A stretch of DNA of 64,000 nucleotides from a virus, in IMG/VR virus record IMGVR_UViG_3300036790_000408, positions 62,001 to 126,000 of that record; one strand, 5' to 3'. Numbering within the stretch: the first letter of the stretch is position 1; the number at the start of each line of letters is the position of its first letter. Below are positions 1-64,000 of the stretch, one piece after another. The notes beneath the pieces were generated by a model that saw nothing but the letters and a program-made list of their open reading frames with translations, had not been told where the DNA came from and searched no databases. The position numbers and the translations under genes were made by a program.

Positions 1-82
1 CGAGGTCTGACAGCCGCTCCGGAACTTCGAGGTTCGCCTCGTCGAAGATGAAGCTGTCGAGAACCAGAGGGGTCCACGCCAT
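1..82 (-). CDS. Partial tail gene after the tape measure (5' end only)
   Basis: The ATG overlaps the tape-measure stop in a TGATG arrangement, as elsewhere in this operon. Only 27 codons lie in the window, starting MAWTPLVLDSF. Genes after a myovirus tape measure usually encode DNA-circularisation/baseplate-hub proteins. That role is inferred from position only. Confidence 0.6.
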   Translation of the reverse strand, partial: MAWTPLVLDSFIFDEANLEVPERLSDL

Positions 83-2463
83 CAGAAGCCAATCGCTCCA
101 GGGGTAGTATAGGGCGACGCCAGAGTGCCTTGCCCTTCAGATGAGGCATTTGCCACATGAGTCGCCAGGTTGCTTGTAATCCAACTCACAATGCTGGACT
201 TCATCATTTCGTCGAACACGCCACTAAGGTTTAGCGTGAAGTTGTTGGTGACGTTGGGCGTCGTTACAACCGGGACCGCATCGGCTCTAGGTCCGGCGCG
301 GCGATTGAAAACCATGCTCTCGATCTTAGCGGAGCCGGTTTCTGTCCCGGCGTACGACAGGACTTGATCAACCAAAGCGGCGACTGGAAGAAAGCGAGCG
401 AGCCCCATCAGACTCGCTCCCCATGCGCCACCAGCAGATCCAGTAACTCCTGTCGCCGCACCAGTCGCGGCAGCGGCGCCCTCTCCAGGAATTAACCAAT
501 TCCAAGCAGCGCGCGGCCCAGCAAGGATCTTATTGGCCCCCCACATACCAGCGCCCAATGCAGCGGAGGCTGCGACCGTAAGACCACCCCAGCCGCCCGC
601 CGCCGCTATAGTCGGATGCTCCTTTAGAAAAGTATTGAAGCCAATGAGGTAATAATTCAACGTCTTCATAGCATCATTCAAGCCAGGGAGCGTCCTGTCG
701 GCCAGTGTCGTGCCAATATTGCTAAAATTAGCGAGCATCTGTTCGAACTGCTGCATCGGTGTGGCGGCGATAGCTGCCTGCATAGAGACCGCAGACGGCG
801 GATTTTTCATGTTCTCCAAGAAGGTAAGTAGCTTTGGGACAAGGGTTGGATCGGTGAATAGGGCCGCCTCACGCGAACCGCGAACCGTGAAAGCATCCCG
901 CAGGATTTTCAGGTCTTCGATGTTCGTGTGCTGACGAAGCGCCAAAGCAATCCGGCGCATCATCTCGTCACTATCTACCTTACCTCCTGGGGCGACCCTG
1001 TCTTCCACTTGCCCAGCCTCATTATAGAGGCCGAGTTCTTTCATCGCCCTGACGTGAGCGGTGCCACCCTTCTCCCTGACCTCGTGAAGCCTGCTTGGTT
1101 CCAGACTAAAGGTCTTCTCGAAGGTGCGCTCAAGATCGCGGGTCCGACTCGCGGCGAGGTTGGCTGAAATTGGGCCGCCGGTTTGTGATAGGCCGGTGAG
1201 CATTTGACCGACACCGGTGCCGGCCGTCGTGCCCGTAAAGCCCATAACCTGGAAGAAGCCAGTCAGCGCGGCGATCTTGTCGGCGTCGATGCCAGCGGCT
1301 TCGCCAAGTGGAACGGAGTACCTCAACACCCCCAACTCGCCAGCCACGGTGTCTCCAGTGGCAAGAGATAAAGCGAGGAGGTGGTTTAGGCCCTCCTCCA
1401 GCGGCTTGCCGCCGTAGCGATGCGTCATGTGGGCATATCCGACACCAGCCGCCAAGCTGCTTTGCAGACTACCGCGGTGGTATTGCTCCGCAACCTCAGC
1501 GAACCGCAGGCCGGTCGGCAGCATGGTCTCGAATTTCTCTCGTCTCTCTTCCGGTGTGGCGAACACGGCGCTGAATTGGCCCGTGATCCCAGGGAGAGCA
1601 TTTGCTCCCTTGGTTTCAGAGTAAATCGTTCCTCTTGTACCTTCAGAAACCTTGCCTTTGAGCTGCTCCTTGAGGGCCTCAAAGTTGGGATCGTTTGGAT
1701 CATAGCCCATTTCGACAAGGGATTGCTGCAAGGCGAGATCCTTCGTGAAGGATCCCTTCTCAGCCATAAAACCAAGACCGCCACCGATGATGGGCATCAT
1801 GCCATGGAACACGCCACCGATAGCGCCACCCACCATCGCGCTGCGATTTGCGGCATTCCTTGCTTCGGCGTCGCGTTGAGCGTTGTCGTACTGTGCTTGG
1901 CGGCGTCGATTAGCCTCGACGACATCCATATCTCTATTTTCGGCGGTAGCATTGGCAAAATCATCACCCTCGCCCCAGTATGGTCGGGGAGCAGGGCCAT
2001 AAAGGCCATTGTCCTCACGAGCACCGCGCTGTCGATCGATAGCAGCGTTCTGCTGTTGAGCAAGGGCGTAATTACGATTGTAGATTTGATCTTCGTTGGC
2101 ATTCATCCAACGAGCGTTCGCCCAGTCTTCACCGAGTGGATCATTGGGATTTCTGCGACCACCCCCGCGACCACCGCCAACGCCTCCACCGGGCGCCATC
2201 CCACGACTAGCTGCATCGGCCCGACTGAATGCCCCAGCTAGCTCATCCGCTTGCCTGACGAGACGTTGCATCCCCGTGCTGGTTTCCGCCAACCTAGCCT
2301 GCATTCCACTGAATGCCTGTTCGCCGATAGTAGCGAATTTGGCGTTGAGCGCGGTGGCCTGTTCGGCCAGTCGGCTGAATGCTTCACCAATTCTGGTAAG
2401 CGCTGGTGTAGCCTCATCGACGATGGAAAAGATAGCACCAACTTCGTAACTAAGAGTTGCCAC
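82..2463 (-). CDS. Tail tape measure protein
   Basis: The product has 793 residues. It should span the inside of the tail tube, set tail length and be ejected with the DNA. The first ~90 residues are helical and heptad-like (repeated ISR/LAE/AEQA patterns), followed by a Gly/Arg/Asn-rich linker at about 92-108. A hydrophobic Ala/Gly stretch near residues 610-640 looks like the membrane-active segment typical of tape measures. It is the longest gene of the structural operon and follows the chaperone genes, the usual position, although a gp10-like gene intervenes. At 793 residues it predicts a tail of moderate length. The assignment rests on composition, length and order, not on a catalytic motif. 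Confidence 0.85.
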   Translation of the reverse strand: MATLSYEVGAIFSIVDEATPALTRIGEAFSRLAEQATALNAKFATIGEQAFSGMQARLAETSTGMQRLVRQADELAGAFSRADAASRGMAPGGGVGGGRGGGRRNPNDPLGEDWANARWMNANEDQIYNRNYALAQQQNAAIDRQRGAREDNGLYGPAPRPYWGEGDDFANATAENRDMDVVEANRRRQAQYDNAQRDAEARNAANRSAMVGGAIGGVFHGMMPIIGGGLGFMAEKGSFTKDLALQQSLVEMGYDPNDPNFEALKEQLKGKVSEGTRGTIYSETKGANALPGITGQFSAVFATPEERREKFETMLPTGLRFAEVAEQYHRGSLQSSLAAGVGYAHMTHRYGGKPLEEGLNHLLALSLATGDTVAGELGVLRYSVPLGEAAGIDADKIAALTGFFQVMGFTGTTAGTGVGQMLTGLSQTGGPISANLAASRTRDLERTFEKTFSLEPSRLHEVREKGGTAHVRAMKELGLYNEAGQVEDRVAPGGKVDSDEMMRRIALALRQHTNIEDLKILRDAFTVRGSREAALFTDPTLVPKLLTFLENMKNPPSAVSMQAAIAATPMQQFEQMLANFSNIGTTLADRTLPGLNDAMKTLNYYLIGFNTFLKEHPTIAAAGGWGGLTVAASAALGAGMWGANKILAGPRAAWNWLIPGEGAAAATGAATGVTGSAGGAWGASLMGLARFLPVAALVDQVLSYAGTETGSAKIESMVFNRRAGPRADAVPVVTTPNVTNNFTLNLSGVFDEMMKSSIVSWITSNLATHVANASSEGQGTLASPYTTPGAIGF

Positions 2464-2464
2464 T

Positions 2465-2947
2465 TTAGGTGCTCGGGTTCAGGAGGTTTATAGCAACTCT
2501 TCCGGCAATCTCTTCGGCTCCCTTGGATGCCTCCATCATGGCCTTGGCCAAGAATGGACGCGGCGGGATCGGGCGCTTGGCTCCAGGCGTGCCCATCTCC
2601 TGCCATAGAGCAACCTTGGAATTGCTGCCGACGATACCGATCAGGCCGACGGCGCCACTCTCGATGCTATCTTTCAACTCGCCGGTGTCGCCTCTTAGTG
2701 GTTCGAAGCCAAGCGACTCGGAGAAGCCTCGCTCTCGCTTACCCCTAATCCAAAAACCATGGTCGCCACGGAACCCCTCAATGGTGGGCTGATGCAATTC
2801 CTCCCAGGTGTCCTGCGGCTTGCCAATGTAGCCCTTTGCCAAGACCTCCGCCGTCCCGGCTACGGTCTCGACCAGCACCTCAAGCTCCGCATGACACCGC
2901 ATGGCCGCGCGCTCGAAGTGCGCCGCCATCTCGTTCAAGGTGTACAT
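2465..2947 (-). CDS. HK97 gp10-like tail completion/morphogenesis protein
   Basis: The product has 160 residues. The helical N-terminus is followed by a TGELKDSIES segment and a GT(P)G..RPIPPRPFL motif near the C-terminus, which is characteristic of HK97-gp10/virion-morphogenesis proteins that help join or complete the tail. A GAGG ribosome-binding site lies just upstream, overlapping the stop codon of the frameshifted chaperone. The gene lies between the tail chaperone and the tape measure, whereas gp10-like genes normally sit among the head-tail connector genes, so this order is unusual. The family call is by motif resemblance. Confidence 0.65.
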   Translation of the reverse strand: MYTLNEMAAHFERAAMRCHAELEVLVETVAGTAEVLAKGYIGKPQDTWEELHQPTIEGFRGDHGFWIRGKRERGFSESLGFEPLRGDTGELKDSIESGAVGLIGIVGSNSKVALWQEMGTPGAKRPIPPRPFLAKAMMEASKGAEEIAGRVAINLLNPST

Positions 2948-2956
2948 CGGAACCTC

Positions 2957-3675
2957 TTAGGGCTGCCGCAGGGTGCGGATAGGCGGAGGGGATATCTCTC
3001 CGGTCTTCCAGTCGATGACGTAGCCATCCTGTTTGAAGCAGGCGTAATACATGCACATCCGATCAAACTCATCGAGGCTCATGACCTCCTGCCAAGTGCC
3101 GAAGCCCTGCCTGACCAGATAGACGCCCTGCTGGAATATTACGTCCTCAATTTTTTTTTGACGAGCGGCAACTCAGTCGTCAGCAGCGGAGGCCAATGCT
3201 CTAGGTCATAGTAGATCAGCAAGTCGATCGCTACATCGCCAATCTGGTTAGCGAGTTTGGTGCGTGTGATCTCGTCGATAACGGTGGTGGGAGAAACGCC
3301 ATTGATCGACCGGATACCGAGCAGAATGCGTGTGAGCAAGTACTCGGAGCGGCTGGTGTCCCGGCCGGCATAAATGCGGGCGACTCGATCTATGGTGCTG
3401 ATATCGGCCCGCGGACCGTACTCGATGGTCAGGCCATTGGGCGCGGTAAACTCGATGGTCTCGATATTCTCCCGGTGCGGCGGTGGCTCTGGCGGCGGCT
3501 CGTCGGTCGGCGCGGTGCTGTGCGAAAGATCGGTGCGCGCCTGCTCGTGGATCTGTTTGCGTCTTCGGAGGATCTCTTCCCGGTTAGCTTTCTGACCCTC
3601 CGCCGCCTGCCCCATCGGGCCTGGCCCATCGGAGGTCGGCTGCCGATTGATCGTGATCCGCGCTTCAGACGCCAT
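2957..3675 (-). CDS. Tail assembly chaperone -1 frameshift product (gpGT-like)
   Basis: If the ribosome slips back one base on the A9 run, translation goes on from 3151 for 64 more codons and ends at the TAA at 2957-2959, giving 239 residues. The extension reads IEDVIFQQGVYLVRQGFGTW and later DEFDRMCMYYACFKQDGY. It is protein-like and has no good start codon or ribosome-binding site of its own. It fills the otherwise empty gap up to the next gene, whose ribosome-binding site overlaps this stop. This fits the T domain of tail chaperones, which recruits tail tube protein to the tape measure. Confidence 0.72.
3139..3675 (-). CDS. Tail assembly chaperone, zero-frame product (gpG-like)
   Basis: The product has 178 residues. 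It is likely to bind the tape measure during tail assembly. The N-terminal half is charged and proline-rich; the C-terminal half is helical. The frame ends at LVKKKLRT and stop directly after a run of nine adenines in the coding strand, a classic place for a ribosomal slip. Position between the tail tube and tape measure genes matches the two-protein G/GT chaperones of lambda-like and many myovirus phages. It is the first gene after the strong terminator at 3690-3742, so it must have its own promoter or rely on read-through. Confidence 0.75.
   Translation of the reverse strand: MASEARITINRQPTSDGPGPMGQAAEGQKANREEILRRRKQIHEQARTDLSHSTAPTDEPPPEPPPHRENIETIEFTAPNGLTIEYGPRADISTIDRVARIYAGRDTSRSEYLLTRILLGIRSINGVSPTTVIDEITRTKLANQIGDVAIDLLIYYDLEHWPPLLTTELPLVKKKLRT
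3151..3159 (-). promoter_or_regulatory. Slippery A9 sequence for programmed -1 frameshift
   Basis: Nine consecutive T on the plus strand read as AAA AAA AAA on the coding strand, just before the zero-frame stop (LVKKKLRT, stop). Runs of A of this kind allow tandem tRNA-Lys slippage. The -1 frame stays open for 64 codons past it. Confidence 0.7.
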
Positions 3676-3689
3676 AGTGCTCCTTCACG

Positions 3690-3742
3690 AAAAAAGGGGG
3701 GCTCCTCTCGCTGGCTACTGCCAGCACGTGAGCCCCCCTTTT
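3690..3742 (-). terminator. Rho-independent terminator after the tail tube gene
   Basis: On the minus strand GGGGGGCTC pairs with GAGCCCCCC (9 bp) and the stem is followed by six T. The A/T flanks also pair, so it may work in both directions. The loop contains a second small hairpin (CTGGC/GCCAG). It lies between the abundant sheath/tube genes and the weakly expressed chaperone and tape measure, so it probably lowers read-through. Confidence 0.9.
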
Positions 3743-3761
3743 CCCAGGTTGTTTGGCGTAA

Positions 3762-4253
3762 CTACGCCGGTAGATTATTCAGGAATACCGCAAGAGTTCC
3801 AGAGCCGTACATCTGCGACGCCTCGATCGACATCTTGCAGTCGACCTCCTTGGTGCCGCGAAAATCTCCGAAATCCCAATCGTTCAACTGCACACCGTCG
3901 AGCTGATATTCATCCACCGAGCCATCCCGGTTGCGGATGTTCATCATGATATACATCTGGCTGATGATACCGGATGTGTAATAGCCTTGCGACAGGTCCA
4001 TATAGAGCTGCGAGAATGCCGGCCCTGTGCGGACAAATGTCATGGTTCCGCGTAAGCCGTTGGGGATACTCTGGTTGACCGGAATGCCAGAGTTGCTGAT
4101 TGGGGTTACCTTCATCTTCACGTCTACTGATCTGATGTCGAACTGAGTCATCAGACCTAGCATCGCTTCGTTGAAAACGTCCCCATAGGCGTCCATGATA
4201 GCGAAACTCACATCGCTACCGACATTAAATCCTTGTATCGTCACGGCAGCCAT
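3762..4253 (-). CDS. Tail tube protein
   Basis: The product has 163 residues. It follows the sheath gene, the fixed order in contractile-tailed phages, and has the size and beta-rich composition of myovirus tail tube subunits. Such proteins stack as hexamers to form the inner channel. The next thing downstream is the strong terminator at 3690-3742, consistent with very high expression of sheath and tube as one transcript. Confidence 0.82.
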   Translation of the reverse strand: MAAVTIQGFNVGSDVSFAIMDAYGDVFNEAMLGLMTQFDIRSVDVKMKVTPISNSGIPVNQSIPNGLRGTMTFVRTGPAFSQLYMDLSQGYYTSGIISQMYIMMNIRNRDGSVDEYQLDGVQLNDWDFGDFRGTKEVDCKMSIEASQMYGSGTLAVFLNNLPA

Positions 4254-4267
4254 ATGAAACTACCCTC

Positions 4268-6223
4268 TTAATTTGGCTGCAGGGTTGCCTGCTGCTGGGT
4301 CAATGATCCCGACACCTCAACCACCGTCGTGCCGCCCTGCAATGACAGAACAAAGAACCTGACGTTGGAGAGATATTTGACCTGCCAGAGCGCGAACATG
4401 TAGTGCTGAGAAACCGAAGCTGGAGTGTTTATGCCGAGCCCAGGCTGCGCGTTCGGTGCGCTACTGAATGTGCAGGTCACCAGGAAGTCGTCGATCTGAG
4501 GAGTTGCCCCACCAGTGAGCGAATTCAAAAACTGGTTCGATTGCAGAGCGAAGCCAGCGCGCAGTGGGTCTTGTGACGATTGACTCTGCAGCTCGTTCAC
4601 ATAGGAACCGATGAAGTTCCCCGCCGACCTGGCAAGCCACATCGTCATCCTCCAGTACTCCGCCGGCTTGGTGGCGGCAACGAGCGATGATGTCTGGCCG
4701 TGGCGGATACCAAATACCCTGCCGCGCGGAATTGGATTGGCAACGAGCGTGATGCCGGCGGACTCTAGAAGTCCTATCTCGCTAACGCTGTACTGCTGGT
4801 TTCCAGTCTGTGGATTGTTACGCTCCGTGCCGATGACGAGATTGACCGGCTTGTTGCCGGGCGATTGCGCTGGACCAAGTGTGGCCCACGTGCCGCCGAT
4901 GACCGGTGAGGCAGGCACGAGACGCTGGATCGCGTTGATCGTGTCGTAGAAATAGATCCAATCCTTGGTGAACATGATGCTGGGGTCGGCGACCCCGGTG
5001 TTGTTCGCCAAGGTGATGGCCGAACTGACGGTCTGACCGCTGGCGAATGGGATGATCCCGGAGGCGCCATAGGACTGGCAGAATTGCAAGATGGTCGCTG
5101 CCGCCGCGATATCCGTCAGACCGCAGATCCAGACTATCCCTACTGCCGGGTTCAGATCCCCCAGGGCATAAAGACCGGTTGCAGGCGTCGTGGTGCCGCT
5201 TCCGAGCAGTATGGCAGTGGTAACGCCGGTACGGCCGTCGGTGCCACCTGAGAACGTCGTCGTGCCGGCTGATGGGGCGCCAACACCCGGAGCGACCCAG
5301 GCCGCCGAGAAGCTGTTGGAAGGCCCGCGTGCCGCGCTCTGGCCGTTGTTGATCGCGCTGACCAAGGCTTGGGAGAAGCCGGCGCTCGGCAGGTTGGTAT
5401 AGACCTCCGACAAGCCTGTAGGCGGTATGAGCGTCACATTCCATGTGTTCGATTGCGTCCCTGCCGTAACCACCGCAGTGCACAGATTGCCGAGCACGCC
5501 GGTATAGAGAGCAGTGACAGCAACGCCGCCGGAGCCACCCGAGCCGGACGCCAGCGTGATGGTTTCAGAAGCGGTGCCGGTGACAGACTCGCTCCAGGTG
5601 ATGGAGGGACTGAGCGATGCCGGCCAGTACAGGGTGACCACACCCGTCGCCGCAACAGCGTACACGCCGACCGCCGCAAGAGCCGCATTGGCGTTGATCG
5701 CCAAGGTCAGGCCAACAGCCTCGGACGTGGACGTATCGCCGGCCCTGGTCGTGTAATTGACGGTCACCGGCGAGCCGGATATGGCGGACGATGTCGCCGT
5801 CAAATGCATGACGTCGCCAACCGTTAGGCTGCCGGCTATCGTGGCAGTTTCAGGCGTCGCCGCCGCGGCTACCGCGATCGTGCCGGTTGCCTCGGTGTCT
5901 GTGCCATCGGAAACGCGCACCGCATAACCTTCGAGGGTGGCTTGCGAGGTGGATTGACCGAACGCGAGATAAAGGTCGGTCGCCAGATCATGCACGTCGG
6001 AGACAGAGGCGGCAGACAACTGACCGAATTGCTGCGTTGCATCCAGGCCAGAGCCCATGTGCACCGGCGTGTTCTTCGGCCCCCACGACGCGGTGCCGAC
6101 CATGCCAACCACATCGGTCGGTGTGCCCGTGATGAAGTTCGGTGGTGCGACAATGGAAATGTAGGCGTCGTCGGTCGTCAGAGCCGGGACGTTGATCTGC
6201 CCCGAGGTAATAATCTGGACCAT
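4268..6223 (-). CDS. Contractile tail sheath protein
   Basis: The product has 651 residues. The N-terminal segment FITGTPTDVVGMVGTASWGP and the C-terminal half, with RGRVFGIRHG and conserved Trp/Gly positions, match phage tail sheath proteins. These polymerise around the tube and contract at infection. A Ser/Thr/Val/Gly-rich stretch of strands at about residues 110-260 looks like an inserted beta domain exposed on the sheath surface. Its presence makes this virion a myovirus. Confidence 0.9.
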   Translation of the reverse strand: MVQIITSGQINVPALTTDDAYISIVAPPNFITGTPTDVVGMVGTASWGPKNTPVHMGSGLDATQQFGQLSAASVSDVHDLATDLYLAFGQSTSQATLEGYAVRVSDGTDTEATGTIAVAAAATPETATIAGSLTVGDVMHLTATSSAISGSPVTVNYTTRAGDTSTSEAVGLTLAINANAALAAVGVYAVAATGVVTLYWPASLSPSITWSESVTGTASETITLASGSGGSGGVAVTALYTGVLGNLCTAVVTAGTQSNTWNVTLIPPTGLSEVYTNLPSAGFSQALVSAINNGQSAARGPSNSFSAAWVAPGVGAPSAGTTTFSGGTDGRTGVTTAILLGSGTTTPATGLYALGDLNPAVGIVWICGLTDIAAAATILQFCQSYGASGIIPFASGQTVSSAITLANNTGVADPSIMFTKDWIYFYDTINAIQRLVPASPVIGGTWATLGPAQSPGNKPVNLVIGTERNNPQTGNQQYSVSEIGLLESAGITLVANPIPRGRVFGIRHGQTSSLVAATKPAEYWRMTMWLARSAGNFIGSYVNELQSQSSQDPLRAGFALQSNQFLNSLTGGATPQIDDFLVTCTFSSAPNAQPGLGINTPASVSQHYMFALWQVKYLSNVRFFVLSLQGGTTVVEVSGSLTQQQATLQPN

Positions 6224-6243
6224 GCTGACGCCCCTTTACTGTG

Positions 6244-7167
6244 CTAACCAACCCTGTATTGAAGTATAGGCGCTAGCACAGAGTAAACTGTATCGGTGGT
6301 TGTGATGCCATACTCGACGCAGGCAAGAAAATCCCTGCGGAATGTGTCGCTCAATGTTGCTTCATCATGCTGAACATCACCATAGTACGTCATTCGTCCC
6401 AGCGTACCGTCTGGAAAGGTCAGTCCGAAGTTCGCCTCGGACTGCGCGATGGCCAGTTCGATCTGATCCGCCACCACGCTTCTGTCGTCCGGCGTCCTGG
6501 TCCAGACGACGATCTGGAAGTGTCGGTTGCGCCGGGCGATCTCGGTGGTTTGCGTACCCGTGTTCCCGGTGTTTGCCGCGACATGCATGGAACAGTCTTG
6601 CAGCGAGGTCAGGGTGACCACGGGGCCGGAGGCCGAGGCGCTGATCATCGAGCCAGCGATGTTGGTTCCCAGGTCAGCGCTGCTGTTGATCAGTGTGGCG
6701 CATTGGGCCGCCAGGGTGGTCAGCGTATCGGCAGCCGCCGCAGTGGGAACAACGCCGAAATTGTCGAACAGGGTAAGCGGTGGACGGAAGACTAGACCCA
6801 TAGCGTCACCAGTCACCACAGAGCCGCCGAGCGCCAGGGTGACCGTGCCGTATGGGCCTATGCTGTTGGCCGATAGTGTGGCCGTGAGGTTGGTCTGAGC
6901 GCTGCTCTGACCAACGATGTTCGTCAGCCAACGCGTCGTATCAGTGCCCAAACCGCGATCAAAGATGGTGATCAGAGCAGTTGGATTGACGCCTGCGTTG
7001 TTACCCTTGCGAACGTTATCCTGCAGCGCCTTGGCGCTCGGCCAACCGATGCCGGCCCTGACCGTGATTGGTAGGCCACTGGTATCGGGAGCTTGAGAGA
7101 TCAGGCCAGACGTGGCCCCAAGAACCATCGACTCGATGCCGCTCTCGACCGTCAGGAGCGTTGCCAT
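6244..7167 (-). CDS. Putative tail terminator/neck protein
   Basis: The product has 307 residues. It lies between connector-type genes and the sheath, where the tail terminator or neck protein is normally encoded. It has a Thr/Ala-rich middle (about 130-200) and a conserved-looking C-terminal domain with RNRHFQIVVWTRTPDDRS. It was recognised by context only; the specific role is not established. Confidence 0.5.
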   Translation of the reverse strand: MATLLTVESGIESMVLGATSGLISQAPDTSGLPITVRAGIGWPSAKALQDNVRKGNNAGVNPTALITIFDRGLGTDTTRWLTNIVGQSSAQTNLTATLSANSIGPYGTVTLALGGSVVTGDAMGLVFRPPLTLFDNFGVVPTAAAADTLTTLAAQCATLINSSADLGTNIAGSMISASASGPVVTLTSLQDCSMHVAANTGNTGTQTTEIARRNRHFQIVVWTRTPDDRSVVADQIELAIAQSEANFGLTFPDGTLGRMTYYGDVQHDEATLSDTFRRDFLACVEYGITTTDTVYSVLAPILQYRVG

Positions 7168-7971
7168 TTAGGTCGATTGCGAAATGTAACGCTGCATCAT
7201 CAATTGCGAGCCGACGACACCGACGTCCTGTCGATACGGCGATATGACGCGGTAACGGGCATCATCCTCAGTGATAATGGCGTCGCCCTCGCTGGCGGTG
7301 TACCCGGACATAGGCGGGAGATAGCAGTAGTATCGCGGAACCGGGATCATGCCGGGCGGATCGGGAGGCATGTCGTCGCCTCTGGACTGCCTGTCTGAGG
7401 TGCCAAAGCCAGCCGGCACCCAGGAGGCTACGCCACCAGCTTCTCCCCATGAGAAGGTTCCTCCACCCATGATTAGAGGGATGTGCGACTCTCGAGTAGG
7501 ACGCCACAGCAGCGCCCCACTCTGGCTGGTGGCAGGCAATTCGTTCGGCCGGTAGACTTGCACCCGGCGATCGATCCTGGCACCCATCGGCGCCCGTAAC
7601 GGTGGATGCCAAGCGAGAGAGAAGCCGTTCAGTTCGATCGTTCCTGGCAGGCTGGTTGCCCGATCGCCGTAGGCAATGCCAGGAAAGTATGGTGGATCGG
7701 ACTGGATAAAAACATCGCCCAACCAAAACGGCGAGACGTCACCCGTGATCTCATACCAAACCACTCGCTCCGAGGTCATGGATACCTCGGCATCCTGACT
7801 GCGCACGCGGTTGCGGTGAGCGCGAAACTGACTGGTGATCTTGTACCAGCCGATCGGAAAGTCGCCGTTGGATGCTGGTGTCAGGCGATAGACGTTGAAG
7901 GGCTGGCCAAGGGCTCGACCCATCGATCCGAGTTGTTGATCGATGAGGCGCTGAAACCCCGCTGTGGTCAT
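7168..7971 (-). CDS. Structural/connector protein of unknown family
   Basis: The product has 267 residues from ATG at 7971, which overlaps the stop of the small upstream gene by four bases (ATGA). A TTG at 7986 would add five residues but lacks this coupling. The protein is rich in Trp, Tyr and Pro (PFWLGDVFIQSDPPYFPG). Position among head-tail joining genes suggests a virion protein. Confidence 0.55.
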   Translation of the reverse strand: MTTAGFQRLIDQQLGSMGRALGQPFNVYRLTPASNGDFPIGWYKITSQFRAHRNRVRSQDAEVSMTSERVVWYEITGDVSPFWLGDVFIQSDPPYFPGIAYGDRATSLPGTIELNGFSLAWHPPLRAPMGARIDRRVQVYRPNELPATSQSGALLWRPTRESHIPLIMGGGTFSWGEAGGVASWVPAGFGTSDRQSRGDDMPPDPPGMIPVPRYYCYLPPMSGYTASEGDAIITEDDARYRVISPYRQDVGVVGSQLMMQRYISQST

Positions 7972-8123
7972 ATCTCGCCGCGCCAAATCCGATCGAGAAT
8001 TTCATAATCAAGGTGAGAGTTGACAGGAAGTCGGCCAAATCCAAGCCACATCTCGTAGTGACGATTGACTCGATATAGTTCGATGAAATAGCGGATATGT
8101 CGGATCAGAGGTAACCGCTTCAT
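7968..8123 (-). CDS. Small basic protein in the connector operon
   Basis: The gene encodes 51 residues (MKRLPLIRHIRYFIELYRVN start). It is tightly coupled on both sides: its ATG overlaps the upstream stop (TGATG) and its stop overlaps the downstream ATG (ATGA). That fit is the main evidence that it is real. The protein is amphipathic and Arg/Tyr-rich. Function is unknown. Confidence 0.6.
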   Translation of the reverse strand: MKRLPLIRHIRYFIELYRVNRHYEMWLGFGRLPVNSHLDYEILDRIWRGEI

Positions 8124-9046
8124 CACACCATCCAATTGGCCATAAAGGGTCGCAGGATCGACTTGATATCGCGGTCCATGACCGTGTCGCTGAACCGCTC
8201 GATGTTGGTCTTGCCGGCATTGAAGCGCTTGATCTGTGGTCCCATCGGACTCGCCTCCAGCGCGGAGACGATCATCGAACAGGCGACCTTGATATCCGCG
8301 GGATACCCGGTTGCCGGCCAGCCACCAACATAGCGGATCTTGACGTCGGTGAAAGGCGCTAGAAGTTGGCCGCCAGGGATCCAGATATCACCGGAAGTGG
8401 GGTTGAGGCTGGATGCCGGAATTGAGAAATTCACCCACGAAGGGGGCCCGCCGAGGGCCTGAACCGAGGCGAGGAGGTTCAAATCGTAGAAGTACCCAGC
8501 CTCCTGATCGGTGCGCCTGCCATAGCCATAGCGTCCGACCCCACTGATCAGTTGGGCGATTGGCCACTGCGCCAGTTTGGTGATCGAACGCTGATAGGGA
8601 AACTGCTTCTCCTCGGTGATCGCCAGCCCGAGCTCAAGCGTTACCGGGTTCGGTGAGGCCGTGTGATTGAACTGAACATTGGTCAGGACCATGACCTGGT
8701 TCGAGACCGAGGCGATGGTGCAGACTTCGGTGACCGATGGCACCAGGCGATCAAGGAGAACCGCCTCGCCGACCAAACTATCATTGTCACCGACATAGTT
8801 TGGCAGGGGCACTTGGACATTGGCGCCGGCGGAAATGGGATTGACCGAGGTGTACGTGGCCGACGGTGTCATGAAAGCCATGTACGCCGGCTGCCCGTTC
8901 GCATCCGTCTTGTAGATACAGCCCTCAGGACGCCGTAGGAAATGGTCGATCAACTGACTGGCGCGGATGACCTGCGGACCAGAGGCGAGAGGTACGCCAT
9001 ATGTCTCGTAGTCCGTCGGGCCATCCAGATAGGAGGGGAGCGGCAT
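8123..9046 (-). CDS. Putative head-tail connector protein
   Basis: The product has 307 residues. It begins MPLPSYLDGPTDYETYGVPL and ends with a helical RFNAGKTNIERFSDTVMDRD segment. Location between capsid and tail genes, and overlap coupling on both sides, place it in the neck or connector set. The exact family was not recognised. Confidence 0.5.
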   Translation of the reverse strand: MPLPSYLDGPTDYETYGVPLASGPQVIRASQLIDHFLRRPEGCIYKTDANGQPAYMAFMTPSATYTSVNPISAGANVQVPLPNYVGDNDSLVGEAVLLDRLVPSVTEVCTIASVSNQVMVLTNVQFNHTASPNPVTLELGLAITEEKQFPYQRSITKLAQWPIAQLISGVGRYGYGRRTDQEAGYFYDLNLLASVQALGGPPSWVNFSIPASSLNPTSGDIWIPGGQLLAPFTDVKIRYVGGWPATGYPADIKVACSMIVSALEASPMGPQIKRFNAGKTNIERFSDTVMDRDIKSILRPFMANWMV

Positions 9047-9459
9047 CAGTCTGAATTCATGATGCAGGCGAAAGCCGCGATCGTGCCAGTCGAGCCAGAG
9101 GTGTTATCGACCTCGATCTGGAATGTCAGGAAGGGCAGATCGTCCGTGATATCGACGATCAGCAGTGTGCCGGACACGATCGACGTGGTCGATATCGGCC
9201 GCGCTATGGTGCCGCCGATGTCCAGATAGCGGGTTATGATCAGGGTGCCGGCTTGGTTCATCTGAACCGCGACCGAGATAACCTGATAGCCATCAGCGAA
9301 GATGACGCCGCTTTTCCAAGACCCAGACCCGGCAATGGTCTGGCCGGCAGTCAGAATGCCATTCGGCATCGCGACGGCGGCGATCTGCATCTTGCCGGCG
9401 AGACTGATCGGCTGCTCAAATCCGCCGCTGGTTTCATAGTCGTGCGCGGCTAAGGGCAT
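9046..9459 (-). CDS. Small virion protein, possible head decoration or completion protein
   Basis: The product has 137 residues and is strongly beta-type (alternating hydrophobic and Thr/Ser residues, e.g. GTLLIVDITDDLPFLTFQIE). It is coupled to the next gene (TGATG). Context is just downstream of the major capsid gene. No family was recognised. Confidence 0.5.
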   Translation of the reverse strand: MPLAAHDYETSGGFEQPISLAGKMQIAAVAMPNGILTAGQTIAGSGSWKSGVIFADGYQVISVAVQMNQAGTLIITRYLDIGGTIARPISTTSIVSGTLLIVDITDDLPFLTFQIEVDNTSGSTGTIAAFACIMNSD

Positions 9460-9468
9460 GCGACTATC

Positions 9469-9744
9469 CTATGCGAACCGGTATCTATGCTGCGGTCGCT
9501 GCTTCACGGCGAAGCCATTCTTGACCAAGTACTCGGCCAACGCCTGATCCCTCACGGTACACATCCCGTCCTCGAAAATCAGATCGAAGTTCTTTGGCCG
9601 GGGCGGGATCATTGAAGCGTCCCACCACTTCCCGTTGTCAGTTTCCAGCGTGTACTGGTTGGGAAGGTGCCCCGCCGGCGAACAGCTCATGAAGTGCTTG
9701 TCGCCTGGCGGCTTATTGGGAGATCCCGAGAGATAGACGATCAT
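9469..9744 (-). CDS. Hypothetical protein next to the major capsid gene
   Basis: The gene encodes 91 residues with Pro/Trp-rich segments (KWWDASMIPPRPKNFDLIF) and a basic C-terminal end. It lies between the capsid gene and the 137-residue gene with no room for other coding. The role is unknown; such genes often encode head-completion proteins. Confidence 0.55.
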   Translation of the reverse strand: MIVYLSGSPNKPPGDKHFMSCSPAGHLPNQYTLETDNGKWWDASMIPPRPKNFDLIFEDGMCTVRDQALAEYLVKNGFAVKQRPQHRYRFA

Positions 9745-9763
9745 CAGCTACCTGCGGTTGGGG

Positions 9764-10837
9764 TTAAGTGCGCTGGATGGCCACCACAGCATGCGCATAC
9801 GAGGCGCCCTTGGCGACGATGGTGTCGAACTGCACAGCCACGTACTGACCGGACAGGGCGGCCGGCAGACCAAGGCGGTAGAGCTGCGGATCAGGGTTCT
9901 GCGTCTGACCAGAGATGTACGGCCGCTCGATCATGCTCTCGGTCAGGATCGCCGCGTAATAGTTCTTGTAGCCGGAGGTCGGTGCGCCGAAACCGTAAGC
10001 CGAAGACGACGACGACGGTAGATATACGTCGGCGATGATCGGCAGCGGGCCAGCCTGGGTGTCGATGTTCTTGACGGTGACGCCGGCGACCACGGTAGAG
10101 CCCATGGTGATGTTCGTCGCCTTGGCCTCGGTATCGAGGTAGTGCCCAAGGATCGGGTTCATGTAGATCGCGGTCGGCTTCACTTTGAATGTGGTGTTCG
10201 CCATCATCTGTGCGACAGCGAACTTAATTCCATCGACCATGGAGGAGCCAGGCAGCACGCTGGACTGCTGGGTGATCTGTGTCAGCAGGCCGACATACTG
10301 ATCCGTGGTAGCCGTGGTCAGGGAGGTGTCGGTGCCGGTCCAATAAGCGGAGGCTGCCTCCACAATGATGCCGTTGACGCAATCCTGGATGTCGCGCGAC
10401 TCCAGGTTATCGAACACGCCCTGCTGTTGCGTGACCTGCACGTCGAAGAGGGTCAGGTTGATCTGGTTGACCAGCGCCTTGATCAGCACCGACCGCTCAA
10501 CGCGGGTCGGTCCAGACGGCGTCGGCGTCAGGTTCCTAGGATCGGTAAAGCCACCCAGCCCGATCAAGAGCTGCTCGATATAACGATGCGGGTGACCGGT
10601 GGCGCGGCGAGCCTGAATGCGCTGGCGCAGGACGCCCTCGCGGCGCACCATGTCCAGGATCTCACGCTCGTAGAGGTTCACCTCGATCGCGCCATTGCCG
10701 AAGAAGTCAGCAGCGGCGGCAACGCGCCCAAGGCTTGCGCTGTTGGAGACGGCGGACCCAAGTTGCGTCATGATCGGGTCGCCGCGGCCAGCCCAGCGCG
10801 CAATACCCACCCGATTAGAGTCGGCTATGGAGAGCAT
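9764..10837 (-). CDS. Major capsid protein (HK97-fold type)
   Basis: The product has 357 residues. It follows the protease-scaffold gene, the standard order. It shows an N-arm, a helical spine region (about 55-75) and an A-domain-like segment with IYMNPILGHYL and ERPYISGQTQNPDP, typical of HK97-like capsids in which the scaffold or delta domain is encoded separately. It should form the icosahedral shell. No cleavage site can be assigned by eye. Confidence 0.8.
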   Translation of the reverse strand: MLSIADSNRVGIARWAGRGDPIMTQLGSAVSNSASLGRVAAAADFFGNGAIEVNLYEREILDMVRREGVLRQRIQARRATGHPHRYIEQLLIGLGGFTDPRNLTPTPSGPTRVERSVLIKALVNQINLTLFDVQVTQQQGVFDNLESRDIQDCVNGIIVEAASAYWTGTDTSLTTATTDQYVGLLTQITQQSSVLPGSSMVDGIKFAVAQMMANTTFKVKPTAIYMNPILGHYLDTEAKATNITMGSTVVAGVTVKNIDTQAGPLPIIADVYLPSSSSSAYGFGAPTSGYKNYYAAILTESMIERPYISGQTQNPDPQLYRLGLPAALSGQYVAVQFDTIVAKGASYAHAVVAIQRT

Positions 10838-10880
10838 ATCAGAAACCCTTCTTTCGGGTGGTGGTGGGATTGGCGCTGGA

Positions 10881-12419
10881 TTAGTTCTGGTATGCCAACA
10901 GACCAGCAGAGGCGAATTGCTTCTTCAGGTCCATCCGGATCGAGAGATCCGTCACGCCGGCGTCGGCCAGGATCTTGTCGATCTTACCGACCGGGATGGT
11001 CTTGCCATCTTCCGGCAGTTCGATGCCGTACTTGTTGAGCGAGGCCATTACGTCGGAAGGAACCGTTTTGCGGGTCGGTTCCTGACGATCTGCATTCGAC
11101 GCCGCCGTGATGTCAGCGACCCTGGTCTGCATCGAGGACACCGCGTCGGCGAGCTGAGCGCTGACCTGGGTCAACTTCTCTTCCAGCGCTGTCTGACTGG
11201 CCTTGAGCGCCTTGTACTCCGGCGTCTCTTCAACCTTCTGCGCCTGCACGACGGGAGCGGCCGAAGCGAAATAACCAGAGTCGTGATAGGAGTCTGGGAT
11301 CTTGCCGCGGGCGCCGTCGGCACGCATCGAGTCTGCCATCCGGCGTAGGTGGTGAGCGTGACCATTGCCGGAGACGGAGCCAACGCCATCCTGCTCCATC
11401 TTCTCGGCAGCAGCTTCAAGGCGCATAGCGTGCGGCTCTACCTTGCTCATCGCGGCATTGACGGCCATGACGATGTTCGGGGCCTTCTGCAGCTCAGCGA
11501 GTGCGGCAGCCTGCGCAGCAAGAGCGTCCGTAATTGGCTTGAGGCTCTCGGCCAGGAGACCCTTAACGGCGTCTACAGCTTCAGTCATTTCGTGCTCCTG
11601 TGCAGCCGCAGCGGCCAATGAAGTGTTCATGTACGCAGCGTCGTTTTTCATGAGGATCGCCGCGCCGGTGAAGACGCAGGATCGAATGACGATCGGATCG
11701 CCCATGGGCTGATCGACCTTCAATTCCTGTGCTTCGAAAGAGAAACCGAGCTTGTCTTGCTCAAGGTGGATCTTGATAGCTTCGCGCGGGAAGTCGGCCG
11801 CATAGATGAAACCTTCGATCATCAGCGCATCGCCTTCGATGTGCGCGGATGAAATGAGGCCGATCTTGTTCTGTGCGTCGTGCCCGTTCAGCTCTTTGGT
11901 GATACCGATACCCATCCCCATCAGGGATGGCAGGGCACTCTCGGCAGCCGCCCTGGTCAGCATAATACGTTTGCCGAAAGCGCCATTTGGCGCGCGGTCG
12001 GACGGCGAGTCGATCCGGGTCAGAATGCCAGAGAACGGCATCCGGTTGGGATGCCCCTCGATCGTCGGCAGGTTGAGCGACACCGCCTCGAACCGCATGG
12101 CACTGATGGTCATCAGCATGGGGCGCGCGGGGATGTCGGCGGCGGGATTTTGCTCATCAGCTCCGGCATCGACCGAGATGCCAAACTTCTTGGCTGCGCG
12201 ATGAATGCGCGCCATGGCGCTTTTCTTCTCAGCCGGAGTTAGTCCCTCAGTCTGATTGAAACGCGCCAAGGCATTGCGCACATGAGCCGCATCATGGATC
12301 GGAAGTTTGCGCTTGCCCGGCACAGCGAACTGTTCGCTTCCGAGACTATCCCGATCCTTGGTGTCGAGAACCTTGGCATCGATGTCCTCGACTTCCTCGG
12401 GCTCGACTTCTGGCGGCAT
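10881..12419 (-). CDS. Prohead protease-scaffold fusion
   Basis: The product has 512 residues in three parts. Residues ~35-85 form a small helical module (HDAAHVRNALARFNQTEG) also seen at the start of other phage capsid proteases. Residues ~95-265 look like a capsid maturation protease (FSGILTRID, KIGLISSAHI, FPREAIKIH). The rest is a long Ala/Glu/Gln coiled coil that would act as internal scaffold and be degraded. The gene lies directly upstream of the major capsid gene. Fused protease-scaffolds are known in other phages. The catalytic residues were not pinpointed. Confidence 0.75.
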   Translation of the reverse strand: MPPEVEPEEVEDIDAKVLDTKDRDSLGSEQFAVPGKRKLPIHDAAHVRNALARFNQTEGLTPAEKKSAMARIHRAAKKFGISVDAGADEQNPAADIPARPMLMTISAMRFEAVSLNLPTIEGHPNRMPFSGILTRIDSPSDRAPNGAFGKRIMLTRAAAESALPSLMGMGIGITKELNGHDAQNKIGLISSAHIEGDALMIEGFIYAADFPREAIKIHLEQDKLGFSFEAQELKVDQPMGDPIVIRSCVFTGAAILMKNDAAYMNTSLAAAAAQEHEMTEAVDAVKGLLAESLKPITDALAAQAAALAELQKAPNIVMAVNAAMSKVEPHAMRLEAAAEKMEQDGVGSVSGNGHAHHLRRMADSMRADGARGKIPDSYHDSGYFASAAPVVQAQKVEETPEYKALKASQTALEEKLTQVSAQLADAVSSMQTRVADITAASNADRQEPTRKTVPSDVMASLNKYGIELPEDGKTIPVGKIDKILADAGVTDLSIRMDLKKQFASAGLLAYQN

Positions 12420-12423
12420 GAAA

Positions 12424-13134
12424 TTACGCCGGCGTGCCGGTGGCCGTCACGGTGCCCTTCAAGGTCAACGTGCCGCCCGCATTCAACGCCGCCACATTGG
12501 TGCCGGCGACCGTGAACAGCAGATCGGTGCCACCCGAGGCGATGGTAAGTTTGCCGGTCGAGCTCAGCAGGGTGGTCGCACCCTGGAACGTGGGGTTACC
12601 GTTGGTGTCCAACAGCGCCACGTTCAAGCCGTTTGACTGGTATTGCAATGCGTTGCCGATCTCCTGCACTTTGTCTGTGCCGAGCACAACCAGTGCGCCA
12701 CTCTGGATCCCTAGACGAGTAGCGGCAATGAGCGGTTGCCCGTTGATGGTGCCGATCTGCGAGCCTGGATCGATCGTCGAACCAGAGGAACCGGAGCCAC
12801 CGGTGGACGACAGCGTCAGGGCGTTCTGCAGGTAGCTGTTGAGAACGATGTTGACCGTGAGCGCGAGGAAGTTGCTCGGGACATCCGTCAGAACGGTCCA
12901 GTCCCAGTAGCAAATGAGATTGCCATTGGTCAGGGCGTCGAACATAGCGCCCTTGGTCAGCACACCACCAACCGGGCCGGTCGGGCCGGTGATCTGGGTG
13001 ACGCTCTGCGTCAGACCCGAGGCAGCCGTGCCCGTCAGGCTGACCGCTTCGCGCGTATAGGTGGTCGCCTCAGAGAAAACTCCGGCGTTGGTGATGCCGA
13101 TGCCGAGGGCGTACCAACCGGTGAAAACAGCCAT
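12424..13134 (-). CDS. Head fibre or decoration-like protein with collagen-like patch
   Basis: The product has 236 residues. The N-terminal domain includes ITGPTGPVGG and a segment TKGAMFDALTNGNLICYWDW, common in small phage surface proteins. The C-terminal half has repeated short strands (TLIPD-like turns, LDTNGNPTFQGAT) as in trimeric fibres. It lies between the portal/head cluster and the protease gene, so a capsid-surface fibre is more likely than a tail fibre. The family call is by resemblance. Confidence 0.5.
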   Translation of the reverse strand: MAVFTGWYALGIGITNAGVFSEATTYTREAVSLTGTAASGLTQSVTQITGPTGPVGGVLTKGAMFDALTNGNLICYWDWTVLTDVPSNFLALTVNIVLNSYLQNALTLSSTGGSGSSGSTIDPGSQIGTINGQPLIAATRLGIQSGALVVLGTDKVQEIGNALQYQSNGLNVALLDTNGNPTFQGATTLLSSTGKLTIASGGTDLLFTVAGTNVAALNAGGTLTLKGTVTATGTPA

Positions 13135-13155
13135 AGCGCGAACTCCTGTCGGAAA

Positions 13156-13536
13156 TTAGATGAAGCGGCTGAGAGCCCGCAGCTTCAACATCGCTGTGGC
13201 GTCAGCCCCGCGCATTGCTGCCGGTAGCAGGGGAATGATTTCAAGCAGACGGGCCTCAATCCCAAGCAGGGCATTGAAGGCGTCCGGATCGCGCTGGCCG
13301 CACGAAATGGCGGCATAGTTCAGCGCCGCGCGCGCCCGGATCTCTGGGTCACCGGTAGGTTTGCGGTCCGGATGGTCGCCGGGCGCATCCGGGAAGGTCT
13401 TGTGGTATTCCTCGCCGTCCGTATCGCCGTCGCCTTCGTATGGCTCGCGTTCCTTGTTGGGCCAAGGCTTCGGTCCAGCGATGACCGCGCGCGGAGTTTC
13501 GCCGCGGAGCCGCGCCATGGCATTTCTCTCGTGCAT
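13156..13536 (-). CDS. Hypothetical acidic/basic small head-operon protein
   Basis: The product has 126 residues from ATG 13536, chosen because a GAGG ribosome-binding site lies 8 bases before it; a longer upstream reading frame would run over the remnant described next. The first half is polar (KEREPYEGDGDTDGEEYHK); the second half is helical and Ala/Leu-rich (ALLGIEARLLEIIPLLPAAM). Function is unknown. Confidence 0.6.
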   Translation of the reverse strand: MHERNAMARLRGETPRAVIAGPKPWPNKEREPYEGDGDTDGEEYHKTFPDAPGDHPDRKPTGDPEIRARAALNYAAISCGQRDPDAFNALLGIEARLLEIIPLLPAAMRGADATAMLKLRALSRFI

Positions 13537-13544
13537 GGTATCCC

Positions 13545-13610
13545 TCAAACGGTATAATTCGTGGTTACGTTGGCACCAGAGACGCTCATGGTGAGAACCA
13601 CGGTGTGAGA
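13545..13610 (-). pseudogene. Remnant 3' end of a paralogue of the 13622-13987 gene
   Basis: In one frame this stretch reads SHTVVLTMSVSGANVTTNYT-V followed by a stop. The intact upstream gene ends SHTVQVTCSVTGATDSATYS-V followed by a stop. The two line up over 21 residues without gaps. An in-frame stop three bases upstream shows that only the tail of the second copy is left. It could otherwise encode a 14-residue peptide from its internal ATG, with no convincing ribosome-binding site. Confidence 0.6.
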
Positions 13611-13621
13611 TCAGGAGGCCC

Positions 13622-13987
13622 CTACACTGAATAGGTAGCGCTATCAGTTGCTCCAGTGACACTACATGTCACTTGTACGGTATGGGATCCTGAAGTATTC
13701 GGTACAGAATGTAGAATGTATGACCACAGACCGTCAGGAAGATGGGTGTATGACTGACTTACTGGATTAAATGTTGTCCCATCAATCTGGAATAAAAAAT
13801 CTTCTATATTTCCAGTCTGTTTAGCTACATTAAAAGATACCGAGTCACCACCAGAGCTATAGCTTAATGGTAACCAAAATAGAACGGCTGGAGTTGGAAT
13901 TTTCTCTATTGACGCAGCGATATCAGCAAGGTCGATTGCTGTGACTCCACCAGTCGGTATTACCGTGATGTCTGCGCTGGCGGTCAT
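13622..13987 (-). CDS. Ig-like/beta-sandwich virion protein
   Basis: The product has 121 residues from ATG 13987 (GAGG about 7 bases upstream). The sequence is a run of beta-strands ending in GSHTVQVTCSVTGATDSATY, typical of phage Ig-like surface domains. Base composition is more AT-rich than its neighbours, suggesting more recent acquisition. A degenerate copy of its 3' end follows at 13545-13610. Confidence 0.55.
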   Translation of the reverse strand: MTASADITVIPTGGVTAIDLADIAASIEKIPTPAVLFWLPLSYSSGGDSVSFNVAKQTGNIEDFLFQIDGTTFNPVSQSYTHLPDGLWSYILHSVPNTSGSHTVQVTCSVTGATDSATYSV

Positions 13988-13997
13988 TGATGCCTCA

Positions 13998-14288
13998 TTA
14001 GGAGAAGAGAAAAATCTCGATTGTCTCACCGGTAAGGTTGCCGGAAAGCGCAGCAACATTCAGCGTAAAACCGGTGTTGGTGGGGCTGCTGATGAAGGCG
14101 ACAGCGGCCTCCTTCATGCAGGGAATAGCGATATAGGGTGTTGGAACCGGCTCCGTCCAAGTGACTGCAACGGTCGCTGTGCTGGCACTTCCGGCATACG
14201 TCGCCGAGACTGAGCCGATGCAAATCCTATCCGCGAGGTTCGGCAGCAAGCCGTCCGGCGAATAGGCGGTATGAAAAGCTACGCCCAT
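13998..14288 (-). CDS. Small beta-rich virion protein
   Basis: The gene encodes 96 residues. Its ATG overlaps the portal stop (TGATG). The protein is made of Thr/Ala/Val strands (SVSATYAGSASTATVAVTWT) with no charged core, resembling head decoration proteins. Function is inferred from position only. Confidence 0.5.
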   Translation of the reverse strand: MGVAFHTAYSPDGLLPNLADRICIGSVSATYAGSASTATVAVTWTEPVPTPYIAIPCMKEAAVAFISSPTNTGFTLNVAALSGNLTGETIEIFLFS

Positions 14289-15745
14289 CAGGGATCTTCC
14301 TCGGGTTCGAATGATGCGGCCAGGCGCGGTGGCGCAGGCCGCGGATTGGCTCCTGCGGCAGGCTTCGCTGGACCCACGGTCGGCGGTTGCTGCGGTCTCG
14401 TCTTGTTGGAGGCGAGATCTGGATCGTCGATTACCGCTGTACCCTTGGCCGCCTGGATGGCGATGTCGGCGTCACTCTTGGTCATGTCACCCCAGGCATT
14501 CTCGGCCGGGGCTTCACCAAGCTTTCGGCGGATTTCGTTCGGGGTGAAAACGTTCGCGCCGTAGTACCGCGTCAGGATGGTGGAGGTCTTTTCCAGGTCT
14601 TCCCGCTCAACACCCTTCCACAAGAACCGAAGTTGAGAGAACCCAAGAGCACCCCAGACCACCTTGCGGGTGAGAGCGTTGGCCAGCACCGTTGCCATCG
14701 GCTTGATAGCGTGGATCCACTCTCGATCCTCACCAACTTCGGCCGTGCTCCGGTTGACGTCACGTTCCAGGTTCAGCGACATGTTCGAGATGTCGAACGC
14801 AGCCGCGACCTCGGTGCGAATGAATTCCTGGTATTGCAGATAGAGCGCTTTGTCGCCCTCAGGGTAGAGCTTCTGCACCGCCAACCCGCGAGTGCGCCCA
14901 GCCCCAGCCTGCCCGTCCACCAGTTCGGTGCCGATGATCGGGATCTTGCCCTGACCTTCGATCTCGTTGGTCCAGTACGTGCGCCACGTTTCGACCATGC
15001 GGGTCGAGACTTCGCCAAGGTCGATGGCGAACGGTGGCAGTGCGTTGCCGGCCAGCTTCGCGGCGAATGAGGCTGTGGCAAGCTGGTTCGAGATGCTCTG
15101 GAAGGCAACTTCGAGCGGGCCGTAGCCAAACGGCGAATGAGTCGATGGATTGGGTCGAATGTAAACGATCTCGTCGTCACGAAGCTTCACGCCGGGCTGC
15201 TGGCCTTGGGTGAAGTTGCCGCCATAGCCGAGCGTTTGTAGGTAGCGCGGCTCGTTCTTACCGCCCTTCCAGCCAGGGAAGATGTTGATCGACAAACCGT
15301 CCACCGGCCACAGGAACACCGGGCGATCCGGGAACTCTGACTTGCCAATCTCGATCACACCGGCGCCGAGACAGACATCGTTGATGACCTGGCTCAACAG
15401 GGTGTTGAAGCTGTCATCGTCGTTCGGCAAACTGAAACACAGCGTGGCGACTTCGATCTGTCGCCTGATCTCCGAGTTGGGCGATATGCCCTTGTTCGGA
15501 GCGATCTCCCACTCAAGCTGGGATAATGGGTTCTTAATCGTATTGATCGCGCGGCGGGCGATCGGCGTGTTGGAGAAATAGCGCAGGTTGCGCGGGGTTG
15601 GTTTGTAAACAACGCGACTGGATTGAGTGTACGCGTTCTGCCCAATCATGATCAGATTGGGGAAGGCGATCGACTCTCGTGTCGGCTCCTTGGTCGGTCG
15701 ACCCAAACGCCGGGGCCGCCAGGTGAAGATATCCTTGACTGCCAC
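14288..15745 (-). CDS. Portal protein
   Basis: The product has 485 residues. The GTG start at 15745 is preceded by GGAGGG at good spacing. The segment RVVYKPTPRNLRYFSNTPIARRAINTIKNPLSQLEWEI is characteristic of portal N-termini, and KSDADIAIQAAKG near the end fits the C-terminal crown region. Portals form the dodecameric DNA channel at one capsid vertex. It lies two genes after terL, as expected; the C-terminal ~50 residues are Pro/Ala-rich. Confidence 0.9.
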   Translation of the reverse strand: MAVKDIFTWRPRRLGRPTKEPTRESIAFPNLIMIGQNAYTQSSRVVYKPTPRNLRYFSNTPIARRAINTIKNPLSQLEWEIAPNKGISPNSEIRRQIEVATLCFSLPNDDDSFNTLLSQVINDVCLGAGVIEIGKSEFPDRPVFLWPVDGLSINIFPGWKGGKNEPRYLQTLGYGGNFTQGQQPGVKLRDDEIVYIRPNPSTHSPFGYGPLEVAFQSISNQLATASFAAKLAGNALPPFAIDLGEVSTRMVETWRTYWTNEIEGQGKIPIIGTELVDGQAGAGRTRGLAVQKLYPEGDKALYLQYQEFIRTEVAAAFDISNMSLNLERDVNRSTAEVGEDREWIHAIKPMATVLANALTRKVVWGALGFSQLRFLWKGVEREDLEKTSTILTRYYGANVFTPNEIRRKLGEAPAENAWGDMTKSDADIAIQAAKGTAVIDDPDLASNKTRPQQPPTVGPAKPAAGANPRPAPPRLAASFEPEEDP

Positions 15746-15767
15746 GAGCGCCCTCCGGACTAGGGCG

Positions 15768-16286
15768 CTATGGCTTTATCGCACACGCCCAGTCTTGCCT
15801 CATGACCAGCACGTCGAACCGCGCATGGATTGCCTTGCGCCCGCCGACTGTATCCATGTCGTCAAATGCCATAACCCCGCCTGACACCATGCGCGGCCAG
15901 AAATTATCAATCACCGCCAGCACGCTTTGGTACTGGTCGCAGTCACAATGCACGAAGGCGACTTCCTGCACATCATCAGTCAGGGTGCTGGGGAAGACGC
16001 CGGCGTGAAAGATAGCGTCTGGAATGTAGGCCTGAACGTGCACCAGAGAGGTGTTGGAGAAATCCCCGACCTTGTGTGTATCGAAGTCCTCAGCGTGCGG
16101 CATACCAGAGAACGTGTCGTAGAGGTGTAGATCCCGCTTTTGCGTCCTGGCAACTCTGGATAGATACCAAGCCGATCCGCCCTGGAAAACGCCAACCTCG
16201 ACGAAGGCGCCGGGAGGCGCGTCGAAAGCGATACTGGTCAGACAGGCTATCCTGGCTTTGTGGATGACCGAATGTGGAGGTGTCAC
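15768..16286 (-). CDS. TylF/MycF-like SAM-dependent methyltransferase
   Basis: The product has 172 residues with a GTG start overlapping the terL stop (GTGA). The SAM-binding loop FVEVGVFQGGSAWYLSRV is followed by the metal/substrate-side motif FVHCDCDQYQSV and SGGVMAFDDMD, a pattern of the TylF family of O-methyltransferases, which act on sugars in antibiotic and glycan pathways. It is shorter than usual for the family. Finding it translationally coupled between terL and portal is odd. It may modify capsular or phage glycans, or be a passenger gene. The substrate is unknown. Confidence 0.72.
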   Translation of the reverse strand: MTPPHSVIHKARIACLTSIAFDAPPGAFVEVGVFQGGSAWYLSRVARTQKRDLHLYDTFSGMPHAEDFDTHKVGDFSNTSLVHVQAYIPDAIFHAGVFPSTLTDDVQEVAFVHCDCDQYQSVLAVIDNFWPRMVSGGVMAFDDMDTVGGRKAIHARFDVLVMRQDWACAIKP

Positions 16287-17851
16287 AGGAGGCGCGTTAT
16301 GATCGGATCGGCGGGGCGCGCAAAGGCGAGAACCAAACTATCCCCACGGTCAGGGCTGCGGCCGATACGTTCGATCAAGTCCTCCTTGTCCTCTACCTGC
16401 AGACCATTCGTTTTGTAGGTGTACCGCGGCGCGGTGAGGTCGTTGAGCAACTGGCGGTCGGGCGGAATGGCGAGGTCATCACCAAGATTGGGATCAAGAG
16501 CTTCTCGCAGTTTCCACCACCACTCAGTCTTCTTGCGGGTGAACCCAAGCTGTCCGCTCGAGTCCCTGGCAAAACTACTTTGCCTGGCATCCATCGCGTA
16601 GGCTTTGAGGCCAGAGGCTTTGGCCAAGTCATAGACGCTGGCGCCAATATTGATGACATCGATGTTGATCGAGGGCCGCTCGCCGGACGGGATCGCACCA
16701 GCGATCAGCTCCAGCACCCTGAAACCATCCGGCGTTTCGGTGCCGGGAAAGGTCATCTGCTCGTCAAACCAAGGTCCGTAACGGGCCGTAATTACGGTAT
16801 AGTCCTTGCCGCCGCGCGCCACGTCAACGCCGAGCGAGTCCATCCTGATCCGGGGATCGAGGTCTTCCTTCGGCTTCCAGCGCGCCTGTGCCTGCAACAC
16901 CCACTCAGTCGGAATGATCTGCCGCGGATGATCTTCGTGACCGACCAGGAAGTCGCCATGAAGCATCTGGCTTCGCAGCGGCTCCGGCATCGCCTGGAGC
17001 ACCGACATGTACCCGCTCTGCATGTAGACCGGATTGTCGGTCAGGCGAGCGCGAATGAATGTTCGGCTAAGCGGTTGAACCGGGTAAGGCTCGCCAGGGA
17101 CATAGATCAGCCCAGGGCCATCGACCTCGGTATCGATCATCCTGCCGGTTTTCTTGTCCTTGATCTGCGCGAACCAACGAAGTTCACCGTCAGCAGCAGG
17201 ACGAGAATGTTTCGGATCCAGCCAAGGTGACCAGAACGCGGTCACCCAGTAGCCCTCTTGGTTTGTCGGCGGGTTGCCAGTGGCCACCACGCGAGACCGC
17301 TGACCCCTTACGTCAGAGCGGTTCCAGCCCATCAAGAACCGGAACTGGCTCTCGTGAAAATGGGTGATCTCGTCGAAGCCCTTCAGGTCATGTGGGCGAC
17401 CCTGGTAGGCTTGTTCATCGCCGAGGATCTGGCAGGCGCCAAACTCTACCCGGCGCCGCTTCTCGCCAACCTTGAGCCGCCAGATTTCCTTTTGGCCATT
17501 GAAGGTGCCGAACGGCAGATAGAGCGTTTCCGCGCGCTCCCGGAGACCCTGTAGCTGCTTGAACGATCGTCTAAAAATAATAGACGAAGAATGTTCCGTG
17601 CCACTGAGTCCAAGAAGGAGATCGCTCTTGCCTCCGCCGGCTGCGCCGCCGAAGAATAGGATATCAGCCTTGCTCTCCATTGCCCGCGTCTGAGGGCCCG
17701 GGAACGGGGTCCAGATCAACGGCTCCGCTGATTTCGAGCGGCGCTCCATTTCGACCGACACCTCGGCCAAGAGCGTTTCCCTCTGTGAGGGATCTAAAGA
17801 CCGCAGCGAGCGCAGTATCGTCGAGGTTTCTGATTGTGATTGGCTCACCAT
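16283..17851 (-). CDS. terL: Terminase large subunit
   Basis: The product has 522 residues. The ATPase domain has Walker A GGAAGGGKS at residues 68-76, a Walker B-like LKGFDEIT and a coupling-type motif VVATGNPPT. The C-terminal nuclease begins at SLGVDVARGGKD. The enzyme packages DNA into the prohead through the portal. It starts at ATG 17851, or possibly ATG 17749, because the first ~34 residues are not typical. Either way it overlaps the terS reading frame by 86-188 bases. Confidence 0.93.
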   Translation of the reverse strand: MVSQSQSETSTILRSLRSLDPSQRETLLAEVSVEMERRSKSAEPLIWTPFPGPQTRAMESKADILFFGGAAGGGKSDLLLGLSGTEHSSSIIFRRSFKQLQGLRERAETLYLPFGTFNGQKEIWRLKVGEKRRRVEFGACQILGDEQAYQGRPHDLKGFDEITHFHESQFRFLMGWNRSDVRGQRSRVVATGNPPTNQEGYWVTAFWSPWLDPKHSRPAADGELRWFAQIKDKKTGRMIDTEVDGPGLIYVPGEPYPVQPLSRTFIRARLTDNPVYMQSGYMSVLQAMPEPLRSQMLHGDFLVGHEDHPRQIIPTEWVLQAQARWKPKEDLDPRIRMDSLGVDVARGGKDYTVITARYGPWFDEQMTFPGTETPDGFRVLELIAGAIPSGERPSINIDVINIGASVYDLAKASGLKAYAMDARQSSFARDSSGQLGFTRKKTEWWWKLREALDPNLGDDLAIPPDRQLLNDLTAPRYTYKTNGLQVEDKEDLIERIGRSPDRGDSLVLAFARPADPIITRLL

Positions 17852-18194
17852 TCTTACCCGTCAGTTCTTTGCGGGTAACTTCCTGCCAACCACCGAATTG
17901 CCGGAGCCATGCGAGCATCGCACGCATATCGCCGCCCATCGCGGCATTGACCAATCGAAGCGACACCGCGGCATAGACGTAGTCTTGGCCCATCGCTAGC
18001 TCGCTGCTGAACTGCTCCTGCAGCACGTCCTCGGTAATTCCCAGCATGTGAGCCATGGCCGGGATGGTCGCCTTGGTCGACGACATCATCCGAACTTGCA
18101 TAGCCCGCTTGCGGGCGAGTTCGGCGTCCTCTGGCGGCGGCCGGATCTTCTTTGGCCTGCCTCTGGGTCGACCGGTTACTTCACTGCGCGCCAT
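17664..18194 (-). CDS. terS: Terminase small subunit (putative)
   Basis: The product has 176 residues and lies just upstream of terL. A basic N-terminus (GRPRGRPKKIRPP) precedes an HTH-like segment (KATIPAMAHMLGITEDVLQE) and a helical oligomerisation region. This fits small terminases that recognise the packaging site. Its start lies inside the 3' end of the QueE-like gene (19-base overlap). The polar C-terminal tail overlaps the terL start by up to 188 bases in another frame. Confidence 0.72.
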   Translation of the reverse strand: MARSEVTGRPRGRPKKIRPPPEDAELARKRAMQVRMMSSTKATIPAMAHMLGITEDVLQEQFSSELAMGQDYVYAAVSLRLVNAAMGGDMRAMLAWLRQFGGWQEVTRKELTGKNGEPITIRNLDDTALAAVFRSLTEGNALGRGVGRNGAPLEISGAVDLDPVPGPSDAGNGEQG

Positions 18195-18823
18195 TGGCGA
18201 TATTCAGCCGCAGCCTCGACGCATTGACGAAAAATAGTGGACTCGGCGGTCGGCGCGGGACGCAGCCAGACCGGCTTATTCAAACCACCGAACATCGCCT
18301 TAGCCCTGCGAATGTCAGCGCTGTCCCGAATGGAAACCAGGATCTCGTCGGCCCGCTTGATCGTGTCGGGATGGATGCCAGCCCAGTCGCTCATGGTGTT
18401 GGCGCGCAGGGTGGTCCAGGATCCCTCGACGTCGGTTCTCACATGGCCAGTGGTGTCGATCTGCACTCGACAGCCGCCGGTGATCAGATCGCGCACCAGC
18501 ATGGTGAGGTCGTGACTGGCGGGCTCCGGACCGTGGATCACGATATGATAGCGGTGGTGAGTAAGAGCGAGTTTGGCCAACGTGCTTGGCCCAACATATG
18601 AAAACTCAGGGCCGTGGAATTTCTTTCCCAGCATCTTGTTGAGGCTGATTTCGTTCGACGGATCGTACTCCCAATCCGCGATCGGCTGGAGGGGTCCGTC
18701 TTTCCCGGTCGGTACATCGATCTCAGGGTTTTGCATCAGCCGGATCATTAGCGCCGGCACACCAGCCCATTGACCATCTGGCTGGATATTGAAGGTGACT
18801 GAGTTGACCGGCAGGGAACTCAT
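18176..18823 (-). CDS. QueE-like protein lacking the radical-SAM cysteines
   Basis: The product has 215 residues from ATG 18823, which overlaps the upstream stop (ATGA). From the start it follows E. coli-type QueE (7-carboxy-7-deazaguanine synthase): PVNSVTFNIQPDGQWAGVPA, then HIVIHGPEPASHDLTMLVRD and RVQIDTTGH, and KPVWLRPAPTAEST near the end. Where QueE has the CX3CX2C iron-sulfur motif this protein has NPEIDVPTG, with no cysteine, and the SAM-binding GGEP is GPEP. It should therefore not catalyse the radical reaction. It may have a binding role only. No other queuosine or deazaguanine genes are visible in the window. Confidence 0.75.
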   Translation of the reverse strand: MSSLPVNSVTFNIQPDGQWAGVPALMIRLMQNPEIDVPTGKDGPLQPIADWEYDPSNEISLNKMLGKKFHGPEFSYVGPSTLAKLALTHHRYHIVIHGPEPASHDLTMLVRDLITGGCRVQIDTTGHVRTDVEGSWTTLRANTMSDWAGIHPDTIKRADEILVSIRDSADIRRAKAMFGGLNKPVWLRPAPTAESTIFRQCVEAAAEYRQWRAVK

Positions 18824-20175
18824 GCCGCGACGTCGCTGGTGGGTCGATCGAGCAGGAGCTCCTGGTAGGTCTTGCCGGTCTCCTCGTTGACCGCCTGTTC
18901 GCCGGTGAAATCCTGCCAACGCTGGATGCTGACGTCGATCATCGCCGGGGAGATATCGATCCCGACACAGGTTCGTTGGGTCAGTTCGCAGGCCATCAAG
19001 GTCGTGCCACTGCCGATGAAGGGATCGTAGACAACTTGCCCCTCGCTGGTGTTGTTCTCGATCGGCCGCAGCATGCATTCGACTGGCTTCTGGGTGGCTG
19101 AGCCGGTCTCATTCGACGCCTGCTTTTCGATAGTCCAGAGCGTCGTCTGCTTGGTGCCGCCGTTCCAATTGGCCGTCTTGTTTTTCCGCACCGCATAAAA
19201 ACAAGGCTCATGCTGCATGTGATACTGGCGCCCTGGGCTGACGACGAATTTTGTCTTTGCCCAAATGATCTGCTGGCGAACTTCAAACCCAGCATCCTGC
19301 AACGCGAGTTGCGCCGTCATCGGGTCTCTCGCGGCGTGCCAAAGGTAAGTGATGTCGCCGGTGAATAGCTTGATGGCCGGTTGCCAGTTGGCGATCTCTT
19401 CATCCGCGGCCGGAACACCCTCAATCGCCCTATTCTTGCCGGTGGAGAGGCGCTTGCCATTGGCTCGTTTGGCCCTAGCACGCTTGGTCGGGTCGTATTC
19501 AATGAACGGTGGGGCAGTGACCATAAGGGTCGGCGATATGCCGTTCATCGCGATGTTGGCGGTATCGAACTGGGTGCTGTCGCCGCACACCAGGCGATGC
19601 TTGTTCAGGATCCACACGTCACCGAGTTTGGAGACGGGATCGACTGGGGCTGTTGGGGTGTCGTCCGGATCGGCTTCGTCGTTCTCGGTCGAGCCGTCGG
19701 CTACGTCGGTGTAGAATTCGATCTCTTCCGGGTCGAAACCAGTAAATTCTAAGTCGTAATTCATCCCGTCGAGGTCAAGCAGCTCTAGAGTGACCAGACC
19801 TTTATCCCACTCTGCCCATGTTGCTGACCGATTAGCTAGTAATCGAAACGCTTTTACTTGAGCTTCCGACAATCCGTCAGCCAAGGCTACCGGCAATACT
19901 GTCAGACCAAGCTTTTTGGCCGCGTGCAGTCGGAGGTGGCCGTCGATCACCAGTCCAGTTGAGAGCGCCACGAGCGGAATTCTGAAACCGAACTCCTGGA
20001 TGGCCGCCACCATCTTGTCAAGTTTATCGGCGTTCTTCCTGGGATTTCTACCGTACTCGATGAAGCGATCGATCGGCCAGTGCTCAACCTTGAGCTGAAC
20101 CGATCCCTCAGATGCCATACATGGGATGTCCGGAATGGAGGCGTGAAGCGTCTCAGCCCCACCTCTGGGGAACAT
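18820..20175 (-). CDS. ParB-domain DNA methyltransferase with altered catalytic motif
   Basis: The product has 451 residues. Residues ~30-130 form a ParB/Srx-type domain (RNPRKNADKLDKMVAAI, LVIDGHLRLHAAKKLGL). The C-terminal part is an amino-methyltransferase with SAM motif VYDPFIGSGTTLMACEL. The catalytic motif, normally DPPY, reads TAPPF, with Ala in place of Asp, so N6/N4 methylation is doubtful. It heads the packaging operon. The start is ATG 20175; ATG 20118 is an alternative. Such fusions are common in phages and plasmids, where they may protect DNA. Confidence 0.8.
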   Translation of the reverse strand: MFPRGGAETLHASIPDIPCMASEGSVQLKVEHWPIDRFIEYGRNPRKNADKLDKMVAAIQEFGFRIPLVALSTGLVIDGHLRLHAAKKLGLTVLPVALADGLSEAQVKAFRLLANRSATWAEWDKGLVTLELLDLDGMNYDLEFTGFDPEEIEFYTDVADGSTENDEADPDDTPTAPVDPVSKLGDVWILNKHRLVCGDSTQFDTANIAMNGISPTLMVTAPPFIEYDPTKRARAKRANGKRLSTGKNRAIEGVPAADEEIANWQPAIKLFTGDITYLWHAARDPMTAQLALQDAGFEVRQQIIWAKTKFVVSPGRQYHMQHEPCFYAVRKNKTANWNGGTKQTTLWTIEKQASNETGSATQKPVECMLRPIENNTSEGQVVYDPFIGSGTTLMACELTQRTCVGIDISPAMIDVSIQRWQDFTGEQAVNEETGKTYQELLLDRPTSDVAA

Positions 20176-20421
20176 AGTTCTTTTTATGATGCTGGGGTGA
20201 AAGCGTCGTCAAGCATTTGTTCGTGCGGGAAAGTTCACATCGGCCCAAGCGCCACGACAAATATGTCACATAGACGCCCAAACATGCATGGATAATTATT
20301 GGGCATATCAATGTGTTGGAAGCTTTCCGCGCACCAGCTTTTCACTTCGTGCGCGGATCATGGTGTGGGTGAAATATTTTATTTTGGGCAACCCAGGGAA
20401 AGCGAATCGGGTACGCGCATA
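20176..20421. promoter_or_regulatory. Intergenic region upstream of the packaging operon
   Basis: These 246 bases hold no gene. They should contain the promoter of the left operon and the end of the resolvase transcript. Two perfect inverted repeats are visible: GCCCAA/TTGGGC (20276-20281 and 20299-20304) and CCGCGCAC/GTGCGCGG (20327-20334 and 20349-20356). Neither is followed by a T-run, so operator or recombination (res) sites are more likely than terminators. Confidence 0.4.
20327..20356. repeat. GC-rich perfect inverted repeat near the resolvase
   Basis: Eight-base arms CCGCGCAC and GTGCGCGG are separated by 14 bases. It lies 66 bases past the resolvase stop. It may be part of the resolvase recombination site. 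Confidence 0.4.
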
Positions 20422-20958
20422 TCAGGCCGCTTTTCGACGTTGGATAGTGCGCACGGAAACTCCATGCGCCGCGGCGATCTCCTTGTCACTCCAACCTTCC
20501 ACCAGATCGACCACCAACGCCTTGCGCCCCGTGTATTTCCCGGCCCGCCGAGCTACGGCGATCCCCTCCTTCTGGCGCTCCAGCATGATCTCCCGCTCCC
20601 AGGTGGCCACGCCGGCCAGGATGGTAAGCATCAGCTTCGAGGTCGGGTTGCGGGTATCGAGGCGCTCGCCGCCCATGGACAGGATCAACAGCCCGACGCC
20701 GCGCTTGGACAGGTCAGCCTCGATGGTCAGGAGTTCGGCCGTCGACCTAGCCAACCGATCAGGCTTGGTGACGGCCAGGGTATCACCGGCCTCCAGTGAG
20801 GCTAGGGCGGCGATGAGTTTGTCGCGCTCCACCATGGAAGAGACCTGCTCTGAAAATATTAGATGGCAGCCTAGCGCCTTAAGGTCTCGCTCCTGGGCTT
20901 CAAGTCCAGCGACCTGCTCGACGGTAGAGGTGCGTGCGTAGCCTACGATCTTGGTCAT
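20422..20958 (-). CDS. Serine resolvase/invertase
   Basis: The product has 178 residues from ATG 20958 (an ATG at 20973 would add five). The catalytic N-terminal domain starts KIVGYARTSTVEQ with the nucleophile serine in ARTS, followed by TKPDRLARST and a C-terminal HTH (SDKEIAAAHGVSVRTIQRR). Length matches small Tn3/Gin-type recombinases. In a plasmid-like element it would resolve multimers or invert a segment. It lies at the junction between virion and conjugation blocks. Confidence 0.88.
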   Translation of the reverse strand: MTKIVGYARTSTVEQVAGLEAQERDLKALGCHLIFSEQVSSMVERDKLIAALASLEAGDTLAVTKPDRLARSTAELLTIEADLSKRGVGLLILSMGGERLDTRNPTSKLMLTILAGVATWEREIMLERQKEGIAVARRAGKYTGRKALVVDLVEGWSDKEIAAAHGVSVRTIQRRKAA

Positions 20959-21019
20959 ATCAACCATCCCCATTATGGTGGGGAGTTTTTACCACCCATA
21001 AAAGGCTCGTTCAAGAAAA

Positions 21020-21223
21020 TTATGACGGACGTCGGCGTCTCCGATTCTCTTTCGAGTCTCCCTCTCGAAGCAAGGTACGCAGCCCTGACCTGACCACCCA
21101 TTCCAATGCTGAGGTCTGCGTCTTCATCCGCTTGAGATGCTGAATATCGATGATGGCATCCCATAACTCCTCGGGTAGCGAGACGGACTTCCTGGTCAAC
21201 CTAGAGCCCTCGCCATCACCCAT
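21020..21223 (-). CDS. Ribbon-helix-helix regulator
   Basis: The product has 67 residues from ATG 21223, chosen because AAGGA lies ~9 bases upstream; the frame is open further. TRKSVSLPEELWDAI followed by TSALEWVVRSGLRTLL is the beta-strand/two-helix pattern of CopG/Arc-type DNA-binding proteins. The C-terminus is very basic (NRRRRRPS). Two 15-bp direct repeats lie 45-77 bases before the start and a related site lies at 56621-56646, so it probably represses itself and other operons. Confidence 0.7.
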   Translation of the reverse strand: MGDGEGSRLTRKSVSLPEELWDAIIDIQHLKRMKTQTSALEWVVRSGLRTLLREGDSKENRRRRRPS

Positions 21224-21264
21224 GTTTATTTTTCCTTGACGCTGACGCCCGGCGAGTTCTAGGA

Positions 21265-21300
21265 ATTGGTGCATCTGGTTCATATGGTGCATCTGGTTCA
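21265..21300. repeat. Two direct repeats, candidate regulator operator
   Basis: GGTGCATCTGGTTCA occurs at 21268-21282 and again at 21286-21300, 18 bases apart on the same strand. Same-face spacing upstream of a ribbon-helix-helix gene suggests cooperative binding by that protein. ATTGGTGCATCTGGT (21265-21279) is found again on the minus strand at 56630-56644. Confidence 0.6.
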
Positions 21301-21496
21301 CTCAGCAACAGCATAGGCATACCCTCTAATGTTTCGCAATAGTTTTATAAGAGGAGTCTATAAAACTGGACTCGGTTACAAAGGTCAAGTGAAAGATCGT
21401 AGCGCCGTGTTTTTGATGATGTTTTCACACCAGCCTGACGCGAAACGGAAACCGCCTGTTGCATAGACGAAAACAGAGATCGGCTTAGGGGGTCAA
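21301..21496. promoter_or_regulatory. Divergent control region between regulator/resolvase and virB operon
   Basis: There is no gene here. A perfect 9-bp inverted repeat AGTTTTATA/TATAAAACT lies at 21341-21349 and 21359-21367 with a 9-base spacer, the form of a dimeric repressor operator. I found no clear sigma-70 promoter for virB1; the GGGGG ribosome-binding site is at 21488-21492. Confidence 0.5.
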
Positions 21497-22126
21497 ATGG
21501 CCGTAATGACTTTGGCTGCGGTGTTGAGTTTGGCTGGAACACCAGCGTGTTCCGTCGAGGGGATGGTTCCATCCTTCTGGCCGCGCGTCGTCACCCAAGA
21601 GTCCGGCTATGATCCACTTGCCCTGCATGACGACACCACCAGCACTCCGTATCATCCGGCAACAATCGACGAAGCCGAAACTACCGCTCGTAGACTGTTG
21701 TCGATGGGTCACAGTGTTGGAGTTGGGCTGTCGCAACTGACAGCTAAATCTGAAGACCGCTTCTACATGAAATTCCATATGACGGTGCGGCAAGCGCTTG
21801 ATCCGTGCTCGAACATGCACGCTGGAGCGCAGCTTTACGTCAGCGGCGCCCTATCGATCTACAACTCGGGAGATCCCACCAGATCGCTGCCCTACGCCGC
21901 CTCGGTGCAGCGCATCAGGCTGGATGAAACACCGGTGGCACCACAGCCACCAGAAGCGACGGCTGACGATCCCAAGGATCCAAGGCCACCCGCCTGGAAT
22001 GCCGACGCGCTCTACGACTGGAACCGGCGCCACAACATTCCAGAATTCACCGACCCAGGATCAGCACAGCGACGTGCCACGCCTGTGGTTATCGAACGCC
22101 TTCCTTCTGGAAAGGACGCACAATGA
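21497..22126 (+). CDS. virB1: VirB1-like lytic transglycosylase
   Basis: The product has 209 residues with a hydrophobic secretion signal at the N-terminus. The catalytic core has the glutamate in VVTQESGYDPLAL (E35), GVGLSQLTA and ALDPCSNMHAGAQL, the VirB1/SLT pattern. It should open local holes in peptidoglycan for the secretion channel. The ~60-residue C-terminal tail is Pro-rich. The ribosome-binding site GGGGG lies 5 bases before the ATG. It is the first gene of the virB operon and overlaps virB2 (ATGA). Confidence 0.9.
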   Translation: MAVMTLAAVLSLAGTPACSVEGMVPSFWPRVVTQESGYDPLALHDDTTSTPYHPATIDEAETTARRLLSMGHSVGVGLSQLTAKSEDRFYMKFHMTVRQALDPCSNMHAGAQLYVSGALSIYNSGDPTRSLPYAASVQRIRLDETPVAPQPPEATADDPKDPRPPAWNADALYDWNRRHNIPEFTDPGSAQRRATPVVIERLPSGKDAQ

Positions 22127-22440
22127 CTTGGATTTGGCTACAACGACTGCCACGGCCGGCCGTGGCTTGGGCTATGCTCTTCGTCACTCTGCTGCTTTAC
22201 GGGACCACGCCAGCACTCGCACAATTTGTGGGCGCCGGCGTCACTGGGACCGGCGGCGGCCTGATCGCCCAGCTCATCTCATACATCAACACCAATTTTG
22301 CCAGTGGCTTGATTGAGGCGAGTGTGATGTTGGCGGGCGGTATGATGATGTTCCAGCGGCACACCATGGCCGGCTTGGCCACGATGGCTTGTGGAGCATT
22401 GGTGGTCACCAACTCCGCGGCTATTGGAGCATTGATCTAA
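22123..22440 (+). CDS. virB2: VirB2 major pilin
   Basis: The product has 105 residues: a long signal peptide ending near ALAQ (residue ~34), then a Gly-rich stretch and two membrane helices (LIEASVMLAGGMMMF and LATMACGALVVTNSAAIGAL). Size and layout match VirB2/TrbC pilins. It overlaps virB1 by four bases; virB3 begins directly after its stop. Confidence 0.88.
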   Translation: MTWIWLQRLPRPAVAWAMLFVTLLLYGTTPALAQFVGAGVTGTGGGLIAQLISYINTNFASGLIEASVMLAGGMMMFQRHTMAGLATMACGALVVTNSAAIGALI

Positions 22441-22797
22441 ATGGAACTGGACGACGAGCCGCCACTCGAAACGGCTGTGCTTCATGTGGCGGCTTGCCGT
22501 CCGGCCATGATCTACGGTGTTCCATGGGTCATGATCGTGCCGGTGGCAGTTATATGCTTGGAAATCGAAATGGTTTTCGGCATCAAGTTGGCAGCCCTGA
22601 TCGACATACCGCTGGTCATCATCGCCTTTGCGACGGTGCTCTACGACTACAACGCTCCTGGAGTTTGGATGGTCTGGGCGCGCACCATCATGATCATCCT
22701 AGATGATCGCAAGTACGGCGGCGCATCAGTCGCCGCTCACCCAATCAAATCAGAACCGACTATGCCTAGGGGGATACCGTCCGATGCTTGGCGATAG
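22441..22797 (+). CDS. virB3: VirB3 inner-membrane protein
   Basis: The product has 118 residues with a CRPAMIYGVPW motif and two adjacent membrane helices (~25-65), then a WMVWARTIMIILDDRKYGG tail typical of VirB3/TrbD. It acts in the inner-membrane complex with VirB4. Its 3' end overlaps the virB4 start by 14 bases. Confidence 0.88.
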   Translation: MELDDEPPLETAVLHVAACRPAMIYGVPWVMIVPVAVICLEIEMVFGIKLAALIDIPLVIIAFATVLYDYNAPGVWMVWARTIMIILDDRKYGGASVAAHPIKSEPTMPRGIPSDAWR

Positions 22798-25267
22798 AGG
22801 TACATTCGAAAGCGCCCCTGACGACCTGCTGCCGTACTGGCAGCACATCAGCCCCGGCGTCGTGGCTCTGACCGACGCTACCCTCCTAGCCCAAGTGGTC
22901 ATGCCTGGCCTGCCGTTCGAACTGGAGTCGAATATCGAGCGAAACGCGCGACCCGCCTATTTCAACTCCCTCCTGCAGATGATCTCGGATGACAACGTCA
23001 CCATCCACATCAATTTCGTACACTCTGAAGTCGAGCCTAAGCTGGTCGAGCAGGACAATTTTCAGACCTCGTTCTCACGGGATGTGTACCGCAAATACGA
23101 ACGCATGACCTTCGGTGACAGGGTCATGGAGAACACCTGGATCATATCCATCCTGGTGCATCCGCGCATCCCGTTCGAGGGCGCGCTGACACGCCTCAAG
23201 CGCAAATGGATCTCGCCGCAGATCGGCATCAGCGAAGAGAGCGAGCGCCAAATCGAAGACGTCATGCAAAACCTGCAGATATGGCTCAATCGATATGGCG
23301 CGCGCCGACTTGGGTATCGCTACGGCGAGGGCCAGTACGAGGGCTGGATTTACACCGAGATCGGCGAAGCGCTGGCGCTGATCCTGACCTGCAAACACCG
23401 GATAATCCCACTGACCAGCGGGATGCTGGGTGGCTGCGTCTACATTGATCCGGTTGTGTTTCGCGGTTGGCTGGGGCGGCACACCTTCGCGGTGGATCAG
23501 CCGTCAGGCATCCACCGCGGAATGATATTCAGCTACAAGGATTACCCCACGAAGACCTTGCCAGGCATGTTCAACGGCTTGGTCGGTCTCGATTTCCCTG
23601 TCGTGATGACGCACAAAGGCCGGTTCCTGAACCGGATCTCGGCCGCCGCAAAGACGCAGTTGAAAGAGACGCAGATGTTGAACGCCAAAGATAAGGCGGT
23701 CTCACTGCTGGAAGGTCTCATCAAACTGCAAGACCAGATCGCCTCAAATGAGGTGGTCATGCTGACGCACCATTTCTCCCTAGCCGTCTATGGTGATCAT
23801 CGCACCTTGCCGTATCGAGCGACCCAGGTCAGCAACATCATCGCCAAGGGTGGCTCCGTGCTAGTGCGAGAGACGCGCGGCTTGATGGGGGCGTATTTTA
23901 CCCAGGTTCCCGGCGCCGACAAGATGTATATCACGCGCCCCGGCGCGGTGAGCAGCCAGAACATAGCGCGCATGTGCTCGCTGGAGGGATACCCGAAGGG
24001 AGCGGAGGAAGGCTACTGGGGCGATCCGACGATCCAGTTCAAGACCAATGGCGGCACAGTATACGACTGGCATGTCCATGTCGGAGAGGTTGGCCACACA
24101 GCCGTCTGGGGGCATACCGGCCTCGGTAAGTCGCTGTTCATAGACTTCATCGCCTGCGCCCTGCAGCGCACCATGAGTGCCACGGACACCTTGGTGATGT
24201 TCGACAAGGATATGGGGATGGCGATCACTGTGCTGGCCAATGGCGGCGAGTACGTTTGCCTACGCCGTGGCACGGCCAGCGGCTCCGCCCCACTCCGAGT
24301 CTATGACGATGAGCCACGCAACGTGGCGCACGTCGCTGCCTTGTTCAAGCGTCTCATCCTGCTGGACAACCGCGGCGAGATTGAGCCATGGGAGGAGGAC
24401 ATGCTGCACCGCGGCGTGGGCCGACAGCTCAAGCTTCCCGTGCATCTTAGGTCCATGTTGGCCGTCAAGGCATTCCTTGGCATCAGTCCGACTGGCGCCG
24501 GCGCGCGTTTCGCTAAGTGGTGCCGCGGCGGCGTCTACGGCTGGTTGTTCGACAATGACGAAGACCATATCACGGTTGGCCACGATACCCGCCTGTTGGG
24601 CGTCGACTTCACCGATCTTCTACCCAGTGAGGAGCGTCCAGATGACGGCTGTGCCGGAGCCATGGCGGCCGATCTGATGTTCCGGCTGAAGAATATCATG
24701 GATGGCCGCAGGTTCGTTGTGATGATCGATGAGTGCCGGTACTACGCCGACACCATCGCTGGCATCATGGAGGATTTCGCTCTCACCGGCCGCAAGAAGG
24801 AGTTGGTCCTGTTTCTGGCCGCGCAGCAGCCAGGGCACCTCCTGGAACGTCCGATGGGTCGATCGATCCTGGCGCAGGTCCAGACCGATTTCGCGCTGCC
24901 GGACACCAAGGCTGAGTGGAAGGATTACGGCAAGGAGGGGCGGGGCTACACCCCGGCCGAGTTCCGCTTCGTCAAGGCTCGTCGATCTGACACTGCCAAC
25001 GTCAATGCCGAGACCCGCGGCAAGCGTCAGGTGATGATCCGCCGCGACGGCGAGTCCGTCGTGGTACAGTTCGACTTGACCGGCATGGAAGATGAGATCG
25101 CCATCCTCTCGGGCCGTCCGGACACCTCCGCGCTGATGATGCATATCGTCGATGAATTGGGGCCTGACGCTCCGACAGATGACGTTGTCGCTGAGTTCAA
25201 AAAGCGCTGGAGGTCGGTGAAGCGCATCGCCCGCAAGGCCAAGGAAATCGAGGAGGAGTTGGTATGA
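22784..25267 (+). CDS. virB4: VirB4 secretion ATPase
   Basis: The product has 827 residues from ATG 22784, preceded by AGGGGGAT; an in-frame ATG at 22703 lies inside virB3 and is rejected. Walker A GHTGLGKS is at residues 443-450 and Walker B VVMIDECRYY has D649/E650. RKKELVLFLAAQQPG fits the motif C region. It powers pilus assembly and substrate transfer as a hexamer at the inner membrane. Confidence 0.95.
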   Translation: MLGDRGTFESAPDDLLPYWQHISPGVVALTDATLLAQVVMPGLPFELESNIERNARPAYFNSLLQMISDDNVTIHINFVHSEVEPKLVEQDNFQTSFSRDVYRKYERMTFGDRVMENTWIISILVHPRIPFEGALTRLKRKWISPQIGISEESERQIEDVMQNLQIWLNRYGARRLGYRYGEGQYEGWIYTEIGEALALILTCKHRIIPLTSGMLGGCVYIDPVVFRGWLGRHTFAVDQPSGIHRGMIFSYKDYPTKTLPGMFNGLVGLDFPVVMTHKGRFLNRISAAAKTQLKETQMLNAKDKAVSLLEGLIKLQDQIASNEVVMLTHHFSLAVYGDHRTLPYRATQVSNIIAKGGSVLVRETRGLMGAYFTQVPGADKMYITRPGAVSSQNIARMCSLEGYPKGAEEGYWGDPTIQFKTNGGTVYDWHVHVGEVGHTAVWGHTGLGKSLFIDFIACALQRTMSATDTLVMFDKDMGMAITVLANGGEYVCLRRGTASGSAPLRVYDDEPRNVAHVAALFKRLILLDNRGEIEPWEEDMLHRGVGRQLKLPVHLRSMLAVKAFLGISPTGAGARFAKWCRGGVYGWLFDNDEDHITVGHDTRLLGVDFTDLLPSEERPDDGCAGAMAADLMFRLKNIMDGRRFVVMIDECRYYADTIAGIMEDFALTGRKKELVLFLAAQQPGHLLERPMGRSILAQVQTDFALPDTKAEWKDYGKEGRGYTPAEFRFVKARRSDTANVNAETRGKRQVMIRRDGESVVVQFDLTGMEDEIAILSGRPDTSALMMHIVDELGPDAPTDDVVAEFKKRWRSVKRIARKAKEIEEELV

Positions 25268-26694
25268 AACGCCTATTGCTAGCCGGCGCCGCGGTGCTGT
25301 CGGCATGGGCCGTGCCGGCTCGCGCTCAAATCCCCGGACTGGGGAGCATACCAGGCCTTGGGGGGCTGGGTGGCGGCGCCGGTGGGATTACATGTTCCAA
25401 CTGTTACACCCAGACCAGCGGCACCACCAATGCCGCGACCGAAATTCTGAAAATGATCGCGCAAATCGAGCAGCTCATTCAGATCTTTACCATGCTGTCA
25501 GGCAATACAAGCGTCAACAGTATGGCAACGATCTTGAACAGCACTGCTGTTTTCAATCAGATGGGCAGCTTTGGGAATGTCCCGCTGATGATCCAGGGCG
25601 GCGCTGTAGGGTCGATGGGCGCGAGCTATCTGGCTGCCAATACAATCTTTATGCCGGGCGCCAGCAATATGCCGTACATGAACACGGTCGCTCTGATCGA
25701 GCAGCGCCAAGCGGCCTCCCTGGCTAATGTCCAAGGTATGGCGACATCGATGCTGGTGACCAGCAACACCATCCTGACCGGCTTGATGCAGCTTCAGGTT
25801 CTCATCGACGCTCAACCAAGCAACCAATTGATGGGTGGCATCAATTCCAGGATGTCAGCCTACAACGGCAACATCCAAACACAGCAGTACCAACTCGTGC
25901 AGATGCAGGCCATGGTCAACGCACAGAACCAGGTTTTCGAGCAGCAGCGGCGGCAAGCTGGGTTTTGTTCCTCGGTCAGTTGGTACAATGACCGGCAGTA
26001 CTACTATGGAGCCGGACCCACCGTATCAGGCTCCGGAACCGGTTGCGCCGGGGCCGGTGGCGGCCTGGTGGCGGGTAGCGCTGATTTACCCACGTCGGGC
26101 GCTGGCGGCGGCATCGTTTTGGCCAGCGCTGGGACTGGCGGTATTGGTAGCCTGGGATCACTCGGCACGGTCGGGCTTGCGGGGGGCGCTGGAGCTCTGT
26201 CTCTGGGGTCCACCGGCGCCACAAGCTACGTGCAGGGCGGAACGCCGCTGGCTGGATATGTGACCAACACCCAAGGGCCTCTGGCTGGATACATCTCCCA
26301 GCCCGATACGAGCGGCGCTGCCGGAACAACTGCCAATGCATCCTCAACGCTCCCAACTCCTCCAACTCCCCCGACCGGCACGGTCGATGCCACCGTATCT
26401 GATGGCGGCTGCGTCGAGACGTCAGACGGCAGTGACTGCGGCGGTTTGACCATGGATGACACCGCCAACTTCGACCCGACGGCGCCGGTCTCAGCCCTCC
26501 CGCCAACCGGGCCCAGCGTCGGCGACGCCGTCACTATCCTGCCTGGAGGTGATCCAACCGCCGGGATTTCGACCGACATCACGGTTTTCAATGACCTGCC
26601 GATACCAAAGCCAGCAGATATGGCTGGAATGGCCGTGGTGGCGCTCCTGAAGCCGCGACGAAGAAAGGATGAGCAGTTGAGGATGGCGGCATGA
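25264..26694 (+). CDS. virB5: VirB5-like pilus tip protein with long low-complexity tail
   Basis: The product has 476 residues. A signal peptide (AVPARA-Q) is followed by CSNCYTQ and a helical core (~55-240) like VirB5/TrbJ. From about residue 250 the sequence turns into Gly/Ser/Ala repeats, a Pro/Thr linker (TLPTPPTPPTGT) and an acidic region with DGGCVETSDGSDCGGLTMDD. VirB5 proteins are usually about 200-250 residues, so the C-terminal half is extra. It may be a surface-exposed adhesive extension of the pilus tip. Confidence 0.78.
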   Translation: MKRLLLAGAAVLSAWAVPARAQIPGLGSIPGLGGLGGGAGGITCSNCYTQTSGTTNAATEILKMIAQIEQLIQIFTMLSGNTSVNSMATILNSTAVFNQMGSFGNVPLMIQGGAVGSMGASYLAANTIFMPGASNMPYMNTVALIEQRQAASLANVQGMATSMLVTSNTILTGLMQLQVLIDAQPSNQLMGGINSRMSAYNGNIQTQQYQLVQMQAMVNAQNQVFEQQRRQAGFCSSVSWYNDRQYYYGAGPTVSGSGTGCAGAGGGLVAGSADLPTSGAGGGIVLASAGTGGIGSLGSLGTVGLAGGAGALSLGSTGATSYVQGGTPLAGYVTNTQGPLAGYISQPDTSGAAGTTANASSTLPTPPTPPTGTVDATVSDGGCVETSDGSDCGGLTMDDTANFDPTAPVSALPPTGPSVGDAVTILPGGDPTAGISTDITVFNDLPIPKPADMAGMAVVALLKPRRRKDEQLRMAA

Positions 26695-27029
26695 AAATCC
26701 TTGTGGCCGCAATGGGGTTGCTGGCCACAACCGCGACTTCTGCTGTGGCTGATCCGCCATGGCAAGTTCACCGCGAGCCCGGTCTGATCTGCATGACTAT
26801 GCCCAACAGAGGCGTCGCCATCCATTCCGTGCCGGCCCAGACATCAGACGTCATTGGCTATGCCGACTCGACTGTCTTCATGCCACTGCCGCGGCGCGCT
26901 GGAAACGGCTTCGTCATGATCGAGCGGCCAGATAGGGAACCCGGATGGGTGCCGGAGAAGGGCATGCAGCCCAAGCCCAATTGCACCCCGATGCTCATGT
27001 CGAACGGCGCCATCAACGAAGGGAACTGA
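26691..27029 (+). CDS. Secreted SH3-like small protein in the virB operon
   Basis: The product has 112 residues. It has a clear signal peptide (ending SAVADPP) and a short beta domain (GLICMTMPNRGVAIHSVPA, then EPGWVPEKG), reminiscent of bacterial SH3 domains. It overlaps virB5 (ATGA). No standard VirB protein occupies this slot; a periplasmic accessory role is inferred. Confidence 0.6.
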   Translation: MKILVAAMGLLATTATSAVADPPWQVHREPGLICMTMPNRGVAIHSVPAQTSDVIGYADSTVFMPLPRRAGNGFVMIERPDREPGWVPEKGMQPKPNCTPMLMSNGAINEGN

Positions 27030-27031
27030 CC

Positions 27032-27901
27032 GTGGGTGGCTTCACCTTCTATGAGCAACTCTACAGCGATTACAATTCGGTGCTCACATCCGCGTCGATG
27101 GCCGCTGCCAATCAGTTGATCGGCGGCATAGCGCCTTATCTCCTAGCCGCCTTGGTGCTCGTGGTCATCATCATCGGCGTCATCATGATGCTCGGGAGAT
27201 TGGACCAATCGACCGGCGTGCTGTGGATCGTTCGCACGGTTGCGGTGGCCAATCTTCTGACGTCGGCGATGTACACCCAGTGGGTGATGACCACATTCCT
27301 TACAACAATTCCGGGAGCCATATCGTCGCTGATCGGCGTCACCGGCGTAACCACCCCAGCGGCGACGTTCGATCATCTGCAGGCTGGCGTCGAGAAGATG
27401 ACTGCAACCCTCGACGCCGCGGCTGAATGGTGGGATGTCGGCTCTCAGTTCCGGATCACGGTAGCTTACTACTTCGCCACCGTACCGCTATTTCTCGGCT
27501 TCTGGCTAAGCATTATCACTATGGCATTCGTTTCTGTTGTTGCTCCGCTAGGAGCGGTTCTGCTATTATTCTACCTGTTCAACAACACCAGACACTACGC
27601 CGAAAGGTGGATCGGGAAACTGGTATCGTTGATGATTTTGCAACTGATAATAGCCATCCTGATGAACATCATCCTGACAGAGTTCGGAGTCTTTGCCGCA
27701 CGCATGAACGCCGCCGGCAATCTTGGCGACTTGGCTGAGCGTATCTCTGTCCTATGGGATATGGGCCTCGGCTTCTTCGTTGGGGTTGGCTTCCTCATTG
27801 GTGCACCGATCATTGCCGGCTACATCGGCGGCGGGCAAGTGACTGCCATGGTTGGCATTCCCGCCAGGATGGCCACTCTCGCTCTGGCGAGGCTGAAATG
27901 A
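27032..27901 (+). CDS. virB6: VirB6 polytopic membrane protein
   Basis: The product has 289 residues from GTG 27032, with GAAGGGA upstream; a longer ATG frame overlaps the previous gene and is not needed. There are at least five membrane helices, and the central loop holds the conserved tryptophan pair AAEWWDVG. VirB6 lies in the inner-membrane channel complex. It overlaps the next gene (ATGATG). Confidence 0.88.
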   Translation: MGGFTFYEQLYSDYNSVLTSASMAAANQLIGGIAPYLLAALVLVVIIIGVIMMLGRLDQSTGVLWIVRTVAVANLLTSAMYTQWVMTTFLTTIPGAISSLIGVTGVTTPAATFDHLQAGVEKMTATLDAAAEWWDVGSQFRITVAYYFATVPLFLGFWLSIITMAFVSVVAPLGAVLLLFYLFNNTRHYAERWIGKLVSLMILQLIIAILMNIILTEFGVFAARMNAAGNLGDLAERISVLWDMGLGFFVGVGFLIGAPIIAGYIGGGQVTAMVGIPARMATLALARLK

Positions 27902-28122
27902 TGCATCCGGTGGCTGAATTCTTTCTGCGCGGATTATGGAACTTTGCCAGGGCGGTGCTGCTGTTTTGCACCTTCCTGGCCAAGCCGGTCGCGCTCGTGT
28001 TCGCCTTGATCGCCCTCAAGGCGGCAACCCATGGTCAACCGCTTCTGCTCATCGTCTGCATCGTCATCGGAGCCTTACTCTTCGCAGTAAGAGACTGGAT
28101 CCGGTTCTCTCGCTGGAACTAA
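27898..28122 (+). CDS. Small membrane protein in the virB operon
   Basis: The product has 74 residues. The start ATG overlaps the virB6 stop; a second ATG follows directly. Two membrane helices (ARAVLLFCTFLAKPVALVFALIAL and LLLIVCIVIGALLFAVRDW) are present. It is an extra component with no Agrobacterium counterpart; function is unknown. Confidence 0.62.
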   Translation: MMHPVAEFFLRGLWNFARAVLLFCTFLAKPVALVFALIALKAATHGQPLLLIVCIVIGALLFAVRDWIRFSRWN

Positions 28123-28136
28123 AGGAAAGAAACTAC

Positions 28137-28310
28137 ATGTCAACTACAGCAAAAATTTCTATCGCTATGGTCCTCCTGGTGCTCGCCGGATGCAGCGGCG
28201 AGACGCCACCACCATCATGCAAGGGGCCGTGGACCAGCTTTCCGCAGCCAATGCCAAGTATCGACGGGGCGCCGCCAGCGCCCGAACGACAAACCATGGT
28301 ACAACACTGA
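28137..28310 (+). CDS. virB7: VirB7-like lipoprotein
   Basis: The product has 57 residues. It has a lipoprotein signal with lipobox LAGC (Cys19) and a short Pro-rich mature part with one more cysteine (PPPSCKGPW). The ribosome-binding site AAAGGAAAG lies ~7 bases upstream. Position before virB8 matches VirB7, which anchors the outer-membrane core with VirB9 and VirB10. The stop overlaps the virB8 start (TGATG). Confidence 0.8.
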   Translation: MSTTAKISIAMVLLVLAGCSGETPPPSCKGPWTSFPQPMPSIDGAPPAPERQTMVQH

Positions 28311-29047
28311 TGTGGAACCCGTTCAAACGCACCATCGTGCTCCCGCAGGCGCAAGCGATCACCAGGACACCGCTGACCCGGCAGGAGCAGCAAGTGCGCA
28401 CTATGGTCGCGCGGGAAATGAAAAGAAATCTCCGCACGCGACAGGGATTACTGCTGGTCTGCGTCGTCTCCATGGCCACGAACACCGCGCTGGCTATCGC
28501 CCTGGCCGGCACGGTGCCGCTGATCCGCATCGTGCCCATGCTGCTGCAAACCAGGAAGGATGGATCGACCCGCGTTGAGCCCGTGATGTCGATGATGTCG
28601 GTCGAGGACGCGCAGGATCCGGTCAAGCGCGCAACCATGTGGCAGTACGTGGAATGGCGGGAAGGGTTCACCCGCGACACGGCCAAGTTCCGCTTCGACT
28701 TCGTCGTGGCGCTCAGCGCCGGCGATGTCGGTGAGGCTTACTCAAAATGGTATGCCTATACCAACCCAGAAAGCCCGCAGGCAAAGTACTCCAAAAACAA
28801 CGGCACAGTCACCATCACATACGACACGTCTGATTATTCGTCTGATCCGAACATCTTCGTGGTGAACTTCTATCGTGAAGTGCATGTGCCGGGACAATTG
28901 CCCTCCAGGTCTCACTGGTCTGCCTCCATCCACTACAAGCTGATGCAAGCCATCCCAGCGATCGAACGCGGCACCATCAACCCAAGCGCTCTCAAGGTCA
29001 CCGACTACGTGCTGACCGAGACGGATGATCCAGGAACCAAGTCATGA
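28310..29047 (+). CDS. virB8: VirB8 inner-membrane assembly factor
   Basis: The product has 245 residues: a short cytoplasmic N-terminus, one membrane helix (~45-68) and a periplasmic NTF2-like domain with VEWREGFTRDTAKFRFDFV and SKNNGTVTITYDT. The start is ATG 28310 overlapping the virB7 stop. An upstream in-frame ATG inside virB7 is rejected. Confidence 0.9.
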   Translation: MWNPFKRTIVLPQAQAITRTPLTRQEQQVRTMVAREMKRNLRTRQGLLLVCVVSMATNTALAIALAGTVPLIRIVPMLLQTRKDGSTRVEPVMSMMSVEDAQDPVKRATMWQYVEWREGFTRDTAKFRFDFVVALSAGDVGEAYSKWYAYTNPESPQAKYSKNNGTVTITYDTSDYSSDPNIFVVNFYREVHVPGQLPSRSHWSASIHYKLMQAIPAIERGTINPSALKVTDYVLTETDDPGTKS

Positions 29048-29946
29048 GGAAGCTTCTGCTTGCCGGCGCAGCGCTCGCCGCCCTGTCATCATCTGCCTTA
29101 GCGGCCACGGAATGCAAGCCGACCAAGGAAGACAGCCGGGTATGCACCGTGCCCTACAACCCCAATCAGGTCGTCTCGATCTGGGGCACGGTGCGTTCCG
29201 TCGTGGTCGTCGAATTCGGCAAGACCGAACAGATAACCCACGTCTCGGCGGGGGATATCGATGCCCTGAAGCCAGAAAACATGGGTAGCAATGTTTTGTC
29301 TCTCAGGCCAGTGCCGACAATCACGGTGGCTCAGCAAATACAGCCAGTCGCCGTAACAACGTCGCTGCCGGACGGCAGTAATCGCCTCTACATGATCGAG
29401 TTCAATGAACGTCCAGGCGGCTCCATCCTGCCTGGCACCAATGGCGCTCAATTTCTGGTCCGCTTCACCTACCCAGGCGACGTTGCGGCCGCGGCGGCAG
29501 AAGCGTGGCGGGTGAAGGAGCGTGCCAAGATCGAGCATGAGATGGAGGCCAAGCTCGGCACCATCGGGCGCGGCAGCATATCCGGCCAGAACGGATACGC
29601 CTGCGACTATATCTACCAGACCGATCCCAAGCATCACCCAGTCTTCGTGCCAACTCGGGTGTGCGATGACGGGCAAAAAACCTACATCCTGTTCCCCGGC
29701 AACACGCCGCTTCCGGCTATCAGCGTCGATGGACCGGACGGTCAACCGATGATCACCGATGGATCGTTTGACAGCATCGGCTCGTACTACGTCATCAACC
29801 GGGTGGTGCGGCATATCTATCTGCGCTCAGGCGACCTCGTGGTGTGCGTCTGGAAACAGAGCGAGCCCAACCCTGCGGGCTTCAATCCAGGGACGAATAC
29901 CTCAGTGCGCGGCGTCGAACGCACGATCAAGGGATCGGATCAATGA
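29044..29946 (+). CDS. virB9: VirB9 outer-membrane core protein
   Basis: The product has 300 residues. A signal peptide (SSSALAA) is followed by the N-terminal beta domain (VPYNPNQVVSIWGTVRSVVV) and a C-terminal VirB7/10-binding domain (ACDYIYQTD, VWKQSEPNPAGFNPGTNT). It overlaps both neighbours by four bases. It forms the ring of the core complex with VirB7 and VirB10. Confidence 0.9.
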   Translation: MRKLLLAGAALAALSSSALAATECKPTKEDSRVCTVPYNPNQVVSIWGTVRSVVVVEFGKTEQITHVSAGDIDALKPENMGSNVLSLRPVPTITVAQQIQPVAVTTSLPDGSNRLYMIEFNERPGGSILPGTNGAQFLVRFTYPGDVAAAAAEAWRVKERAKIEHEMEAKLGTIGRGSISGQNGYACDYIYQTDPKHHPVFVPTRVCDDGQKTYILFPGNTPLPAISVDGPDGQPMITDGSFDSIGSYYVINRVVRHIYLRSGDLVVCVWKQSEPNPAGFNPGTNTSVRGVERTIKGSDQ

Positions 29947-30986
29947 GCGGGATGCAGGATGATGGTATCGGCGCAGCAAAATCTCCGCCGGGGCCATGGA
30001 AGTACATCTTCATCGCCTTTCTGTGCTTCTGCGCCGTGGCATTTATCTTCTGGCTATTCAAATCCAGCGGTTACCTGCATCAGCACGCCGAGAAGCCAAT
30101 TCAGTCGACCGACGTCGCTCACGCTGATGCTTACCAGGGCCCTCCAGACCTTAAGGAAAATGCTGCATTCAGGGCCAGCGTGCCGCCAACGCCAAGGCCG
30201 CAGCCGCCACCACCGATCGACGAGTCCTCAGTGTGGGCTGGCAAGACCGTGTGGAGCCCGCAGGGGCTACAGCAATCACTTCAGCCGCCGGGTGCCACAC
30301 CACAGGAGAACCCTCAGGCACAAGGCGGCGGCGCCGGTCAGGGCGATAGCCTGCTGCACGGCACCACCGTCGCCTACAAGATCCCGCACCCGATGTTCAC
30401 CGTCCCCGAGGGGAAGGTCATATCGTGCAAGCAGATCACCAAGCTGAGCACCGCCTCGGGTGGCAATGTTCTGGTCACCGCCATTGTCGACGAGGATGTC
30501 TGGGGAATTGGCAATCAGGTTATCCTGATGAACAAGGGCACCGAGGTCATCGGCGAGGTTGCTCATGGGATGATCAATGGGCTGGATCGCCTGCAGGTGG
30601 TCTGGCGGCGCGGACGCACGCCGCCGCCCTACAACATCCGCTTCACGCTCGACGCGCCGGCCGCCGGGCCACTTGGCGAGGGCGGGCTGGACGGCGATAT
30701 CAACCGCCACGAATGGCAGAAAATTAAGGGTGTGTTGCTGTTTACCCTGCTCGACTGGGGCGGCGCCATCGCTCAGTCGGCCTTGGCCGCGCGCGGCACA
30801 ACCAGCATCAACCTAGGGAGCACCAATACCCAATCCACCGCGGAAGCTGCAGGGACGATCCTGCTACAATCGATGATCAATATTCCCGACACGATCACTC
30901 GCAACCAAGGAAAATCCTGCTCGATCTTCATGGCAGGCGATGTGGATTTCTCCAACGTCTATGGATTGAAGGAAGTAAGAAAATGA
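29943..30986 (+). CDS. virB10: VirB10 core protein
   Basis: The product has 347 residues. It has a membrane helix near residues 19-38, a Pro-rich periplasmic linker (RPQPPPPIDESS), then the beta-barrel domain (GTTVAYKIPHPMFTVPEGKV, AHGMINGLDRLQVVWRRG) and a C-terminal SIFMAGDVDFS. It spans from inner to outer membrane and gates the channel. The start overlaps the virB9 stop (ATGA). Confidence 0.92.
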   Translation: MSGMQDDGIGAAKSPPGPWKYIFIAFLCFCAVAFIFWLFKSSGYLHQHAEKPIQSTDVAHADAYQGPPDLKENAAFRASVPPTPRPQPPPPIDESSVWAGKTVWSPQGLQQSLQPPGATPQENPQAQGGGAGQGDSLLHGTTVAYKIPHPMFTVPEGKVISCKQITKLSTASGGNVLVTAIVDEDVWGIGNQVILMNKGTEVIGEVAHGMINGLDRLQVVWRRGRTPPPYNIRFTLDAPAAGPLGEGGLDGDINRHEWQKIKGVLLFTLLDWGGAIAQSALAARGTTSINLGSTNTQSTAEAAGTILLQSMINIPDTITRNQGKSCSIFMAGDVDFSNVYGLKEVRK

Positions 30987-31225
30987 GCATGTCAGACAAC
31001 TATAAGCAGAACCCGACCATCAGTGCCCGTTGGTCCGACCTTAGGCATGGGCGCATCCACCTCTCGAAGTGGGAGTTGGTGATCGCCTTCGTGCTCACCC
31101 TGCTCCTATTCGTGAACCTGTTCTTTAATCAGGGGATCGGATCCCTGATCTTCTTCATCATCATGGGAACCGCCACAATGATGGCGTGGAAAACCCGACG
31201 TGATGCCCGCAAGGGCACGCAGTGA
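30983..31225 (+). CDS. Small membrane protein between virB10 and virB11
   Basis: The product has 80 residues with two close membrane helices (LVIAFVLTLLLFVNLFF and IGSLIFFIIMGTATMM) and charged ends. It is coupled by overlaps to virB10 and virB11. It is an additional inner-membrane component, function unknown. Confidence 0.62.
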   Translation: MSMSDNYKQNPTISARWSDLRHGRIHLSKWELVIAFVLTLLLFVNLFFNQGIGSLIFFIIMGTATMMAWKTRRDARKGTQ

Positions 31226-32271
31226 CCACGGCCACACTACAGCTCCAGCATATGTTGGAGCCCTTCTTTCCGTTGCTTGCCGACGGCACAGAAGACATCG
31301 CGATCAACCGCCCAAGAGAGGCCTGGGTGCGTCGCTACGGCGTCTGGACACCGTTCGACGTACCGGACATGGACTATGACACTCTGCTGGACATGACGAT
31401 CATGGCGGCGTCGATTTCTCAGCAGGAAACCAACGCACGCAACCCGCTCTTGTTCACGGACATCCCGATGGACAAGGGACCAGCATTGCGGCTGATGGCC
31501 ATTCAACCGCCGGCGGTCGAGGGCGGCCTTATGTCCTGGACCCTCCGCCAACCTAGCGGCAAAGTCCACCCGATCGAGACGATGACCAAGCGCTACAAGA
31601 CAGACCGCTGGAACAAGTGGGAGCGCAGGAAGGAGAACAAGAACCACGACGCAGCCTTGGCGCTCTACGACGCTGGGGAGTTGACAGCATTTTTGACCCA
31701 CCTGGTGCAGCAGCGGTACAACATCATCTGCTGCGGCGCGACCGGCGCCGGCAAGACCGAGGCCGGGAACACGATCCTCTCGGCCATCCCTGATAGCGAC
31801 CGAATCATCACCATCGAGAACACCAGGGAGTACCGGCTGAAACAGCCAAACTGCCTGCATCTGCTCTACTCGCAGGGCGGTATGGGCGTCGCCGATGTCT
31901 CCCAGGCCGACCTGCAGCGCGCCAGCCTACGGTGCCGGCCAACCCGCGTGCTGGTACAGGAGATTTTGGACGCCGACGCAGCGGCCACCTACATCATGGA
32001 AGTGGTCTCGGGTCACCCTGGCTCGATCACCACCATCCACGGCGAGAACCCGTCCCAGGCGTTCAAGCGTCTCTTCGGCATGGTCATGGCATCGGCCGGT
32101 GGGGCCGCGCAGCAGGTCGAGAATGTCCTCTCGATGCTGGAGAGTACGGTGGACTGCATCATCCCATTCCGCAACGACGCCTCGGTGTTCTCGGTCGGTG
32201 AGGTATTCTTCGCTCCGGCCGCACGCCGCCGCGGAGAAATGCTCCGCTCCCTGCTGACGGACGTCGATTGA
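31222..32271 (+). CDS. virB11: VirB11 traffic ATPase
   Basis: The product has 349 residues with a GTG start overlapping the previous stop (GTGA). Walker A GATGAGKT is at residues 172-179, followed by an Asp box-like IITIENTREYRL, SLRCRPTRVLVQEI and a His box GHPGSITTIHGENP. It is a hexameric ATPase that switches between pilus building and DNA transfer. A charged insert (KRYKTDRWNKWERRKENKNH) precedes the ATPase core. Confidence 0.93.
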   Translation: MTTATLQLQHMLEPFFPLLADGTEDIAINRPREAWVRRYGVWTPFDVPDMDYDTLLDMTIMAASISQQETNARNPLLFTDIPMDKGPALRLMAIQPPAVEGGLMSWTLRQPSGKVHPIETMTKRYKTDRWNKWERRKENKNHDAALALYDAGELTAFLTHLVQQRYNIICCGATGAGKTEAGNTILSAIPDSDRIITIENTREYRLKQPNCLHLLYSQGGMGVADVSQADLQRASLRCRPTRVLVQEILDADAAATYIMEVVSGHPGSITTIHGENPSQAFKRLFGMVMASAGGAAQQVENVLSMLESTVDCIIPFRNDASVFSVGEVFFAPAARRRGEMLRSLLTDVD

Positions 32272-32669
32272 TCCGCCGGTTGCCGTGGACGCTGCGGGCC
32301 ACCCTGGTCTTCGCAGCGTGCATCCTGACCTTCGTCCTATGGACTGGGGCAGCGTCAGTTCTCTTCATCAACCTCATGAAATTCGGGAGATACTATCCGT
32401 ATGACTATCCGCCGACTTATTGGCAGTGGTGGGCCTACTTACTCGACCCAGAGTGGCCTCCCAGCATCAACAAGTGGCTCGCCCTCTCCGGACTCGTGCC
32501 GCTATTCCCTCCGGGTGCCTTCCTTGCGCGCCGGCTACTTGATCGCCGGTCCGTATCGTATTCTGCCACAGGCCCCCGACCACTCTACGGCGAAAGTCAT
32601 CCAGCCACTCGATCCGAAATGCAGAGCGGCGGCATCATCTGGAAAAAGAAACTACCGGGGCAACGATAA
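32268..32669 (+). CDS. VirD4 N-terminal membrane part, encoded as a separate gene
   Basis: The product has 133 residues with a TTG start inside the virB11 stop. It has two membrane helices (ATLVFAACILTFVLWTGAA and LALSGLVPLFPPGAFLA), then GPRPLYGESHPATRSEMQSG, which matches the short segment that follows the membrane part in normal VirD4/TraG coupling proteins. The gene ends TAATG, the ATG being the start of the ATPase gene. A slip of -1 at AAAAAG (32643-32648) would also join the two frames. Confidence 0.7.
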   Translation: MIRRLPWTLRATLVFAACILTFVLWTGAASVLFINLMKFGRYYPYDYPPTYWQWWAYLLDPEWPPSINKWLALSGLVPLFPPGAFLARRLLDRRSVSYSATGPRPLYGESHPATRSEMQSGGIIWKKKLPGQR

Positions 32670-34105
32670 TGTGGGCTGGCGATGTCATCATCGGGCGCGA
32701 CGAAAACAGCGAATACGGCACCCTGCCTGGGCACGAGCACGTCGCCCTCTACGCCAAGACCCGGAGCGGGAAGACCACCAGCAGCGTCATCCCGAACGCT
32801 TTCAATTTCCCCGGCTCCATGGTCGTGCTCGATGTGCGGCGCGAAATTTTCGCGGCCACAGCCGGCCATAGAGCCTTCAACATGGGGCAGGAGGTCTACC
32901 TTCTTGATCCGGCATCACCGAACGGTCGGTCTCACCGGTGGAACCCGCTCGACATTGTCGACCGTACGTCGGTGGAGAGGTTTGACCAGATATCCCGTAT
33001 CGCCCTGATGATGTTCCCAGATCACACCGGCTCCAGCGGCACCACGAACACCGATAAGTTCTGGGATCCGGCCGGGCGCTCCGCGTACACGGCGGTTGCC
33101 GCACTGATCGCCGAGACACCCGAGTGGCAACTGAACCACGCTATGATCCTTCGGATGTTCTCCGGCGCCGGGTTGGATATGGTCATCGAGGCGGTCAATG
33201 CCCGCCGGGCCCAGAGCGCCAAACCACCCTACAGCCAGAATGTGATCGACGGTCTGTCCGGGTACATGTCAGGCGACACTCAGCTTGTGGACGGCATCCG
33301 AAAGACTGTGGAGGTCAAGCTTCAGGCATGGTTCAACCACAAGATTGCTGCGGCGACATCAGGCAGCGACTTCGACCTGCGCGACCTGCGCCGACGCCCC
33401 ATGACCGTCTATGTCGGCATCTCCCCCGGCAATATGGCGCGCTGGAGGAGCTACCTCGCCCTCTTTTTCGAACAACTCGTCAACCTGAATACCGACGTCA
33501 CTCCGCAGGAAGATCCGACTCTCCAAATCCCCCTACTGGTGATGATGGATGAGTTCGCCCGGCTAGGCCGGATGCAGACCATCGCCGAGGCCGCCCAGTA
33601 CGCCGCCGGTTATGGGGTTCGGTTCTTCTACGTGATCCAGAACAAGCGACAGTTGGAAGCGATCTATGGCGACGCCGCCAGCGCTGACATCTTCGACAAC
33701 ACCGGGGCTGAGATCGTTTTCGGCACCAATGACCTGAAAACCACTGAGGAAGTCAGCCGGCGCTTTGGTGACGACACGGTCAATATCCGCACCCAAAACA
33801 GACCTAGGTATTTCTCCTGGGCCAACTGGAAAAAGCAAACCGAGGCTGAGCACCCCCACCGCCGCCCCTATCTGCTACCACAGGAGGTCGCCCGACTGCC
33901 GCGGAACAAGCAAATCGTCCTGCGCGCCGGCATGCAGGGGTCCATCACCGACCGCATTCCATGGTTCGAGGATCCGGCCATGCGCCGCCTCAAGCTTGAT
34001 CCGCCCCAGATCCCGATCCTGGATTGGAAGATCGATCCGGACGATGGGAAAACTAAGCTGATCAAACCAAAACCAAGAGACGCCCAGACCGAGACCAAAG
34101 GATAG
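32669..34105 (+). CDS. virD4: VirD4 coupling ATPase lacking its membrane anchor
   Basis: The product has 478 residues, starting MWAGDVIIGRDE. Walker A YAKTRSGKTTS and Walker B LLVMMDEFARLGRM are clear, with VIQNKRQLEAIYG and TGAEIVFGTNDLKTTEEVS as in T4SS coupling proteins. It would bring the relaxase-DNA complex to the VirB channel. Normal VirD4 has its membrane helices in the same chain; here they are in the preceding gene, so the two products must assemble or be fused by frameshift. Confidence 0.9.
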   Translation: MWAGDVIIGRDENSEYGTLPGHEHVALYAKTRSGKTTSSVIPNAFNFPGSMVVLDVRREIFAATAGHRAFNMGQEVYLLDPASPNGRSHRWNPLDIVDRTSVERFDQISRIALMMFPDHTGSSGTTNTDKFWDPAGRSAYTAVAALIAETPEWQLNHAMILRMFSGAGLDMVIEAVNARRAQSAKPPYSQNVIDGLSGYMSGDTQLVDGIRKTVEVKLQAWFNHKIAAATSGSDFDLRDLRRRPMTVYVGISPGNMARWRSYLALFFEQLVNLNTDVTPQEDPTLQIPLLVMMDEFARLGRMQTIAEAAQYAAGYGVRFFYVIQNKRQLEAIYGDAASADIFDNTGAEIVFGTNDLKTTEEVSRRFGDDTVNIRTQNRPRYFSWANWKKQTEAEHPHRRPYLLPQEVARLPRNKQIVLRAGMQGSITDRIPWFEDPAMRRLKLDPPQIPILDWKIDPDDGKTKLIKPKPRDAQTETKG

Positions 34106-34138
34106 TCAGACTCGGAAGCGTCTCGATATCATCGGCGG

Positions 34139-34537
34139 ATGGACCGGAAGCTTTGCTCCTGCGGACGGGTAAAATACGGCATTGGGCGGCTCTGCGCCTT
34201 GTGCCAGCAGCAGAAGCGCAGCCTCAAGGTCAAGCCCACCAGGAAGCCCCGCAAGGGCAGTAACCCAAAGCATTTAGAGTGGATCAGAACCCTCCCCTGC
34301 ATCGTCGATGGGTGCAGAGGAGGCGGTGATCCGGCGCATGTGCGGATGCCTGGAACGGGTGGTGGGATGAAACTCAAACCACCCGATGTCTGGACCGTCC
34401 CATTATGTCGAGAGCATCACCGAGAGCAACACGACATCGGGCACCCCGCCTTCGAGAGGAAATACTGCATCGACTTCCGGCGCTCAGCCATGGAGTTGGC
34501 GGCCCTGTCACCATACCAAGGGGAAGAGATCGCGTGA
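34139..34537 (+). CDS. DUF968-like HNH-type nuclease candidate
   Basis: The product has 132 residues. An N-terminal zinc-finger-like part (CSCGRVKYGIGRLCALC) is followed by a second Cys/His region (PCIVDGCRG, DPAHVRM, VPLCREHHREQH), which is the DUF968/HNH pattern seen in phage recombination nucleases. It is the first cargo gene after virD4. Its stop overlaps the next start (GTGA). Confidence 0.65.
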   Translation: MDRKLCSCGRVKYGIGRLCALCQQQKRSLKVKPTRKPRKGSNPKHLEWIRTLPCIVDGCRGGGDPAHVRMPGTGGGMKLKPPDVWTVPLCREHHREQHDIGHPAFERKYCIDFRRSAMELAALSPYQGEEIA

Positions 34538-35136
34538 ATTACATGGATCAGGATATGGGCGGCGAAGGCATGCACCCACACCGGCATAATCCAGGTGGGA
34601 AATCCAAACCGGCCTGGGATAAACGGTCCATCGTCTCCGCGGTATTCTCCGACTGCGACCGCTACCGCTACGAGTTGATCGAAACGTGGGATCCGCGCGG
34701 CCCCAAGGTGATGTTCCTGATGATGAACCCATCGGTGGCAGGACTAGAGCACTCCGACCCAACGCTCGTTCGTACCGGGAACTATGCTCGCAAGTGGGGC
34801 TATGGGTGTCAGATGGTCGGCAATGTCCACGCCTATCGCGTCACTGATAGCAAGGAGCTATTGAAGGTCGCTGACCCGATAGGACCGGCCAACGATATTG
34901 CTATTCTGCGCATGGCGGGGGAGTGCTCCGAGATCATCCTCGGGTACGGCATGCCGCCCGGTCAACCGAGACAGGTGGCAATCGCGAGACAACAATCTAA
35001 AAGAATTATTGAAGTTCTCAGGAACGCTGGAGCGAACATAAAGTATCTGGCATTATGTAAAGACGGAATAACACCAAGACATCCGCTGTATCTCAAGGGG
35101 GATCTACTCCCTCAACCCTACCTTGTGGAGGCATGA
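34534..35136 (+). CDS. DUF1643 family protein
   Basis: The product has 200 residues from GTG 34534 (ATG 34543 is an alternative). RYELIETWDPRGPKVMFLMM, NPSVAGLEHSDPTLVRTGNY and GNVHAYRVTDSKELLK match DUF1643, a family frequent in phages and mobile elements with no proven activity. An AAGGGGAAG ribosome-binding site precedes the GTG. Confidence 0.78.
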   Translation: MNYMDQDMGGEGMHPHRHNPGGKSKPAWDKRSIVSAVFSDCDRYRYELIETWDPRGPKVMFLMMNPSVAGLEHSDPTLVRTGNYARKWGYGCQMVGNVHAYRVTDSKELLKVADPIGPANDIAILRMAGECSEIILGYGMPPGQPRQVAIARQQSKRIIEVLRNAGANIKYLALCKDGITPRHPLYLKGDLLPQPYLVEA

Positions 35137-35481
35137 ATGCCATTCGACAACACACCAGACAGGCTTGAGACATCCATAACGACTTTGCTGAGAGGGACCA
35201 AGGAACGCATCAAACACCATGAGAATTGGTGCCAAGGCGTACTACGGATGCGTGGGAGCGCTATACCAAAGTACTGCTTACTTGGAGCGATGGATGTAGC
35301 TAAAATTGAGATCAGATCATCATGGGATGATGTGTGGGCGGCCACGGAAGTCGTCCGTAATGTCGCGATAAAACGTGGATATAATTCCCCAGCCGAGTTT
35401 AATGATGCGGATGAAACCACCCACACAACAATCATGGATGCTCTCGACGAGGCCATCTGGACCTCCATGGAGGTGATATGA
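35137..35481 (+). CDS. DUF6197-like hypothetical protein
   Basis: The product has 114 residues. The pattern WCQGVLRMR, PKYCLLGAMDVAK and AEFNDADETTHTTIMDALDE resembles small DUF6197 proteins that are common in phages and plasmids. It begins right after the DUF1643 stop. No activity is known. Confidence 0.55.
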   Translation: MPFDNTPDRLETSITTLLRGTKERIKHHENWCQGVLRMRGSAIPKYCLLGAMDVAKIEIRSSWDDVWAATEVVRNVAIKRGYNSPAEFNDADETTHTTIMDALDEAIWTSMEVI

Positions 35482-35894
35482 AACCTCTGTTCGGTATCTC
35501 ATCTCTGGTGCTGATGATCGTCGCCGGTCATCCGGCACCGGTAGCAATTCCACCCGATCCGATGATCATCCGGGTACACCTCCCATCGGGCTATCCTGAT
35601 CCAGACGGCAAGATACAGGCGTGGATGGTCCGTCAAAAAAATATGAACGGCGGCTCATGCTGCGATCCAAATGACCACACCGCCATTCTCGAGAACGAAC
35701 AATGGAAGATCGACGTCGACCATTATAGCGTCAAGGTAAATGGAGTTTGGGTCAGCATCCCACCCTACACCTTACTCCTGCATCGAGACACCGATCCAAA
35801 CCCGACCGGCAAGGGAGTGCTTTGGAGCGGCTTCAATAGGAATATGCCAGGACAAGTTGTCATCTACTGCTTTGCCCCAGGCACCGGCACATGA
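35478..35894 (+). CDS. Secreted hypothetical protein
   Basis: The product has 138 residues with a putative signal peptide at the N-terminus (LFGISSLVLMIVAGHPAPVA). The mature part contains GGSCCDPNDHTA and WVSIPPYTLLLH. It overlaps both neighbours by four bases. No family was recognised. Confidence 0.6.
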   Translation: MKPLFGISSLVLMIVAGHPAPVAIPPDPMIIRVHLPSGYPDPDGKIQAWMVRQKNMNGGSCCDPNDHTAILENEQWKIDVDHYSVKVNGVWVSIPPYTLLLHRDTDPNPTGKGVLWSGFNRNMPGQVVIYCFAPGTGT

Positions 35895-36067
35895 GCCTCT
35901 CTCCAGAGAATAAGGAATGGATCCGGGACTGCATGATGCAGCGCAAGCGGGTCTTGAAGGGTGAGTACGTCCACTGGTGCCCCGAGTGGGATGAGCTGCC
36001 GATGGATGAAACCTGCATGGAGTGGCCGTGCGGCTGCTCCGTCAGTGACGCAGCCCTTCGGAAATAG
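35891..36067 (+). CDS. Small Cys-rich protein, last gene of the plus operon
   Basis: The product has 58 residues with five Cys, including WPCGCS. The ATG overlaps the upstream stop (ATGA). Its 3' end overlaps the relaxase 3' end by 26 bases tail-to-tail. Confidence 0.5.
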   Translation: MSLSPENKEWIRDCMMQRKRVLKGEYVHWCPEWDELPMDETCMEWPCGCSVSDAALRK

Positions 36068-39000
36068 ACCGCGACTGCGCACGCTCGTGCGCCGGATACG
36101 CTCGCTCCATCGTCACGTTCATCTGTCGGCCCTGCACCATGTTCCTGATGTGAGAATAGGTCATCGGTGGCGTTCGGTTCACCGTTTGGTGCAGGGTCTT
36201 CAACGCTCCGCGGCGGATCTCGGTCAGCCGGTCGAGTAGGCCGAGGGCCGAGTCCATCTTCGTCTTGGTGGCGAACTGCTTGGCGACATTGGCCCATTTG
36301 TCGTCGAGAGTGATGTCGTGCAGATCATTGATCGGCCGCGACTCCTTGACCGCCAGTCGCTCGGCCGACTCGCTAGTGATCAGCCAGGAGCGCTGCTGAT
36401 GCCGGGTGTTGCCGGTGTACGCCTGCGCGCCAGTGACGCCATGGCTGCCGGATGGCAGTGCTAGGATGTGCTCGCCGACCGATGAGCCCTGCGCCGTATG
36501 GATGGTCGTGGCGTCGCCGTAGGCCAGCATAACGCGACCAGAGTTCACGTGCTTCGAGGTCAACGAACTCCACTCCACCCGCCCCACGACACCGTCTGAG
36601 TTGCGAAGGAGAAGTCCCCTCTGTCGATCGGCGTCGACCACATCGAGTACCGTGCCGTTGCGACCGATCGACCGCATCGTGCCATTTGGCAGCTCGGCCT
36701 TGGTGGACTGGAATAGCCGCACCTTGTCACCGACCGCGATCGATAGGAGATAATTGCGATCCCCGTCGGTGGCCTTGATCCCCATGACCTTGTCAGGCCC
36801 GACCAAACTCATTTCCCGCCTAGCTTCCCTGACCGCCATGCCGATCTGATGCGCGTCGGAATTGGTTGGAGCGCTGATCGTTGGAGCGTGCCCGGTTTCT
36901 TTGAGGCGCTCAATGTAGAGCTTGGCGGTGCGCTCGATCACGCCGGCCCGGCCGCCGTAAGCCATCTCCGCGGTGCCGTCGTCGCGCTTCATACTCAGCG
37001 CTTGGTGCGCCTCGCCACGCCGGAGCAGATTGACGATCGAGAGCTCTCGCTCAGTTTTCTGGCGGACGGTCGTCAGGATCTCAGGCACCTGGGATGGGCC
37101 TAGGGCGCGACGGGACAGCTCAATGATCGCTCCAGCCTCGATGCTGGCGCACTGCTTGTCGTCGCCCAGCGCTACCACGGTGAAACCAAGACGGTCCTGC
37201 GCGCGCATAAGATGAAGGGCCTGCCGAGTACCGAGCAGGCCCCATTCGTCGATGGCGATGACGGTATTAGTGCCGGCGCGTATGATGCCCTTATCGAACC
37301 CCTCCATCAAGACCGAGAAAGCTTTGACGTTGCGCTTGTCGATGCCAGCGCCACGCAGATCGTCCGCCTGACGCCAAGCCAGTGAAGCACCAAGAACTTC
37401 CCGTCCCTGCTCTTTCCAGGCGGCTACAAGCGGTTTCAGGAGCGTCGTTTTACCGCTGCCTGCAGCGCCGACAACAACTCCGAACCTGGCACCAGAAGCA
37501 AGGCGCTCCATTGCGGCTTTTTGGTTTTTGCCGTGCTCACTGGCGAAGTCCAGATCAGGGAACTGAGCAATTTTTCGCTCAAGAAGGGAGCGAGGAATGG
37601 CTCCGGTTTTATCGCCGGCCGCGGCGCGCGCGAGGCGCACGAACTCTCGCTCATCCGTCTCATGGAGGGAGGTTGTGACACTGGTGTACCGTTGGTTCCG
37701 CTCCTGGCCCCATACCAGGTTCGTTAACTCACCATACTGGAGAACGCCGCTTTTTACCATTTCATGGGTAACATGTCTGATATCCGTCAGATTGTTGGCG
37801 CCATGCTCAATCAGCCCGCGCAGCGCGGCGAGGCGCAAATCCCAGTGTGGTACAACTGCACTATGCTCAAGTTTTTTTTCGAGCCATGGCAATGCAGTCT
37901 CGTATGCCTTCTTGTAGCGCTGCTCCGGCGTCAGTGGCGGGAGTTGCGGGCCGATCAGTTGAAAGGTTCGAGGGGTCCAGCCGACTTCCTTGGCTTGCAC
38001 CTTCCATCCGTCGAAGTCAGCCAGATCGTCCTTGCCTCCCTTGACCTTCTGGTCGAGGCTTTGGGTGGCTCGCTTGATCCGCTCTTGACGCTGAGGCTCC
38101 GCCAAATCCTCCCAGACCTCACCCTTCTGCCGGGTGTAGAGCATAGCTATCGCTTCGCCGGCGTTGGTTCGCTTGGAGAATATGATCCGCAGGTCATCTG
38201 ATATGGCGGTCATGCGGGCGGCACCGGTGCGCTCATCCAACACCACCTCGAAACCAACTTCGCGCAACTTGGTCGCCAGCCGCGCCTGATAGTATCCATC
38301 CGCCTCGAAAATGAAGCCCTTGATCGCTTCGGTGTCGAGCGAGCCAACGTGGCCGTTGGGGCAAAAGACGGCATTGGGGATCAGGAAATGGGTATGGATA
38401 CCAGGATCCCCGCGAACCTCCTTGTCCGGCTCAATCACCACTTGGCCGTTCCGCACCGACACCATGGTCTTGCGGGCGGTATGGTGGGTGAACTCCAGCC
38501 ACGCGACATAGCCGGCCAGGAAGCCATCCTTGCCGCCGTCGCCGAGTCTGGCGTGGCCAACCTCCGAGGCGATGTACCCGACCGCCTCACGCGCTGCCTC
38601 GATATGCGCGTTCATGAGCATGGCCTGCTCAACCGGTCCGGCTAGGGCCCAGGCCACTGAAACGCTCTTGTCCGGCGTCGGGCAGAAATCATAGGAGCCG
38701 ATCGGCGTGCTCCATTTGCGCTCGCCGGTCTTCGGGTTGACCGGCATCTGACGTTCGGTCGCGTACTTCTTGTCGGCGATCTGGCTGCCATCAGCCTTAC
38801 GCCCCGCCAATAGAGCCGCGACCTCGTCCTGCCGCAGTGGCCTGGTGTTGTCGATGCCAAGCCCCACCAGCACCGACGGATGAATGTCTGGGCGCACGAT
38901 GGCGAGGTGACCGACCTCGTCAGCTTTCGACTCTTTGACATCGACCCGGTACATCTCACGATTGAGAGCCACGTCCCACTGCTTCATGGTGCGGCTCATC

Positions 39001-39449
39001 ATCTGCTCGATCTCTCGGGACGACTTGCCGATCAGATGGTCGGGACCGGGATCGATCTCCGGTATGCCGTGCAGCGCACGGGCCTCTGGGGGGATGTCGG
39101 CGCCCCCGCTCTCCCGGTGCACCGCGGCGTTGATACCGGCCTGGAAGTCGCTCCGCAGCCTGTCCTCGACCTCCTGCACCGACATCGCGGCATCAGGCGC
39201 CGCGGCATAGGCGGCAATCAGATCGACATTCGGCGCCACGCGATCATCCAGCCACATATGAACGTGGTCATCGATCTTCTGCTCCCGAATGATCTCGTGC
39301 GCCTCTTCGGCGGTGGTCGCCGCCATGCCGCGCTCGTAGTACGCGGCGACCCTGGAGCGCTCCTGGCTCATGGTCAGGTTCATGAGGTGGTTGACCATCC
39401 CCGAGGTAGATGACGGCGCGCCACCGGCGATTTTCTGGAAGCCGATCAT
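36042..39449 (-). CDS. MobF-type conjugative relaxase-helicase
   Basis: The product has 1135 residues. A tyrosine pair in RVAAYYERG (37-38) is the likely nicking site. The metal-binding HUH motif IHTHFLIPNA has H352/H354, and YDFCPTPDKSVSVAWAL precedes it. Walker A GAAGSGKTT (661-669) opens a RecD-like helicase that continues with AIDEWGLLG and IHTAQGSS. It would nick oriT, unwind and pilot DNA to VirD4. About 170 residues, including an acidic helical stretch, separate the tyrosines from the rest of the relaxase core, much more than in TrwC or TraI. Confidence 0.92.
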   Translation of the reverse strand: MIGFQKIAGGAPSSTSGMVNHLMNLTMSQERSRVAAYYERGMAATTAEEAHEIIREQKIDDHVHMWLDDRVAPNVDLIAAYAAAPDAAMSVQEVEDRLRSDFQAGINAAVHRESGGADIPPEARALHGIPEIDPGPDHLIGKSSREIEQMMSRTMKQWDVALNREMYRVDVKESKADEVGHLAIVRPDIHPSVLVGLGIDNTRPLRQDEVAALLAGRKADGSQIADKKYATERQMPVNPKTGERKWSTPIGSYDFCPTPDKSVSVAWALAGPVEQAMLMNAHIEAAREAVGYIASEVGHARLGDGGKDGFLAGYVAWLEFTHHTARKTMVSVRNGQVVIEPDKEVRGDPGIHTHFLIPNAVFCPNGHVGSLDTEAIKGFIFEADGYYQARLATKLREVGFEVVLDERTGAARMTAISDDLRIIFSKRTNAGEAIAMLYTRQKGEVWEDLAEPQRQERIKRATQSLDQKVKGGKDDLADFDGWKVQAKEVGWTPRTFQLIGPQLPPLTPEQRYKKAYETALPWLEKKLEHSAVVPHWDLRLAALRGLIEHGANNLTDIRHVTHEMVKSGVLQYGELTNLVWGQERNQRYTSVTTSLHETDEREFVRLARAAAGDKTGAIPRSLLERKIAQFPDLDFASEHGKNQKAAMERLASGARFGVVVGAAGSGKTTLLKPLVAAWKEQGREVLGASLAWRQADDLRGAGIDKRNVKAFSVLMEGFDKGIIRAGTNTVIAIDEWGLLGTRQALHLMRAQDRLGFTVVALGDDKQCASIEAGAIIELSRRALGPSQVPEILTTVRQKTERELSIVNLLRRGEAHQALSMKRDDGTAEMAYGGRAGVIERTAKLYIERLKETGHAPTISAPTNSDAHQIGMAVREARREMSLVGPDKVMGIKATDGDRNYLLSIAVGDKVRLFQSTKAELPNGTMRSIGRNGTVLDVVDADRQRGLLLRNSDGVVGRVEWSSLTSKHVNSGRVMLAYGDATTIHTAQGSSVGEHILALPSGSHGVTGAQAYTGNTRHQQRSWLITSESAERLAVKESRPINDLHDITLDDKWANVAKQFATKTKMDSALGLLDRLTEIRRGALKTLHQTVNRTPPMTYSHIRNMVQGRQMNVTMERAYPAHERAQSRSISEGLRH

Positions 39450-39452
39450 GAC

Positions 39453-40226
39453 CTATTTGAGATGCATCACCGTCTCGGCAAGCAGATCATCGAGAAGGTC
39501 GGTCGGCACCAATCTCTCCTCGAATTTCTCTGTGATGTTCTCATTGTCTCTGAACCAAGAGGTAATGAATTCATTCAGATAAGTGGATCGGTATAGCTCT
39601 TTCTCTGGTGAGAGCATCTTGAACCGCAGCAGCTTGTTGACCTCCCTCTTTAGCTCATGCGGCAGCGTCATGGCCGTCGTGATGTCGAGGAGCCTCACTG
39701 GAGGCATCCGCATGGGGTGCATCTGCATCCACATGATGCAGAGGATCGGCCGAAGGGCGTAGAGGTATTCTTTGCAGGTATGGTCACCGGCGAAAACCTC
39801 CTGGAGGTGACCCTTCGAGTTATTCTTGGCAAAATTGACGTAGTGATGAACAAGAGCTTTGGGCGAAAAGTACTCGTACATGACGTCGAGTAACTTGCCC
39901 TGGAACCCGTATTCGTCGGCGTAAATGATAGGCGACCGAAGCCACTCCAGCAGCGCTGGGTTCGACTTCTGAGCCAATACAAGTGCCTTGCGAATGTCCC
40001 ACCCAGAGTAGTCGTATAGATCACCATCTTCCTCGAAACGCAACGTCTTGAGGGAGTCATGGATCACTAGGTAACCGTTCAGGTTCTTGGCGAATATGAA
40101 GCGCACATCATAGTCGCTGTCAGGCGACTGGAAGCCCCACGCACGACTGCCGCTCTCTGCGGCGAAGAGAAGGTGCAGGCTATCAGCCTCAAGCCGATCC
40201 TGCAGCTTGGATATGTTGATGGTCAT
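39453..40226 (-). CDS. RlaP-family predicted nucleotidyltransferase
   Basis: The product has 257 residues. The motif ESGSRAWGFQSPDSDYDVRF is the GS-x9-DxD active-site pattern of the polymerase-beta superfamily in the RlaP (DUF/YcgL-type) group common in phages. Its substrate is unknown; RNA-ligase-associated roles have been proposed for relatives. It is coupled to the upstream gene (ATGA) and sits next to the relaxase. Confidence 0.82.
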   Translation of the reverse strand: MTINISKLQDRLEADSLHLLFAAESGSRAWGFQSPDSDYDVRFIFAKNLNGYLVIHDSLKTLRFEEDGDLYDYSGWDIRKALVLAQKSNPALLEWLRSPIIYADEYGFQGKLLDVMYEYFSPKALVHHYVNFAKNNSKGHLQEVFAGDHTCKEYLYALRPILCIMWMQMHPMRMPPVRLLDITTAMTLPHELKREVNKLLRFKMLSPEKELYRSTYLNEFITSWFRDNENITEKFEERLVPTDLLDDLLAETVMHLK

Positions 40227-40501
40227 TTCACCTCTCCCGTAGAGACTGCGCGCGCCACGTTGGCCGGCAGTTCGTTCAGCCCATCCCGGATCTCGTTGAC
40301 CGACGACACCAGTTGCCGGATCAAGCCCGGCAAGTCCGACGACGGCGGCTCGTCCATCTTCTTGATCAGGTCAGCGGTCAGAGCGTTGGTCACCTCGACG
40401 ATGCCGCCGAGGGTCTCCATCGCCGCGATGAGCACTTCCGTGCGTTGATCGAGGTGATCGAACCGCTCCTGCAGGAAGTCGAGCAGCACCGACTCAGTCA
40501 T
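40223..40501 (-). CDS. Small helical hypothetical protein
   Basis: The product has 92 residues, nearly all helical with heptads (LLDFLQERFDHLDQRTEVLI), likely a coiled-coil oligomer. It overlaps both neighbours. Function is unknown. Confidence 0.55.
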   Translation of the reverse strand: MTESVLLDFLQERFDHLDQRTEVLIAAMETLGGIVEVTNALTADLIKKMDEPPSSDLPGLIRQLVSSVNEIRDGLNELPANVARAVSTGEVK

Positions 40502-40715
40502 CGAGAGGGCCTATCTTCGAGTGACGGCGGTCGGCCGCAGCATGCGCGATGGTGTTGAATGCGCGGCGGGCGATCTCGGCGTTCAAGCGAGCCAACCCAG
40601 TTCGTTGCGAACGGGTGACCGCATCCTCGATGCCGACGCACGCATCGAGATCACTCTCGAAGTCGTCGCGCATTGAGCCCAGCGCCACCATGATGATGTG
40701 CCGGTCCTCGATCAT
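40494..40715 (-). CDS. Small helical hypothetical protein
   Basis: The product has 73 residues, helical and charged. It overlaps the downstream gene by 8 bases and the upstream gene by 4 bases, which supports a coupled operon. No family was recognised. Confidence 0.5.
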   Translation of the reverse strand: MIEDRHIIMVALGSMRDDFESDLDACVGIEDAVTRSQRTGLARLNAEIARRAFNTIAHAAADRRHSKIGPLDD

Positions 40716-41113
40716 TGAAGATCGGCGTCGTCAGCAATTAGGCCTTTGGCCTTCGCCAATTCCAGTCCAGCCGCACAACCACCCTGGCTAGGGAACCAGA
40801 AGAGACTGGTTTCGTCACCGTCCTTTGAAATAGCAATCCTGACATAAACGATCTGACCATCGTCATCCTTCTGGACGTCGACTGTATCCGCCACACCGCC
40901 AGCACGAAGCGCCTTGTGTGCCGCGTCGGGGGTTCGTCCCATGCGACCACCCACCGCCTTACTCGCCTCAACGCATCGCCCGCTACCGAAATCCAGAATC
41001 CACCACACCCGCGCCGGTGGCTTTGATGCAACCTTGTCCGGTGGCGCCGCGTGGCTGGTGGCGATGGTGAGCGCCAGAGAGGCGACGGCGGATAGGATGG
41101 TGAGCGTTTTCAT
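40712..41113 (-). CDS. Secreted hypothetical protein
   Basis: The product has 133 residues with a good signal peptide (IATSHA-APP). The mature domain has two Cys (SGRCVEAS, QGGCAAGL) that may form a disulfide. It is coupled on both sides. Role is unknown. Confidence 0.6.
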   Translation of the reverse strand: MKTLTILSAVASLALTIATSHAAPPDKVASKPPARVWWILDFGSGRCVEASKAVGGRMGRTPDAAHKALRAGGVADTVDVQKDDDGQIVYVRIAISKDGDETSLFWFPSQGGCAAGLELAKAKGLIADDADLQ

Positions 41114-41868
41114 TGTGGTTCCTCATGATGGATGTAAGTTTCGTTGAATTGAGCCGCGCAAAGATTAGCGTGCATCTGAACCAACTGCCGGTATCCAGGA
41201 CTGACGTGCTTGTCGGCGCATAAGAACAACTGCAATTTGGAGCCATCATAAAAGGAGAAATATGCCGTTCGCCCCAGAACGAGCACCTTCCCCGTAAACA
41301 CGCATGATGGACATTGAAACTGCAGAAGTTCCTTGGCCTTTGGGCTAAAGGTAGCCTTGTCGTCAGAGATATCATTGAGGAGCGCGAGATCGCCGTGGTG
41401 CTCCTGCGCGAGCCGATTATAGGCCCTTGCGGCATCCTCTGCGGTGACATGACAATAACTGGTGTACCGTTTTCTCTTACAAGAAACGCACGCTTTATAC
41501 AGCCCATCAGGCATTTCTTGAATGCCGTGATAGCCGATAGTGTTGGACAACAGGCGACGACGATGCAGAACACTCTCATGAGGCGTTAACCACCGAAGAT
41601 TGTCCCGCCGATTGTCCAGTGGGTCGTGGTTTCTATGATCCACGAACAGAGAGCGACCTGGAACCGTCATGAACGGGTCCATGACCTCTCTCTGCATCTC
41701 CCGGCAAATAGACTTCTCGGCAGACCAGATCATCCTCTGAGCGTACCACGCACCTCTCCGACCCTTTTTCGGTGACCAATCATAGCGGGCGATGCGATCG
41801 TAATCGCAGTCGTCGACAACGGCCACGAGGCCATTTTTCAGCGAAATCTCTTGCATGAAGCGGTTCAT
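41110..41868 (-). CDS. HNH endonuclease with AP2-like DNA-binding domain
   Basis: The product has 252 residues. The HNH core (FVDHRNHDPLDNRRDNLRWL) is followed by an AP2-type segment (GYHGIQEMPDGLYKACVS, then AARAYNRLAQEHHG), the arrangement of phage homing endonucleases. A Cys pair (FQCPSCVF) lies near residue 185. It starts the relaxase operon, divergent from the StbB-like operon. Confidence 0.8.
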   Translation of the reverse strand: MNRFMQEISLKNGLVAVVDDCDYDRIARYDWSPKKGRRGAWYAQRMIWSAEKSICREMQREVMDPFMTVPGRSLFVDHRNHDPLDNRRDNLRWLTPHESVLHRRRLLSNTIGYHGIQEMPDGLYKACVSCKRKRYTSYCHVTAEDAARAYNRLAQEHHGDLALLNDISDDKATFSPKAKELLQFQCPSCVFTGKVLVLGRTAYFSFYDGSKLQLFLCADKHVSPGYRQLVQMHANLCAAQFNETYIHHEEPQ

Positions 41869-42073
41869 AGGCGTATAATTGGATTATTGTCAACGATCGT
41901 TTTTGATTATTCTTGCTCAGCATCGCGATGCATATTGTCTTTCGCTAATCCCCCCTCTACCCAAACTCCAAAACCATCCCAACTTCAAACCTCACCATGC
42001 GCCAAACGATCAAACACAAGCGCATCAGCATATTCCATTTGACACACATACGAACATATGTCATCGTGTTTGA
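41869..42073. promoter_or_regulatory. Divergent intergenic region, candidate oriT and operator
   Basis: These 205 bases are AT-rich and C-tract rich (CCCCCCTCTACCC) between the relaxase operon and the StbB-like operon, where oriT often lies in MobF plasmids. Nested inverted repeats TGACA/TGTCA (42040-42063) and CATA/TATG sit next to the downstream start. TTGACA at 42039-42044 is a good -35; a weak -10 17 bases on would put the transcript start at the ATG. Confidence 0.4.
42040..42063. repeat. Nested inverted repeat overlapping a -35 element
   Basis: TGACA (42040-42044) is mirrored by TGTCA (42059-42063), with CATA/TATG inside. The left arm is part of the TTGACA -35 sequence, so a bound protein would block transcription of the 42074 operon. 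Confidence 0.45.
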
Positions 42074-42445
42074 ATGTCAGATGATAACTTCCAACAGCAT
42101 GCCAGGGCGCACCTAGCCGCCGCACTCGCCCGTCGATCAACCCAATATCGCTGGTTCTGGGATAACTGGGATTGGTTCCAAACCGAGCTCAAAAAGACGC
42201 CTCACCCGGATTGGGATGCGTTTGCTGAAGCGATGGGCAAGCTCGGAATAACCAACGCGCGCGGTGGTACACCGACCGCCAGCACCACACGCCAGACCTA
42301 TGGCCGGATCAAGAAACTCAAGCTGAAACAGACCGAGTCAGATCAGCCTGACGTGGATGCTCCCTCTCTCGCACCCAACCTGCCGGCCGCCGACTTGGCT
42401 GGTGGCTTCTCTCTGCGCCCACAAAAACCAATCCAAAAAGGATAA
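42074..42445 (+). CDS. Small protein of the plasmid stability/transfer module
   Basis: The product has 123 residues. It has aromatic-rich RWFWDNWDWFQTEL, then DWDAFAEAMGKLGITNARGG and a basic KKLKLKQ segment, possibly a DNA-binding HTH. It lies directly before the StbB-like ATPase, the position of StbA-type partners in IncW-like modules (analogy only). No Shine-Dalgarno sequence is visible, so translation may be leaderless. Confidence 0.5.
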   Translation: MSDDNFQQHARAHLAAALARRSTQYRWFWDNWDWFQTELKKTPHPDWDAFAEAMGKLGITNARGGTPTASTTRQTYGRIKKLKLKQTESDQPDVDAPSLAPNLPAADLAGGFSLRPQKPIQKG

Positions 42446-42448
42446 TCC

Positions 42449-43294
42449 ATGGCGTCACCCCTCCGACTGATCCGCACGAACCTGAACCGGCTCCTGGGAT
42501 CGGATGAAGAGCCGGCCGAGGTGCCCCTGGTCATCGACCGCATTGTCGGTGATGAGCAACCTGAGGCGCGCGTTCGGTCCAGCCTCGATCTGACCGGCAA
42601 GGATAAGCTGGTGATGGTCCTCGGTGCAGGATCGTCCGGCAAGACCACGCTGATGCGCTGGATCACAGAGCGCACTCTGAACGATGGCAGGGAGCTGTCG
42701 ATCGCCACCACCGATGTCGGTCGGGCGACCCTCCGTCGATTTTTTAAGGATGCTGACGGCCCCACCAATGAGGCGGGGATCAATCTCTGGCTCGAGGGCC
42801 TGTTCGGCTTCCTGATCCGGTCACCAATGACGGCCGCGGTCGATTTCCGCGCCGACATGACGCTGGTGCCGATCCTCGAAGGCGTACCCGATATGCACCG
42901 TATGTTGGAGCGCGCCGGGGTGCACCCGGTGGTGCTCTACATGCTGACACCGCGGGTCGAGGATTTGACCGTGCTGCGCGCCATGGAGGCGGTGGGGTTC
43001 CAGCCCAAGGCTACGGCGCTGGTGATGAACGTCGGTAAGGCGATCAACCCAGCCGACGCGATGGCTGAGTTTCGAGCGATTCGCGCGCACTCGCTGTTCC
43101 AGTCGGTGGTCAAGCGTGGCGCGGTGCAACTCTGGATGCCAAATCTCGTACCGGCCCGCGATATCGAGAACGCCGGTCTGTCGTTTACCGACACGCAAAA
43201 GCTAGAGACCGAGCCAGTGACCGCATCGCGGACGTTCCACTGGCTGCGCGAAATGGAGATGGCCTTTGACCCGATCGCCACCTGGCTCCCCTAA
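42449..43294 (+). CDS. StbB/VirC1-like P-loop ATPase
   Basis: The product has 281 residues. Walker A VLGAGSSGKTTL has G59-T67. The remainder resembles StbB/VirC1-type ParA relatives encoded next to oriT and relaxase genes, which position or recruit the transfer DNA. The signature lysine of true ParA Walker A (KGGxGKT) is missing. It follows the 42074 gene by 3 bases. Confidence 0.68.
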   Translation: MASPLRLIRTNLNRLLGSDEEPAEVPLVIDRIVGDEQPEARVRSSLDLTGKDKLVMVLGAGSSGKTTLMRWITERTLNDGRELSIATTDVGRATLRRFFKDADGPTNEAGINLWLEGLFGFLIRSPMTAAVDFRADMTLVPILEGVPDMHRMLERAGVHPVVLYMLTPRVEDLTVLRAMEAVGFQPKATALVMNVGKAINPADAMAEFRAIRAHSLFQSVVKRGAVQLWMPNLVPARDIENAGLSFTDTQKLETEPVTASRTFHWLREMEMAFDPIATWLP

Positions 43295-43682
43295 CCCTGT
43301 CGTCGAGTTTCCCGCCGCCAAACAGGCGATCGTCGGCCGGCTGCTGACGGCGGATCCTCTCAAGCCGGTTATCGACAGCCTGCACACAGCCCTCGACAAA
43401 TTAGAGGCGGCCGAACAGCGTGCCAACGATAAGAACGACGCAGCCTCCGACAAGGCTATGCGCGACATCCTCAAACGACTTCCAGCAGCGGTGGATAAAT
43501 TATGCCTAGAGATGTACTGGAACAAGGTAGTGGCGGCCGGTTTCGTCTTGATATTCGGCTGCTCGATTGGCTTTGGGATCGGCTGGTACTTCGGCCACGA
43601 TCCGTGGGTGATCACTCGCTGCGACGTACAAGAGGGAGCAAACATCTGCTCGGGGTGGATGTCGACGCCAATCAGCAGGTAG
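43266..43682 (+). CDS. Membrane-anchored helical protein (third gene of the stability module)
   Basis: The product has 138 residues from a TTG at 43266 that overlaps the ATPase gene by 29 bases. A helical region (LEAAEQRANDKNDAASDKAM) is followed by one membrane helix (VVAAGFVLIFGCSIGFGIGW). It could anchor the ATPase to the membrane; this is inference from order. Confidence 0.5.
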   Translation: MTRSPPGSPNPVVEFPAAKQAIVGRLLTADPLKPVIDSLHTALDKLEAAEQRANDKNDAASDKAMRDILKRLPAAVDKLCLEMYWNKVVAAGFVLIFGCSIGFGIGWYFGHDPWVITRCDVQEGANICSGWMSTPISR

Positions 43683-43912
43683 ACCTGTCCTGCCCAGCCT
43701 GCAGCGGTCATGCCTCCTACGTCTTTGGCACGCAGCGGCGGTGCATCAAGTGCGGCAGCAGTTGGGATCCAAAGGTCGGCGCGGATAGCCTGAACGTCGG
43801 CGAAATGCTGCTGTTCGACATCCGGCGCCGTATCGACAGTCCGAATTGCAGCAGCGCACACCGCGCCATTCTGATGGCAACCTTAGATCGATTGGAAACA
43901 AAACAGGGATGA
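43655..43912 (+). CDS. Zinc-ribbon protein
   Basis: The product has 85 residues from GTG 43655 (start uncertain). LSCPACSGHASY and RRCIKCGSSW give a CxxC-CxxC zinc ribbon; the C-terminal half is helical. It overlaps the previous gene by 28 bases and the next by 4. Confidence 0.5.
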   Translation: MDVDANQQVDLSCPACSGHASYVFGTQRRCIKCGSSWDPKVGADSLNVGEMLLFDIRRRIDSPNCSSAHRAILMATLDRLETKQG

Positions 43913-44427
43913 TCTGGTTGCTCTCATCGAGCTCAGATCGGCGCGCTCTCGATGTGGTAGATGGCACCGGCATCTGTGTTGGACATGGTCCGCATTACTC
44001 ACGCCGCACGCCGGGCAGCAAAACGTTTACCGGCGTCGGACAAGAGATTGTGCTGGTAACTGATTGCGGTCGAGCCGTTTGGGCTTGTGTTCGACAAAAG
44101 ACACCTATGGCGCCCGGAACCGGCGCTAGCCGCGGTCGAGATGGCCAGACCGACCAAAAGGCGCGCTACCTGTGGCGCAACATGATGTTCAGGAACCTTG
44201 GTGCCGGCCTGTCGTCGGACCTGATCCGCGAAGCTTATGCGATGACATTGACAGAATGGCAACGACGATACGGCATCCTTCCGGATGAACGACTTCGAAC
44301 AGAGATAGGCGTGAAGCATATTGCTTCGCGCAACCCTGGATACTGCTATCTCATGGCCGGCTGGGAAAAGGGAGCTACCAGAAACGGCAAGTTATTCCTA
44401 TGGGCTCCACTGGAAGCGAGGCTCTGA
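43909..44427 (+). CDS. Phage-type hypothetical protein
   Basis: The product has 172 residues from ATG 43909 (ATGA overlap). Conserved-looking blocks include SRRTPGSKTFTGVGQEI and ARYLWRNMMFRNLGAGLSSD, a type seen in phage accessory regions. The family function is unknown to me. Confidence 0.55.
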   Translation: MIWLLSSSSDRRALDVVDGTGICVGHGPHYSRRTPGSKTFTGVGQEIVLVTDCGRAVWACVRQKTPMAPGTGASRGRDGQTDQKARYLWRNMMFRNLGAGLSSDLIREAYAMTLTEWQRRYGILPDERLRTEIGVKHIASRNPGYCYLMAGWEKGATRNGKLFLWAPLEARL

Positions 44428-44738
44428 TGCTGAGACCGCAGCACACGCGCGCCCTAATGTCGGCCGTCGGTTTTATGACGTCTGGCGGGACCGGCGGCGT
44501 ACCTGAGTCGAGGGTGACGAACGCCATCGATGCGGCAACAATAATGGCCTCTGCGCCAGCCCTGGCTGAATGGATACCATTCTCACACCGGGAGCTGCAT
44601 ATGCTTTGGGTCGCGCTGGAAAATGGCGCCGAAGCCATCCTCCAACCCTCATCCGGAATGCGCCCAGATCAACGCAGAGCGTTCCGCAGCGTCGCCAACC
44701 GGATTGGTGATGCTGTCGGCAGCCGGCTGAAATTCTAA
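44427..44738 (+). CDS. Hypothetical protein
   Basis: The product has 103 residues from ATG 44427 overlapping the previous stop (TGATG). It is mostly helical with HRELHMLWVALENGAEAIL. No family was recognised. Confidence 0.5.
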   Translation: MLRPQHTRALMSAVGFMTSGGTGGVPESRVTNAIDAATIMASAPALAEWIPFSHRELHMLWVALENGAEAILQPSSGMRPDQRRAFRSVANRIGDAVGSRLKF

Positions 44739-44750
44739 AGGAACAAAACA

Positions 44751-44957
44751 ATGGGCGACGTGACCTTCCTGCCGTGCCCGTTCTGCGGCAAGGAACCCGA
44801 TACCGTACAGAGTAAAAGCTCACCGATATGGTGGCGCCTCTATCACCGCTGTGAAGTGATCGGATATTTCGAGATCAACTGGCGCCAAGCCAAGCAGGAG
44901 CTCGCCGACACCTGGAACACCAGAGCCGATGTAGGAATATATACCCAGGATAAATAA
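44751..44957 (+). CDS. Lar-like restriction alleviation protein
   Basis: The product has 68 residues. It carries the Lar signature: CPFCGKEPDT at the start and ADTWNTRA near the end, with a His/Cys pair between. Lar of the Rac prophage lowers the effect of host restriction systems. Here it could protect incoming element DNA. A ribosome-binding site AAAGGAA is present. Confidence 0.72.
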   Translation: MGDVTFLPCPFCGKEPDTVQSKSSPIWWRLYHRCEVIGYFEINWRQAKQELADTWNTRADVGIYTQDK

Positions 44958-44963
44958 TTACAG

Positions 44964-45009
44964 AAACTATGCATTTACCCTTGCGTCTACCAGTATAACT
45001 TGGTATACT
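44964..45009 (+). promoter_or_regulatory. Promoter with shared upstream box and operator-like palindrome
   Basis: TTGCGT (44981-44986) and TATACT (45004-45009) are 17 bases apart. AGTATA/TATACT forms a perfect 6-bp inverted repeat over the -10. AAACTATGCATTT (44964-44976) lies 4 bases before the -35, as also at 59993-60005. Confidence 0.6.
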
Positions 45010-45037
45010 TCTAGTCCTCACCAGATGGAGGCAGCAA

Positions 45038-45220
45038 ATGTCCAAGTGGTTCACGAACGAAGAGATATTAGCCCTAGTAATGGCCGATACCTTGCCACAG
45101 AGCTTCCATGACACCGTCGAGGCCCGCTACTACCGGAAGAACCATCCGGAGAAGAACCCCCCGCCGCCGGTGACACCACGGGAACCGGAAGTGTCACCAC
45201 AACTGGAATTGGCCCTCTGA
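45038..45220 (+). CDS. Small hypothetical protein
   Basis: The product has 60 residues. A TGGAGG ribosome-binding site lies 6 bases upstream. Basic helical first half, Pro-rich second half (KNPPPPVTPREPE). Unknown function; it is directly followed by the GIY-YIG gene. Confidence 0.55.
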   Translation: MSKWFTNEEILALVMADTLPQSFHDTVEARYYRKNHPEKNPPPPVTPREPEVSPQLELAL

Positions 45221-45221
45221 A

Positions 45222-45677
45222 GTGAGCGATCCAATTGAAAGGAGGATAAGCAGTCGAGAAGGGTGGGTCTACGTGGCGACCCACCCGGCCTGGTCGAGGG
45301 TCGGTATGGTCAAGATCGGCATGACCACCCGCACGCCCCAGGGTCGGCTCGCCGAGATAACCTCCGTCTCCGGCCTGCTTAAACCTGCGACCATCCACTA
45401 CTGCGTCTACGTGCCGGATTGCCGTCGAGCCGAACGCTTCATCCATTTGCAACTGGATGACTGCCGCGCGTCCCGGCGCCGGGAGTTCTTCAAGATCGAC
45501 CCCGACAAGGCGGCGCAGATCATCGATAGCTGTCACCCCCTGGCGATGCAGGTCACCATCACATCGCCGTCCAGGCGCAGGGTGGTCTATCGGCGCCCCT
45601 CGAAGATCCTGGTAGCCTTCGTGCTCACGGTCCTGACCTGTGTCGGCACCGTGATTGTCGCTTGGTCCAGTCAGTAA
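45222..45677 (+). CDS. GIY-YIG (T5orf172-type) domain protein with C-terminal membrane anchor
   Basis: The product has 151 residues with a GTG start. GWVYVATHPAW then VKIGMTTRTPQGRLAEI and the Arg/Glu pattern (RRAERFIHLQLDD, RREFFKI) match T5orf172/GIY-YIG domains. The last ~25 residues form a single membrane helix (ILVAFVLTVLTCVGTVIVAW), unusual for this nuclease-like family. Confidence 0.72.
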   Translation: MSDPIERRISSREGWVYVATHPAWSRVGMVKIGMTTRTPQGRLAEITSVSGLLKPATIHYCVYVPDCRRAERFIHLQLDDCRASRRREFFKIDPDKAAQIIDSCHPLAMQVTITSPSRRRVVYRRPSKILVAFVLTVLTCVGTVIVAWSSQ

Positions 45678-45704
45678 CTACGAAACGCAAACAAATTTAG
45701 GTGT

Positions 45705-46121
45705 ATGATGGAAGAATTTAGGCCAACGATCTGCATCGACTTCGATGGCGTAATCCACAGCTATGAGCGTGGATGGCAAGACGGCGTAATCTATGGGGAG
45801 GTCGTTCCAGGCTTCTTCGAGTGGGTTGAAACAGTGCGCGATCGGGTCTCGTTGGTGATCTACTCATCAAGGTCAAAGTCAGATGAGGGCGTGCTGGCAA
45901 TGGGCATCTGGCTGCATGAGAAACGCAACGCCTGGATCATGGGCGGTGGTCATCGCGATCCAATCAAACCTCTCACGTTCGAATTCGCGCACGAGAAGCC
46001 GGCAGCTTGGCTCACGATAGACGATCGCGCCATATGCTTTCGCGGCGACTGGGCGGCGCCAGAGTTGACCAAATCTGCAATCCTCGCGTTCAAGCCATGG
46101 AATGCCAGGAAAACGAAATAA
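45705..46121 (+). CDS. HAD-superfamily phosphatase-like protein
   Basis: The product has 138 residues. The catalytic loop [16 protein letters not shown] (nucleophile Asp in DFDG) and [11 protein letters not shown] fit small phage HAD hydrolases. A typical DD motif appears in [10 protein letters not shown]. The substrate is unknown, perhaps nucleotides or 5'/3' nucleic acid ends. Confidence 0.75.
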
Positions 46122-46133
46122 CCGGAGGAACCA

Positions 46134-46325
46134 ATGAAATTCGGCATGAGAACGCCCAGCCTGAAAAAACGCCTTGCCGCGCGCACCTCGTGGAAGCGCT
46201 ACGTGCGGCACTCTCTCGGCTTCAAGGCGCCGCGTGGCTGGGGATGGATAACAAATCCCAAACGAGCCGCCTATAACCGGGTGTATCATCGCACGACGTT
46301 CGACATCTTCCGGTTCTTTCGCTAG
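46134..46325 (+). CDS. Conserved small basic phage/plasmid protein
   Basis: The product has 63 residues with RTPSLKKRLAARTSWKRYVR and GWGWITNPKRAAYNRVYHRT, a pattern shared by short proteins in phages of many bacteria. A CCGGAGGA ribosome-binding site lies ~6 bases upstream. Function is unknown. Confidence 0.6.
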   Translation: MKFGMRTPSLKKRLAARTSWKRYVRHSLGFKAPRGWGWITNPKRAAYNRVYHRTTFDIFRFFR

Positions 46326-46396
46326 TAGCTTGAAACGAGCCGGCCAATCTCTTAACCTCAAGGCGCACAGCCAAAAACCCATCGAAGGGAACGAAC

Positions 46397-46744
46397 ATGA
46401 CCATCAAGTCAACGCTCATCGTCTCGGCTCTGGCTATCGCTCTCCCGCTCGCCCCTGCGCTCGCCGGCGGTAATGGCGGCCATGGAGGCACCGTTGTCGT
46501 CCATGGGAATGGCGGCTGGCACGGCGGATACGCGGGTCATCCCTATTATGGCGGAGGCTGGCACGGTGGCGGCGGTGGATGGGGCTGCGGATGGGGCTGC
46601 GGTCTCGGGGTTGGCGCTGGCGTCGCGGCCCTCGGTGCGCTCGCATGGGGACTGGCTACGCCCGGTTATGGTTACGCCCCACCCGTTGTTGTCCGTCAGC
46701 CGCAGTTGGTGTGCAATCAGTTCGGGCAGTGCTGGTATCAGTGA
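46397..46744 (+). CDS. Secreted glycine-rich protein
   Basis: The product has 115 residues with a signal peptide (PLAPALA-GG). The mature part is Gly/His/Trp/Tyr-rich (GGWHGGYAGHPYYGGGW) with a short hydrophobic segment. Two Cys lie in CNQFGQCW at the end. Such proteins occur in envelopes of alphaproteobacteria. Confidence 0.55.
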   Translation: MTIKSTLIVSALAIALPLAPALAGGNGGHGGTVVVHGNGGWHGGYAGHPYYGGGWHGGGGGWGCGWGCGLGVGAGVAALGALAWGLATPGYGYAPPVVVRQPQLVCNQFGQCWYQ

Positions 46745-48103
46745 TCAGGCTGCCGGGATCGACGCCATCCGCGTCAAAGCCTCGCTTACGTCCCTGATGA
46801 CCGACTCCCAATCTCCGGGGGTCGGTTGACGCCATAGCCGCGCGGTCGGATACCATTCCGAGTGCAATCCCTGCATCCCCCAGCGCCACTCTGACGGCTT
46901 CGCCAGCATGATCCAGGTCGGTTTGCCCAGCGTCGCGGCGAGGTGTCCCACCGCAGTGTCGACCGTAATCACCAGATCGAGGTTCAGAATGTGCTCGGCG
47001 GTATCCTGCCATCCCCTGACGCCGGTCAAGAGCTTCACGTCCGCCCCCAGCGCCGCCGTCTCCTCCTCGGTCTGATCCAACTGCAGGCTATAGAAGGCGC
47101 ATTTCGGCGAAGCTAGTAGGCGAAGTATCTGCCGCACCTGCATTGATCGGCGCGCATCAGCCCGATGTTCCTTGCGCCCATGCCAGCATATCCCCACCTT
47201 CAAACAATCAGCCGGCTCGGTGTAAAAAAACATGTCGCGCCTAGCTTTGACGCGACGATCTTCGACCTTGAAGTCGGTCGGCGGCGGCAGCAATTTCGTG
47301 CCGTAGATCATTGGCAGATCGATCATACCGACATGCATGGCGTGCGGCGGAAATTCCCGAAACTGCGAAATAACCCGGTTTTTCGGAAATGCACGCACGA
47401 ACATCTTCGTGATCTCCGGGCAACTGGCGATGACAACGTCACTACACTGCTCGTTGACGTAGGGGATGAAGCGCGAGAACTGGATGCAGTCGCCAAACCC
47501 GCCCTCGGTCATGACGATCAAAGTGCCGTTGCGCAGCCTTTGCCCGGCCCACTCTGCGCTACAGGGCCGCGGGTCGATGCCGGTGAACACCTTCTTGCGC
47601 CAAGCATACTCGCGCCATCCTGGCTCGTACTCGCGGCGGTGGAGCAACAGCTCGCCCATCGCCATATGCGCCCTGGGATTGGTCCAGTCATGAGCTAAGG
47701 CTCGGAGGATCAGGGCTTCTGAGCGCTGGCTGCAATCGTCCTGGCTGATGTTGGCAGCCGCGATGGCCATGTTGACAAGACCGTCCACGTCAACCACATC
47801 GAGCTGCTGTGCGATGTCGCCGCAAACCAGACATCCGGTATAATTATGCAGGTAGAAGTGGGATTTGCTGAGGGCCCACCACCATACTCCCTGACGCTGG
47901 TCGATCGCGATCGCTTTGTCATAGAATTTGACCGCTTCAAGCCATTCCCCCTTACAGTGATGGATGTCGGCCAACATGGCAAAGACCTGTGGGTTGTCGC
48001 CCATAGCCTCCAGCATATCCTCACATATACCCCGAGCCTCGCCATAGTGTTTGCGCTCGATCGCGACGCTGACCTTGTCGTACGACAGCAGATCGAGGTC
48101 CAT
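46745..48103 (-). CDS. TPR-containing glycosyltransferase (GT9/heptosyltransferase-like)
   Basis: The product has 452 residues from ATG 48103 overlapping the giant-gene stop (TGATG). Residues ~1-190 form TPR-like helix pairs (YGEARGICEDMLEAM, EWLEAVKFYDKAIAID). The C-terminal part has GGFGDCIQFSRFIPYV, CWHGRKEHRADARRSM and DLVITVDTAVGHLAATLGK, the nucleotide-sugar site of GT9/SPINDLY-like transferases. Coupled to the adhesin gene, it may glycosylate that protein or a pilus or tail component. Confidence 0.82.
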   Translation of the reverse strand: MDLDLLSYDKVSVAIERKHYGEARGICEDMLEAMGDNPQVFAMLADIHHCKGEWLEAVKFYDKAIAIDQRQGVWWWALSKSHFYLHNYTGCLVCGDIAQQLDVVDVDGLVNMAIAAANISQDDCSQRSEALILRALAHDWTNPRAHMAMGELLLHRREYEPGWREYAWRKKVFTGIDPRPCSAEWAGQRLRNGTLIVMTEGGFGDCIQFSRFIPYVNEQCSDVVIASCPEITKMFVRAFPKNRVISQFREFPPHAMHVGMIDLPMIYGTKLLPPPTDFKVEDRRVKARRDMFFYTEPADCLKVGICWHGRKEHRADARRSMQVRQILRLLASPKCAFYSLQLDQTEEETAALGADVKLLTGVRGWQDTAEHILNLDLVITVDTAVGHLAATLGKPTWIMLAKPSEWRWGMQGLHSEWYPTARLWRQPTPGDWESVIRDVSEALTRMASIPAA

Positions 48104-51100
48104 CAGGTAAACAGCCCCACCGACTGCCGCACCATAAGCCCGAGACTGGCTTGGTCGGCGCTGGACATCGTTCCAGAGTAAATTGCAAATGCGCCCATCA
48201 CCGGCAGCGCATTGCCGCCAGGCTGATTGAGGTAATTCGACACCGACGCGCCCCAGCCACAGGTCGTGCAATCGAACGCCGTGGTGTCGGTGATCGTGCC
48301 GGCCTGCATCGCCCCGCCGTTCAATTGCCAGGAGAACGAGGCGCCATTCTTGACTAGAGTGCTGCTGCCCCATTGGCTCGACGTCAAACCGACACTCGGG
48401 CTGACGAATTCACCGGAAGCGGCATCGTCGTACTGTGCGGCGAACTGGCCGGCGTGCCAACGTCCAGCGGTCAGATAATTGACCGTGCTGCTGGTCAGCC
48501 ACGAGCCCCAGAGCAGCCCAGCGCCGTAACCCGCATTCACCCCACCATCGACCGTGACATCGACATAGAAGGCCTGCGCGATCACGTACGCCCCAGTGGT
48601 CATGTTGGTCGTGTTCGGCAGGGTGATCAGCGGATCGTTGACGTTGTTCGGGCTGTTCCCGACCGTGCCGGCAGTGAAAAAATTCGCGTTCGGGTCCAAC
48701 TGATTGTCGAGGATGCTGGTCGGCGTCATTTTCACCAGCGAGCGCAGGCCGTCAGAGCCGCTGGTGCGCTGCATCGGCGCCGCGGGGCCTACGGCAGCCT
48801 TGGCGAGATTGAACGCCTGTGGCGCCTGCGTAAGGGCTGGCGGCACACTGGCAATCGGCGCCGGCGGCAGATCGAGTGGGCCCAGCACCATGAACCGGCC
48901 GGAGCCATACGCGTCGTTGATCTGCAGCACGTTGCCGTTCTGATCGAGCGTCGTGCAAGCCGGATTGGCCGGATCGAAATAGAACAGCAGTCCCGCGCCC
49001 GATACCACGTTCGGCGTGAACGCGGAGACAGTGAACGCGCCCATCTTGCCGACGACGGACGGGATCTGAGTGTCGCGGATTTGGCAATAACCGGCTGGAA
49101 TGGACTGGGCTGGCAGGCCGGCGGCGTAGGTGGCGCTGCCGGTGTACGTGTTCTGGTTTAGGCCAAGATTTGCCGCCGGGATCGTGCTCCAGGTCGCGCC
49201 GTTGTTGAAGGTGACATCGATCGACGTCGGAATGCCGCCAACCCAGATGAAGTTGAGCGGGATCGGCTGATTAGCCACCTGCTGATTGAGCGTGAACAGC
49301 GTAAAGGCGTAATTGAGCAGCGTTTGGTTGAGGATGGTGACGCCAACCGGCCTGGTGGTCGTATTGACCGTGCCGTCACTCCAATCGACCGTCAGCGTCT
49401 TGCCGGCGGACAATGCCCAGTTGCCCGGCGCCGCGGTCCAAGTGCCGTTGGTTTGCGGCTGAAGTTGGATCGGACCGCCGGGAACCGATGCGAGATCCAC
49501 GATACCGCCGCCGGTAACCGAGTCTGTGTTGACCGTAAAACTGACCGATCCGGTGATCGGCGCGCTGGCGCTGACCGTGGTATCCTCGATCAACAGCGTA
49601 TTGGTGCCCAGCGCGGCACAGGACATCGGCACGGTGAGGATTTGCCCGGTCGCGTCCCAGGTCGGCGTCGCTGAAGCGACCGATACCGCCAACGGCGCCC
49701 CCGGTGTCGGCACGGTCGAATTGCCACCAGCCGTGGCGCCGGCCTGCGTCACGAAAGATACCTGCGCCGAACGAATGCCGCTGTCGCTGGTATCGAATAT
49801 CTGGAAGCTCCAGGTTGTTGCGGTATTGAAATTGAAAGTGAACGTCGCAAGCTGGCCGGTGCTGTCCCAGGTAATCGTTCCGTTGTTGGAGAGGCCGGTT
49901 GAGAACGCGGTGACGGTGGTCCCATTGACAACGGTGGTCGGACTGGCGTCAGGCGGAGTGTAGAAAAGATTGTTCCGATTTGGAACGTAATTGAACCCGA
50001 CCTGGATGCTGAATGGCGTTCCGGTCTTCTGATTGGGAATGGAGGCCGGCACGGTGATCGTCGCACCTGGTGGCAGGATGCAATAATTGGCCAGCGCGGT
50101 CGGCGTGCCGCCAGTGGTGCCGACCTCGATCAGGATGTTGTTCTGCGGCGTGCCGGCGGGGGCTGATGGATTGTTAGCTTGATAGTTGAAGCCGACCTCA
50201 ACCGCGCAGGCTTGCCCCTGAAGCTGATCTGGTATGGTCGGAAAGGTGATCGTCGCCGCCGCCGAGTTATTGACCGTGGTCGCCGCCAGATTGGCGTTGG
50301 TCGAATAGTACATCGTCGAGGCAACGAGGTTCGGCGAGCCATTGACGGGGGTGTTGCCGGTGCCGGTCGAGCTCCCGGCCGGAGCCGGAGCGGTCAGGTT
50401 CATTGTCGCCGAGAACGAGCCGCCGGATAGCTTCGCCAGCACCACGATCGGTGAAGTGGCGAGATTGTACTGGCTCGGGGCCCAGGCCAGCCAAATGTTC
50501 GAAATGGTGCCGGTGTACGAGCCGCTGATCAGTTGCGAGCCGGCGACCAGTGGGCTCGGCACGTTGACCGTGACCGATGGCGCGATCACCACCGGATTGA
50601 GCAGAGACGTGAGGGCCGCGCTGTTCGCCGTGGCCAGGGTCACGTGGCCGGCTGGCGTCGGGTAGATGTTGCCCGATTGAAGCTGACCATTGGTCCGCAT
50701 CGCCGCGGCAAATGTGCCGCCATGATCCACCGTCTGAATGTTGCTGCCGGCGGTATTCGCTTGAGCGACCGCGGCGAGCAGGCAAGTGACGTACGTGGCG
50801 CCGGTAGCGAATGCGGTCGAGTCCTCCAGGCCAAACGGGATTTCCAGCACGATAAGCGTCGCGGTCGAGGATGCCGCTCGGAGCGCGGCGAATGCGGCGA
50901 CCATTCTGGCCTGTAGCGTGGCCACAGCAACCGCCGCGGTGCAGTCGGCTTCGGCCAGACAGATCCAGATCACGTTGGGCGGGGTGTTCGCCGCTCCCTG
51001 GGCACTGATCAATCCACTCACGAGACCAGTCTGCCCGGCCGGGTCGACCAAATCCCATAGGCTGTTTCCCGTCGCGGCATAGTACTGCAGCCCGGTTTCG

Positions 51101-52695
51101 CCCGAGGTGACCGTCCAGCCATCGCCGTTCGAGGCCTGCACTGCGACATCCCAGTTGGTGAAGCCAAGGCTCTTGGCCATCAGGAACGGGTAAGCGTTGG
51201 TGGCAAATGTGCCGTTCGGCTGCATCAAGCCGTCGCCGACCATCAGCATCCATTTCGATGGGGTGGCAGGGGCGGTGCCCGAGGTCGAGCCGCTGTCGAT
51301 CACCGCGCTGGTGAGCGTGATGTGGGTCAGGGCCTCACTGTCTTCCGACAGGTAAATCCGCACCCAGTTGGCGCCGCTGTTCACTAGCCCAGTCAGAACC
51401 TTGAGCACGGTGCCGCCGGTCAGTGCCACGCCCTGGCTGACGATCGCGCCATTGATCAGGATATCGAACAGCGGTGTGCCGCCGGTCGAGGCGACGTTGT
51501 AAAACAGCGTTGCGGCCGAGCTTCCGGTGAAGGAGAAGTCCCAGAACGCCCCGCACCATGAAGTGGACATCGATGCCGCCGGCGCGCGGCCAGTGCTGCT
51601 GTACCAGTTGTATGGGGAGAAACGAAAAGATTTATCGGTGGGCGCAACCGTCGTCGTCGTGCCCGCGACAGCGACGTAATTGATCGTCAGGACACCAGAC
51701 TGGATACCGCTCGATGCGCTTGAAACGGCGATGATGTGGGTCGCCAGCGTGTTGCCGGCGCTGGTCAGGGCGATAGTCGCGGTCAGGTTGTTGTTTGACA
51801 GCGTGACGGTGCCAACCGGCGTCGAGTACGCTATCGCTTCGGTGGTCAGACCAACACTGATCAGCACGTCCGCCACGCTGGCGAACGGGCCGCCTGTCGC
51901 GGTCACCACCACGGTGAGCGGCTTGGTCACTGTCGCCGGGTTAGGCGTCGCCACCGGCGTGCTGATGGCGGTCATCGGGTTGGTCACCACCGTGCCGCCG
52001 TCGAGGTTGGTGTACCCGGTCTGCGGATAGGTTAGGGATTGCCCGGAGCCGCCGCCAAGACAGGTCACGGTGAAGCCGCCGAGCCACCAGCCAAGAGTCC
52101 GGAACGTGATGGTCTCGCCGGCAAAGGCGGCGATGCTGAACGTGCCGGTATTGTAGCCGCTGGTGGTGACCGGAGAGCCACTCTCGATGATGGTGACTTC
52201 GCCGTTGCTGTCGTGATAAATCCATGAAATCAGGTTATCGACCCGATCGACCAGCATGGTTAGAATGCCGTTGGCGTGCCAGATGGACGGCGCGGCATTG
52301 ATCGGAAGATTGTAGGGTGAGCTGGTGAATTTGCCGGCGACCGGGTCCACATCGCCCTGTGGGTCAGCTAGAATGGCTCCTGTGTTACCACCCTCGTCGT
52401 GCAGGGAAATGCCCAGGTTGTAGGACATCAGTATGTTGTTGCTGAGATTTCCGACCTGGCAGATGCCGATTTCGAGCGCGCTCTGCAGGAAAGCGTAACT
52501 GCCGGGTGGGGTGCCGAGCTTGAACTCCATCTGCGTTTTCTGGCCGGCGGGGAAGGTCTGCGCGCCGACCGCCCCGGTGACATTGGAACTCGGGTTGGTC
52601 GCATTCTGCGTGCGCCCCGGGTTGGGATCCGTGCAAACGTTCCCGGATGGGCTCCAGGAGGTGTTATCGAACGAGGTGGTCGACCATGTGGCCAT
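48103..52695 (-). CDS. Giant tail-fibre/adhesin-like protein with degenerate SGNH domain and lectin-like tip
   Basis: The product has 1530 residues. The first ~230 are beta-rich, followed by Ig-like strands. Residues ~480-700 resemble an SGNH (GDSL) esterase, but block I reads VGDGLMQ (G489 replaces the Ser nucleophile) and block III lacks Asn; the final His (H684, TPAGH) is kept. Ig-like repeats (~700-1250) precede a C-terminal ConA-like region (GRWHAGQFAAQYDD, FVSPSVGLTSSQW) typical of phage receptor-binding tips. No signal peptide is present, so a virion protein is more likely than a secreted adhesin. Confidence 0.78.
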   Translation of the reverse strand: MATWSTTSFDNTSWSPSGNVCTDPNPGRTQNATNPSSNVTGAVGAQTFPAGQKTQMEFKLGTPPGSYAFLQSALEIGICQVGNLSNNILMSYNLGISLHDEGGNTGAILADPQGDVDPVAGKFTSSPYNLPINAAPSIWHANGILTMLVDRVDNLISWIYHDSNGEVTIIESGSPVTTSGYNTGTFSIAAFAGETITFRTLGWWLGGFTVTCLGGGSGQSLTYPQTGYTNLDGGTVVTNPMTAISTPVATPNPATVTKPLTVVVTATGGPFASVADVLISVGLTTEAIAYSTPVGTVTLSNNNLTATIALTSAGNTLATHIIAVSSASSGIQSGVLTINYVAVAGTTTTVAPTDKSFRFSPYNWYSSTGRAPAASMSTSWCGAFWDFSFTGSSAATLFYNVASTGGTPLFDILINGAIVSQGVALTGGTVLKVLTGLVNSGANWVRIYLSEDSEALTHITLTSAVIDSGSTSGTAPATPSKWMLMVGDGLMQPNGTFATNAYPFLMAKSLGFTNWDVAVQASNGDGWTVTSGETGLQYYAATGNSLWDLVDPAGQTGLVSGLISAQGAANTPPNVIWICLAEADCTAAVAVATLQARMVAAFAALRAASSTATLIVLEIPFGLEDSTAFATGATYVTCLLAAVAQANTAGSNIQTVDHGGTFAAAMRTNGQLQSGNIYPTPAGHVTLATANSAALTSLLNPVVIAPSVTVNVPSPLVAGSQLISGSYTGTISNIWLAWAPSQYNLATSPIVVLAKLSGGSFSATMNLTAPAPAGSSTGTGNTPVNGSPNLVASTMYYSTNANLAATTVNNSAAATITFPTIPDQLQGQACAVEVGFNYQANNPSAPAGTPQNNILIEVGTTGGTPTALANYCILPPGATITVPASIPNQKTGTPFSIQVGFNYVPNRNNLFYTPPDASPTTVVNGTTVTAFSTGLSNNGTITWDSTGQLATFTFNFNTATTWSFQIFDTSDSGIRSAQVSFVTQAGATAGGNSTVPTPGAPLAVSVASATPTWDATGQILTVPMSCAALGTNTLLIEDTTVSASAPITGSVSFTVNTDSVTGGGIVDLASVPGGPIQLQPQTNGTWTAAPGNWALSAGKTLTVDWSDGTVNTTTRPVGVTILNQTLLNYAFTLFTLNQQVANQPIPLNFIWVGGIPTSIDVTFNNGATWSTIPAANLGLNQNTYTGSATYAAGLPAQSIPAGYCQIRDTQIPSVVGKMGAFTVSAFTPNVVSGAGLLFYFDPANPACTTLDQNGNVLQINDAYGSGRFMVLGPLDLPPAPIASVPPALTQAPQAFNLAKAAVGPAAPMQRTSGSDGLRSLVKMTPTSILDNQLDPNANFFTAGTVGNSPNNVNDPLITLPNTTNMTTGAYVIAQAFYVDVTVDGGVNAGYGAGLLWGSWLTSSTVNYLTAGRWHAGQFAAQYDDAASGEFVSPSVGLTSSQWGSSTLVKNGASFSWQLNGGAMQAGTITDTTAFDCTTCGWGASVSNYLNQPGGNALPVMGAFAIYSGTMSSADQASLGLMVRQSVGLFT

Positions 52696-52767
52696 CAGGC
52701 AGAAGCTCCCATCAATTTCCGCCTTATGCCAGGAATTGTGTCGAGTCTGCCACCCTAGGCAAAATCC

Positions 52768-52796
52768 TTGCCGCGAATGGGAGGGTCACTTAATAT
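52768..52796 (+). promoter_or_regulatory. Sigma-70-type promoter for the 52878 operon
   Basis: TTGCCG (52768-52773) and TAATAT (52791-52796) are separated by 17 bases, 82 bases before the ATG. The region lies between divergent genes, so it may also carry the promoter of the giant gene on the other strand. Confidence 0.65.
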
Positions 52797-52877
52797 GCTC
52801 ACGGGGATGACTACTCTGTTACAGAAGAAATATCAGATGTGGCTCCGCCACCCAACAGAGCGACTAGGATATTAGAA

Positions 52878-53219
52878 ATGCTCGACGTTGAAAAAGCAGA
52901 TGACGCTTGGGATTACGCTTTCAAAAATGTGTCCGAAGACAAGCTTGATCGAGTAGGGAAAAGCTTACTCAGAAGCCTGAATAAACGTCACTTTCGTTTA
53001 GCCCAAAAATTACACGCCACCGGCCGCACCGATCTGCGTGATTTGGTTTTTAGAGGGGAAATGAAGACGGCAACGGCGTTGAGGCTTGCAGAGGGGCGAC
53101 CAGGGATACCTCCTCGATATGTGGCGCTCAAGCGCGCCTGGAATTTAGCAAGCCCGGAAGATCGTCGGAAGCTACTTTTGGAAGCCGCGGCCAATGGCGC
53201 GGATATGAAAATCGATTAG
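52878..53219 (+). CDS. Small helical protein heading the second ParB-methyltransferase operon
   Basis: The product has 113 residues from ATG 52878 (AGGA ~9 bases upstream); GTG 52839 would add 13 residues. All-helical and charged (DKLDRVGKSLLRSLNKRHF, TATALRLAEGRPGIP). No family recognised; a regulator is possible. Confidence 0.5.
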   Translation: MLDVEKADDAWDYAFKNVSEDKLDRVGKSLLRSLNKRHFRLAQKLHATGRTDLRDLVFRGEMKTATALRLAEGRPGIPPRYVALKRAWNLASPEDRRKLLLEAAANGADMKID

Positions 53220-53228
53220 GAGACGCCT

Positions 53229-54485
53229 ATGCGACCGCAGCCCCCGACAATTCCATTCCACGATTTGACCAATCAACCCAGAGATGAATTACCCCAAGAT
53301 TTAGTCGTAAGGTTTCACCGTTTCGCCGAGATATTCCCCATGATGACTCGGGAGGAACATGACGATCTGGTAACCGATATCGAGAAGCACGGTCTACGGG
53401 AGCCCATCGTTAAGTACGAAGGAAAAATCCTGGATGGCCGCAATCGCTTTGTAGCCGCATTAGAGGCCGAGGTCGAGATCACCGAGGTGGAATACGACGG
53501 CGACGACGCGCTTGAATTCGTCATGTCGAAAAACAAACACCGCCGACATCTCAGCGAACCTCAAAAACACGACGTCGGCGCTGAGTACGCCAATCTTCGT
53601 AGGGGGCGCCCCCAGAAGGGAAAACCGGCAACGTTGCCTATTTTAGCTAAAGCAATAGAAAGGGATCGCGTTACCCAAGCTGAAGCCTCCAAGGTAATGG
53701 GCGTGTCGGAGCGATCGATACGAGCTGCCACCGTGGTTCATGAGAAAGCTATTCCAGCAATCCGGAAACGCTATAAGCAGGGACACGTCGCAACCCACAT
53801 CGCACAAAAAATTGCCAGGATGCCCTCCGAGCAGCAAGAGGAGATCGCCGAACTTCCAACGAAAGACATCCCTGGAGCGGTCAAAAAGGTGCAGCGAGCA
53901 GTCAAGGAGAAAGAACTCGGCGAAGCCACCAGGAAGGCCGCCAAGAGGCTCGGAAGCGCACTCTACAACGTCATCTATGCGGACCCGCCGTGGCGCTTCG
54001 AGCCGCGCTCGCGCGACACTGGGATGGATCGGGCGGCCGACAATCACTATCCGACCTTGTCGCTAAGCGACATCATAGCGATCAAGGTGCCAGCAGCAGA
54101 CGATTGCGTGCTGTTTCTGTGGGCAACCGTGCCGATGCTGCCGGACGCGCTCCAACTCATGGAGAGTTGGGATTTCGACTATCGCAGCCATCAGGTCTGG
54201 GACAAGCAGCACATCGGCACCGGGTACTGGTTCCGCAACAGGCATGAGCTGCTTCTGGTGGGTACTCGAGGCGATATGCCGGCCCCAGCCCCAGGGCAGC
54301 AATACGAGTCGTTGATCTCGATCCAGGCGACCCGGCACAGCGAGAAGCCGTTCGCATTCAGGGAGATGATCGACGAGCTCTATCCCACCGCTTCGAAACT
54401 GGAAATGTTCGCCCGTGGCGGCGACATTGCCGGCTGGGATCGATGGGGCTCAGAAGCGACCGAGGCGGAGGAAGCCGCGGATTAA
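53229..54485 (+). CDS. ParB-domain MT-A70-type DNA adenine methyltransferase
   Basis: The product has 418 residues. The N-terminal ParB/Srx domain (DDLVTDIEKHGLREPIV, ILDGRNRFVAALEAE) is followed by an HTH-like TQAEASKVMGVSERSIRAA and an MT-A70 domain with intact catalytic motif YADPPWRF, FLWATVPMLPDAL and HSEKPFAFREMIDELYP. It would methylate adenines in DNA, perhaps for restriction avoidance. Unlike the 18820 gene, its catalytic motif is intact. Confidence 0.9.
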   Translation: MRPQPPTIPFHDLTNQPRDELPQDLVVRFHRFAEIFPMMTREEHDDLVTDIEKHGLREPIVKYEGKILDGRNRFVAALEAEVEITEVEYDGDDALEFVMSKNKHRRHLSEPQKHDVGAEYANLRRGRPQKGKPATLPILAKAIERDRVTQAEASKVMGVSERSIRAATVVHEKAIPAIRKRYKQGHVATHIAQKIARMPSEQQEEIAELPTKDIPGAVKKVQRAVKEKELGEATRKAAKRLGSALYNVIYADPPWRFEPRSRDTGMDRAADNHYPTLSLSDIIAIKVPAADDCVLFLWATVPMLPDALQLMESWDFDYRSHQVWDKQHIGTGYWFRNRHELLLVGTRGDMPAPAPGQQYESLISIQATRHSEKPFAFREMIDELYPTASKLEMFARGGDIAGWDRWGSEATEAEEAAD

Positions 54486-54491
54486 CGGGAG

Positions 54492-54755
54492 ATGGACATG
54501 CAGACGTGGCCGAGTGATAAGCCGAAAAAGACGCCGATGCTACAGGTGGAACTGCGGGCGCCGAACGGCGCTCGTATGGTGGCGTGGATCGAGAAAGAGC
54601 ACGCGATCGTCGGCCGGCGAATGGATTTCAACATGGGCGAGGGGAAACGCACCCCGGTCATGGAAGTTATCCAGGCGTGGACCATCGAGCGAGACATCAC
54701 TGAAATTTCTCAACGACAATCCGACCAGCGGGATTATGGCGGATCGATACACTGA
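54492..54755 (+). CDS. Hypothetical protein
   Basis: The product has 87 residues, following the methyltransferase by 6 bases. A short beta part (LQVELRAPNGARMVAWIEKE) and a charged C-terminus. No family was recognised. Confidence 0.55.
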   Translation: MDMQTWPSDKPKKTPMLQVELRAPNGARMVAWIEKEHAIVGRRMDFNMGEGKRTPVMEVIQAWTIERDITEISQRQSDQRDYGGSIH

Positions 54756-54984
54756 GGAGGCCGGGGTGCCCAACAACCACATGGCGTTCTGGAACGCGAT
54801 GACCGACGAGGTGGTGTTCGATTGGGATCTGATCGAGACGATAGCCGGGCGCCCCAAGCATCCGCGGTACTCACTTGCTCGAATTTTTCAGGAGGCCAGA
54901 GCGCATGGAGCACGAACTAAAGTGCTACCCGTCGTACTTCGACGCAATGAAACGAGGGGAGAAAAACTTCGAGGTGCGGCGTGA
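54736..54984 (+). CDS. Hypothetical protein overlapping the DUF3850 gene
   Basis: The product has 82 residues. FWNAMTDEVVFDWDLIETIA looks protein-like. It overlaps the next gene by 80 bases in another frame, and its last third may be out-of-frame read-through, so support is limited. Confidence 0.4.
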   Translation: MADRYTEEAGVPNNHMAFWNAMTDEVVFDWDLIETIAGRPKHPRYSLARIFQEARAHGARTKVLPVVLRRNETRGEKLRGAA

Positions 54985-55165
54985 CGATCGCGGGTTCCAA
55001 CGCGGCGACACGCTGCAACTGCGCCGATATGAACGGACATATGGTGGAACCTACACCGGCGACCGGCTTTACAAGCGCATCACCTGGATCCTGTCCGGCG
55101 GACAGCTCGGCATAGAGCCGGGCTATGTCGTGCTGGCCCTGGTTGACATCGGAGACCCCCAATGA
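54905..55165 (+). CDS. DUF3850 (ASCH/PUA-like) protein
   Basis: The product has 86 residues from ATG 54905 within a slightly longer frame. HELKCYPSYFDAMKRGEKNF, EVRRDDRGFQRGDTLQLRRY and LSGGQLGIEPGYVVLAL match DUF3850, an ASCH-related RNA-binding fold common in phages. It overlaps the zinc-finger gene (ATGA). Confidence 0.8.
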   Translation: MEHELKCYPSYFDAMKRGEKNFEVRRDDRGFQRGDTLQLRRYERTYGGTYTGDRLYKRITWILSGGQLGIEPGYVVLALVDIGDPQ

Positions 55166-55377
55166 TCGTGCCCAGCAGAATGGAATGCGACAACTGCGGC
55201 CAGGTGAAGAACTCTGAGCACTTTTTCACCCTGCAGAAGAACACCTTTCCGGATCGTCACTTTTGTAGCTTTGAATGTCTCGAAAAGTGGGTTATGAAAC
55301 GTCCTGAAGAGACACCACTAGGTAAAGCACACGATTTCGGATGGCGACCACGTACTGGATCCCCCTACTCATCCTAG
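55162..55377 (+). CDS. Small zinc-finger protein
   Basis: The product has 71 residues. CDNCGQVKNSEHFF and FCSFECLEKW give two Cys pairs for a zinc finger. It is coupled to the DUF3850 gene. Role is unknown. Confidence 0.6.
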   Translation: MIVPSRMECDNCGQVKNSEHFFTLQKNTFPDRHFCSFECLEKWVMKRPEETPLGKAHDFGWRPRTGSPYSS

Positions 55378-55421
55378 GCCTGGTGGCGCTCGCCGCGATC
55401 TCGATCAGTCTGGGGAAGTGA
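55341..55421 (+). CDS. 26-residue single-pass membrane peptide
   Basis: The frame reads MATTYWIPLLILGLVALAAI and ends SISLGK. It starts inside the zinc-finger gene and ends one base before the next ATG. Its fit and one clean membrane helix suggest a real microprotein, but this is unproven. Confidence 0.4.
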   Translation: MATTYWIPLLILGLVALAAISISLGK

Positions 55422-55422
55422 C

Positions 55423-55677
55423 ATGGTCACCGCTTATGTGGTGATCCTCATTTTCCTCAGTTTTGTGCAGATTTTGACCATCGTGATGATCCACCACTTC
55501 TCCACCGAGCTGCAAAAACACATGGCGGACCACAGCCGGCACCTGCGTGATCTGTTCGATATTATCGACGGAAATCGTGCCATGAACACACCAAAACACG
55601 GCTTCCAATATGGCCGTATATACAGCGGAAAAGCACCCGAAGAGGATCAAAATACCGACCAGAAAGCGGATAATTGA
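55423..55677 (+). CDS. Small membrane protein
   Basis: The product has 84 residues: an N-terminal membrane helix (AYVVILIFLSFVQILTIVMI) and a hydrophilic tail. It closes the plus-strand operon; the next genes are on the minus strand. Confidence 0.55.
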   Translation: MVTAYVVILIFLSFVQILTIVMIHHFSTELQKHMADHSRHLRDLFDIIDGNRAMNTPKHGFQYGRIYSGKAPEEDQNTDQKADN

Positions 55678-55716
55678 CCGCAAAGTCAGCGCTTGAATGA
55701 ATTGACTTTCGATAAG

Positions 55717-55908
55717 TCAATTCGAGCGCGGGATAACCCGCCCAGCTTTGTCAAAATTCGGCCTTAATTCAGTTTGCGCCTCATAGCTCTCGGCGAGCCC
55801 GAGCAGGCCGGTTTCCCAGCAGGCCATGCATATCCCCTCATTCTCCAGGAACGCCAGCTCAAAGCCGCCGAGAGGGGCTTTGCATTCGGTGCAAATGAAA
55901 TCAGGCAC
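55717..55908 (-). CDS. Small zinc-ribbon protein
   Basis: The product has 63 residues. FICTECKAPLGG and EGICMACWETG form a CxxC...CxxC ribbon. Overlaps the upstream gene by 8 bases. Unknown role. Confidence 0.6.
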   Translation of the reverse strand: MPDFICTECKAPLGGFELAFLENEGICMACWETGLLGLAESYEAQTELRPNFDKAGRVIPRSN

Positions 55909-56161
55909 CTTCCACCCCCATCATGGCGACGATCGCCGCATTGATCAGGGCGTCCTTGGCTTCTGCCTCGGTGTTGTAGTAGCCAACCGTCGTTCCATCC
56001 CTGCCGGTGCGCACCCAGGCCTTCCAGGGCTGGGGGAGACGCGGGAACTGCTGGGCGATGCGTATGACCGGGCCAACAAAGAAGTGGCCCATGAACAGGT
56101 TGTCGCCGGGATCGGGGTTGTTGACGCGCCAGGTGAAGGTGGGGAACATTCGCTCTCTCAC
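55901..56161 (-). CDS. Hypothetical protein
   Basis: The product has 86 residues. PWKAWVRTGRDGTTVGYYNT and EAEAKDALINAAIVAM suggest a short alpha-beta domain. It overlaps both neighbours. No family was recognised. Confidence 0.55.
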   Translation of the reverse strand: MRERMFPTFTWRVNNPDPGDNLFMGHFFVGPVIRIAQQFPRLPQPWKAWVRTGRDGTTVGYYNTEAEAKDALINAAIVAMMGVEGA

Positions 56162-56481
56162 TGTTGGATCAATCCATTCGAAAGGATGACGGCGATCATG
56201 GTTGCGCTATCTTGGCACAGTCGCCAAGCGGTAATATCGTCGCCGAGCGTCTTGGCGATTTCGGATAGCACGAGAGTGATGTAGTCGATGATCTCGGGGA
56301 GCTTCCAGACTTCATCGAGCTTCTCGTCGTAGCCGGATATGGCGATGGCGAATTGCGCGTTTCGATAGTGCTGTTGTGATGAAATGAAACTCTGGGCGGC
56401 CAATATCCCCTCGGCTGACGACAGCCTGCCGCGCCCGCCGATGATTACAATAACCTCGTCAACGTCGCACGGATCCGTCAT
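56158..56481 (-). CDS. Hypothetical helical protein
   Basis: The product has 107 residues with VDEVIVIIGGRGRLSSAEGI and helical segments after it. First gene of the 55717-56481 operon. An upstream region with an operator-like repeat and competing hairpins precedes it. Confidence 0.55.
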   Translation of the reverse strand: MTDPCDVDEVIVIIGGRGRLSSAEGILAAQSFISSQQHYRNAQFAIAISGYDEKLDEVWKLPEIIDYITLVLSEIAKTLGDDITAWRLCQDSATMIAVILSNGLIQQ

Positions 56482-56620
56482 GACACATCCACGAATAGGG
56501 ATGCCCCGGTCCGCGGCGATGGGGTCATCGCGAACCGGGGGTTAGCGCCGATCAGAACCCACCACCAAAGGGGCTATCGACCGGATAAAGCATATTGGTC
56601 ACCGGTGCTATTTAGCAAGA

Positions 56621-56646
56621 ATTTTATGCACCAGATGCACCAATTT
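56621..56646 (-). promoter_or_regulatory. Second copy of the regulator-like site
   Basis: On the minus strand ATTGGTGCATCTGGT (56630-56644) is identical over 15 bases to 21265-21279 before the ribbon-helix-helix gene, and GGTGCAT is repeated at 9-base spacing. It suggests joint control by the 21020-21223 protein. Confidence 0.55.
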
Positions 56647-56790
56647 CACACAGTATCCTCCCGTGATGATCACGCTAACGTAAAATAAACTTCAGGGATA
56701 GTGCGGAGATTACCCACACGCGGAACTAGAATATTTCGATGTATGGTGGCATACTGTACTGTAGCGTACATTTGCGGTTGAGACGGAAAA

Positions 56791-56866
56791 CTACCACGTG
56801 ACGCCGTGCGGGGTATCCTCGTGGTAATTCTCACCGCGGCATGACGGGAGCCGTCCACGGATACCC
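56791..56866 (-). ncRNA. Attenuator-like RNA with competing hairpins
   Basis: On the minus strand GGGTATCCGTGG can pair with CCACGAGGATACCC (12 bp, 2-base bulge). The start of the second arm, TACCACG, can instead pair with CGTGGTA, which is followed by GTTTTCC. The two folds exclude each other, as in transcription attenuators. It precedes the 56481 operon. No known riboswitch was recognised. Confidence 0.4.
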
Positions 56867-56927
56867 GTCCATAACATTCGACGGCCGAGTCGCTAGCTCG
56901 GTTTGTTCTTCACGTTTTCGTTGTGGG

Positions 56928-57194
56928 CTAGCTCTGGGGTAGGTGGGCAGTGCCGCCGAGCACATCACCCAGGCTGATGCCTTGGGCCTCGGCCTCGGCC
57001 CGCTGTTCGTCGGTCATGGACCTCCAGGTGGTGGTCAGGTGTTCGGCCATGAAGGCGTCGGTAGCGGCCATGATGACATCGGCGAGGCCGAGCGCCAGAA
57101 TGTCCTGCACATCCTGGCCGAACGGTGGCGGCACCGGGAAGAGCAGCAGCCGGGCGAATTTGAGCGCGGTCTGGTTAAATTCCGATTGTTCCAC
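56928..57194 (-). CDS. Hypothetical protein
   Basis: The product has 88 residues, helical, with LLLFPVPPPFGQDVQDILAL and TDEQRAEAEAQGISLGDVLG. Last gene before the attenuator-like region. Function is unknown. Confidence 0.5.
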   Translation of the reverse strand: MEQSEFNQTALKFARLLLFPVPPPFGQDVQDILALGLADVIMAATDAFMAEHLTTTWRSMTDEQRAEAEAQGISLGDVLGGTAHLPQS

Positions 57195-57256
57195 GGCAAG
57201 GCTCCTTGGTGGTGATTTTGAAATTCCAGCCGCTCAGGAAACGGCATTAAGTTGCG

Positions 57257-57793
57257 TCAGAGGGGTTTGACGTAGGTCCATCCATATGACGCCGCGCGGC
57301 TTGGGGTGCGGTGAGCGACCCCTACGGCTTTCCAGGTCTGATCGGTCCAGAGGGCGGGGAAGTCGACCGGTTCGGAGTCTTTCACCAGTATGCCGTGGAG
57401 GGTATGCCATGTGAGGTTCCTGGTGCCTGCAGGAGGTTCGCAGTTGGGGATATGTTCGCTGCGCCGGGTGCGTTGGATGGTTAGGCGAAAGCAGACGACG
57501 CAAACATCGGTGCGCAGCCATCTGCCCTCGGTGTGGCCGAATTTGCAGGGGGCATCATAGTATCTCGTGGCGGGTGGCTTGACCTCGGCCGGATGGTCGA
57601 TCCGCCACTGGCGGATCCTGGCCAGGTCCGCGTCGACATTCGCCTGGCACTGGACGCAGCGACGATTATGGACATAACGCTCGGTCAAATGCCCACGGAT
57701 GCAGGGTTTGACCGCGGGGAAGGTGTCCTTGCCAGCTTTGATGGCGGCATTGCGAGCCAAGCGGGAAGCGTGCTTAAGGTCAAGCTCGCTCAC
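57257..57793 (-). CDS. Double zinc-finger protein of endonuclease VII-like type
   Basis: The product has 178 residues from GTG 57793 overlapping the previous stop (GTGA). Two GH-type Cys clusters are visible: PCIRGHLTERYVHNRRCVQC and PCKFGHTEGRWLRTDVCVVC. The same pattern occurs in the 58302 and 58710 products. The second half lacks an HNH core, so it is probably a DNA-binding relative rather than a nuclease. Confidence 0.65.
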   Translation of the reverse strand: MSELDLKHASRLARNAAIKAGKDTFPAVKPCIRGHLTERYVHNRRCVQCQANVDADLARIRQWRIDHPAEVKPPATRYYDAPCKFGHTEGRWLRTDVCVVCFRLTIQRTRRSEHIPNCEPPAGTRNLTWHTLHGILVKDSEPVDFPALWTDQTWKAVGVAHRTPSRAASYGWTYVKPL

Positions 57794-58038
57794 GGCATAT
57801 TCTCTTTCATGAGGTCGAGGACGGTCTGTCCGACCACCATGACGGCCTTGGTTCCGGCTTCCCACATAGCTGTTGCAACGCCCTCGATCAGGATGGCTCG
57901 GAGGTCCGGATTGAGTTCGTTGAATGGGGTGTCTTTCCCGTCCTCCGAGGTGCATTGGAGCATGGCTTTGGCAGCGCCAGCCGTGGCCTGGATGGCCTGC
58001 TGCTGATGTTTGATCTGGGCGGGAGATAGTTCAGCCAT
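57790..58038 (-). CDS. Small helical hypothetical protein
   Basis: The product has 82 residues. AELSPAQIKHQQQAIQATAG then AILIEGVATAMWEAGTKAV. The LIEG(V/C)...M segment resembles the next upstream product (AAMIEGCSKVMVDQA), so the two may be distant paralogues. Confidence 0.5.
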   Translation of the reverse strand: MAELSPAQIKHQQQAIQATAGAAKAMLQCTSEDGKDTPFNELNPDLRAILIEGVATAMWEAGTKAVMVVGQTVLDLMKENMP

Positions 58039-58312
58039 GGTCGAGATCCTTGACGAATTTTTTGAATTCCAGAAGAGAGACAGCCTCCCCGATGAACAGC
58101 CGGGCTTGGTCGACCATCACCTTGGAGCATCCTTCGATCATGGCTGCGCGGATCAGGTCGGGTAATTTTGAGAACTGCGAAGTCCCGTCGGCCGGATCGA
58201 CGATGCCCCTGGTCAACAGCGAAATTGACAGATCGCGTACTTGTCGTTCGATGTGCTCGTTGGACGGATCGGGTGGCTGTGACTGGTCGGAACTGACGTC
58301 TTCATGCTCCAT
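58031..58312 (-). CDS. Small helical hypothetical protein
   Basis: The product has 93 residues with an acidic N-terminus and KLPDLIRAAMIEGCSKVMVD. It may be a paralogue of the 57790 product. It overlaps both neighbours. Confidence 0.5.
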   Translation of the reverse strand: MEHEDVSSDQSQPPDPSNEHIERQVRDLSISLLTRGIVDPADGTSQFSKLPDLIRAAMIEGCSKVMVDQARLFIGEAVSLLEFKKFVKDLDHG

Positions 58313-58553
58313 TCTTCTGCTCCTTCAGCCTGGCCCGGTAGGCCTGATGATAATCCGGATGCTGACGCAGCCAGTTTGCTCGGGAGGCTTGGCTCTGGGG
58401 CTTGAGCGCGTGCGCCTTGGCACACTCGACGCAAACCGACCCGCTGGTATAGCGCAGGGAGTGATGACCCTGCCGACAGGGGTAGCCGGGATCGTAAAAC
58501 CGGTCACCCTTGGCCATGGCAAGCTGCCGCGGGGAGTTGGGGTCCAGCCTCAT
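58302..58553 (-). CDS. Small zinc-finger protein with GH-type Cys cluster
   Basis: The product has 83 residues. GYPCRQGHHSLRYTSGSVCVEC is the Cys-GH-Cys cluster found also in the 57257 and 58710 genes. A basic helix follows (RANWLRQHPDYHQAYRARL). It could bind DNA on its own or with the neighbouring nuclease. Confidence 0.6.
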   Translation of the reverse strand: MRLDPNSPRQLAMAKGDRFYDPGYPCRQGHHSLRYTSGSVCVECAKAHALKPQSQASRANWLRQHPDYHQAYRARLKEQKNGA

Positions 58554-58709
58554 GAGTGCTCCGAAATATTGGATTTCTTATATTTCGGTTGGAGGGCGAA
58601 GGGAAGAGAAATATTTGACTGATAGGTGGTGTGGAATAAAGTGTTATGGTTCAGTGTTATGTATATACGGATGTAGTGTGTAAACCCGGTGATCCGGGAG
58701 ACTTTTTGG

Positions 58710-59426
58710 TCATTCGCAGACCAGTCGTTGCCCTTTCGAGCGATTGCAGGAGCGGTGGGCGACCTGGAGGTTGGAGCGATGGTGCGTGCCGCCGGCCGAG
58801 ATTGGGATCCGATGGTCGATCTCTCGCGGCTGGTCCTGGTCGATGGGCTGGGTGCAAATGCCGCACAGGCCGTCATGGTTGGCGAGGAGCCATATGGCGT
58901 CAGATGGCTTGATCTTGCCCACTCTGGCCCTGCTGGCGTTCTTTGAGGCGCGCTTGCACACCACACAGGATCCAGAAGCCCAGCGACCTTCTGTGTGGCC
59001 TCTGCGGCAGGATATGGAGCCGGCACCGAGCTTTCCCGACACCCTTATGGTCGGCGCTTGTCCTCGTCGCTCTTTTTCGTTCGATACCGCGACGCATCTA
59101 AGGCAGGTGGTACTCGATGTGTATCTCAGGCTGCCATGCCCGGCCTTTTTACAGGGTTTTCCTAGATAAGTCAGGGCACCGGCTGCTTTTGCCACAGAGC
59201 GCGGGGAAGTCCCTCGTGGGAATTTGGATCGAGGCATCCTCGGCACTCTGGCCCTTCCGCCTCTCCATCGCCGCTTCTTCTCTCTACCGCACTTGGTACA
59301 CCGACCATCCGACACAAAGCGTCCGACGGTATTGGGGTGGCCGTTGCGGCAAGATTTCCCGACAAACGTCTTGGCTCCAGCCATAAAGGCCGCGGCCCTG
59401 GCTGCTTTGGATGCCGTAAGGTCCAA
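58710..59426 (-). CDS. HNH endonuclease with three zinc clusters
   Basis: The product has 238 residues from TTG 59426, with AGGA ~9 bases upstream. Three Cys-GH-Cys clusters (SCRNGHPNTVGRF, PCKKAGHGSLRY, SCRRGHTEGRW) lead to a C-terminal HNH nuclease: GLCGICTQPIDQDQPREIDH and GGTHHRSNLQVAHRSCNRSK. It resembles T4 endonuclease VII-type/HNH recombination nucleases and could be a homing or junction nuclease. Confidence 0.8.
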   Translation of the reverse strand: MDLTASKAARAAAFMAGAKTFVGKSCRNGHPNTVGRFVSDGRCTKCGREKKRRWRGGRARVPRMPRSKFPRGTSPRSVAKAAGALTYLGKPCKKAGHGSLRYTSSTTCLRCVAVSNEKERRGQAPTIRVSGKLGAGSISCRRGHTEGRWASGSCVVCKRASKNASRARVGKIKPSDAIWLLANHDGLCGICTQPIDQDQPREIDHRIPISAGGTHHRSNLQVAHRSCNRSKGQRLVCE

Positions 59427-59714
59427 GTCGACATTTCCTATTTTGATATTTTTGAAAATCCAGTGATCGTCTGTGAGTATAGCAGATTGGGGGTTCTTGT
59501 TTCAAAAATTTTGAGGCTCTGCATGTGCTCGGTGACGGAGTCTTCGAATAGAAGTGAGACTCCGCGTTGGTTCGTGGATGGGACCCGCCTCGTATTGGGC
59601 ATGTTGTGGCTCAAAACCCAGCCTCATAGGCCGAGTACACTCCTATCGTGGACTGGTGGAACGCACCAGGTTCGACGCTCTCACGGGCCTTCTGAGAGCC
59701 ACTAGATGTAGATG

Positions 59715-59740
59715 TGACAGTAGACCCTACTCTACTGTCA
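59715..59740. repeat. Perfect inverted repeat in the gene-free region
   Basis: TGACAGTAG and CTACTGTCA are 9-base arms with an 8-base spacer. No T-run follows, so a protein site or origin hairpin is more likely than a terminator. Confidence 0.5.
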
Positions 59741-60009
59741 TACTCACGCTTACGTGACTTGTGTCATAGTGTGAGAAATGCTAGGACTACGGCCGGTTAG
59801 GCTAGTGGTCATGAGTGAGTACGGTGACGATAGTCACCGCCCCCACCCGCTCTTTCGGGACAAAATCCTCTTTCCCGATGACCATTCAAATCCCCTACCT
59901 AACCGGAGGCTTTGTATATACATAGCCCAATAACTGGCGGAAATCCAGCGTATTCTGGCATGCAATGTAGCGCATGCTCGTTAAAATGATAAAAACTATG
60001 CATTTCCTC

Positions 60010-60038
60010 TTTACATATATGCATTCCTGATCCATGTT
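60010..60038 (+). promoter_or_regulatory. Promoter of the repeated family (copy 1)
   Basis: TTTACA (60010-60015), 17-base spacer, CATGTT (60033-60038). The segment aligns without gaps to the promoters at 60937 and 63424, including TATGCA in the spacer. AAACTATGCATTT (59993-60005) lies 4 bases upstream, as at 44964. Confidence 0.6.
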
Positions 60039-60070
60039 CCTCTCTCGCTTAATGCGTTGGGAGGCTTCTC

Positions 60071-60220
60071 ATGCTCTACCGGGTCACTGCACAGTGTATC
60101 ATTGGTATCCAACGGATATCTCGGGTCATATATGCTGTTGACGATACTGCGGCACTCCGGGCGGTTGCCTCAGTACTGCAGGATCATGGATACTATGTGA
60201 TTGATATCACACCGGTTTAG
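60071..60220 (+). CDS. Small hypothetical protein
   Basis: The product has 49 residues (MLYRVTAQCIIGIQRI start, ending VIDITPV). A GGGAGG ribosome-binding site lies 7 bases upstream and a promoter-like sequence lies at 60010, which supports expression. A weak hairpin AGCGC/GCGCT follows the stop. Function is unknown. Confidence 0.6.
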   Translation: MLYRVTAQCIIGIQRISRVIYAVDDTAALRAVASVLQDHGYYVIDITPV

Positions 60221-60441
60221 CGCTCGTTTGGGCGCTTGCCGCTCCGCGTCACCGGGCTCTCGTGCTGCGCATCGAGCCGCTCCGCGTCTCGACCCTGCGG
60301 GCTTCGATCCCTAGCGCGTCCGTGTCAAGCCCCGTCAGTCCGGATCAGTCACGCGCACCCGATTAATCGACCGCACGACTATCTCGCTTTTCGACCATCG
60401 ATTTGCCGGCCTTCAGACCTACCACCAAAGGCTTTAACACT
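60221..60441. other. Gene-free spacer with a 13-base direct repeat
   Basis: GCCGCTCCGCGTC occurs at 60238-60250 and 60276-60288. The small hairpin after the 60220 stop may end that transcript. No promoter of the repeated family is seen before the next gene. Confidence 0.4.
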
Positions 60442-60696
60442 ATGAAAACTCTATCGGTCGTCTCACTCTGCCTAACCCTCTCAGCACCCGCCCTAGGCGC
60501 GGCACACGATAGGTATTTCATCAACGGCACCCAGTACGACATCACCTACGGCGACCCAGTCGAAACACCACTCGGGACCATCGCGCAGGAAACCGTCACG
60601 CAACACGATGATCGCGGTCACGTGCGCCAGTGGACGGCTTGCGAGCTCCAAACCAAACAAGGCTGGACTGAAACCCAATGCCCGGAGTCAGACTAA
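60442..60696 (+). CDS. Secreted small protein
   Basis: The product has 84 residues with a signal peptide (LTLSAPALGA-AHD). The mature domain has two Cys (WTACELQT, ETQCPESD). Its stop overlaps the next start (TAATG). No family was recognised. Confidence 0.6.
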   Translation: MKTLSVVSLCLTLSAPALGAAHDRYFINGTQYDITYGDPVETPLGTIAQETVTQHDDRGHVRQWTACELQTKQGWTETQCPESD

Positions 60697-60911
60697 TGCG
60701 CAACGCAAGCCATACCGACGCCAATGGGCAAAAACGCCTTATGGCGACCAGCGTCGGCGAGGATAGCGAACATTGGATCGCCCGCCCCATCATCTATACC
60801 GCTGGCGACTATGGCTGCGATGTCGTCGGCGACGGCACATTCCGCATGGTGCCGTCTGGCGATATCGTCGATTACGCCGAACGCTGCCGCAGATTGAACA
60901 AACGAAAATAA
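60696..60911 (+). CDS. Small hypothetical protein
   Basis: The product has 71 residues, with a coupled start at TAATG. GTFRMVPSGDIVDYAERCRR is its most conserved-looking part. Function is unknown. Confidence 0.5.
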   Translation: MRNASHTDANGQKRLMATSVGEDSEHWIARPIIYTAGDYGCDVVGDGTFRMVPSGDIVDYAERCRRLNKRK

Positions 60912-60936
60912 TTCGTACGATCCTTCACTTTCTCTC

Positions 60937-60965
60937 TTGACTAATATGCACCGTCAGTCCATATT
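60937..60965 (+). promoter_or_regulatory. Promoter of the repeated family (copy 2)
   Basis: TTGACT (60937-60942), 17-base spacer, CATATT (60960-60965). It is near identical to the copy at 63424, including the flanks TCACTTTCTCTC upstream and TCTATCA downstream. Confidence 0.75.
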
Positions 60966-60995
60966 GCATCTATCAGCACGAGAGGAAACCACATC

Positions 60996-61208
60996 ATGTC
61001 CGACGCCGAACAAATCGCTGCTTTCCTTGCCACCCGTGGCGCCACAAAGGTCGCGGAAGGCGAATGCGCGATGGACCACCGCGCCATGTACCGCGCTGTC
61101 CGCGGCGAGCGGTCCGATCCTACGCAAGAGCGTCACCTACGCGCGATCGATCACATGGGCCGCGAATTGTGGGTCAATGGCCTGGGCGAGCCTGTATGCA
61201 TCGTCTGA
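60996..61208 (+). CDS. Small hypothetical protein of the first cassette
   Basis: The product has 70 residues with AGAGGAA upstream. ATKVAEGECAMDHRAMYRAV and HMGRELWVNGLGEPVCIV. Promoter copy 2 precedes it and a UUCG hairpin follows its stop at once. Confidence 0.55.
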   Translation: MSDAEQIAAFLATRGATKVAEGECAMDHRAMYRAVRGERSDPTQERHLRAIDHMGRELWVNGLGEPVCIV

Positions 61209-61215
61209 TAGCCTG

Positions 61216-61239
61216 GGAAGCCGGGTTCGCCCGGTTTCC
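61216..61239 (+). terminator. Post-stop hairpin with TTCG loop (copy 1)
   Basis: GGAAGCCGGG and CCCGGTTTCC pair over 10 bp (one G-U) around a TTCG tetraloop. CTGATAGCCT before and TCGACTACCAGA after are shared with the hairpin at 63914. There is no long T-run, so it may be a weak terminator or an RNA-stability element. Confidence 0.5.
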
Positions 61240-61249
61240 TCGACTACCA

Positions 61250-61274
61250 GAAGCCAAGGGGAGTTAGTTTGATG
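61250..61274 (+). repeat. Repeated ribosome-binding leader (copy 1)
   Basis: The block starts GAAGCCAAGGGGAGTTAG and ends TTTGATG, the last three bases being the start codon. AAGGGGAG is a strong ribosome-binding site. Identical blocks end in the ATGs at 61569 and 62309. Confidence 0.75.
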
Positions 61275-61523
61275 ACACCAGCAATGCATTTATCAGCCAT
61301 TAAGGCTTCGTATTCTCATTATCCCGATGCCGCCACAATTTCCCATGATCTAGAACGCGCGTTTTCGCTTGGTCATGAGTTCGGCCTTGAGCGCGCGGCC
61401 GAGTTAGTGGATCGGTGCAATCGGGAAGGACCATATAACGCCATTGGCGCGGCATCCCGGATACGCGCGTTGGAAGTTGTGACAGTCGCTCCAGTCAATA
61501 CGATCGACAAAGATTTCATATAA
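61272..61523 (+). CDS. Small helical hypothetical protein
   Basis: The product has 83 residues from ATG 61272 (leader copy 1). ATISHDLERAFSLGHEFGLE and RAAELVDRCNREGPYNAIGA are helical. Unknown function. Confidence 0.55.
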   Translation: MTPAMHLSAIKASYSHYPDAATISHDLERAFSLGHEFGLERAAELVDRCNREGPYNAIGAASRIRALEVVTVAPVNTIDKDFI

Positions 61524-61546
61524 ACACTGTCAACATCGCCACACTG

Positions 61547-61571
61547 GAAGCCAAGGGGAGTTAGTTTGATG
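61547..61571 (+). repeat. Repeated ribosome-binding leader (copy 2)
   Basis: Identical to copy 1 over 25 bases, and the match continues for four more bases (ACAC) into the coding region. Confidence 0.75.
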
Positions 61572-61748
61572 ACACGCATTGACGCTATCAATGAAGCAGT
61601 CTCACAGTCTCAAGCAAACAGTGGAGACAGGAGATACGCAGTCAAATGGAACCATCCTGATGGCGAACATTGGACGGTAGAAACGCGCAAACCAAGTCTC
61701 GCTGGCGAATGCATTCTCGCGATTGACGGAGCCCTAGAACATGCATGA
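61569..61748 (+). CDS. Small hypothetical protein
   Basis: The product has 59 residues from ATG 61569 (leader copy 2). RYAVKWNHPDGEHWTVETRK is beta-like. It overlaps the next gene by 8 bases. Confidence 0.55.
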   Translation: MTRIDAINEAVSQSQANSGDRRYAVKWNHPDGEHWTVETRKPSLAGECILAIDGALEHA

Positions 61749-62223
61749 CATTATAACAGATATACCACTCCACCACACCGATGATTTGTCAGTTGACTCT
61801 TTCGCGTCTGCGATGAAGCGTAAAATGTCAATTTCCAGGGGCAAGGGACGCTCGGGTTGGGAAACCTGCCCCATTGCTGATTTGTGGGACATGCTTCGTG
61901 AACATATCATCAAAGGCGATCCTGTTGATGTAGCAAACCTCGCCATGATGATTTGGCACAATTGTGTTTGTCCTCACGACCGCCCCCTACATCAACACGA
62001 CAATCGTTTGGGCGATATTCTTGCCCAGGGTCCAGTTAATAGTATGAGCGAACAAGATAGCGAAGGGTCTTACATTCTCCTGACATTTACAATCGATAGC
62101 GGGAATATTCAAAGAATGCGCATTTCACACGGTCAAGCTGAGCTACTGAATGCGGAAATACATAACATTCTAGAGCGAAGGGAAACGCTGCAGCATTCGG
62201 GGCCGAAGCATAATTTCGTTTGA
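61741..62223 (+). CDS. Phage-type hypothetical protein with KGDPVDVANL motif
   Basis: The product has 160 residues. SRGKGRSGWETCPIADLWDM and LREHIIKGDPVDVANLAMMI follow a pattern seen in many phage hypothetical proteins. The C-terminal ~60 residues look like a second domain. Activity is unknown. Confidence 0.6.
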   Translation: MHDIITDIPLHHTDDLSVDSFASAMKRKMSISRGKGRSGWETCPIADLWDMLREHIIKGDPVDVANLAMMIWHNCVCPHDRPLHQHDNRLGDILAQGPVNSMSEQDSEGSYILLTFTIDSGNIQRMRISHGQAELLNAEIHNILERRETLQHSGPKHNFV

Positions 62224-62286
62224 CACCATACCCGATAAGGATCAAAGCCCTGCGGGGAGAATGGCCGTCATAACTACTACTCAATC

Positions 62287-62311
62287 GAAGCCAAGGGGAG
62301 TTAGTTTGATG
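62287..62311 (+). repeat. Repeated ribosome-binding leader (copy 3)
   Basis: Identical to copies 1 and 2 over the 25 bases up to the ATG. The bases before it (ACTCAATC) recur before the partial gene at 63974. Confidence 0.75.
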
Positions 62312-62488
62312 CTTCAACATCGCGCAGCGACCGCCCTAGATCGCACTCACTGCTATCAAGGTGTATTTCTAAATGAACCGCCATTCATCAAGTCCCGCCT
62401 CTATCTGGCGGCATGGCTTGACGGCAAGCGGATGAAGCAAACGTTCATCATCGCTTGTTGTCGCTATCTCGAAATGGCGCGCGGATAG
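62309..62488 (+). CDS. Small hypothetical protein
   Basis: The product has 59 residues from ATG 62309 (leader copy 3). SRLYLAAWLDGKRMKQTFII is its central part. Unknown function. Confidence 0.5.
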   Translation: MLQHRAATALDRTHCYQGVFLNEPPFIKSRLYLAAWLDGKRMKQTFIIACCRYLEMARG

Positions 62489-62492
62489 CGCC

Positions 62493-62702
62493 ATGCACCG
62501 AACCATCATCGCACTGGCTCTATGCGCCACCACTGGCGCCGCACATGCCACGGAATACCGCTTTGCCAAGATCGGCTCACACATCGCTGCCAACGGTCAG
62601 ACGGTCACGGAATACCGCGTCACGTCGGCCGGCAAGGTCTGGCACACATGCGAGACTGCCGAAGGCTTCGAAGTCGATTGCCGCACTGGAAGGGAACCAT
62701 AA
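62493..62702 (+). CDS. Secreted small protein
   Basis: The product has 69 residues with a signal peptide (TTGAAHA-TEY). The mature part has two Cys (HTCETAEGFEVDCRTG). It resembles the 60442 product in design: short, secreted, disulfide-capable. Confidence 0.6.
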   Translation: MHRTIIALALCATTGAAHATEYRFAKIGSHIAANGQTVTEYRVTSAGKVWHTCETAEGFEVDCRTGREP

Positions 62703-62704
62703 CC

Positions 62705-62965
62705 ATGGCCTATTTCTCACAAGATGGCTCTATGCATGGCTACAACGCCCCACACGGCTACATTCCTGCGGCGCCCGTCACGCGCGTTCTGTGCGATGAC
62801 TGCGCTAAGCCGGAAGTGCCATTCGAGACGATCACGATCGATGCGGGCATCGATGCGCATGGCGTCGAATATGCGCCATCTTACACCCATCGACGCCAAT
62901 GCCGACCATGGAAATGGGCGCCGATCTATGGTGCGCCATGCCACCGATGCGGAAAGCCGGCATGA
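62705..62965 (+). CDS. Small Cys-rich protein
   Basis: The product has 86 residues. VLCDDCAKPEVPF and APCHRCGKPA form a CxxC pair at each end, a possible zinc site. The stop overlaps the next ATG (ATGA). Confidence 0.55.
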   Translation: MAYFSQDGSMHGYNAPHGYIPAAPVTRVLCDDCAKPEVPFETITIDAGIDAHGVEYAPSYTHRRQCRPWKWAPIYGAPCHRCGKPA

Positions 62966-63393
62966 CACCTACCGAGCTCCGCGCTTGCCTGGATGCCCTT
63001 GGATGGGATGCAATCGAACTATCCAAGCGCATCGGTTCGTCAAGATCGCTCGTGTATCAATGGCTTGGCGGGGGATCAAAAATCCATCCGGACGTTGCCA
63101 CATGGCTCCGAGCTCGCGCCGACGCCATGACCAACAATCCCCCGCCACCCGTAACCTTTCGATCTGGCCGCAAGCCGTGGAAAGGTTCACCATTAGGAGT
63201 CGGCGCCGTGCGACGCGTTCTTGAAGCCTATCATACCATCAAGCCACCACACCTAATCAAAGCACAGATGATCGAGATCGCCGATGATGGCACTAGGCGC
63301 ATAATGTTCGGACTGAATAATCCCAAACTGCCGAACGTGCACAAAGCGGCAAAGGGCTATGATGCTGAAATCATTTGGATAACTCCAAAGTAA
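62962..63393 (+). CDS. XRE-like HTH regulator
   Basis: The product has 143 residues from ATG 62962. LRACLDALGWDAIELSKRIG and SSRSLVYQWLGGGSKIHPDV form a Cro/CI-type helix-turn-helix. The C-terminal domain is basic and unassigned. It may control the repeated-family promoters; promoter copy 3 follows its gene. Confidence 0.7.
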   Translation: MTPTELRACLDALGWDAIELSKRIGSSRSLVYQWLGGGSKIHPDVATWLRARADAMTNNPPPPVTFRSGRKPWKGSPLGVGAVRRVLEAYHTIKPPHLIKAQMIEIADDGTRRIMFGLNNPKLPNVHKAAKGYDAEIIWITPK

Positions 63394-63423
63394 ATTAATT
63401 CATACAAATTATCACTTTCTCTC

Positions 63424-63452
63424 TTGACCTATATGCACTGTTAGTCCATATT
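63424..63452 (+). promoter_or_regulatory. Promoter of the repeated family (copy 3)
   Basis: TTGACC (63424-63429), 17-base spacer, CATATT (63447-63452), with the same flanks as the copy at 60937. Confidence 0.75.
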
Positions 63453-63477
63453 CTGTCTATCAACGGAGCGACACCAA

Positions 63478-63648
63478 ATGACCGACCTGCCACGCTACTA
63501 CATCGAACGCGAGGACTATGTGACCGCGCCAGACCGCCCCGATTTCTTCGTTATGGATCGCCAAACCGGAATTGTAGTGGACGTCAGCAGCATCGAAGCA
63601 AACGCCTTGCGCTACTGCGCAACGTTCAATCGGAAAGAGCGGTCATGA
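63478..63648 (+). CDS. Small hypothetical protein of the second cassette
   Basis: The product has 56 residues (MTDLPRYYIEREDYVTAPDR start). ACGGAGCG lies upstream as ribosome-binding site. It overlaps the next gene (ATGA). Confidence 0.55.
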   Translation: MTDLPRYYIEREDYVTAPDRPDFFVMDRQTGIVVDVSSIEANALRYCATFNRKERS

Positions 63649-63743
63649 CCGACAAGCTTTGCATCCGCGTTCTGTCCATCGCGATCGGACCCGGCTTCGT
63701 GATTACCGGCTTCATCTGGCTTACAATCCTTGGAGTGATCTGA
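63645..63743 (+). CDS. 32-residue membrane peptide
   Basis: The frame reads MTDKLCIRVLSIAIGPGFVI and continues with one hydrophobic helix. It is coupled to the previous gene and ends 2 bases before the next ATG. Confidence 0.45.
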   Translation: MTDKLCIRVLSIAIGPGFVITGFIWLTILGVI

Positions 63744-63745
63744 CC

Positions 63746-63907
63746 ATGACATTGTCACGTGCCCGCCTAATCGTTCACAATCGCCTCGCCTATCGCCCTA
63801 GCGAAGTCCGTGAGGCTGCTGTGTGGCTACTCGGGAGCCTATCAGCCACGCAAGAGGATATCGCCACTGCGTCGCGTGCCATCGCCATTGGCACCCGCGA
63901 TCGCTGA
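63746..63907 (+). CDS. Small hypothetical protein
   Basis: The product has 53 residues, helical (RLAYRPSEVREAAVWLLGSL). The post-stop hairpin copy 2 follows directly. Confidence 0.5.
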   Translation: MTLSRARLIVHNRLAYRPSEVREAAVWLLGSLSATQEDIATASRAIAIGTRDR

Positions 63908-63913
63908 TAGCCT

Positions 63914-63939
63914 AATAAGCCGGTTTCGGCCGGCTTATT
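63914..63939 (+). terminator. Post-stop hairpin (copy 2)
   Basis: AATAAGCCGG and CCGGCTTATT form a perfect 10-bp stem with a 6-base loop. Flanks CTGATAGCCT and TCGACTACCAGA match the hairpin at 61216. The TTATT end gives a short U-rich tail. Confidence 0.55.
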
Positions 63940-63973
63940 CGACTACCAGACTCAATCGATGGGGATTGATCCA

Positions 63974-64000
63974 ATGGCACGCAAAACGCTCAAATACGCT
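63974..64000 (+). CDS. Partial gene at the window edge
   Basis: Nine codons (MARKTLKYA) are visible. A GGGGATTG sequence lies upstream. The leader shares ACTCAATCGA with the region before 62287. Confidence 0.4.

Follow-up and report, generated by a model that had tools for sequence, protein, structure and literature searches.

Mobile elements are sorted by the way in which they travel, phages in particles and plasmids and ICEs by mating. Phage-plasmids, P1-like and others, obscure that division in their manner of persistence, yet are described as travelling as viruses, with conjugation gained only upon the loss of phage functions; a relaxase or oriT is rare in the P1-like group, absent from all but two, and none of the published surveys searched, this one included, describes a phage-plasmid with an entire MPF system (PMC10879196). 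The conjugative prophage Phi1207.3 of Streptococcus pyogenes is phage-like and is reported to move in a manner that fits conjugation, a transfer whose mechanism is left unexplained in a paper that makes no mention of a relaxase (PMC4260502). On the plasmid side, Acetobacteraceae and Azospirillaceae have MPF_T/MOB_F conjugative plasmids such as Roseomonas p3-AD3 and Skermanella pSR-4, and plasmid R388 carries stbABC, three genes with an ATPase-like middle one, adjoining the origin of transfer in a MobF system (PMC3098194).

The element considered here is the 134,436-bp IMG/VR virus record IMGVR_UViG_3300036790_000408, of which positions 62,001 to 126,000 form the window, the whole 64,000-nucleotide stretch that was analysed; coordinates below are those of the window unless ascribed to the record. 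One molecule bears the genes of a contractile-tailed phage particle together with near-complete conjugation machinery. Like phage-plasmids, it is an extrachromosomal circle that carries a set of phage structural genes and no integrase, and its tail genes are related to those of RHOApd, an Acetobacteraceae phage-plasmid of Rhodovastum atsumiense that lacks a T4SS. It differs from phage-plasmids in having a whole VirB/VirD4 and relaxase set (qualified below), and of the two families searched for, RPA-type Rep and ParA AAA_31, neither was found on the element. Phi1207.3 is an integrated prophage, whereas here the transfer genes are explicit. The transfer regions of p3-AD3 and pSR-4, in turn, are without virion genes, whereas the module of this element adjoins a myovirus set.

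Virion genes on a closed circle

An exact 127-bp repeat stands at both ends of the record, which therefore maps as an approximately 134.3-kb circle, although the circular map alone also fits a circularly permuted virion genome. Virion and transfer genes share this one contig, closed on itself through the repeat, and composition is uniform between the modules (tetranucleotide distance 0.188 between conjugation and virion genes versus 0.178 within the virion genes). A domain search of the 134-kb record found no tyrosine integrase (Phage_integrase domain), no chromosomal genes were recognised on the circle, and the closed element does not read as an integrative one (prophage or ICE). The record also carries phage-type replication genes (DnaB, ERF and SSB) and a likely lysis gene with a weak phage-lysozyme match; an Rfam search of the window gave no matches.

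Profile searches place TerL, portal, sheath, tape measure and baseplate on the one element, which identifies it as a myovirus-type member of the Caudoviricetes; the set as a whole comprises TerS, TerL, portal, connector, sheath, tape measure and baseplate, with capsid and tube assigned by position only. All of these genes in the window lie on the minus strand, and the virion ORFs are open and complete. The terminase small subunit (17664..18089) is 49% identical to the same-place ORF of the IMG/VR contig L010, and the large subunit (16283..17851; phrog_979 1.9e-41; Walker A GAAGGGKS) is 72% identical to that of L010 and 46% to that of Bordetella phage BPP-1. The portal protein (14288..15745; phrog_2662 3.2e-32) is likewise 71% identical to its L010 counterpart. 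There follow a head protein (12424..13134; phrog_240 2e-4), a candidate protease/scaffold with a DUF6582 N-terminus (10881..12419; Pfam 1e-13, phrog_16160) whose role is suggested by its position upstream of the capsid, and the 357-aa major capsid candidate (9764..10837), proposed from its position and the look of its sequence. The latter had no match among Pfam families, phages, PHROGs or PDB, hhalign comparison gave no support for an HK97 fold, and a single-sequence AF2 model was unusable (mean pLDDT 32). The virion genes begin ahead of position 9764, with a head-tail adaptor (8123..9046; phrog_442 9e-4), the tail sheath (4268..6223; phrog_23 1.1e-26; 31.5% identical to the sheath of Komagataeibacter phage phiKX1 over 48% of its length), a tail tube candidate without a family match between sheath and tape measure (3762..4253) and the tape-measure protein (82..2463; phrog_28 1.4e-15; Pfam PhageMin_Tail 1e-4). 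Tail genes continue leftward outside the window, at 21-62 kb of the record, and a phrog_6 match on the record represents the baseplate wedge. The virion set proposed in an earlier sequence-only reading is thus matched for TerL, portal, sheath and tape measure, while its capsid and tube stay positional assignments.

Beyond the terminase on the minus strand lie a ParB-like/N6-N4 DNA methyltransferase (18820..20118; phrog_498 1.7e-111; 44% identical to those of viral contigs G006 and G007, in which the gene also adjoins the terminase) and, between the virion and transfer modules, a small serine recombinase of resolvase/invertase type (20422..20973; Pfam Resolvase 3e-34, phrog_125). On the far side of the transfer block, again on the minus strand, are a TPR-glycosyltransferase (46745..48103; Pfam TPR and Glyco_transf_9), paralogous to a virion-side gene at record 38658-39989 (31% identity, 7e-38), and a 1530-aa fibre-like protein (48103..52695) with segments paralogous to those of a 2769-aa fibre-like protein encoded in the virion cluster (shared segments 38-41% identical, 1e-14). 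Phage-type fibre and glycosyltransferase paralogues therefore flank the transfer block on both sides. The earlier reading gave the 1530-aa protein a lectin-type tip; a Pfam search of the protein returned no lectin domain, but it does share these segments with the virion-side fibre-like protein. The conjugation block, which in that reading seemed to be inside the phage genome, does lie between the terminase end and a second fibre module, although on a circle it is not strictly inside.

The transfer module and its plasmid counterparts

The mating-pair genes, all on the plus strand, include recognisable virB1-B6 and virB8-B11, VirB4 among them, as in an MPF_T system. They comprise a VirB1-like lytic transglycosylase (21497..22126; Pfam SLT), homologous to the SLT gene of the Roseomonas and Skermanella T4SS loci and to Ti VirB1; a VirB2 pilin (22123..22440), suggested by position and a weak TrbC match under the gathering threshold (Pfam 7e-4); VirB3 (22441..22797; Pfam 2e-10); the VirB4 ATPase (22784..25267; Pfam 3e-21, NCBIfam PRK13853 6e-186; Walker A GHTGLGKS); VirB5 with a long C-terminal extension (25264..26694; Pfam T4SS 2e-8, TIGR02791); VirB6 (27032..27901; Pfam TrbL 2e-15); VirB8 (28190..29047; Pfam 2e-26); VirB9 (29044..29946; Pfam CagX 2e-29); VirB10 (29943..30986; Pfam TrbI 5e-32); and the VirB11 ATPase (31252..32271; Pfam T2SSE 8e-24, NCBIfam PRK13851 4e-100; Walker A GATGAGKT). 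Between VirB5 and VirB6, a small protein with a signal-like start (26691..27029), 31% identical to the same-place gene of viral contig G005, occupies the place of the Eex-type genes of plasmid loci. No VirB7 lipoprotein was recognised. The coupling protein is encoded by two ORFs, split by a change of frame between the membrane and ATPase parts, where the second start overlaps the preceding stop as TAATG: an N-terminal membrane part with a TTG start (32268..32669), homologous to residues 3-117 of Skermanella VirD4 (7e-8), and an ATPase part (32669..34105; Pfam T4SS-DNA_transf 1e-84) matching its residues 124-580. Given the split virD4 and the unrecognised VirB7, the description of this system as complete was slightly too strong.

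The MobF (TrwC/MobF) relaxase-helicase lies on the minus strand (36042..39449; NCBIfam NF041492, 133 bits against a cut-off of 100) and is 50% identical to the Roseomonas plasmid mobF product over 80%. Its catalytic residues are intact and invariant, namely the YY pair at 37-38 (Y37, Y38) and the HTH motif at 352-354 (H352, H354). In the element as in p3-AD3 and pSR-4, the virB1-B11/virD4 operon is convergent with mobF, and a stb-like cluster diverges from mobF with a hairpin motif between the two, the element differing in that additional genes separate its mobF from the stb-like genes. The candidate oriT-like hairpin, AAAGACAATATGCATCGCGATGCTGAG (41916..41942, minus strand), has the place and strand of the plasmid hairpin motif beside mobF. 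That motif is conserved next to mobF in six of the seven alphaproteobacterial plasmids tested, and it is present in four of five plasmids outside the defining set, using a pattern loosened to admit the copy found here. The exact plasmid motif, ACAGACCAAGGCA, is absent from the element, which has matches to it with mismatches only, at chance level.

The three genes that follow on the plus strand begin with a mobilization accessory gene in the stbA position (42074..42445), homologous to an unannotated ORF by the Roseomonas mobF and to a gene by the mobF of G005. The second encodes a StbB-like P-loop ATPase (42449..43294; 28% identical to a Roseomonas plasmid gene product, 5e-18, 37% to that of G005 and 26% to that of G007), and the third, by gene order, is a small membrane protein in the stbC position (43266..43682). 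The likeness to R388 stbABC is one of position and P-loop, not of a StbB family match. This mobilization cluster is common to the element and Acetobacteraceae plasmids, and the host is probably a Rhodospirillales/Acetobacteraceae-like bacterium.

Recurrence and probable exchange of modules

The same combination, sought in other records, was found on independent viral contigs. VirB4 and TerL occur together on at least four further such contigs, three of them also with MobF and VirD4; these other records of phage and transfer genes are linear fragments, from a source collection selected for being viral. In G005 a full myovirus and a full T4SS again occur together, with MCP, sheath, tape measure, wedge and portal alongside T4SS, VirD4 and MobF. 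In contig G004 the entire transfer block separates terL from portal, interrupting the head-gene order, and the block diverges from the terminase in the element itself and in G005, G006 and G007. Of two further contigs, one (G008) carries TerL, portal and MobF; the other (G010) has a portal homologue, stb-like genes and a MobF 63% identical to that of the element. Close relatives are another matter: scans of viral contigs with one protein at a time (VirB4, portal, relaxase and capsid) and scans of genome contigs (portal alignment and TerL) returned nothing or only L010-L012. VirB4 matches in deposited phages, on four unannotated gut contigs, were considered as a precedent and set aside, the longest being without matches to the virion genes studied.

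In the relaxase and VirB4 trees the phage-borne copies are interleaved with plasmid ones, requiring at least three phage/plasmid changes in the former and at least two in the latter. These counts disfavour the idea that all transfer modules on phages go back to one origin. Repeated exchange of modules between phages and plasmids, in either direction, is more likely on these trees, and given the interleaving the transfer modules were probably captured several times over. The modules are also found apart, the transfer module on Roseomonas and Skermanella plasmids and related tail genes on the Rhodovastum phage-plasmid, a separate occurrence that is normal modular evolution and not a sign of two neighbours in one chromosome. 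The combination of phage and mating machine looks like a recurrent, largely undescribed type of element.

Two proposed routes of spread

The element is probably best explained as a conjugative, temperate-type myophage or phage-plasmid, one extrachromosomal circle with a captured plasmid-type MPF_T/MOB_F module; lysogeny, packaging, mating and host are inferred. In a carrier cell the circle would replicate by its own phage-type replication genes and persist unintegrated, the stb-like genes possibly aiding inheritance. Upon induction, TerS and TerL would package it into a myovirus particle to be released by the lysis gene. Alternatively, MobF would nick at the oriT-like site, in the gap that separates the relaxase side from the stb-like genes, and the two VirD4 chains, together with VirB1-B11, would hand the strand on to an adjoining cell through direct contact, giving one element two horizontal routes.

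The possibility that one route is dead, through the split virD4 or lost particles, and that a decaying hybrid of phage-plasmid and plasmid now spreads singly, is an unlikely but serious one. In published P1-like cases phage-plasmids became mobilizable plasmids after phage gene loss (PMC10879196), phage function in hybrid elements is said to be frequently defective (PMC12977533), and if the virD4 halves do not cooperate mating would require a helper. However, those halves overlap at a domain border, the remaining T4SS ORFs and ATPase motifs are all intact, the virion genes show no interruption, and divergent elements share the combination. It is considerably less probable that the T4SS is retained for protein export, attachment or rival exclusion in an element spreading as a phage only. 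VirB-type systems can export proteins and the VirB5 candidate bears its long extension, but MobF, the stb-like genes and the oriT-like hairpin are kept together as in conjugative plasmids.

A chimeric assembly that joined a phage to a conjugative plasmid of the same sample, which the sequence-only reading had itself raised, is highly improbable: the record is one metagenomic assembly and 127 bp is a common assembler word length, but the circle closes, composition is uniform, paralogues lie on both sides, and other records show the same combination, often in the same orientation. A prophage beside an ICE in one chromosome, raised likewise, is rejected on the same circle, composition, flanking paralogues and recurrence and can be practically dismissed, since the 134-kb circle has neither tyrosine integrase nor recognised chromosomal genes and the G004 block breaks head-gene order, even though each module has relatives apart from the other. 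The core of that reading, myovirus virion genes and a conjugation system on one element, is upheld by the profile matches on a single closed contig.

Whether the conjugative myophage is one of a recurrent class with true dual transmission, mainly in alphaproteobacteria, spreading by way of particles as well as by VirB/VirD4 mating after several MOB_F/MPF_T captures beside or inside the terminase-portal region, is a question on which our judgement is evenly divided. If both complete transport systems are indeed kept in several unrelated lineages, the sorting of mobile elements by travel mode would break down. The possible range of gene transfer would likewise be wider, with phage genes passing receptor and adsorption barriers and plasmid genes gaining survival outside cells. 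The element offers a direct test of whether two modes of transfer are regulated as alternatives.

Virion and conjugation genes on one closing record

The IMG/VR virus record, of which the window forms positions 62,001-126,000, is 134,436 bp long and begins and ends with the same 127 bases, which gives a circle of 134,309 bp. A terminal repeat of this kind is as expected of a circular molecule or of a virion genome with circular permutation; assemblers also commonly use a word length of 127. The sequence-only reading had placed myovirus virion genes and a conjugation system in one element, and this is confirmed, with both gene sets on a single record that closes through the repeat.

The virion genes form a minus-strand cluster (record about 22-82 kb) in which the terminase large subunit, portal, head-tail adaptor, tail sheath, tape measure and baseplate wedge are recognised, together with a baseplate-spike-like protein, a weak phage-lysozyme match and large tail/fibre proteins (253-2769 aa) that contain fibronectin repeats. 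For the terminase small subunit, support comes from L010, an IMG/VR contig of 4.6 kb whose ORF in the corresponding position matches it at 49% and whose TerL (72%) and portal (71%) are shared as well. Neither the capsid (9764-10837) nor the tube was matched in phages, PHROG, Pfam or PDB, and both are candidates assigned on position only. A small protein between terS and a methyltransferase (window 18176-18823) has a weak QueE-like match and is conserved (39%) in L010, and a subtilase-family protease (record 26313-27320) adjoins the likely lysis genes. Phage-type replication and recombination genes, namely an intein-bearing DnaB, ERF, SSB and dCMP deaminase, occupy the left arm. In DnaB (record 10592-13048) the intein is of LAGLIDADG type and interrupts the P-loop, and another viral contig, G005 (88232-91111), has one related to it at 34% identity in the P-loop of VirD4. 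In the small-gene arm, three intergenic units recur: a 29-bp repeat including a ribosome-site-like stretch and start codon (window 61250-61278, 61547-61575 and 62287-62315), a 77-bp promoter-like unit (window 60899-60975 and 63386-63462) and a 47-bp hairpin/terminator-like unit (window 61205-61251 and 63904-63950).

Whether these are one element or two can be approached through composition and paralogy. GC runs at 0.54-0.64 along the record, tetranucleotide distances between the conjugation and virion modules are close to those inside the virion module, and codon usage also agrees between the two. Beyond the transfer block, a 1530-aa protein (48,103-52,695) shares segments of 38-41% identity with the 2769-aa fibre of the virion cluster, and the TPR-glycosyltransferase beside it (window 46745-48103) is paralogous to one in the virion-side region (record 38658-39989); therefore phage-type modules flank the transfer block on both sides. 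The paired glycosyltransferases possibly act in fibre glycosylation. The 2769-aa protein itself (record 45836-54145) shows by eye repeated segments resembling glycoside-hydrolase modules between its fibronectin-like repeats.

The transfer block and its candidate oriT

A full VirB/VirD4 set had been proposed, and most of it stands: VirB1, B2, B3, B4, B5, B6, B8, B9, B10, B11 and VirD4 lie on the plus strand at 21,497-34,105 in Ti/Acetobacteraceae order, with Walker A motifs intact in VirB4, VirB11 and VirD4, and MobF is present; VirB7 was not recognised in the block, and virD4 is split. The split falls exactly at the border between the membrane part (32,268-32,669, plus) and the ATPase part (32,669-34,105, plus), the two ORFs overlapping as TAATG and each matching its own part of an intact Skermanella VirD4. 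The split may reflect a protein of two chains, recoding at this point, an error in sequencing or a true lesion.

The MobF relaxase (36,042-39,449, convergent with the T4SS genes) scores above the curated MobF cut-off; the catalytic YY and HTH positions do not vary when it is aligned with relatives from plasmids and with phage-borne ones. Among annotated proteins it is closest to the relaxase of a Roseomonas mucosa plasmid (50% identity over 80%), and no match was found among deposited phages. A divergent stb-like cluster of three genes (42,074-43,682) has its homologue beside mobF on the Roseomonas mucosa plasmid and resembles stbABC of R388, which adjoins oriT (PMC3098194). A DUF1643 protein (34405-35136), an RlaP-type nucleotidyltransferase (39453-40226) and an HNH endonuclease (41110-41868) are inserted within the mobilization region or next to it, and the Skermanella plasmid likewise has DUF1643 close to its mobF.

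Between the stb-like genes and mobF, the Roseomonas and Skermanella plasmids and the viral contig G007 have in common AGACCA-(T/A)(T/G)GCA followed by a hairpin, of which G005 has a variant. The pattern drawn from these was tested on five plasmids that had played no part in defining it, and four of them have it in the corresponding gap and on the corresponding strand; the background rate is about 0.03 per kb per strand. In this element a like site lies at 41,916-41,942 on the relaxase strand, within a 205-bp divergent gap; because the pattern matches it only after being relaxed, the site is no more than a candidate oriT.

Recurrence and ancestry

The combination of phage and transfer genes recurs in other viral contigs. 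A VirB4 alignment scan of IMG/VR yielded four other records (G004-G007), all with a terminase and three with both a TrwC/MobF relaxase and VirD4. IMG/VR is made up of contigs judged to be viral, and a terminase in them is to be expected; the informative point is both gene sets on one contig. G005 (106.8 kb) combines portal, major head protein, sheath, tape measure and wedge with VirB1-B11-type genes, the intein-bearing VirD4 and MobF. In G004 (60.5 kb), VirB genes, VirD4 and MobF lie between terL and portal, which read the opposite way. G006 and G007 have a common backbone (up to 60% identity) and share with this element a ParB-methyltransferase beside the terminase (44%); in these three and G005 the T4SS points away from the terminase side. 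Two more contigs came from a MobF alignment scan: G008, with TerL, portal and MobF, and G010, with a weak portal homologue, fibre homologues, stb-like genes and a MobF 63% identical to this element's, cut by the contig end.

In the relaxase tree this element's protein is sister to the Roseomonas plasmid relaxase (100/100) and that of G008 to the Pararoseomonas relaxase (95/97). In trees of small sampling, three phage/plasmid changes are needed on the starred branches for the relaxase and two for VirB4, and one single capture of the transfer module is not favoured. The host is probably of the Rhodospirillales/Acetobacteraceae, because relatives of the relaxase, tail and sheath lie there. The phage-plasmid of the acetobacterium Rhodovastum atsumiense matches this element's sheath, wedge and other tail proteins at about 28-37%, and G007's capsid, portal and protease match it too; it has no annotated T4SS.

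A putative conjugative phage(-plasmid)

According to surveys and reviews of phage-plasmids, hardly any intact P1-like ones carry a relaxase or oriT, and conjugation functions are acquired by plasmids of phage descent after loss of phage genes (PMC10879196, PMC12977533, PMC11652158). The closest precedent, the conjugative prophage Phi1207.3, moves by a mechanism that was left unexplained (PMC4260502; see also PMC5154133). Open-access papers, the literature covered here, yielded no phage that combines VirB4, VirD4 and a relaxase with terminase and sheath, and absence from them is weak evidence.

No tyrosine integrase, ParA-type AAA_31 protein or RPA-type replication initiator was found in the whole record, and no tRNAs in the window. 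The element would be kept as an episome by phage-type replication, and packaging and lysis would proceed as in a myovirus; alternatively, MobF would nick near 41.9 kb and the DNA would leave through VirB/VirD4. A single element able to spread both ways, as originally proposed, has the support that sequence data can give. Doubt attaches mainly to the split virD4 and to the fact that the element is known here from its sequence alone. The sequence shows its anatomy, closure, intact motifs and recurrence. It is best called a putative conjugative phage(-plasmid), and there is evidence that such an arrangement has arisen more than once.

Follow-up and report, generated by a model that had tools for sequence, protein, structure and literature searches.

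The window analysed here is a stretch of 64,000 nucleotides, corresponding to positions 62001–126000 of the IMG/VR record IMGVR_UViG_3300036790_000408, which is 134,436 bp in length and classed as viral. It features a VirB/VirD4 T4SS and a MOBF relaxase. As described in an earlier note on this DNA, the coupling protein VirD4, the motor that delivers DNA to the conjugation channel, is encoded by two consecutive genes joined at a TAATG junction, designated virD4-N and virD4-C. The locus comprises the following features (positions refer to the window):

21497–31225, plus strand: rest of the VirB operon with lytic transglycosylase, virB4, virB5-like, virB6, virB8, virB9 and virB10 (Pfam matches)
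31222–32271, plus strand: virB11 ATPase (PF00437, 8.4e-24), 4-base overlap (TTGA) with the membrane piece
32268–32669, plus strand: virD4-N, a 133-aa membrane piece with TM helices and the cytosolic tail PLYGESHPATRSEMQSGGII, aligning to the N-terminus of unsplit VirD4
32641–32651, plus strand: GGAAAAAGAAA run, the −1 slip site proposed earlier, probably not functional; not conserved in the split relatives G840 and G872, no downstream structure
32667–32671, plus strand: TAATG stop-start junction with one-base overlap, identical in G840 and G872
32669–34105, plus strand: virD4-C, a 478-aa soluble coupling-protein ATPase without TMD (PF02534, 1.1e-84; PF12696, 8.8e-26)
36042–39449, minus strand: MOBF TrwC-type relaxase, convergent to the VirB/D operon (PF08751, 3e-33; AAA_30)

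The reading frame of virD4-C is −1 relative to that of virD4-N. The ATG of the junction is its earliest in-frame start codon (ATG, GTG or TTG), and upstream the frame is open only from 32543. The start codon of virD4-N is a TTG within the TTGA overlap with the virB11 stop, and it is supported by unsplit relatives, in which virD4 starts in the same kind of 4-base overlap with virB11. VirB10/VirB11 and the relaxase adjoin virD4 in an order that is the same in relatives, and the convergent relaxase arrangement is also present beside unsplit relatives. A DUF968/HNH nuclease-like gene (34139–34537) directly follows virD4-C and is itself followed by a DUF1643 gene (34405–35136); in Skermanella pSR-4, an HNH gene sits between virB10 and virB11.

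Phage morphogenesis genes (82–20175, minus strand) adjoin the T4SS and relaxase genes (21497–39449) within this single 134-kb record, which could represent either a conjugative phage-plasmid or a contig of chimeric origin. The following were identified among them:

82–2463, minus strand: tape measure
4268–6223, minus strand: tail sheath
14288–15745, minus strand: portal
16283–17851, minus strand: terminase large subunit

A ParB-like domain fused to a DNA methyltransferase is encoded at 18820–20175 and at 53229–54485 (phrog_498, 1.7e-111; MT-A70 with a ParB-like part). A 1530-aa ORF at 48103–52695 (minus strand) yielded no Pfam or PHROG match.

Properties of the two gene products

Taken alone, virD4-C is a full T4SS-DNA_transf protein (PF02534, 1.1e-84). 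It carries the TraG/TraD C-terminal motif as well as Walker A and B motifs (KTRSGKTT and LVMMDEF), and the fold of its AlphaFold model (pLDDT 82.5) matches Cag5 (8dol) and TrwB (1e9r/1e9s). Simple hydropathy detected no TM segment in the ATPase halves, and the 478-aa product has no TMD in the same polypeptide.

No Pfam or NCBIfam match was obtained for virD4-N alone. The protein can be aligned to the N-terminal part of single-chain VirD4s, and the alignment takes in the linker motif HGES..AT..E....GI. The membrane piece retains a conserved tail, YGES..A.R..M..GGI. The short segment expected ahead of the nucleotide-binding domain was found as claimed: in unsplit VirD4s, it is the linker to which the tail PLYGESHPATRSEMQSG can be aligned. 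Two membrane helices had also been assigned to the 133-aa product. When examined by simple hydropathy, the first is clear at residues 16–34, but the second (about 67–90) stays under the threshold of 1.4 in the window copy; both are clear in the membrane piece of G872. A sequence comparison of the VirD4 N-terminus with solved structures gave no match.

An AlphaFold model of the unsplit relative L018 (pLDDT 84) was used to locate the cut. The model features TM helices at 13–41 and 67–97, a helix at 109–114, a strand at 118–120, a loop at 121–127, a strand at 128–132 and the Walker A strand at 148–152. The cut position maps to the loop 121–127 between the strands 118–120 and 128–132, all of high pLDDT. 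Residues 96–127 of L018 align with TrwB from residue 76 on, which is within the cytosolic domain crystallised without the TMD. As modelled, the cut lies in a surface loop within the cytosolic domain, and the segment kept as the conserved tail of the membrane piece is ordered and belongs to this domain in the unsplit relative. Given the match of residues 96–127 to the crystallised domain of TrwB, the membrane piece is predicted to carry, besides the anchor, the helix and the strand with which the motor domain begins.

Split and unsplit relatives

The two closest sequences found (54–57% ATPase identity) belong to the genomes G840 and G872 of a single genus, found in a family sample that also contained Acetobacteraceae genomes, and both show the same split. 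In G840, contig L126 harbours virB11 and a cellulase-like gene, together with a 114-aa membrane ORF that ends in ...LVYGESGWANREQMDKGGISTSRKLP before its stop codon and is followed by TAATG and MQQHPVLIGKTGG, while contig L125 starts with the C-half of the ATPase, which is 57% identical to the window ATPase. The order in the split relatives is a 114-aa membrane ORF with the end ...KGGISTSRKLP, TAATG and then a soluble ATPase. In G872, the membrane ORF and a complete 487-aa ATPase (54% identical to that of the window) are located on one contig with the same TAATG. According to ORF lists, TrwC-like relaxase ORFs adjoin the split copies in both genomes. The cellulase-like genes between virB11 and the membrane piece (L126, 379–1803, minus strand; L132, 11349–13199, minus strand) look like GH5 by eye.

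G840 and G872 are near-copies of each other (343 of 360 bases are the same in the membrane region), and the split is hence seen in two independent lineages. Identities between the window and G840/G872 are 44% for VirB11, 53–57% for the ATPase and about 31% for the membrane piece. The values for VirB11 and the ATPase indicate that the split has lasted through long divergence. Between the two split lineages, the tail (residues 103–124) is identical at 11/21 positions, compared to 27/85 for the remaining membrane piece. A KLP motif ends the membrane pieces of both lineages just before the junction, which is consistent with one origin of the split. In a tree of 60 sequences, the split sequences form one clade (support 100/99) adjoining unsplit Acetobacteraceae and Skermanella sequences; long branches, of which the tree program warns, leave some doubt about the monophyly.

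Comparison of G840 and G872 yielded 22 synonymous and 8 non-synonymous codons in the C-half of the ATPase (dN 0.018, dS 0.143, dN/dS about 0.13). For the membrane piece, 6 synonymous and 10 non-synonymous codons were counted (dN 0.045, dS 0.082); with so few changes, the dN/dS of about 0.55 is weak evidence of constraint. These values suggest purifying selection on the split genes, with a weaker signal for the membrane piece.

About 100 relatives encode virD4 in a single ORF, including plasmid relatives from Azospirillum, Lichenicola, Skermanella, Rhodovastum and Roseomonas. An open upstream frame turned out to be no proof of an unsplit gene: G872 has 204 open codons there despite its split. 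For this reason, the linker motif and TM hydropathy, both required in the frame of the ATPase, were used instead to score 109 distinct loci. By this criterion, 89 of the 109 were unsplit automatically, and 14 of the other 20 were in frame by eye. The remaining loci are four that are too remote to judge (22–24% identity), the contig-end fragment L125 and L129 (the same locus as L132), which is split. On genome contigs, for which a profile of diverse VirD4s was too divergent, a tighter VirD4 profile retrieved 80 loci, all single-ORF where judged. Class-level genome sampling added remote relatives only. In Acidiphilium multivorum pACMV2 (L009, 3447–4544), a resolvase/Tn3 transposase insertion has broken virD4 behind its N-terminal part; this is a decayed case and not the conserved split, and the remnant is annotated as 'hypothetical protein'.

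Megablast of the locus and the 24 kb around it against plasmids gave no match. Single-protein scans of viral and genome contigs confirmed no close ATPase relatives, and no further copies were recovered from IMG/VR, whether the query was the G840 C-half, the paired alignments, VirB11 or the relaxase. The membrane pieces gave only weak tblastn matches in plasmids, either to unsplit VirD4s or to unrelated places. The basis for the split is hence narrow, with only two independent lineages found, both on draft or metagenomic contigs, compared to about 100 unsplit relatives. According to the earlier note, homologues that are all unsplit would speak against the split; a search for relatives found it shared by G840 and G872, though most are indeed unsplit.

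Probable origin and function of the split VirD4

With most relatives being single-ORF and the window record being a metagenomic contig, a sequencing or assembly indel in a normal virD4 might be suspected. However, the same split and the same TAATG occur at the homologous position of two further assemblies, which random error cannot produce, making an indel extremely unlikely. The earlier note had also offered recoding by a −1 slip. Programmed −1 frameshifting of the ribosome, or slippage during transcription, would then act at the A-run and fuse both ORFs into one VirD4. The run GGAAAAAGAAA is located 16 bases ahead of the stop, and a −1 slip there does give an open fused frame (...IIWKKETTGATIMWAGDVIIGR), whose product would carry the junction peptide ...KETTGATIMWAGDVIIGR. 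We discarded this openness as support, because the −1 frame of GC-rich relatives is equally open without a slippery run and openness alone thus means little. In addition, G AAA AAG departs from the strict X_XXY_YYZ heptamer pattern, of which no in-frame example is present in the window copy, G840 or G872, and a run of five As is short for slippage. No stimulatory RNA structure was detected downstream (z +0.92; 169 of 200 shuffles fold as well), where the RNA shows less structure than its shuffled versions. G840 and G872 lack the A-run before the same junction and conserve the stop-start overlap instead; neither an indel nor −1 frameshifting therefore explains the split, and we regard recoding as very improbable.

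A split membrane ATPase is also the expected product of inactivation. The split could then be a pseudogene frameshift in an element that does not conjugate or borrows VirD4 in trans, and the cellulase-like genes between virB11 and the membrane piece in G840 and G872 would fit such decay. Against this, both halves are intact and conserved over 43–47% divergence, the Walker A/B motifs are present, and the neighbouring virB genes and the relaxase are intact. Synonymous changes dominate in the ATPase, and this substitution pattern between G840 and G872 disfavours pseudogenisation, to which we assign a very low probability. Alternatively, the two products may work independently: the membrane piece would be a T4SS component in its own right, and VirB proteins would recruit the ATPase without its help. 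Coupling proteins that lack a TMD can indeed associate peripherally with the membrane in the presence of T4SS proteins, as described for TrwBdeltaN70 (PMC7434980). However, the alignment of the membrane piece to the VirD4 N-terminus extends over the cytosolic tail, its best conserved part, so that independent function appears very unlikely.

As judged from these comparisons, the split of virD4 is real and heritable, is located at the same place in distant relatives and is not a sequencing error; its recurrence at a homologous position in two other genomes argues against chance. VirD4 has probably been split by evolution into two cistrons, predicted to be translationally coupled, whose products would assemble non-covalently into a two-subunit coupling protein. 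Such a two-part protein was among the proposals of the earlier note, and conservation of the split and of the TAATG junction in diverged genomes supports it. The ancestral VirD4 would have been cut within its cytosolic domain, at a loop. As a result, the cistron in front would have become a small membrane protein with TM helices, a periplasmic loop and a cytosolic tail, the latter representing the first helix and strand of the ancestor's cytosolic domain, and the downstream cistron a soluble nucleotide-binding/all-alpha ATPase. A ribosome ending at the TAA would re-initiate at the overlapping ATG, so that the output of both cistrons stays coupled. SD complementarity lies at the same spacing before both ATPase starts and is weak to moderate (−4.9 and −3.8 kcal/mol). 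These signals are similar to those of virB9 (−4.3) and virB11 (−4.1) and not exceptional against random sites (10th percentile −6.0). Together, the stop-start overlap and the moderate SD complementarity suggest translational coupling. Within the membrane piece, conservation is highest in the tail. In the simplest interpretation, this tail still docks on the ATPase, now non-covalently; this docking would rebuild the full coupling protein at the T4SS channel and allow it to function in conjugation.

A subfamily of T4CPs without TMD is recognised in reviews, with TraJ/TraI of pIP501 as its type (PMC7434980). This Enterococcus system is the nearest precedent: a TMD-less VirD4-like ATPase is accompanied by a small membrane protein encoded directly upstream, which is the proposed membrane recruiter. 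Both features, a coupling ATPase without TMD and a small membrane protein directly upstream, are found here as well. However, pIP501 has a Gram-positive MPF type, whereas the window encodes a Gram-negative VirB/VirD4 T4SS with a MOBF relaxase. Here, the halves can still be recognised as parts of a single ancestral VirD4 that was cut at a loop, and they meet at a TAATG junction. The likeness drawn is one of architecture, and the two products would act in the manner of the pIP501 pair. Read together, the two products have the same domain order as single-chain VirD4/TrwB T4CPs (R388 TrwB, Helicobacter pylori Cag5), in which TMD and NBD are not on separate polypeptides as they are here. TraG-TraJ pairs likewise combine a T4CP with a neighbouring membrane partner of about 200 aa, but there the T4CP has retained its own TMD, and its partner TraJ contains as many as five TM helices (PMC7434980). 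In the literature searched, we found no description of a VirD4 divided between two genes in a Gram-negative.

The TMD of VirD4/TrwB is regarded as indispensable in cis, for location and oligomerisation as well as for transfer, and TMD-deleted mutants of TrwB, PcfC and MobB fail (PMC7431656, PMC7434980). We consider the case evenly balanced for a stable, natural split of a Gram-negative VirD4, in which anchor and motor are joined non-covalently via the strand/helix tail, the motor could attach to the T4SS and detach again, and the window copy lies on an element with phage morphogenesis genes. A Gram-negative VirD4 whose parts have been separated and retained through long divergence provides a natural system to ask about the role of the TMD. 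It also bears on reversible recruitment of the motor and on the assembly of full-length coupling proteins, which are hard to purify, and it marks the exact cut point at which VirD4 tolerates opening.
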